Notes: a model not told the origin generated them from the letters alone. A stretch of DNA of 21,578 nt from a virus (IMGVR_UViG_3300046516_000192:1-21578), one strand, 5' to 3'; positions 1 through 21,578 are shown, numbered from the stretch's first letter. Numbers and translations: made by a program.

Positions 1-1
1 G

Positions 2-619
2 ATCGAGGGCGTGGTGCGCCAGGCCATCAACGACGACACCGCGGTGGCGATCGACACCGTTCTGATCGACGCCAATCCGGCGACCACGGTTCGGCCGGCC
101 GGCTTGCTCAACGGCATTTCGGGGCTGACGCCATCCGCCGCAGCGGCGAGGATAGACAAGATCATTGCGGACATTAGCGCATTGATGGCGCCGATCATCG
201 CCGCACGCGGCGGTCGCGACCTGGTGCTATTGTGCAATCCCGCGCAAAAGTTGTCGATGAGTTGGGCGGTGACGCCGATGGGGCAATTCATCTTCCAGGA
301 TGGCGAGCTCGCATCGCGCGGGCTTACGGTGGTTTCCTCGACCTCGATGCCGGCCACGCAATTGGTGATGATCGACGCCGCGGATTTCGCCTCGGTAACC
401 GGCGATAGTCCGCAGTTCGATGTCTCGGACGTGGCGACGATCCACGAGGAAGATACCACGCCGCTGGCGATCGGCACCGCCGGCGCGCCGCCGACCGTTG
501 CCGCACCGGTTCGCTCGCTCTGGCAAACCGCCTCGATCGGCATCCGCATGATGCTCGACATGAACTGGACCATGCGGCGCGCCGGGATGGTTTCCTGGAT
601 GACCGGCGTCACCTGGTAG
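2..619 (+). CDS. Major capsid protein, HK97 fold (5' end missing)
   Basis: This is the C-terminal 205 residues of a phage major capsid protein; the reading frame is open to the left edge, so the true start lies outside the window. Capsid proteins of this family form the icosahedral shell. Family hallmarks are visible: a PAGLLNG segment (the 'GTG..PxGLL' region of HK97-like capsids), a central nucleic-acid-independent beta-rich stretch, and a C-terminus rich in Met and Trp ending MVSWMTGVTW, typical of the P-domain end. An in-frame GTG at 11 is not a credible start because the protein would lack its N-arm and E-loop. The next gene follows after 11 bases with its own ribosome binding site. The terminase and protease genes expected upstream are not in view. 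Confidence 0.88.
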   Translation: MEGVVRQAINDDTAVAIDTVLIDANPATTVRPAGLLNGISGLTPSAAAARIDKIIADISALMAPIIAARGGRDLVLLCNPAQKLSMSWAVTPMGQFIFQDGELASRGLTVVSSTSMPATQLVMIDAADFASVTGDSPQFDVSDVATIHEEDTTPLAIGTAGAPPTVAAPVRSLWQTASIGIRMMLDMNWTMRRAGMVSWMTGVTW

Positions 620-630
620 GGAGTGCAAAC

Positions 631-1065
631 ATGGCAGACGACAAACACAAGCATGTGGCCGACCACGACCACGACGCCGCCGAAAAAAACCGCAAGGTTG
701 CCGAACAAGCGGCGGCGGCATCCGCACCGCCTAAATTCACGCCGGAACAACTGGCAACGCCGGCGCTCTCGATGATCGGCTATCGGCAGATGTATATCAT
801 TGTCGGACCCTATCGCGGCAACGTGTTGACAATGCCGGATGCCGAGGCGGAGGATGCCAAGGATAGCCATTGGGCGGTGGAAATGGAAACCGTCGCGCCG
901 CCTTATGATGCCTCAAAGCCGCGCGAGCACGACCACGAATTGACCGAGGAAGATCGCAACTATGCGATCGAGGCGGCCAACGCCTGGGCGGCCAAGGTCA
1001 ACCTGCCGCCGGAACCGCCACCGGACCCGCCGATCGCGCGGCGCGTAGGTGGCGAGCGCCGGTGA
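631..1065 (+). CDS. Hypothetical head-region protein with His-rich N-terminus
   Basis: A 144-residue protein of unrecognised family lies between the capsid and portal genes. The ATG at 631 is preceded by AGGGAG (618-623) at good spacing. The first 20 residues are unusually rich in His, Asp and Lys (HKHVADHDHD), a second HDH motif occurs near residue 100, and the C-terminus is Pro-rich (PPEPPPDPP). The middle (about 40-95) looks globular. Its position suggests a capsid-associated role such as a minor head or decoration protein, but this is inference from location only. The stop overlaps the GTG start of the portal gene by four bases, so the two are probably translationally coupled. Confidence 0.8.
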   Translation: MADDKHKHVADHDHDAAEKNRKVAEQAAAASAPPKFTPEQLATPALSMIGYRQMYIIVGPYRGNVLTMPDAEAEDAKDSHWAVEMETVAPPYDASKPREHDHELTEEDRNYAIEAANAWAAKVNLPPEPPPDPPIARRVGGERR

Positions 1066-2753
1066 GCCTCGCCACGCGCATAATGGATGCCTTCCGCGGT
1101 AAAGCCGCGGAGGGCGAATACCGGCCAGGGCCTTATCCGTTGATCTCCGGCGGCGTGCTGCCGGACGCCTGGGGCCAATATGCCAATTTTTGGCAAATGG
1201 GCTATCCGCCGCAAGGGATCGGCGGGTTCGGTTCCTGTTCGGCAATGGTCGAAGCCTGCGTTTCGGCCTATGCGCAGACCATCGCGCAATGCCAACTCAA
1301 CCATTGGATCGACCTCGGCAATGGCGGCCGGCAGCGTGTCACCAACTCGGCACTGTCGCGGGTGCTGCGGGCGCCGAACGACTACCAGACGGCAAGCGAT
1401 TTCATTCTCAACGCGGTGCGCTCGCTCTACCTCGACGGCAATGCCTATGCGCTGGCGCTGCGCAACGATCGCTATGAGGTTTCATCGCTGCATCTGATGC
1501 GGCCGAATTACTGCTACGCCGAGCCGGTCATGGGCGAAGTCTTTTATTCGCTCGGCGGCAACACCATCATCAATTCCAGGCTCGACGCGCTCGGGTTCGA
1601 GCCGCTGTCGGCGGTTCCGGCGCGTGACGTGTTTCATGTGAAACTGCATTCAAGCTGGAACTATCTGCGCGGCGAGACGCCTTTGACCGCGGCGGCGCTG
1701 TCGCTCGCCGCCGGCAATGCCGCGCTGTCGCAACTCGGCACCTTCTACCAGAACCAGGCGCGGCCAGGCGGCACCCTGCAAACCGACTTGAACCTGACCG
1801 GCGAACAGGTGACGCAATTGCGCACGCGCTGGGAGGAACAATCAAAAGGGCTCAACGCCGGCGGCACGCCGATCCTGACGCATGGGCTGAAATTCGAGCC
1901 GATCACCGTCAACGCCGCGGACGCGCAATTCGCCGAAACCATGAAATATAGCGATCAACAGATCTGCCAGGTCTTTGGCATCCCGATGGCGATCATCGGC
2001 TCGGAAGCGCAACCGATGGGCTCGACCGAGGCGTTGATGGCGTTCTGGATCTCGAAGGGCCTGGGGTTTGCGCTCAACCAGGTCGAGCTCGCGATCGATC
2101 GGCTGTTTGGGCTGTCGAAGATCGACGGCGAATATTCGGAATTCGACACCACCATTTTGATGCGCTCGGCGTTCAAGGACCGCATGGACGCGCTGACCAA
2201 GGCGGTGCAGGGCGGGATCTATTCGCCGAACGAGGCGCGCGCGCTGGAAAGCCTGCCTGCCGCCGAGGATGGCGACGAACCGCGGGTGCAGCAACAGGTG
2301 GTGCCGCTGTCGGCCTGGGATCAGATGCCGGCGCCGAGCGCGCCGAGCTCGCTGGCCAAGCCGGCCGCGGATCCGGAAAGCGCGGCCGAGGATGCCGCGC
2401 CAGGCGACAGCGAAATCGCCGGCAAGATGGCCGAGGTGACCAGGGCGCTGGAAGCCTTGCGCGGCACCATCGATGAATATGGCAACGTGGTGCGGCTGCC
2501 GGGGCCGCCTGGCGATCCCGGGCCGCCGGGACCGCCGGGAGAGCCGGGATATGGCGGGCGCGCCTGTGGGCTCTACAACGCCGCCGCGGCCTATCGTGCG
2601 ATGGACGTGGTTTCCTTCAACGGCAGCGAATGGCGGGCGATCGTGGACAACCCTGGAACCTTGCCTGGGCCGGATTGGATGCTCGGCGCCAAGGGCGCGC
2701 GGGGCAAGCGCGGCGATCGCGGGCCACCTGGCGAGGTGAGGGCCACGGCATGA
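1062..2753 (+). CDS. Portal protein, HK97 family, with collagen-like C-terminal extension
   Basis: The portal forms the dodecameric ring at one capsid vertex through which DNA is packaged and ejected. The 563-residue protein has the family's core: an N-terminal wing with SLYLDGNAYALALRND near residue 125, and the late motif SDQQICQVFGIPMAIIGSE near residues 297-315 (family pattern 'IcevFgVPp.llG'). The core ends near residue 410. A low-complexity linker follows, then Gly-X-Y repeats (481-496), a small Trp/Tyr-rich domain (about 499-541) and a second Gly-X-Y block (542-558). The small domain resembles a CBM5/12-type fold (AYRAMDVVSFNG...W). This tail is not part of the ordinary portal fold. 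The GTG start at 1062 overlaps the preceding stop (GTGA). The gene lies after the capsid gene, the reverse of the usual order. Confidence 0.9.
   Translation: MSLATRIMDAFRGKAAEGEYRPGPYPLISGGVLPDAWGQYANFWQMGYPPQGIGGFGSCSAMVEACVSAYAQTIAQCQLNHWIDLGNGGRQRVTNSALSRVLRAPNDYQTASDFILNAVRSLYLDGNAYALALRNDRYEVSSLHLMRPNYCYAEPVMGEVFYSLGGNTIINSRLDALGFEPLSAVPARDVFHVKLHSSWNYLRGETPLTAAALSLAAGNAALSQLGTFYQNQARPGGTLQTDLNLTGEQVTQLRTRWEEQSKGLNAGGTPILTHGLKFEPITVNAADAQFAETMKYSDQQICQVFGIPMAIIGSEAQPMGSTEALMAFWISKGLGFALNQVELAIDRLFGLSKIDGEYSEFDTTILMRSAFKDRMDALTKAVQGGIYSPNEARALESLPAAEDGDEPRVQQQVVPLSAWDQMPAPSAPSSLAKPAADPESAAEDAAPGDSEIAGKMAEVTRALEALRGTIDEYGNVVRLPGPPGDPGPPGPPGEPGYGGRACGLYNAAAAYRAMDVVSFNGSEWRAIVDNPGTLPGPDWMLGAKGARGKRGDRGPPGEVRATA
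2502..2549 (+). repeat. Collagen-like Gly-X-Y block 1 in portal gene
   Basis: Five consecutive Gly-X-Y triplets plus a final Gly (portal residues 481-496) are rich in Pro at X and Y (GPPGDPGPPGPPGEPG). Such repeats form a trimeric triple helix in collagen-like phage proteins. Confidence 0.9.
2685..2735 (+). repeat. Collagen-like Gly-X-Y block 2 in portal gene
   Basis: A second run of Gly-X-Y triplets (portal residues 542-558), more charged than block 1 (GAKGARGKRGDRGPPGE), lies five residues from the C-terminus. The two blocks flank a 43-residue Trp/Tyr-rich module. Confidence 0.88.
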
Positions 2754-3298
2754 GTTCCATTGTCGCGGCAAGCCTCGACCGCGCGGCGTTGCCGGCCGGC
2801 CTGTTGCCGATCGCCAAGTCGCATCTGCGGGTAGATGGAACCTATGACGACGCGTTCATTACCGACATCCTGGCGCGGTCGATTGCCTGGTTTGAGCGGG
2901 TGACCAATGTGAGCGTTAATCCGGTGACCTGGACCTGGGCGCCGGATCAAACCGATTTCGTCGCCGGTGCCGCTGTGGTGCCGGTGTCGCCGGTCAACAC
3001 TTTCACGGTGAAGGATGCCAGCGCGGCCGACATATCGAGCGGCTACCTGATCGAAACCATGTCGCAGCACGGTGTCGGGCTGTATTCGATTGTCGGCACC
3101 TTCGTTTCCGGCATGAAGGTGACGCTGGTTTCCGGCTATGCCTCGATCACGGCGCTCGATCCTGGCATCACCGACGCGGTGCTGCGCTACACCGGCCACC
3201 TCTATGAGAACCGCGAAATCATGGTGCTCGGCACCGACACGCAAACGCCGGGATGGCTGACGGACGTGATCGCCGGCTATTGGATGCCGAAAGTATGA
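2750..3298 (+). CDS. Head-tail connector protein, gp6-like
   Basis: This 182-residue protein matches the gp6-like head-tail connector group that sits below the portal ring. The N-terminal half has the usual mostly helical opening 'SHLRVDGTYDDAFITDILARS...WFERVTN', in which the LRVD and the D-D pair are typical, and the C-terminus has the helix 'DAVLRYTGHLYENRE'. I chose the ATG at 2750, whose ATGA overlaps the portal stop, rather than in-frame starts further upstream that would run inside the portal gene. The next gene overlaps its stop in the same way. A role as adaptor between portal and head closure protein is expected from family and position. Confidence 0.82.
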   Translation: MSSIVAASLDRAALPAGLLPIAKSHLRVDGTYDDAFITDILARSIAWFERVTNVSVNPVTWTWAPDQTDFVAGAAVVPVSPVNTFTVKDASAADISSGYLIETMSQHGVGLYSIVGTFVSGMKVTLVSGYASITALDPGITDAVLRYTGHLYENREIMVLGTDTQTPGWLTDVIAGYWMPKV

Positions 3299-3516
3299 AA
3301 TCGGTCGAGGTGTTCAGGGATTTTGACTATCACGCCTCGCCGCGCAAGACGGTGCGGTTTCACGCCGGCGTGACTTATTCTCGCGTGCTGGAAGCGGCTG
3401 CGGTCGCGATCGAGCGCGCGGGCGCCGGCCGCGTCGTAGGACAAGCCGGCGCGGCCGGTTCGATCATCGATGCAAGCCATGCCTTCCGGCCTGGCATTTG
3501 GAGGGTAAAGCCATGA
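3295..3516 (+). CDS. Hypothetical protein, 73 aa
   Basis: A small protein of unrecognised family, basic at its N-terminal half, containing an Ala-rich helix (residues about 26-42) and a C-terminal DASHAFRPGIWRVKP. The ATG at 3295 overlaps the connector stop (ATGA), and its own stop overlaps the next ATG at 3513, so it is embedded in the head operon. An upstream in-frame ATG at 3253 would lie wholly inside the connector gene and is less likely. Its location between connector and decoration-like protein suggests a minor head or joining function, but nothing in the sequence proves it. Confidence 0.7.
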   Translation: MKSVEVFRDFDYHASPRKTVRFHAGVTYSRVLEAAAVAIERAGAGRVVGQAGAAGSIIDASHAFRPGIWRVKP

Positions 3517-3923
3517 CGGACCTCGTAGTCGTACCGGCGAGCGTGCTTGCCGGCGCCAATGCACAGCGCGCCGCCGGCACCGCCGGCGTTGCCATCACCG
3601 CGGGCCAGGCGATCTACCTGGATCCGGTCACCAACCGCTATCTGTTGGCCGACAACAACGCGGTCGACGTCAATGCGCGGAAACCTACCGGGATCGCGCT
3701 CAACAACGCCGCGCCATCGCAACCGATCAATCTGTTGACCTCGGGCGACATCACGATCGGCGCGGCGGTCACCGCCGGCACCGATTATTTCCTGTCCGGC
3801 GCGCCAGGCGCGATCTGCCCGCGCGCGGACGTGGTCGCGACCATGAACGTGACGCTGATCGGGCTGGCCAAATCGGCCACCGTGATCGCGGTCGATATTC
3901 AATCATCGGGCGTCACGCTGTAG
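3513..3923 (+). CDS. Putative capsid decoration (cement)-like protein
   Basis: A 136-residue, Ala- and Val-rich protein with a repetitive beta pattern (AGQAIYLDPVTNRYLLADNN, later TSGDITIGAAVTAGTDYFLS). Small beta-rich proteins with this 'G.aiyld..t...yl.aD' signature occur in head modules and are often annotated as decoration or DUF2190-like proteins. The assignment is by resemblance and position, not by a decisive motif. The ATG at 3513 is preceded by GGAGG at 3500-3504, a strong ribosome binding site, consistent with high expression of a structural protein. The preceding stop overlaps this start. Confidence 0.62.
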   Translation: MTDLVVVPASVLAGANAQRAAGTAGVAITAGQAIYLDPVTNRYLLADNNAVDVNARKPTGIALNNAAPSQPINLLTSGDITIGAAVTAGTDYFLSGAPGAICPRADVVATMNVTLIGLAKSATVIAVDIQSSGVTL

Positions 3924-3926
3924 ATC

Positions 3927-4313
3927 ATGCCTGGCAACCTCGGCCGCGTTAATCTTGCGCAAGTCTCAGGCGCCGGATCCTTCAAATACCGCATGACCTT
4001 TGCGGCGCGCGACACCGCGAAGGACGACTACGGCAACACCACCGGCACCTGGACCGATCGCTTCACGCTGTGGGCCAACATCATACCTAGGCTCGGCGGC
4101 GAGGCGGTGATGGCGGCGCGGCTGTCCGGAATGCAACCGGTGATCATCCGCGTGCGGCAATCGCCGGACACCGACCAGATCACCACCGATTGGAAGGCGA
4201 CCGACGAAAAAGGCAGATCCTACAATATCCGCACCACGGTGGATCCGCTCGCCGGCGAGGGCGAGGCGGGCAAGTATTACGACATGATGGCCGAAACCGG
4301 GGTAGCGGTGTGA
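3927..4313 (+). CDS. Head closure (head-tail adaptor) protein
   Basis: A 128-residue beta-rich protein resembling the phage head closure family (Phage_H_T_join; SPP1 gp16 type), which seals the connector and docks the tail. Family-like features are the opening 'FKYRMTFAARDTAKDDYGNTTG' with the D-x-x-G turn, 'FTLWANIIPRLGGEAVMAARL', and the central beta strand 'PVIIRVRQS'. Start at ATG 3927, three bases after the previous stop. There is no clear ribosome binding site, so coupling to upstream translation is likely. The stop overlaps the GTG of the next gene. Confidence 0.8.
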   Translation: MPGNLGRVNLAQVSGAGSFKYRMTFAARDTAKDDYGNTTGTWTDRFTLWANIIPRLGGEAVMAARLSGMQPVIIRVRQSPDTDQITTDWKATDEKGRSYNIRTTVDPLAGEGEAGKYYDMMAETGVAV

Positions 4314-4714
4314 GTTATTCCGATCCTTCGCTGCAGATGCAAAAGGCGATCGTGGCCTGGCTCGCTAACGATCCGGTGGTGGATGCGCCGGTATTCGACG
4401 CGGTGCCAGGCAATGCGGTCAAGCCTTACATTTCGTTCGGGCCGTTCCAGGCGCTGCCGGAGCATGGCGATTGCCTCGACGGCGGCGAGATCTTTATCAC
4501 GCTGGACTGCTGGGCCAACGGGCCGGATACCGTCGAGGTGAAGCGGCTGACCGCGGCGGTGGCGCGCTCGCTCGATCGTGCGCCGATGGTGCTGGATTAT
4601 CCGCAGCGCATGGTCGAGATGGCGGTCGAACAGATCCAGTATATGCGCGACCCTGACGGCATCACCGCACACGGCGTCGTCACCGTGCACGCCTTTACCG
4701 AGCCAACAGACTAA
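4310..4714 (+). CDS. Tail completion protein, DUF3168 family
   Basis: A 134-residue protein of the DUF3168 type, which caps the tail tube at the head-proximal end. It shows the usual order: an N-terminal helix (LQMQKAIVAWLANDPVV), a strand with PYISFGPF, the 'LDCWANGPDTVEVKRLTAAV' segment where the family usually has 'dvWs...g..ea..la..v', and a final strand ending 'GVVTVHAFTEP'. I chose the GTG at 4310 because its GTGA overlaps the closure-protein stop. The longer frame that begins upstream runs inside the preceding gene. Confidence 0.8.
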   Translation: MSYSDPSLQMQKAIVAWLANDPVVDAPVFDAVPGNAVKPYISFGPFQALPEHGDCLDGGEIFITLDCWANGPDTVEVKRLTAAVARSLDRAPMVLDYPQRMVEMAVEQIQYMRDPDGITAHGVVTVHAFTEPTD

Positions 4715-4730
4715 ACCAGGAGAGATCAAG

Positions 4731-5168
4731 ATGGCCCAAGCAACTACCTATCCGTTTTCAAAGTTTCTGGTGAAAGTCGGCGACGGTGGTTCGCCGGAAG
4801 TATTCACCGATCCCTGTGGCCTGACCTCGCGCGGTTTTACGCGCGCGGCCAACATGAACGACACCAACATTCCCGATTGCGCCGCGCCGGACCTGCCTAG
4901 CTGGCTCGGCCGTGACGTGGTGAGCTATCACGCCTCGATCGCCGGCACCGGCGTGGTCGCACACGAAAGTTTCTCGACCTGGGAAAACTGGTGGAATGCA
5001 TCCGCCACGCGCAACATTCGGATCGAGCTCGGCAATCCCGTCGAATTCGCCTGGATCATGCCGGCCAAGATAAGCGATTTTTCGATCACCTCGGAGCGCG
5101 GCAAAAAGGTCGAAATGACGGTGGCGCTGGTGTCTGACGGCGCGGTAGTGCCGCAGACGGTGCCATAG
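4731..5168 (+). CDS. Major tail (tube) protein
   Basis: A 145-residue tail tube subunit, which stacks into the hexameric rings of the tail. It starts at ATG 4731 behind a strong AGGAGAG (4718-4724), the best ribosome binding site in the tail block, as expected for an abundant protein. Features shared with the family are the early 'CGLTSRGFTRAANMNDTNIPDC' (similar to 'vcgit.ks....n.....D'), a central Trp-rich loop (FSTWENWWNA), and the C-terminal 'ISDFSITSERGKKVEMTVAL' followed by a short strand. Its stop overlaps the GTG of the tail chaperone by one base. Confidence 0.85.
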   Translation: MAQATTYPFSKFLVKVGDGGSPEVFTDPCGLTSRGFTRAANMNDTNIPDCAAPDLPSWLGRDVVSYHASIAGTGVVAHESFSTWENWWNASATRNIRIELGNPVEFAWIMPAKISDFSITSERGKKVEMTVALVSDGAVVPQTVP

Positions 5169-5605
5169 TGGACGGCATAGTCACGCTGGAACATTGGGGC
5201 GAGCCTGTCGATTTCCGGCTAGGGATCGGCGATTGCCGGCAACTACAGGAAGCCATCAACCGGCCGCGGATCGAGCTCGGGCTGACCGCGCTCGGGCCGA
5301 CCTCGTTGATCCGGCTTTTGGTCACCGGCGATGCCTGGCCGCATGAGGTGCGCGAGATCTTGCGGCTCGGCCTGATCGGCGCCGGCATGAAAAGCGATCG
5401 CGCGCTGGTGCTGGTCAAGCGCCATGTCGAGCCGGCCGGACAATGGAAGGAAGCCTGTGCGATGGCCGCCACCGTGCTCGGCGCCGCGCTGTACGGGCCG
5501 CCCGACGATCCAGTGGGAAAAGAGACAACGCCGGCGGCGCCGGATCCGCCGGCGACGACGAGCCAATCCGGTTCTCTCAAATCTACGGGCTCGGTGCTGC
5601 AATAG
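5168..5605 (+). CDS. Tail assembly chaperone, unshifted product (G-like)
   Basis: A 145-residue protein of the GTA gp10 / Phage_TAC_11 type: WGEPVDFRLGIGDCRQLQEA near the start and 'VREILRLGLIGAGMKSDRALVL' in the middle are characteristic (family 'ev..vir.GLiGgG....eA..lv'). These chaperones load the tape measure protein during tail assembly. The conserved part ends near residue 112. After a slippery site at residues 116-118 the unshifted frame adds a low-complexity tail rich in Pro, Thr and Ser. GTG start at 5168, overlapping the tail tube stop by one base. See the 5168-5775 entry for the frameshift product. Confidence 0.84.
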   Translation: MDGIVTLEHWGEPVDFRLGIGDCRQLQEAINRPRIELGLTALGPTSLIRLLVTGDAWPHEVREILRLGLIGAGMKSDRALVLVKRHVEPAGQWKEACAMAATVLGAALYGPPDDPVGKETTPAAPDPPATTSQSGSLKSTGSVLQ

Positions 5606-5775
5606 GATTGGCACCGGACGCGGTGGATCGCGCCACGTTCTGGCAATTCGCGGCCTGCGTCGACGGTTGGAACGCGGTTCACGGCGCCGAGCCGAAACCG
5701 CAGGCGCCGACCGATGCCGAATTCGACGCGATGATCGAAGCCTCGGCGGAACTAGAGGTGAACAGTGGTCAATAA
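5168..5775 (+). CDS. Tail assembly chaperone, -1 frameshift fusion (GT-like)
   Basis: A slip of -1 at 5515-5521 fuses the first 118 residues of the G-like protein to 84 residues in the -1 frame, giving about 202 residues. The -1 frame has no good start of its own but continues with a compact domain (FSQIYGLGAAIGLAPDAVDRATFWQFAACVDGW) that resembles the second GTA tail chaperone family (gp10a / Phage_TAC_6: 'lG..P..FW..t'). In lambda, G and GT are made by exactly this kind of -1 slip and the ratio matters for tail assembly. In gene transfer agents the two domains are, as I recall, separate genes. Stop TAA at 5773-5775, which overlaps the GTG start of the next gene by 11 bases. Expression as a fusion is inferred from the slippery site and frame geometry. 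Confidence 0.82.
5515..5554 (+). promoter_or_regulatory. Programmed -1 frameshift signal (slippery heptamer plus hairpin)
   Basis: GGGAAAA at 5515-5521 is read as G GGA AAA in the G frame, the X XXY YYZ arrangement required for tandem -1 slippage. Seven bases downstream, CGCCGGCGG (5529-5537) pairs perfectly with CCGCCGGCG (5546-5554), a 9-bp GC stem with an 8-base loop. Spacing and stability fit known stimulators. A -1 slip leads directly into the second chaperone domain. Confidence 0.85.
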
Positions 5776-6169
5776 GAGCGTCGAAGCCTTCCGCAAGCTG
5801 ACGCTCGACATGCAACGCCAGATCTTGACCGACGCGGTGGCCGAGCTCAACGCGCAAGCCGACCAACTGGTCACCACCATGAAAAGCGTCGTCAAGCACG
5901 GGCCGACCGGCGACCTCGGCAACTCCATTCGCAAGCAACCGGGATCCAAAGTCACGATCGTGCGGGTGATGGCCGGCGGCGCCACCACCACGCATCCCGG
6001 CCGGCACGGCAAGCCGGCTTTCGATTATGCGCGCGCGGTCGAATTCGGCACCGTGCACAATCCGGCCGAGCCGTTCTTTTTCCCGACCTTCCGCTTGATG
6101 CGCAAACCGATGCGCTCGGCCATGCGCCGCAAGATCACCGCGCGCGTCAAACAATACTCGGCCGAATAA
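5765..6169 (+). CDS. HK97 gp10-like tail protein
   Basis: A 134-residue basic protein resembling the HK97-gp10 family of minor tail or neck proteins. The signature is 'DYARAVEFGTVHNPAEPFFFPTFRLMRKPM', matching the family's 'Ya..vEfGt.....pqPFl.PA...'. The N-terminal half is helical (AFRKLTLDMQRQILTDAVAE). GTG start at 5765, overlapping the frameshifted chaperone stop by 11 bases; no strong ribosome binding site is seen. In most siphoviruses the gp10-like gene lies between head closure and tail completion genes; here it follows the chaperones. Confidence 0.75.
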   Translation: MVNKSVEAFRKLTLDMQRQILTDAVAELNAQADQLVTTMKSVVKHGPTGDLGNSIRKQPGSKVTIVRVMAGGATTTHPGRHGKPAFDYARAVEFGTVHNPAEPFFFPTFRLMRKPMRSAMRRKITARVKQYSAE

Positions 6170-6170
6170 C

Positions 6171-7874
6171 ATGGCAGACAACACCGCAAGCCTGGTTGTC
6201 GCGCTCTCGGCGCAACTCACCAAGTTTGAAGCCGACATGAAAAAGGCCGGCGTGCTCGCCGACCAGGGCGTCAGCGACATCGAGAACAAGTTCTCGAAGA
6301 TGTCGCCGAAAATCTCCACCTCGTTTTTCGGCAATTTGTTTTCCAACCTGGCAACCCGCGGGCTCGACCTGGCGGTCAAGGCGGTCACCGAACTGATCGA
6401 CCGTTTTGGCGAGTTGGAAAAGGTGGCGAAATACGCCGACCTGTCGCTCAATTTCATCTATGGCCTGCAGGAAGTCGGATCGAAAGCCGGTGCGGCGATC
6501 GGCGACATCAATACCGCGGTGAAAGCGGTGGCGTTTTCGCTGGATGAGATGAAGCGCGGCGGCGACAACGCCTTAAAAACCTTGCTCGACGCCAACCCGC
6601 AATTCCTGAAAGGCGTCAACCGCGATGCACTGACCTTGACGCAAACGCTCGGCATCGTCTCCAACATCATCCGCGAGGCAAAGAACGAAATCCAGGCGAT
6701 CGACATCGCCAAAAACCTCGGCATACCCGACAGCGCGGTGAAGGCGATGCAAGCCTATGGCGGCGATCTCGCCAAAGCCGCCGACGCCGCCGGCAAGATG
6801 GCGCCGGATTTGCAGAAGCTCGCCGATGTCAACAAGCAATTCGGCGAGCTATTCACCGCGGTATGGAACGGCATCAAGACCGAAATTGTCGATGGCGTGA
6901 TCCCGGAATTCAAAAAGGCGATCACCGATCTGATCCAATGGATGGAATGGCTACAAAAAGCCTTTGTTGGCGGGCCGCTCGACATGACCAACGCGATTTC
7001 ATCGCTCAAACAATTTGAATTGCGGATGAACACGCCGGCGCAAGTGCCGACCCGCGTGCAAGTCACCGGCGGCACCGCTGGCACCGCGGCCGATCCGTTT
7101 GCTCATAAGGCGACCGGCGGCGACACCGCGTCGGCCTATGAGCGCGAAACCAACGCGATCAACAAAGAGATCGCGACCATGCAGGCGCAAAACGCCACGC
7201 TGGGCGAAAGCGCACACGCGCAAGAGGAATACCGCGTTCAACTGGTGCTATCTGAGAAGGCGGCGCAAGACGGCAAGGAATTCACGCAAGCCTTGAATGA
7301 TGAAATTGCGGTCACCGCCGAGCGCGCCGCTACTGCCAAGCAGGCGCTCGCCGAACATACTTTTGCAATCCAGCGGCTCAACTCGGCAAGCCAGCAAGTC
7401 GGATCCGCGCTATCGACCGCCTTTGCCGACGCCATTGTCGAGGGCAAATCGCTTAATGACGTGGTGTCGAGCCTGATCAAGACGCTGGAAAAAGCCGCGA
7501 TCAACGCGCTGGTGATGAACCTGTTCACGCCTGGCGCCGGCGGCACCACGGCGCCATTGCTCGGCGCGCTCGGCATTGGGCACGCCGCCGGCGGCACCGA
7601 CTTTGCCCGCGGTGGCCTGACCCTGGTCGGCGAGCAAGGGCCGGAACTGGTCAATCTGCCGCGCGGCGCGCAAGTGATCCCCAATGATGTCGCGCGCAAC
7701 ATGAGCGGCAACAGCGGCGCGATCGTGTATTCGCCGGCGATCGACGCGCGCGGGGCCAGCGTCGAGGCGGTGGCGCGGCTCGCCGCGGTCATGGAAGCCG
7801 ATCGCGCCTCGTTTGCATCGCGCACGGTGGCCACGATCCAGATGGCGCGGCGCGGCAGGGTTCCGGGGCTGTGA
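6171..7874 (+). CDS. Tail tape measure protein
   Basis: This 567-residue protein sets tail length and occupies the tail lumen. Evidence: position directly after the chaperones, long helical N-terminal and central regions rich in Ala, Lys and Asp, and the C-terminal motif 'GGLTLVGEQGPELVNLPRGAQVIPND' (from about residue 480) shared by very many tape measure proteins. A Gly/Ala-rich hydrophobic stretch (about 445-475) may be membrane-active. It is short for the family; at the usual ~0.15 nm per residue the tail would be about 85 nm. Starts at ATG 6171, one base after the previous stop. The stop overlaps a small GTG-started gene. Confidence 0.9.
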   Translation: MADNTASLVVALSAQLTKFEADMKKAGVLADQGVSDIENKFSKMSPKISTSFFGNLFSNLATRGLDLAVKAVTELIDRFGELEKVAKYADLSLNFIYGLQEVGSKAGAAIGDINTAVKAVAFSLDEMKRGGDNALKTLLDANPQFLKGVNRDALTLTQTLGIVSNIIREAKNEIQAIDIAKNLGIPDSAVKAMQAYGGDLAKAADAAGKMAPDLQKLADVNKQFGELFTAVWNGIKTEIVDGVIPEFKKAITDLIQWMEWLQKAFVGGPLDMTNAISSLKQFELRMNTPAQVPTRVQVTGGTAGTAADPFAHKATGGDTASAYERETNAINKEIATMQAQNATLGESAHAQEEYRVQLVLSEKAAQDGKEFTQALNDEIAVTAERAATAKQALAEHTFAIQRLNSASQQVGSALSTAFADAIVEGKSLNDVVSSLIKTLEKAAINALVMNLFTPGAGGTTAPLLGALGIGHAAGGTDFARGGLTLVGEQGPELVNLPRGAQVIPNDVARNMSGNSGAIVYSPAIDARGASVEAVARLAAVMEADRASFASRTVATIQMARRGRVPGL

Positions 7875-7987
7875 GAGTGGTCACCTGGCTGAAATGGTTT
7901 CGGGTTCTGGACCAAAACGATCGCGTGCAAGCTGTTTGTGAAACCTTAACCGAGGCGCAAGCCTACATAGCAAATCAACCGCCATGA
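7871..7987 (+). CDS. Micro-gene, 38-aa hypothetical tail-region protein
   Basis: A short frame fills the gap between the tape measure and the next tail gene. Its GTG overlaps the tape measure stop (GTGA, 7871-7874) and its TGA overlaps the next ATG (ATGA, 7984-7987). The product is a 38-residue protein with an aromatic, basic N-terminus (VVTWLKWFRVL) and a helical, more acidic second half (ETLTEAQAYIAN). No family is recognised. That it joins both neighbours with the same 4-base overlaps used elsewhere in the operon is the main reason to believe it is translated. Confidence 0.62.
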   Translation: MRVVTWLKWFRVLDQNDRVQAVCETLTEAQAYIANQPP

Positions 7988-8622
7988 CCATCACCTATCC
8001 CGTCGATCTGCTGGCCGGTTTCCCTGGCTGGGCCACCGGCTTTAGCCTGCGCTGGCGCCAGGAACAATCGACGCTCGCCTCGGGCCGCGTGCTGGTCAAG
8101 GACATGGGCTCGCCGCTCTGGACCATGCGCGCGGCCACCAAGCCGCTGTCGCCGAACAACCTCGACCAATGGCGCGCGCGGCTCGCCTCGCTGGAAAACG
8201 GCCTGCAGACCTTTACCGCCTATCCGACATCGCGCTGCTACCCGATCGCCTATCCGCGCGGCACCTGGCCGACCGGCGCGACGTTCTCGGGTATCTGCGT
8301 TTTGAGCGCGATCAACAGCAATCGCAAGGCGATCACGCTGCAGGCGTTGCCGGCCGCCTTCAAGCTGTCGGTCGGCGACTACATCGCAATCGGAACCGAC
8401 CTGCATCAAGTGATGGAACAAGCGGTCGCCAACGGCTCGGGCGTCACGCCGGAATTCGAGATCCGCCCCTCGCTGTGGCCTGGTGTCACCGCGCCCAATC
8501 CTAACGTCACGGTGAAACAGCCGGCCTGCGTGATGGCTGTTATGCCGGGATCGGTGGTGTCGGATGCGCAAACTACGGGATGGGGCTCGATCTCTTTTAG
8601 CGCAATGGAAGCGCGGCTATGA
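7984..8622 (+). CDS. Distal tail-like protein
   Basis: A 212-residue protein in the position of lambda gpM or a distal tail (Dit) protein, just after the tape measure. The sequence is beta-rich with many Trp residues (WATGFSLRWRQEQSTLASGR, near the start) and a repeated pattern of short strands and turns. I do not recognise a named family with certainty; similar proteins in alphaproteobacterial phages are usually left hypothetical. Role at the tail tip or baseplate is inferred from gene order. ATG at 7984 overlaps the preceding stop, and its TGA overlaps the next ATG. Confidence 0.72.
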   Translation: MTITYPVDLLAGFPGWATGFSLRWRQEQSTLASGRVLVKDMGSPLWTMRAATKPLSPNNLDQWRARLASLENGLQTFTAYPTSRCYPIAYPRGTWPTGATFSGICVLSAINSNRKAITLQALPAAFKLSVGDYIAIGTDLHQVMEQAVANGSGVTPEFEIRPSLWPGVTAPNPNVTVKQPACVMAVMPGSVVSDAQTTGWGSISFSAMEARL

Positions 8623-9296
8623 GGGATATATCCGCGGCAAACTTGACCGCGTTGCAGGACCGCCGGTTGATGCCGCGCGATTTCATCTGGTTCGTGGTGA
8701 AGGATCGCGCCACCGGCGCCGCGGTCACCGATGGTTACTGGTCGGACATTGGTTCGATCGATGCCGCGATCGTTGATCCCGACACCGGCGGCACCACAAC
8801 GCGGACCTGGGCCGGCGCCGGAAGCCTGATTTCGATTTCCGATATTCCGCTGGTATCGACGCTGACGGTGCAGAACATCACGGTGACGCTGTCGCAAGTC
8901 GCCGATCGCGTCAACAACCTGGTGCGCGGCTACGAGTGCAAGCAGGGCCGTGTCGAAATCTACCGCGGGCTGTTCGATCCCCAAACGCGGCAAATGGTGG
9001 CGCCGGCCACGCCGCGGTTTGTCGGCACCATCGATGAGGCGCCGATCACCACGCCGGCCGAGGGGCGCGATGGCGACGTGTCGCTGTCCTGTACGTCAAA
9101 CACCGTCGAGCTCACGCGCTCTAATCCCGACACGCGCTCGGATGCCAGCCAAAAACTTCGCAATCCGGCCGATGGCTTTTTCAACGACGCCGCGGTGGTC
9201 GGATCCTGGTCGCAATTCTGGGGCCAGGACGGCGGGCCGGTGCGATCGGTCGAGGCGGGCTATCTGTTCTGGCGCGGGAAGATGCTGGCAAAATGA
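8619..9296 (+). CDS. Tail hub protein, DUF2163 / BR0599-like
   Basis: A 225-residue protein in the position of lambda gpL. The N-terminal half (RRLMPRDFIWFVVKDRATG... and ISISDIPLVSTLTVQNITVTLS) and the 'EIYRGLFDPQTRQMV...PRFVGTIDEAPI' segment resemble the baseplate hub group found with GTA-like and lambda-like tails, in which a beta barrel is followed by a Cys-containing strand ('SLSCTSNTVELTRSNPDTRSD'). The four Asp/Arg-rich residues after that Cys segment are typical of proteins binding a metal in this group, but I cannot confirm this. Overlaps both neighbours by four bases. Confidence 0.72.
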   Translation: MRDISAANLTALQDRRLMPRDFIWFVVKDRATGAAVTDGYWSDIGSIDAAIVDPDTGGTTTRTWAGAGSLISISDIPLVSTLTVQNITVTLSQVADRVNNLVRGYECKQGRVEIYRGLFDPQTRQMVAPATPRFVGTIDEAPITTPAEGRDGDVSLSCTSNTVELTRSNPDTRSDASQKLRNPADGFFNDAAVVGSWSQFWGQDGGPVRSVEAGYLFWRGKMLAK

Positions 9297-9754
9297 TCCG
9301 ACCCGCGGTCATGCTCGACAAGCCGCGGGTGATCCGGCTGTTGCAAAACTCAAGAGGCGGCGCCGGTTTCGACCAGGCCGAGGCGGCCACCGGCTTTCAA
9401 TTTGATTTCGATCCGGCCTATGCCGAGCGGCTGTTCGTCACGCACCTCTTGATGCCCAACATGCTTTGCCTGGTGCTAGAGGCGGACGCTGCGCCGCAAG
9501 GCGTGTTGATGGCGGTGGCAAGCGAGCATCCCTTTGGTCCGGTGCGGCTCGCCACCGAAACGCTGTGGTGGATCGAGCCGGACTATCGCGGGCGCAACGC
9601 GGTGAGGATGCTCGAAGCCTTCGAGGATTGGGCGCGCGGCCAGGATTGTGATTATTCCGGCATGGCCGGCATGGGCGCCTCGCCGCAGGTGGCGCACCTC
9701 TATGCCAGGCGCGGCTATCGCGCCGCCGAACTGCATTTCCTGAAGGCGCTATAA
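9293..9754 (+). CDS. GNAT-fold acetyltransferase-like protein in the tail operon
   Basis: A 153-residue protein with the layout of a GNAT N-acetyltransferase: an N-terminal helix pair (residues 9-18, 42-52), central strands (about 58-77), the CoA-binding turn DYRGRNAVRMLEAFEDWA (97-114), and the final 'LYARRGYRAAELHFLKAL' (137-153), which matches 'fYek.GFr'. The family's Q/R-x-x-G-x-G/A turn is degenerate here (R-G-R-N-A-V), so catalysis is uncertain. It replaces the NlpC/P60-type gpK gene expected at this point of lambda-like tail operons. Such GNAT genes are seen in tail or virion modules of other phages. It may modify a virion or host protein or be a structural relic. ATG at 9293 overlaps the previous stop. 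Confidence 0.8.
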   Translation: MIRPAVMLDKPRVIRLLQNSRGGAGFDQAEAATGFQFDFDPAYAERLFVTHLLMPNMLCLVLEADAAPQGVLMAVASEHPFGPVRLATETLWWIEPDYRGRNAVRMLEAFEDWARGQDCDYSGMAGMGASPQVAHLYARRGYRAAELHFLKAL

Positions 9755-9755
9755 C

Positions 9756-12731
9756 GTGGCAATCTTCACCGCGCTCGCCACCTTCCTGTTGGCCGGGACA
9801 TTCCTGGCGGGCTCGGCGCTCGCCACCGGCGCGCTGGCGCTCGGGCTCGGGCTCGCCACCACGGTCGGCGTGTCCTATGTGATGAAGGCGCTGGCCGGCA
9901 CGCCGGCGACACCGGCCGCCCAAGACAATTTCGGCACGCAAGGCAATCTCGCCGCCGGCGGCGACATTCCGCGATCGTTCGGCCTCGGCTACCACGCCAC
10001 CGCGGGCTCGCTGGTGTACGCCAATTATTGGGGCCACGCGGGGCTGACGCCGAACGCCTATCTCACCCAGGTGATAGCGGTTTCCGATCTGCCAGGCGAA
10101 CAACTGATCGAGGTGTGGGTAAACGGCGAAAAGGTGACGCTGGACTACAGCCAGGTTGATCCGGCTCTCGGGGTAGGCATTCTCGAATATGCCAAGGCCG
10201 GCGCGCAACATCTCTGGATCCACTATTACAATGGCACGCAAACCGCGGCCGATCCGTTTCTGACCAGTCTGGTATCGTCGGCCGATCGTCCCTATGGAGC
10301 GGATCGGATCGGGGCCGGCGTTGCCTATGTGATCATGACGTCGTTGGTCGAGGATACCTTGTTCAAGGGGTTCCCGACCTTCAAGTTTGTTTTGAGCGGC
10401 ATCCCGCTTTACGATCCCTCGAAGGATGACACCAACGGCGGTAGTGGATCGCACCGCTACAGCGATCCCTCGACCTGGGGCGGCGACGGCGACCAATTGC
10501 CGGCGGTGCAAGCCTACAACATCTTGCGCGGCATCAAGTACAACGGCGCATGGTTGTACGGCCTGCAAAACATGACGAGCGCGGCGCGGCTGCCGGCGGC
10601 GAACTGGAACGCGCAGATCGCCAAGTGCCGCGCGCTGATTGCGAGCTCGACCGGATCCGAGCCGAGCTATCGCAGCGGCGGCCAGGTCAATGTGGACACG
10701 CAACCGGCTAACGCGATCGAGGCAATCTTGACCGCGTGCCAGGGCCGGCTTTCGGAAATCGGCGGTTTCTACAAAATCCATTTGGGCACGCCCGACAGCG
10801 CGGCGTTTTCCTTCACCGACGCCGACCTGCTGTCGAGCGAGCAACAGACTTTCCGTCCGTTTTTCTCGCTGGCCGACAGTGTCAACGGCATCCAGGGCAC
10901 CTATCCGGATCCGAGCCAGGGCTGGAACAGTGCCACCGCGCCGCCGCTCTATCGCACCGATTTGGAGGTGCGCGACGGCAACCGGCGCTTGATGGCGTCG
11001 CCGCAATTCGATTTCGTGCCGTATCCGGAACAGGTGCAACGGCTGCAAAAATCGGGGATCGAGGAAAGCCAGCGCGCACGCACGCACGTTTTGCCATTGC
11101 CGCCGGCCTATTGGGTAGTCGAGCCTGGCGATGTCGGCACCTGGTCGAGTTTCCGCAACGGCTACACCAACAAGCTATTCCGCGTCGATCATGTGGTCGA
11201 TCGCGCAAACCTCGACATGGTGCTGGCGGTCACCGAGGTGGATCCGGCCGATTATTCCTGGGATCATACCGTCGACTACACCGGCGTTTCCACCGGCGTC
11301 ACCGTCATACCGCGGCCACAACCGCAAGGCGTGATTGACTGGTATGCCGAGGGGACGGTGCTGTATGACGCGGACGGGCTCGGCCGTCATGCCGCGATCC
11401 GCATTGCCTGGGATGGTACGCTCGATGGTGTGGTCGGCGTGCAATACGAGGTGCGGCTGTCAGCGGACCTGTCGAGTGTTACCCGTGGCCGCACCGATCA
11501 ACTCGCCGCCGGCGCGCTGATCATTTCGCAAGGGATCATCGAACAGACCGCCTACCAGGTGCGCGGGCAATATCTGCCATCGTCGCCGCGCGACATGCTG
11601 TGGTCGGATTGGCTCGACGTGGTGACGCCGGCGCTGCCGGCGGTGGATATTCCGGCCTGGATCGCGGTCCAGGTCACCACCGTGATGGACTACCTAAACG
11701 ACCGCTTGGAGGAAATTCACCAACGGCTCTCGACCGTTACCGGAACCTCAAATCAACGCAACTGGCTCGACCTCAAGGACGTGCGCTCGCAACTGTCGAG
11801 CCGATCGGATGCCGCGTTTGCCGAGATTGCCCGCGTCGAAACCGTGTCGACCTCGAACGACAGTGCGATGGCGAGCGACATCGAGACACTGACAACCACG
11901 GTCGGCGACAACTCGGCGGCCATCACCGTCAACGCCACCGCGATCGCAACGCTCGACAGTTACGCTGCCGCGCAATATTCCGTCACGCTCGATGTCAACC
12001 ACTACGCTACCGGCTTTGAACTGATCAACGGCGGGCAGGGCGTCTCGGCCACGATCTTTACAACCGACAAATTTCTGGTGGCGGCACCGGGCACGGCGGG
12101 CGGATTGCCGACGCCGATCTTTACGGTCGCCAATGTCAACGGCTCGGCCAAGGTCGCAATTCGCGGCGATATGTATGTCGATGGCACCATTGCCGGCTCG
12201 GCGATCATATCCGGCTCGATCACGGCAACCCAGATTGCCGCCAACTCGATCACCGCCGACCGCCTGGTGACCGGCACCATCACAAGCGACAGCGGCAAGA
12301 TCGGCGCGCTATCCGTCAAAAGCCTGAGCCTCGGCGATGCCTCGGTAGTGGTGCCGGTGGCGGAAACCCGCGGCGATGCAATCGGCTCGACCGCGGGCGC
12401 CTATACGCCGGTAAGCTCGGTCAATATGTCGATCGACACCACCGGGCTGGCGGGCAAGGTGATTTCGATCATTGCCGGCTGGACCGGCCAGATGGGCTAC
12501 AGTGGCAGCGGCGCCAATCCGGCGGCACAATTGGTGATCGACGGCGCCGTGATCCAGACTGTGCAAGTCACCAACAGCCAGGACAGTGGATTGACATTGA
12601 CGGGATCGCGGGCGTTTTCGGCCGGCGGTGGTGTCGAAAATCACAGCATCGTTTTGCAATATGCCTCGGGGCCGACCGGCGGGCCGCAACTGTTGGCGCG
12701 AACCTTGTGGGCGATGGCGGGCAAGCGATGA
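9756..12731 (+). CDS. Tail tip / host-specificity protein, gpJ-like
   Basis: A 991-residue protein forming the tail tip and probably contacting the host. The first 45 residues are strongly hydrophobic and Gly/Ala-rich (FLLAGTFLAGSALATGALAL), like lambda gpI, suggesting a gpI-like segment fused to a gpJ-like body. The following region (about 60-400) resembles the hub and FN3-like part of J proteins (IEVWVNGEKVTLDY, PSTWGGDGDQLPAVQAYNILRG). A coiled-coil-like stretch lies near 655-725, then a DUF1983-type domain near 740-815 (YATGFELINGGQGVSATIF...TPIFTVANVNG), the usual C-terminal region of J. A final beta domain (about 860-991) follows. GTG start at 9756, one base after the GNAT stop. Confidence 0.88.
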   Translation: MAIFTALATFLLAGTFLAGSALATGALALGLGLATTVGVSYVMKALAGTPATPAAQDNFGTQGNLAAGGDIPRSFGLGYHATAGSLVYANYWGHAGLTPNAYLTQVIAVSDLPGEQLIEVWVNGEKVTLDYSQVDPALGVGILEYAKAGAQHLWIHYYNGTQTAADPFLTSLVSSADRPYGADRIGAGVAYVIMTSLVEDTLFKGFPTFKFVLSGIPLYDPSKDDTNGGSGSHRYSDPSTWGGDGDQLPAVQAYNILRGIKYNGAWLYGLQNMTSAARLPAANWNAQIAKCRALIASSTGSEPSYRSGGQVNVDTQPANAIEAILTACQGRLSEIGGFYKIHLGTPDSAAFSFTDADLLSSEQQTFRPFFSLADSVNGIQGTYPDPSQGWNSATAPPLYRTDLEVRDGNRRLMASPQFDFVPYPEQVQRLQKSGIEESQRARTHVLPLPPAYWVVEPGDVGTWSSFRNGYTNKLFRVDHVVDRANLDMVLAVTEVDPADYSWDHTVDYTGVSTGVTVIPRPQPQGVIDWYAEGTVLYDADGLGRHAAIRIAWDGTLDGVVGVQYEVRLSADLSSVTRGRTDQLAAGALIISQGIIEQTAYQVRGQYLPSSPRDMLWSDWLDVVTPALPAVDIPAWIAVQVTTVMDYLNDRLEEIHQRLSTVTGTSNQRNWLDLKDVRSQLSSRSDAAFAEIARVETVSTSNDSAMASDIETLTTTVGDNSAAITVNATAIATLDSYAAAQYSVTLDVNHYATGFELINGGQGVSATIFTTDKFLVAAPGTAGGLPTPIFTVANVNGSAKVAIRGDMYVDGTIAGSAIISGSITATQIAANSITADRLVTGTITSDSGKIGALSVKSLSLGDASVVVPVAETRGDAIGSTAGAYTPVSSVNMSIDTTGLAGKVISIIAGWTGQMGYSGSGANPAAQLVIDGAVIQTVQVTNSQDSGLTLTGSRAFSAGGGVENHSIVLQYASGPTGGPQLLARTLWAMAGKR

Positions 12732-12958
12732 AAAAGTTTTTTGTGTATTACCGCACCGATGACGGCGAGATTATCGGCTGGACCACCGGCCACGACCCGA
12801 TAGCGCCGGACGGATACGCGCTCGCCGGCCTTGCCGAGCCGTTCGATCCGGATCCGCAAACGCAAAAGATTGATCCCGCAACCGGCGGGCTGGTGCCAAA
12901 GACGGCGGCCGAACGCGCCGCCGCAACGCCGATGTTCCGGTTGACGCCGATCATATGA
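12728..12958 (+). CDS. Small hypothetical protein between tip and fibre genes
   Basis: A 76-residue protein with an N-terminal beta pair (KKFFVYYRTDDGEIIGW) and a Pro/Asp-rich middle. I do not recognise a family. Small proteins at this site sometimes cap the tail tip or assist fibre attachment. ATG at 12728 overlaps the tip-protein stop (ATGA). An in-frame ATG at 12707 lies further inside the upstream gene and is less likely. Confidence 0.7.
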   Translation: MKKFFVYYRTDDGEIIGWTTGHDPIAPDGYALAGLAEPFDPDPQTQKIDPATGGLVPKTAAERAAATPMFRLTPII

Positions 12959-12968
12959 GGGTGAAGCC

Positions 12969-15587
12969 ATGAGTTTACCTGTCTATTCAACCGGCACAGT
13001 TTCGGTCGCCGCCGGCGATACCGTGGTGACATTGGCCGGCGGTATGTGGTCGGGCACCAACGTCAAGCAGGGCGATTTCATTTCGATCGCCAACTCGGCC
13101 GCAATGTTGATCACCGAGGTGACCGATGCCTCGCATCTGAAAATCGCGCCATGGCCAGGTGCGGCGCAGACCGCGGCGGCCTACCAGATTTTTCAGAACT
13201 ATGTCGGCCGCGTCGTCGGCGTGGCGGCGGCGGAAGATGTCGGCGTGATGCTGGAAAAGCTGCATACCGATGGCTTGCCTTTTATCGTCGGCAGCACCGA
13301 AACCGCGCCGGATCCGTCATATGGCGATGAGGGCCAACTGGCTTTCAAACCGTCAACCGGGCAATGGTGGATTAAAAGCGGTGGCGCCTGGGTGCCATCC
13401 TATGGCCTGTCGGCAATCGGCTATGGCGGCACCTCGGCAACATCGGTCTTGATCGGGCTGTCGCCGCCGACCAAGGTATTCACCACGCAAGCGCAACTCG
13501 CCTATAATGGCGCGCGGGTGCGGGCGGCGAGTGCGGCCAATCTCAACAATTTCATGGAAGGCGTTGCGAGCTATTCCGGCACCACGCTGACCATGACGGC
13601 GGACACGGTTTCGGGTGCCGGCACCTTCGCCGATTGGTTGTTTTCGATCGCGGGCCAGAAGGGTGCCACCGGGCCGGCGGGGCCGACCGGCGCCAGCGGC
13701 GGCACATTTCCCGACGCGCCGAGCGATGCGGTGTTGTACGGCCGCAAGAGTGTCAGTGTCGGCGGTCAGATCGCCTGGGCCGCGGTGCCGATCCCGCCGG
13801 CAACCGCGCAAGTGTTCCGGCCGGAAGATTTCGGCGGCGGGGCCGCGGTCGCCAACAATGCCACCGCGTTTCAGAACCTCGCCGCGGCGGTGCGCGCCGC
13901 CGGTGGCGGCGTGATCCAATTGCAGCCAAATAAAACCTATGTGGTTTATCCGAGCGACCCGGCGGCCGGCTTTTATACGCTGATGGACCTAAGCAACACC
14001 AACGGCGTGGTTTTCGATTCAAACGGCGCGACGATTAGTTGTCCGAGCCTCGGTTTCAGCAATGCCGGCGACATCACCATCACCGTTTTGTATTTCAAGA
14101 ATGCAACCAATTATTTCATCAACGGCCTGCGTCTTGCACAGCCGAACTATCCGACCCAAAGCCTGCTGCGAGGGTTCATCGCGGTGCAAAACCATAATAC
14201 CGTGATCAATGCGCTGATTTGCAACTTGACCATGATCGGCGGTCGCGCCGGGCTATGGAACACCCGCGACCAGGGCCTGGCGTTCAGTTCGCTCGGACAC
14301 GGATTGACGCTGTTAAATGCGGATTTTCAAAACGTCGGCTATCCGCTGTCGTTTCAAAAAAACATGAATAATTTTGTCGGCCGCGGCATCAAATCGCGCG
14401 GCGCCTATCGCTGCTATTTTCCTTATAATGTTTGCCAGCACGACGTGCAGATCGAGAGCGATGCCAGTGGCGCGGGCCAGGACTGCATGATCAATAATTC
14501 GTATGATGCGTCCGAGAGCCTCCCGCACAATACCATAAGCAACATCAAGCTGGATTATGTTTGCCGGCCAAATGATCCCGGTTGGACGGCGCCGAACGCC
14601 TTCACCTGTATTTCGTTCCAGACCGGCGGCGGCAGCACTGAAGGTAAAGCCATCATTCGCAACATCGATTTGCGGGTGAATATCGACAACCAGGTGGCAA
14701 ACACGCCGACCACCGTCCTGACGATACTCAACCAGACCACCACGCCAAAAAACCGGATCCTGGAAAATGTTCACCTGACCGGATCCTATTCCGTTTATGC
14801 GACGACCGCCGGCAATTGGCTCGACCTGTTCAACGACAAGGATTGGACGGGCGACCAGGTTGTCAATTTTGCGGTCGAAAATTTCGATATATCGTCGGCG
14901 AGCTCGAACTTGGCGATCTTGATGGACGGGCGCGCCGTCAACGGGCCGCTGGTATTTCGCAACATAAGCCAGGCCGATGGCGCCAACAGTTCTTTTGTCG
15001 GCACCAACATGGCCAACGCCAACCGTTTTATCGTTGCCGAAAATGTCCCATGGTCGAAGGGCCTGCAAACCGCCGGCACCGGACTAGGCCGGGTATCGGT
15101 GTTCGGGGCGCAACTCACGATCCCGCCAACGGGAACCAACGGGCTGTCGGTCAAGGGCAGTTCGACATCGGGCGTGGTTACGTTCATCGATTTTGCCGAT
15201 AGTGCATTTTCACAGTGCGGCGCCATCAACTGCGATCAGGGTGCACATACAACCTCCTACCAGACATCGTCTGACGCCAGGGCAAAACCGAACCGCGAAT
15301 TGATGACGGTGGCGGCGGCGATCGACGTGCTGTCGCGCCTGACGATCTGGGATTTTGACAAAGACGGCAACCATATTCGCGGTGTCGGCGTGCTGGCGCA
15401 AGAGGCGTATGAGGTGCTGCCGCGCATGGTGATGAAGGGCGACGACAATCCAGATCTGCAGCCGGGCGACGAAGGCTATGTCGGGTGGTCCGCCGAAAGT
15501 TCCTACCCGGTGCCGTATCTGATCGTGGCGTTGCAGGAGGCGCTGCGGCGGATCACCACGCTGGAAACCATGGCGGCCGGCAAGTGA
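12969..15587 (+). CDS. Tail fibre/tailspike with beta-helix and self-cleaving S74 chaperone domain
   Basis: This 872-residue receptor-binding protein has three recognisable parts. The N-terminal 225 residues are beta-rich, followed by a short collagen-like linker (Gly-X-Y, 229-245). From about residue 282 (VFRPEDFGGGAA) a Pectate_lyase_3-type right-handed beta-helix begins, with the usual 'DFGA' entry and Asn-rich turns up to about residue 740; such domains bind or cut surface polysaccharide. The C-terminal S74 intramolecular chaperone begins at S768-D769 with K773 (S-D-A-R-A-K), the self-cleavage motif, and continues with 'GVGVLAQEAYEVLP'. Cleavage would release a 105-residue chaperone. ATG at 12969 is preceded by GAGG (12957-12960). 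The beta-helix part is visibly richer in A and T than the rest of the operon, suggesting a swapped host-range domain. Confidence 0.88.
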   Translation: MSLPVYSTGTVSVAAGDTVVTLAGGMWSGTNVKQGDFISIANSAAMLITEVTDASHLKIAPWPGAAQTAAAYQIFQNYVGRVVGVAAAEDVGVMLEKLHTDGLPFIVGSTETAPDPSYGDEGQLAFKPSTGQWWIKSGGAWVPSYGLSAIGYGGTSATSVLIGLSPPTKVFTTQAQLAYNGARVRAASAANLNNFMEGVASYSGTTLTMTADTVSGAGTFADWLFSIAGQKGATGPAGPTGASGGTFPDAPSDAVLYGRKSVSVGGQIAWAAVPIPPATAQVFRPEDFGGGAAVANNATAFQNLAAAVRAAGGGVIQLQPNKTYVVYPSDPAAGFYTLMDLSNTNGVVFDSNGATISCPSLGFSNAGDITITVLYFKNATNYFINGLRLAQPNYPTQSLLRGFIAVQNHNTVINALICNLTMIGGRAGLWNTRDQGLAFSSLGHGLTLLNADFQNVGYPLSFQKNMNNFVGRGIKSRGAYRCYFPYNVCQHDVQIESDASGAGQDCMINNSYDASESLPHNTISNIKLDYVCRPNDPGWTAPNAFTCISFQTGGGSTEGKAIIRNIDLRVNIDNQVANTPTTVLTILNQTTTPKNRILENVHLTGSYSVYATTAGNWLDLFNDKDWTGDQVVNFAVENFDISSASSNLAILMDGRAVNGPLVFRNISQADGANSSFVGTNMANANRFIVAENVPWSKGLQTAGTGLGRVSVFGAQLTIPPTGTNGLSVKGSSTSGVVTFIDFADSAFSQCGAINCDQGAHTTSYQTSSDARAKPNRELMTVAAAIDVLSRLTIWDFDKDGNHIRGVGVLAQEAYEVLPRMVMKGDDNPDLQPGDEGYVGWSAESSYPVPYLIVALQEALRRITTLETMAAGK

Positions 15588-15805
15588 CCTTGCCGCTGCT
15601 GGTAATGATCATCTTGCATTCCGCCACCGGTACCGAAATCGACTTGAACAGCAACGCGATCACCAATCTGCGCAACCCTGAGCCGGGGAACGGTGCCTTT
15701 AGCCCTAACGTGAAATGCCAGGTCAACATGGTGGACGGAAAATTCATCACCGTTACCGAACGCTGCGAGCAAGTGCGGAGGATCATGGAAGGGAAGCACA
15801 AATGA
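15584..15805 (+). CDS. Small FlbD-like protein
   Basis: A 73-residue protein whose body, 'LHSATGTEIDLNSNAITN' followed by 'CQVNMVDGKFITVTE' and 'EQVRRIM', follows the FlbD family pattern (I.LT...G..f.LN.d.I..i ... v.m.dGk...V.Es..eV...I). FlbD proteins are small and found with flagellar genes; phage homologues of unknown role also exist. A hydrophobic start (LPLLVMIIL) could be a strand of the fold rather than a membrane segment. GTG at 15584 overlaps the fibre stop (GTGA); the long upstream frame lies inside the fibre gene and is not used. No ribosome binding site is evident, so coupling is likely. Confidence 0.6.
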   Translation: MTLPLLVMIILHSATGTEIDLNSNAITNLRNPEPGNGAFSPNVKCQVNMVDGKFITVTERCEQVRRIMEGKHK

Positions 15806-15996
15806 AACAGGCGTTATTGCTGGGAATGCTGGCGCTGCTGTCGGGCTGCGTCACCACCGACCGCGAGGTGACGGCCTATCTGGAACGCTACTATAGCCGC
15901 GCCGAGGTGGATGCCATCAACGCGCAAATTTCTTGCAGGCAATTGGCGCACAATCTGGTGCAGATCGCGCGTTGCAACAATGGGAGGATCCAATAA
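15802..15996 (+). CDS. Small lipoprotein, possible lysis (spanin-like) component
   Basis: A 64-residue protein with a clear lipoprotein signal: basic MKQ, a hydrophobic run LLLGMLALL, and lipobox L-S-G-C with Cys at residue 16. The residue after Cys is Val, not Asp, so outer-membrane sorting is expected. The mature 49 residues are helical and contain two further Cys. Small lipoproteins near tail-fibre and holin genes often act as outer-membrane spanins, but it lacks a Pro-rich Rz1 signature and no partner i-spanin is visible, so another role, such as superinfection exclusion, is possible. ATG at 15802 overlaps the previous stop. Its TAA overlaps the next start by one base. Confidence 0.72.
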   Translation: MKQALLLGMLALLSGCVTTDREVTAYLERYYSRAEVDAINAQISCRQLAHNLVQIARCNNGRIQ

Positions 15997-16229
15997 TGGG
16001 CATCCTGATCAGTTTCCTCAACCTGATGCTCTACATCGCGATCATTTGCCTGATCGCCTATGTGATCCTTTGGGTGATCCAGGGATTTTTCGGCTGGGCG
16101 ATCCCGGCCAACGTCATGAAATTCGGCCAGATCATCGTGGCGCTGTTGTGCCTGATCGCGATCGTGGTGTGGCTGTCGGGCATCCTGGGAGGTGGTGCCG
16201 GCCTGCCGCACTTTTGGAGCTACCGATAG
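15996..16229 (+). CDS. Two-helix membrane protein, holin candidate
   Basis: A 77-residue protein with two strongly hydrophobic segments (about residues 7-28 and 45-64) separated by a short loop with Trp and Pro (GWAIPANVMKFG). This topology matches class II holins. GGGAGGA (15982-15988) lies upstream of the ATG at 15996, a good ribosome binding site at suitable spacing, and the previous stop overlaps the start (TAATG). No endolysin gene is recognisable in the window, so the assignment rests on topology and position only; a phage membrane protein of other function is equally compatible. Confidence 0.65.
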   Translation: MGILISFLNLMLYIAIICLIAYVILWVIQGFFGWAIPANVMKFGQIIVALLCLIAIVVWLSGILGGGAGLPHFWSYR

Positions 16230-16231
16230 TC

Positions 16232-16251
16232 CGGTGGCGCCGTTGCCACCG
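16232..16251 (+). terminator. Hairpin between convergent gene blocks (terminator-like)
   Basis: CGGTGGC pairs with GCCACCG (7 bp, 6-base loop), beginning 2 bases after the stop of the plus-strand operon and in the 57-base gap before the end of the minus-strand operon. There is no U-tract on either strand, so it may be a weak, bidirectional or Rho-assisted terminator. Confidence 0.35.
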
Positions 16252-16286
16252 CTCGACACCGGACCACCGCCGATCTGCAAGGGCTG

Positions 16287-16532
16287 TTAGCGCGGCCAGT
16301 GATGGCGCAATTTGCCGATGATCCGAAACGCCTGTTGTTTGAGCTCGCTATCCTGGCGGCCGGCGGCCATCACCTCACACTCTAGCTTGCGCAAGAACGC
16401 ATCGTTGAGGAAGGTGGGCAATGGCGCATGGTTGTAGTCGTCGAGCTCGAGCTCGATCGCGGCGAGCACGTTGTCGAGGTGATCGGATCCGGCTTGCTTG
16501 AACGGGTTCGGCAATATGGTTTCGTTGATCAT
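16287..16532 (-). CDS. Hypothetical protein coupled to the GcrA-like gene
   Basis: An 81-residue protein, mostly helical, with alternating acidic and basic patches (LDNVLAAIELELDDYN then LRKLECEVMAAGRQDSELKQQAF). No family is recognised. The ATG at 16532 overlaps the TGA of the GcrA-like gene (ATGA) and lies just after its G tract, which may serve as the ribosome binding site or modulate coupling. The two genes form a two-gene minus-strand operon that converges on the late genes. Confidence 0.65.
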   Translation of the reverse strand: MINETILPNPFKQAGSDHLDNVLAAIELELDDYNHAPLPTFLNDAFLRKLECEVMAAGRQDSELKQQAFRIIGKLRHHWPR

Positions 16533-16999
16533 TCACCCCCCCCCCCCCCCGTTAACCCTTTGCTAACGTTTGGATCCCGCTTGTAGGCAATCCGCAGATG
16601 GTGCGGGCAATAGGACATGCCGCGCAAGGTGCGACCACCGCAGAACTCGATGGCGGGCGCAAAGGTCGGGCCTAACGGCCAGCGGCACCGCCTGGTGCCG
16701 AGCTCGACCAGCGGACAGGGATCCATAGCTAACCGGTCCAGGCTCGGCGGCAATGGTTTCGACTGCATTGTCTTGATCCGCTTGCGTTTTGGTGGCGGCG
16801 CGCGGCCGACCTTGCGAGGTGGGATTATATAATCGGTTTTCGGTTCCAATTGAACACCGGCGCGCCGTAGCCTCGACAATTTGCCGCAAACCGCGTTGCG
16901 GGTGCGGCCGAGCACTTTGCCGGCCTGGTACGCCGAATGATCCTGCCAAAGCAATTCCAACGCGGCGACATCGGCCGGCGTCCAATCCCGATCGCGCAT
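16529..16999 (-). CDS. GcrA-like cell-cycle regulator
   Basis: A 156-residue protein resembling alphaproteobacterial GcrA, a sigma-70 partner that reads methylated GANTC sites at cell-cycle promoters. The N-terminus is GcrA-like: RDWTPADVAALELLWQDHSA, then TRNAVCGKLSRLRRAGV (family 'TRNAVIGKvhRLGLsgR'), a helix-turn-helix near residues 6-48. The C-terminus has C105-R-W107-P, F119-C120-G, and YC131-x-H133, the conserved GcrA Cys/Trp/His elements. Start at ATG 16999 rather than 17086, because GGAGAAAGG lies just upstream and the extension has no GcrA similarity. The end of the gene is a run of 15 G encoding Gly residues. Confidence 0.85.
   Translation of the reverse strand: MRDRDWTPADVAALELLWQDHSAYQAGKVLGRTRNAVCGKLSRLRRAGVQLEPKTDYIIPPRKVGRAPPPKRKRIKTMQSKPLPPSLDRLAMDPCPLVELGTRRCRWPLGPTFAPAIEFCGGRTLRGMSYCPHHLRIAYKRDPNVSKGLTGGGGGE
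16536..16550 (-). repeat. 15-G homopolymer at the GcrA-like gene 3' end
   Basis: Fifteen consecutive C on the plus strand (G on the coding strand) encode the last glycines of the GcrA-like protein and abut the ATG of the next gene. Long G tracts are prone to length change during replication, and also to sequencing and assembly error. One extra G would end the protein at the tract; one fewer would read through into the downstream gene. Confidence 0.95.
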
Positions 17000-17084
17000 A
17001 GCGATGCGACCTTTCTCCGCTTGATCTGCGGAACGGCAAGAAAAGCCTTGCTTTGGCTTCCGATATAAAAAAATTGAAAATTTC

Positions 17085-17114
17085 ACTTTACGAAGCAGTC
17101 GGGAAGTAATTCAA
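17085..17114 (-). promoter_or_regulatory. Candidate minus-strand promoter for the GcrA-like operon
   Basis: On the minus strand, TTGAAT (17114-17109) and TAAAGT (17090-17085) are separated by 18 bases, each a partial match to sigma-70 -35 and -10 elements. The left arm of the inverted repeat (17090-17101) falls between them. Matches are modest and no mapped start is available. Confidence 0.3.
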
Positions 17115-17142
17115 AAAAGAAAATCCTCAACGACTGCTTCGT
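17090..17142. promoter_or_regulatory. Perfect 12-bp inverted repeat in the divergent promoter region
   Basis: ACGAAGCAGTCG (17090-17101) and CGACTGCTTCGT (17131-17142) are exact reverse complements separated by 29 bases, with centres 41 bases apart (about four helical turns). They sit in the AT-rich 174-base gap (17000-17173) between the divergent GcrA-like and exonuclease genes, which is otherwise non-coding. The arrangement suits an operator pair for a dimeric or looping regulator. No known operator is matched. Confidence 0.6.
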
Positions 17143-17173
17143 CAAGTCGCAATTTGTAACAAAGAGCGTCAAC

Positions 17174-18100
17174 ATGGCGATCATTTCGGTTCCGGTGACG
17201 GATCGCGCGCAATGGCTGAAGCTGCGCCTGCCCAATGTCGGCGCCAGCGAAGTCGGCGCGCTGTTCGGAATTCACGATTATCTGACGGGGTTTGCGCTCG
17301 CCGCCAAAAAGCTCGGCCGGCTCGCCGACGAACCTGACAACGCCACGCTGGAACGCGGGCGCGACCTGGAACCGATCGCGGCAAAGAAGCTGGCGCGAAT
17401 CCGGCCGGATCTGATCCAGGAAAAAGCCGAGCACTATTTTTACGATCCGGAACTGAAATTCGGCGCCACGCCGGATCTGTTCGTGTTCGATGAGCGCGAC
17501 CGCCGCGGCGTGGTGCAGATCAAGACGGTGATGCCTGGCGAATTCGCGCGCAAATGGCACGGTGACGCCGGCACCATCATGCCGCCGCTGTGGATCGCGC
17601 TGCAGGCGATGACCGAACAGCATTTCACCGAAAGCGAATTCGCGCTTGTGGCCGCGCTGGTGCTCGACAGCGACTTGCCGCTGCATGTGGTCGAGGTGCC
17701 GTATATGCCGTTGCTGATGACGGAAGCGGAGGCAAAGGTGGCGGCGTTCTGGCAGATGATCGCGGCCGGCGAATTGCCGGATCCGGACTATGGCCGCGAC
17801 AGCGAAGCGATCAAGGCGGTGTTTGCCACCGATGACGGCGGCGAGCTCGATCTTACGGCCGACAACGAACTGCCGGAAATCGTTGACCAACTGGAAGCCT
17901 TGAAAATGGCGCGCAAGACCGCCGAGGAAGGGATCGAGCAAGCGCAAGGCAAGATCCTGCACCGGCTCGGCAACGCGCAACGCGCCAGGTATGCCGGCGG
18001 GATGATCACCGCCAAGACCGAACACCGCAAAGCCTATCAGGTGGCGGCGAGCACGCGGCGGCCGTTGCGGATCAAGCCCGATCGGGAGAAAGCCGCATGA
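17174..18100 (+). CDS. YqaJ-type recombination exonuclease
   Basis: A 308-residue nuclease of the YqaJ / lambda Exo group, which resects double-strand ends to provide 3' tails for a RecT annealase. Motifs: GASEVGALFG (23-32, the family's 'asd...ilG'), LERGRDLEP (59-67), ATPD with D101, and VQIKT with K117 and Q115, followed by PPLWIALQAMTE (Q-motif). The usual acidic residue of the D-(E)xK pair is Gln here, as in some members of the subfamily. A coiled coil lies near 240-275. It is divergent from the GcrA-like gene. Its stop overlaps the recT start (ATGA), so exonuclease and annealase are coupled, as in other phage Red systems. Confidence 0.85.
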   Translation: MAIISVPVTDRAQWLKLRLPNVGASEVGALFGIHDYLTGFALAAKKLGRLADEPDNATLERGRDLEPIAAKKLARIRPDLIQEKAEHYFYDPELKFGATPDLFVFDERDRRGVVQIKTVMPGEFARKWHGDAGTIMPPLWIALQAMTEQHFTESEFALVAALVLDSDLPLHVVEVPYMPLLMTEAEAKVAAFWQMIAAGELPDPDYGRDSEAIKAVFATDDGGELDLTADNELPEIVDQLEALKMARKTAEEGIEQAQGKILHRLGNAQRARYAGGMITAKTEHRKAYQVAASTRRPLRIKPDREKAA

Positions 18101-18936
18101 ACAAAAACGAGATCGCCACGCTAAAGCTGCAACTCGACACCATCAAGCCGCAAATCGTGGCGGCGTTGCCGCCGCATATTTCCTACGACAAGTTTGAAAG
18201 CGTGTTGAAAACCGCGCTGCAGATCAACCCGGAATTACTCAATGTCGATCGGCGTTCGCTCTGGCTCGCCTCGACTAAGGCGGCGCAAGACGGGCTGCTG
18301 CCGGATGGCCGGCAGGGCGCGCTGGTGATCTACAAGGACAAAAGGCGCGGGGCGATCGCGCAATGGTTGCCGATGATCGCCGGGATCCGGCAGAAGGTGC
18401 GCAACTCGGGCGAGGTGGCGACCTGGGAAGTGCACACCGTGCACGAAAAAGATCGCTTTGAATATCAACTCGGCGACCATCCGCGGATCGAACACATACC
18501 GCACCGCGGCGCCGATCGCGGCCAGATCATCGCCGCCTATTCGATCGCGGTGCTCAAGGGCGGCGACATCTCGCGCGAGGTGATGTGGATCGATGAGATC
18601 GAGGCGATCCGCGAAGGCTCACGCGCCGGCAATAGCGGGTCGTGGGTGAGCCACTACGGCGAGATGGCAAAAAAGACGGTGGCCAAGCGTCACGCTAAGG
18701 TGCTGCCGATGTCGAGCGATTTGGATGAGATGTTGCGCGCCGGCGATGAGGATCCCGAACCGGCGGCGGCGCCAGGGCGCAACCTGACCGACGCGCTCAA
18801 CATGATCGCAGGCCTGCCGGAAGGCAAAGGCGACGTGGTGCCGGCCGAGCCGGAAAACGAACAGGTCGCCGCGATCTTGCAACAGGCCGATCTGATCGAG
18901 GCGATCGACGCGGCCGAGGAGGCGGCCAAGTCATGA
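18097..18936 (+). CDS. recT: RecT-family single-strand annealing protein
   Basis: A 279-residue RecT protein that binds resected ssDNA and anneals it during recombination. Family features are the opening 'LPPHISYDKFESVLKTALQINPELLNVDRRSLWLASTKAAQDGLLPDGRQGALVIY', 'AIAQWLPMIAGIRQKVRNSGEV' and 'YGEMAKKTVAKRHAKVLP'. The last 70 residues are Ala/Glu/Pro-rich and variable. ATG at 18097 overlaps the exonuclease stop. The order exonuclease then RecT is the standard module in alphaproteobacterial phages. Confidence 0.92.
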   Translation: MNKNEIATLKLQLDTIKPQIVAALPPHISYDKFESVLKTALQINPELLNVDRRSLWLASTKAAQDGLLPDGRQGALVIYKDKRRGAIAQWLPMIAGIRQKVRNSGEVATWEVHTVHEKDRFEYQLGDHPRIEHIPHRGADRGQIIAAYSIAVLKGGDISREVMWIDEIEAIREGSRAGNSGSWVSHYGEMAKKTVAKRHAKVLPMSSDLDEMLRAGDEDPEPAAAPGRNLTDALNMIAGLPEGKGDVVPAEPENEQVAAILQQADLIEAIDAAEEAAKS

Positions 18937-19130
18937 AAGCAACCGCAAGGCTGGGCGAGCTCGCCAGGGTGTTGAAGGCGGCCGGCCGATCGGGCCATCC
19001 GGTGCGCCAGGTCACCATTGACAGTAACGGGCAAATCAAGCTGACGTTTGGGGCAGACGGCGCCGACTGCGTCGAGGGTACAAAAGGGGAACCGAACGAA
19101 TGGGACGACCTGCTGCAACGGCCAAAGTAA
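18933..19130 (+). CDS. Hypothetical 65-aa protein after recT
   Basis: A small protein with a basic N-terminal helix (TARLGELARVLKAAGR) and a beta segment ending QIKLTFGADG. No family is recognised. ATG at 18933 overlaps the RecT stop (ATGA), and the integrase start lies 31 bases inside its 3' end. Proteins of this type are common between recombination genes; a role as recombination accessory or integrase partner is only a guess from position. Confidence 0.7.
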   Translation: MKATARLGELARVLKAAGRSGHPVRQVTIDSNGQIKLTFGADGADCVEGTKGEPNEWDDLLQRPK

Positions 19131-20257
19131 GGCTGCCGAAATACGTCAACGCCTATCTCGATCAGACCGGTCAACCGCGGCACTATTTCCGCCGCGCCGG
19201 CGCCAAGCAGACGGCGTTGCCAGGTTTACCGTGGTCGGCCGATTTCATGGCGGCCTATGCCCGCGCGCTGGAAGATTACCGCGCGCCGGTGCGGGCGCCG
19301 ATCGGATCCGGCGGGACGCTGGCCGGCACCGTCAATGCCGCGGTGGTGGCCTATTATCAATCGAGCGCGTTTTCGGTCGAGCTCGCCAAGGGCACGCAAG
19401 GGCCACAGCGGTCGCTGATCGAGCGGTTCCGCACCGAACACGGGACTAAGCGGATCCGGCTGCTCGAACGCAAGCACGTGCAAGCCTACATCTCTAGCCT
19501 CGGATCGGCCGCGGTACAGCGCAACATGCTGCGCGCGCTCCGACACTTTCTGAAATATGCCGTGACCGCCGGGATGATCGCCGAGGATCCGAGCGTCGGT
19601 GTATCCAGGATCAAGATGAAATCAACCGGCGGGTTCTATGCCTGGACCGAGGATGACGTTTCCCGCTTCGAGGCGGCGCATCCGATCGGATCCCAGGCGC
19701 GGCTCGCGCTGGCGCTCTACCTCAACCTCGGGGTTCGCAAAAGCGACGTGGTGCGGATCGGGCCGCGGTCGATCCGCAACGGTGAGTTGGTGGATTTCGC
19801 GCCGCAGAAAACCAGCCACAACAACGGCAAGCTGATCACGGTGCCGCTGCTGGAAGAAACCAAGGCGATCCTGGCGGCCACGCCGGTGACCGGCACCGAT
19901 GCCTACCTGGTGAATTCCTGGGGCAAGCCATACACCGCGGCCGGCTTTGGCAACAAGATGCGCGAATGGTGCGATGCCGCCGGCCTGCCGGAATGCACCT
20001 CGCACGGCCTGCGCAAGCTGTGCCTGATCCGGCTGGCGGAAGCCGGCTTTTCGGCGCCGGCGATCGGCTCGATTTCGGGGCACAAGGACCTGCGCGAAAT
20101 CCAGACCTACATCGACGCCGCCGACCGCAAAAAGATGGCGCGGGCCACGATCGCCGCGGTCGAGGCGGCACGAAAAGCGAACACCGGATTGCCTAATGCA
20201 CAAAGCCTGTTAGGCAATTCGGCGAAAAAGACCAACAATATCAAGGGTAAAAACTGA
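19100..20257 (+). CDS. int: Tyrosine recombinase (phage integrase)
   Basis: A 385-residue integrase that recombines attP with attB and, with a helper, excises the prophage. It has an N-terminal DNA-binding part, a SAM-like core-binding domain (about 75-165) and the catalytic domain (175-370). The catalytic set is complete: R213 in GVRKSD, K237 in APQKT, H302 and R305 in SHGLRK, H328 in SGHKD, and the nucleophile Y337 in QTYIDAADR. The ATG at 19100 has AGGGGAA (19085-19091) at 8-base spacing. No excisionase is recognised. The C-terminal codons overlap a repeat cluster that may be part of attP. Genes continue on both sides, which fits a free-phage map more than an integrated prophage. Confidence 0.93.
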   Translation: MGRPAATAKVRLPKYVNAYLDQTGQPRHYFRRAGAKQTALPGLPWSADFMAAYARALEDYRAPVRAPIGSGGTLAGTVNAAVVAYYQSSAFSVELAKGTQGPQRSLIERFRTEHGTKRIRLLERKHVQAYISSLGSAAVQRNMLRALRHFLKYAVTAGMIAEDPSVGVSRIKMKSTGGFYAWTEDDVSRFEAAHPIGSQARLALALYLNLGVRKSDVVRIGPRSIRNGELVDFAPQKTSHNNGKLITVPLLEETKAILAATPVTGTDAYLVNSWGKPYTAAGFGNKMREWCDAAGLPECTSHGLRKLCLIRLAEAGFSAPAIGSISGHKDLREIQTYIDAADRKKMARATIAAVEAARKANTGLPNAQSLLGNSAKKTNNIKGKN

Positions 20258-20369
20258 GGGTGGTGAGCGCGGAGGAAGTCGCACATTCCTAGGAAATCAA
20301 TGACTTACGATTGCCTAATGGCATTTCGCGGGCGTTGAAACGTCATAGGTTTCTTGGAAAGTGCCTAAT
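20187..20369. repeat. TGCCTAAT repeat cluster at the integrase 3' end (att or arm-site candidate)
   Basis: GATTGCCTAATG occurs identically at 20187-20198 and 20309-20320. TTAGGCAAT at 20210-20218 is an exact inverted copy of ATTGCCTAA, and TGCCTAAT recurs at 20362-20369. The non-coding gap 20258-20407 also holds the palindrome TTCCTAGGAA (20286-20295). Four copies in 183 bases is far above chance. Placement over the integrase end is typical of attP arm sites or integrase/excisionase operators. The crossover core is not identified. Confidence 0.55.
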
Positions 20370-20382
20370 CCTTCGATGCCCA

Positions 20383-20404
20383 TTGCCCTCGAAAAAGAGG
20401 GCGA
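20383..20404 (+). promoter_or_regulatory. Hairpin covering the DUF1376 gene ribosome binding site
   Basis: GCCCTC (20385-20390) pairs with GAGGGC (20397-20402) over a GAAAAA loop, extendable by a T-G and a T-A pair. The 3' arm is the only ribosome binding site of the ATG at 20408, so the fold would hide it. This suggests translational control, but a rest of the leader could also open it. Confidence 0.45.
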
Positions 20405-20407
20405 GCC

Positions 20408-20932
20408 ATGAGCCGAGCCTATGTCGCGTTCTACATGGGAGACTATGCCAGGGACACGCAAGAGCTCTCGACGCTGGAACACGGCGCCTATTTCCTCTTG
20501 CTCAATCAATGCTGGGTGCACGGCTCGCTCCCGTCCGATCCGGCCAGGCGCGCGGCCATTGCCAAGCTGACGTCGCGGGAATGGCGCAAGGTGGCGCCGG
20601 CGGTCGAGCGGTTCTTCGATGAGGATGGCCGACAGAAACGCGCCACCACCGAAATCGAGAAAGCCGATCGGGCTCGGGAGCGTCATGCGCTGGCCGGCCA
20701 CAAGGGCGGAATGGCCAAGGCTCGCTCTAGCTACGCTACAGCCGGGCCACAGCGGGGCCACAAGCCTCGCCACAGCGGGGCTGTAGCATTAAGAGAAGAT
20801 ATAACTAAAACCTTTTCTGGAACCGCGCGCGAGCAAGAAAGCGGCTCGGCAATGCAAGGCGTTGAAAAACCTCAGATCGCAACCGGCAGTCTTGCCGAGG
20901 TGATCGCCGCAAAAGGCTGGGTGAAGCCATGA
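20408..20932 (+). CDS. DUF1376 (YdaU-like) replication protein
   Basis: A 174-residue protein with a typical DUF1376 N-terminus: YVAFYMGDYARDTQELSTLEHGAYFLLLNQCWVHGSLPSDPARRAAIAKLTSREWRKVAPAVERFF. These domains head phage replication initiator or replisome organiser proteins. The C-terminal part (from about 95) is low-complexity and basic, encoded over an iteron-like repeat block (20724-20787), and the final 40 residues are unrelated to known domains. Start at ATG 20408 with AGAGGG (20396-20401) upstream, in a hairpin. The next gene overlaps the stop. The usual longer initiator is not present, so it may be a short version. Confidence 0.82.
   Translation: MSRAYVAFYMGDYARDTQELSTLEHGAYFLLLNQCWVHGSLPSDPARRAAIAKLTSREWRKVAPAVERFFDEDGRQKRATTEIEKADRARERHALAGHKGGMAKARSSYATAGPQRGHKPRHSGAVALREDITKTFSGTAREQESGSAMQGVEKPQIATGSLAEVIAAKGWVKP
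20724..20817. repeat. 11-bp-phased iterons plus AT-rich stretch inside the DUF1376 gene (candidate origin)
   Basis: Units beginning GCYACARSC start at 20735, 20746, 20757 and 20769 (GCTACAGCCGG, GCCACAGCGGG, GCCACAAGCCTC, GCCACAGCGGG), at spacings of 11, 11 and 12 bases, after a degenerate unit at 20724. Ends are bracketed by GCTACAGCC (20735-20743) and its complement GGCTGTAGC (20779-20787). A 30-base stretch with only 7 G or C (20788-20817) follows. The period is not a multiple of three, so it is not a protein repeat. The layout recalls lambda ori inside gene O. Confidence 0.55.
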
Positions 20933-21075
20933 CGGGGAGAGATCTTGAGCTCTGTCTGATCGCGCTGCGCCGGATCCGCTCGCTCGACCCAAAAAACGTC
21001 GCAACGCAAGCCCGGCAGATCGCGATCGAGGCGCTGATGCAGGTGGAACGTCCAGAAGGTGCAAAGCCATGCTGA
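20929..21075 (+). CDS. Micro-gene, 48-aa hypothetical protein
   Basis: A short frame of 48 codons between the DUF1376 gene and the next ORF. ATG at 20929 overlaps the DUF1376 stop (ATGA) and its stop at 21073-21075 overlaps the next gene's start region by seven bases. The protein is a single predicted helix with alternating Arg and Leu (LELCLIALRRIRSLDPKNV, then QARQIAIEALM). No family is recognised. Conservation of the 4-base overlap is the main support. Confidence 0.58.
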   Translation: MTGRDLELCLIALRRIRSLDPKNVATQARQIAIEALMQVERPEGAKPC

Positions 21076-21278
21076 CCGCCGGCCGCAATTATCCTGGTTA
21101 CGCGATGCGCGATTTGCAGCGCGAAGCCGAGGCCGAGGTTGTGATGAGGCGCCGCATCTATGAGAACCGCGTGCTGACCGGCCGCATGACGCGGGCACAG
21201 GCCGACAGCAAGATCCGCAAGATGGAAGCGATCGCCGCACACTTGGCCGAGCTCGCCGACCGGGAGCGGCTGCTTTGA
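21069..21278 (+). CDS. Hypothetical 69-aa helical protein
   Basis: A charged, coiled-coil-like protein: a short N-terminal piece (TAGRNYPGYAMRDL) then long helix rich in Arg, Glu and Ala (REAEAEVVMRRRIYENRVL, KIRKMEAIAAHLAELADRE). Such small phage proteins between replication genes are usually of unknown role. Start ATG at 21069; the stop overlaps a TTG start of the next frame (TTGA). Confidence 0.65.
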   Translation: MLTAGRNYPGYAMRDLQREAEAEVVMRRRIYENRVLTGRMTRAQADSKIRKMEAIAAHLAELADRERLL

Positions 21279-21578
21279 CGCAACTCGACCACGCCACCGC
21301 ACCATCGCCGGCCTGGACGGCGAACAAGGTGCGATCGCGGCTGGTCGAAGCCAAGCAAGTCGAAATGCGAATGCCAGGCCAGGGACAGCGCAAGCTCGGC
21401 TCGGCCTGGCCGGCAACGCCGCTGCACTCGTTTCACGATATGATGTTTTGGGATGACGCGCGCGATCGCGTGCTCGATCAATGGGCCGCGGCCAAGGGCG
21501 CCTATCCACATGAGGTGAGTTTAATGGAACAGGCGCTCGATTGGCTGCGATGGCTCGACAGCGGCGAGCGGCGATGCC
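21275..21578 (+). CDS. Hypothetical protein, DUF6362-like, 3' end outside window
   Basis: An open frame of 101 codons to the right edge, probably starting at TTG 21275, which overlaps the preceding stop. The product starts TQLDHATAPSPAWTANKVRS and later has WPATPLHSFHDMMFWDDARD and EQALDWLRWLDSGERR. The 'W...kV..RL.EA' opening and the C-terminal 'a..WlrwL...er' suggest the phage-associated DUF6362 type, which may be sigma-like or helix-turn-helix, but this is a weak resemblance. A TTG start is rare, and an internal ATG cannot be excluded. Its role is unknown. Confidence 0.55.
   Translation, partial: MTQLDHATAPSPAWTANKVRSRLVEAKQVEMRMPGQGQRKLGSAWPATPLHSFHDMMFWDDARDRVLDQWAAAKGAYPHEVSLMEQALDWLRWLDSGERRC

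Follow-up and report, generated by a model that had tools for sequence, protein, structure and literature searches.

Avoidance of GANTC in a lineage of temperate siphoviruses: comparative evidence favoring type II restriction

The window analyzed here, a stretch of 21,578 bases (positions 1–21578), is the complete IMG/VR virus record IMGVR_UViG_3300046516_000192 and contains no host sequence. Its structural, recombination and integrase genes identify it as a fragment of a temperate siphovirus. The + strand carries genes for the portal protein (1062–2753; phrog_12, E = 2e-83), a megatron-type tail-tip protein that served as tree marker (9756–12731; phrog_5616, E = 2e-192), a RecE-like exonuclease (17174–18100; phrog_434, E = 8e-50), a RecT-like annealing protein (18097–18936; phrog_148, E = 8e-50) and a tyrosine integrase (19100–20257; phrog_1, E = 7e-29; PF00589, E = 2e-12), the presence of which led us to regard the phage as temperate. 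A tail-fibre gene spans 12969–15587, and the gene set also includes a major head protein, head–tail connectors, a tape measure and a primosomal protein. The INPHARED collection held no close phage. Homologues of the tail, portal and integrase proteins pointed to a host only through a Nitrobacter prophage (≈ 50%) and other distant prophages; the host is probably a member of the Hyphomicrobiales.

The window also encodes a GcrA-like protein, whose gene had been passed over in the original prediction (16529–16999, − strand; 156 aa from the ATG at 16999, in an ORF open to 17086). The protein matched PF07750 at 72.8 bits (cut-off 26.9) and, in the PDB, GcrA structures 7ye1 (E = 5e-13), 5yix and 5yiu, covering the DNA-binding and sigma-binding fragments. 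In the alignment it retained the N-terminal WT...TRNAV-GK--RL helix-turn-helix and the C-terminal CRWPLG...FCG...YC--H sigma-binding region. Its score against NF050816, the model of the cell-cycle GcrA orthologue, was 61.6 bits, below the equivalog cut-off of 280, and by these scores it is a homologue of GcrA and not the host cell-cycle orthologue. A search with this single protein gave no match. GcrA reads methylated GANTC (PMC3667746). The gap that separates gcrA from the divergently oriented recE contains no GANTC and holds a 17-nt inverted repeat (ACTTTACGAAGCAGTCG / CGACTGCTTCGTCAAGT; 17085–17147; 94%, 29 nt apart) that looks operator-like. A run of 15 C residues (G on the coding strand; 16536–16550) lies at the 3′ end of gcrA, immediately ahead of the stop codon and near the start of the gene at 16287–16532; it may reflect either an error of assembly or a tract prone to slippage.

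An exact count confirmed that the window contains only two GANTC sites, at the positions originally reported: GATTC at 14016–14020, inside the tail-fibre gene, and GAATC at 17397–17401, inside the RecE-like exonuclease gene. Since both lie within coding sequence, we rejected the idea that they are promoter elements that have been kept. GACTC and GAGTC were indeed absent. The original expectation of about 75 sites holds for a zero-order model (74.3, so that the window stands at 0.03 of this value) but is too high under realistic nulls, which give about 40. Thus, a maximal-order Markov model predicted 40.2 sites, and 500 rounds of synonymous codon shuffling, in which every protein was kept and one gene was mis-framed, yielded 40.8 (SD 4.8, minimum 26). 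The Poisson probability of 2 sites given 40.8 is 2e-15. When the shuffling was repeated on automatically chosen long ORFs, GAWTC was found 2 times versus 21.4 and GASTC 0 times versus 14.1. The shortfall of GASTC therefore comes to some 14 sites and not to 46, because GASTC is already rare in the lineage (0.30 of zero-order in the host samples described below). The next most depleted N-centered pentameric palindrome was CTNAG (10 versus 74), and CTAG and some hexamers were also depleted, more mildly than GANTC. In the opposite direction, GATC was over-represented in the coding sequence of the window (275 versus 166 upon synonymous shuffling), and CGATCG occurred 60 times.

The loss of GANTC was spread over all genes of the window and was carried by codon choice. 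After a GAN codon, serine was encoded by AGY 22 times and by TCN once; elsewhere, AGY was used 93 times and TCN 246 times (P = 4e-11). This codon choice, together with the synonymous shuffling, shows that the depletion is real and acts on DNA rather than on protein.

A search with the tail-tip protein retrieved 32 related virus contigs and one Nitrobacter prophage. The window and contigs L003–L005, L007, L008, L010–L014, L016, L031, L034 and L035 formed a low-GANTC group (0–0.11 of zero-order), and the remaining relatives mostly had 0.3–0.95. In a tree of 53 tail-tip proteins, the window fell within a clade of 16 rows (SH-aLRT 100), within which the tail-tip proteins share about 67–76% identity. 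All rows of this clade were depleted save L020 and L025, and L009 and L015 had partly recovered; its sister clades had ordinary numbers of GANTC. Compared with the sister phages, no other pentamer was nearly as depleted in the clade as GANTC. The exceptional contigs L020 and L025 (G007 and G012) are 99.4% identical where they overlap and probably represent one phage, which has GANTC at ordinary numbers though it sits inside the avoiding clade. Its genome is mosaic: the head genes do not come from the clade and have a similarity of only about 40% to those of the window. The best near-complete member of the clade is G005 (L016; 42 kb, from the genome of an isolate), which shares the gcrA–recE–recT–integrase order with the window and contains 13 GANTC sites versus 81 (Markov) or 144 (zero-order) expected. 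In the window, G004 and the smaller members of the clade, synonymous shuffling pointed to avoidance of GANTC in each of its four forms; in G005, GAWTC was strongly and GASTC partly avoided.

Of the avoiding phages in the window clade, four (the window included) have contigs that extend into this region, and 4/4 encode a GcrA-like protein, the other three proteins being only 29–44% identical to that of the window. GcrA-bearing phages that do not avoid GANTC were common, namely the Mu-like G009/G010, the Nitrobacter prophage G016, G012, G013 and L086, and no GcrA was detected in the avoiding phages Aussie, Shpa and G415. Being found in avoiders and non-avoiders alike, GcrA was rejected as a determinant of avoidance; carriage of GcrA and avoidance of GANTC are separable features. 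A GcrA homologue also lies at L065:9402–9986 in a Mu-like transposable prophage of an isolate genome, and GcrA seems to be widespread among unrelated kinds of alphaproteobacterial phages.

To place these numbers against the host background, we counted GANTC in bacterial chromosomes and prophages. Chromosome samples that we call Bradyrhizobium-like (a label that rests on genome size and GC content within the family of Nitrobacter) mostly had GANTC at 0.4–0.6 of zero-order, with GAWTC at 1.05 and GASTC at 0.30, and Nitrobacter samples had about 0.75–1.06. Nearly all of 24 portal-bearing prophages from one Bradyrhizobium-like genus stood at host level (pooled GAWTC 0.80, GASTC 0.31), and most prophages overall had 0.3–0.7 of zero-order. 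The depletion in the window is thus sharper than general alphaproteobacterial under-use, as had been proposed: the count of 2 is far from the Markov expectation, and host genes are not equally depleted. Genes for CcrM-type methyltransferases were present in 7/7 complete genomes searched, including those with non-avoiding prophages, and most prophages in CcrM-positive genomes were no more depleted of GANTC than their hosts. The presence of CcrM in the host therefore does not in general lead to avoidance.

Some phages avoided GAWTC only. The cleanest case was RHph_X2_26 (MW960037; L256, L265), a cultured Sinorhizobium phage with 1 GAWTC versus 50.7 and 61 GASTC versus 49.4 upon synonymous shuffling. 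Here, serine following GAA or GAT was never encoded by TCN (AGY 25), whereas after GAC or GAG we counted 29 TCN and 16 AGY codons (P = 2e-8). Two prophages of Bradyrhizobium-like genomes behaved similarly in the same analysis: G351 had 1 GAWTC versus 12.7 and 10 GASTC versus 13.2, and G356 had 1 versus 36.2 and 22 versus 35.6; their GASTC was at about host level and only mildly reduced. The GAWTC-only phages avoided palindromic hexamers generally (mean log2 O/E of −1.2 to −1.4 versus −0.24 in hosts), and strongly so in RHph_X2_26. The prophages of G351 (L107:9414–10571) and G356 (L116:9281–10636) and a similar one in G437 all carry an N6_N4 methyltransferase gene some 8–10 kb from the portal gene, the product in G356 having a ParB_N match. 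Our searches of the open-access literature turned up no account of GAWTC-only avoidance, and the class looks new.

Phage methyltransferases were also compared. A search for PF01555, MT-A70 and Dam found none in the window, G003, G004 and G005, the first three of which are possibly incomplete. Among records of more than 30 kb, a PF01555, MT-A70 or Dam-type gene was present in 0/2 avoiders versus 7/11 non-avoiders, a difference that is not significant (P = 0.19); as a clean discriminator of avoidance, the phage methyltransferase is therefore suggestive only. The GANTC-keeping phage of the avoiding clade (G007/G012) encodes an MT-A70 methyltransferase (with DUF3102; L061:471–2414) whose gene adjoins gcrA, and the avoiders Aussie and RHph_X2_26 encode methyltransferases of the D12 class.

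What, then, removed GANTC? The original prediction had proposed either avoidance of CcrM-dependent regulation or restriction by a HinfI-type enzyme. Its premise of selection held, and the comparison favors restriction, with an enzyme that we infer as the agent: on balance, we think that type II restriction by HinfI- or TfiI-like enzymes is probably the cause. GANTC sites entering the cell unmethylated would be cut by HinfI-like (GANTC) or TfiI-like (GAWTC) enzymes of some hosts of the lineage, and the phage lineage would thereby have been purged of GANTC, mostly via synonymous changes. The host chromosome would be shielded by the near-universal m6A mark of CcrM; phage DNA would be methylated unreliably, as CcrM acts during no more than a brief stretch of the cell cycle. 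Several observations favor restriction. Only some phage lineages show avoidance, even though a CcrM-type gene occurs in every complete genome tested. Several lineages avoid GAWTC only, and type II enzymes of both specificities exist, HinfI cutting at GANTC, and TfiI and PfeI at GAWTC. The GAWTC-only phages avoid palindromic hexamers generally. GANTC was depleted against both codon- and composition-preserving nulls, and the depletion stayed within a palindromic type II specificity, with normal levels of other words that match it in composition. Moreover, site elimination in phage genomes is nearly confined to orthodox type II sites (PMC6286503). The MT-A70 methyltransferase beside gcrA in the GANTC-keeping G007/G012 would also support restriction if it acts on GANTC, an argument weakened by the non-significant methyltransferase contrast and the mosaicism of this phage. 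Counting against restriction are that we identified no GANTC or GAWTC endonuclease, that the host of the clade was not found, that the avoiders Aussie and RHph_X2_26 carry D12-class methyltransferases and that the phage is temperate, complete site elimination being unusual in temperate phages (PMC6286503).

The main alternative is that the CcrM/GcrA mark itself is avoided. Methylated GANTC on a genome present in many copies would recruit or titrate GcrA–sigma70, or couple the transcription and replication of the phage to the cell cycle of its host, and the phage's own GcrA would act on the host only. The presence of gcrA in the window and in each of the other three avoiders that reach the region, the reading of methylated GANTC by GcrA, the GANTC-free gcrA–recE gap and the avoidance of all four central bases in the window clade agree with this explanation; given the last point, the central base cannot be used against avoidance of CcrM in that clade. 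On the other side, all phages of CcrM-positive hosts should then be affected alike, and most prophages are not; non-avoiding phages with GcrA are common (G009/G010, G016, G012, L086), and avoiders without a detectable one exist (Aussie, Shpa, G415). The described target of CcrM and GcrA is GAnTC (PMC3667746), and a mark that these hosts share and that takes no account of the central base should not yield the GAWTC-only avoidance of RHph_X2_26 and the G351 and G356 prophages. We regard avoidance of the mark as possible but doubtful. Still less do we expect that the phage GcrA is a purely host-directed regulator, which would work solely in trans, at methylated promoters of the host, and drive the host into a replication-competent state, GANTC-free promoters keeping the phage itself outside the cell-cycle programme; this is improbable.

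Three further explanations carry little weight. Avoidance of methyl-directed repair or of another replication-linked system would leave GAWTC-only avoidance unexplained, and we know of no MutH-like system tied to GANTC in Alphaproteobacteria, so that we judge it very unlikely. It has a precedent in phiX174, which is devoid of GATC, a motif needed for methyl-directed mismatch repair, and in which restored sites lower the mutation rate (PMC5014478). A nuclease or modification-linked weapon encoded by the phage, cutting unmethylated GANTC of competitors while its own genome is cleared of the site, would predict the same genome-wide pattern, and many small genes of the clade have no assigned function. 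Pfam and PADLOC searches of most genes of G005 and G004, however, showed no restriction-type nuclease among the families listed, the nucleases identified being terminase and YqaJ/RecE-type enzymes, and we hold such a weapon to be extremely unlikely. Ordinary composition, codon bias or amino acid usage, with no selection on GANTC, accounts for part of the expected 75 sites, GASTC being rare in hosts too (0.30). As the cause of the depletion, chance or composition is refuted by synonymous shuffling, both in the window (41 versus 2 observed, with 40 from the Markov model) and in other lineages, and by the pentamer comparison with the sister phages, and we give it practically no credence.

Phages depleted of GANTC (pelagiphages), phage-encoded GcrA (phiCbK-like phages) and phage GANTC methyltransferases are already known. 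With the present results, GANTC elimination, known from marine phages of SAR11, is also seen in phages from soil whose hosts are probably Hyphomicrobiales. The GAWTC-only lineages add a sequence test that separates restriction from the CcrM mark, both of which were left open in the published case. If restriction is the cause, GANTC- and GAWTC-cutting enzymes should await discovery in Alphaproteobacteria, with CcrM giving self-protection, and RHph_X2_26, with its named host Sinorhizobium americanum X2_26, makes these predicted enzymes directly testable.

The closest published case is that of the pelagiphages. Seong et al. (2022, PMC9516812) found roughly half of the pelagiphages, as well as one Pelagibacter prophage, to be depleted of GANTC and raised restriction as a possible cause; as in the window lineage, depletion clusters by phage phylogeny, and the hosts methylate GANTC and have no identified R–M system. 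The pelagiphages differ in that their hosts are SAR11 bacteria and depletion is most marked in podoviruses, and the parts of that report considered here name neither avoidance of a central-base subset nor GcrA in depleted phages. In the cases of type II site avoidance surveyed by Rusinov et al. (2018, PMC6286503), as in the window, one short palindromic site has nearly gone from the genome; the window differs in coming from a temperate phage, for which elimination is rarer, in that no cognate enzyme is known and in that the site is present in the host chromosome, where an orphan enzyme methylates it. The phiX174 genome has likewise lost sites marked by an orphan methyltransferase of its host (PMC5014478), but the link there is mismatch repair, with no GANTC equivalent known. 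The phiCbK-like Caulobacter phages encode a PF07750 GcrA homologue like that of the window (Gill et al. 2012, PMC3556154); they are, however, giant siphoviruses, their GcrA shows just 33% identity across 77% of the protein, and a 20-kb stretch of phiCbK had GANTC at 0.28 of zero-order, which is not elimination. Finally, Sinorhizobium phages with GANTC-specific methyltransferases (PMC5537653) are, like the phage of the window, temperate alphaproteobacterial phages that deal with GANTC, and phi2LM21 had the site at 0.42–0.45 of the shuffled level; these phages methylate GANTC, whereas the window lineage has removed it.
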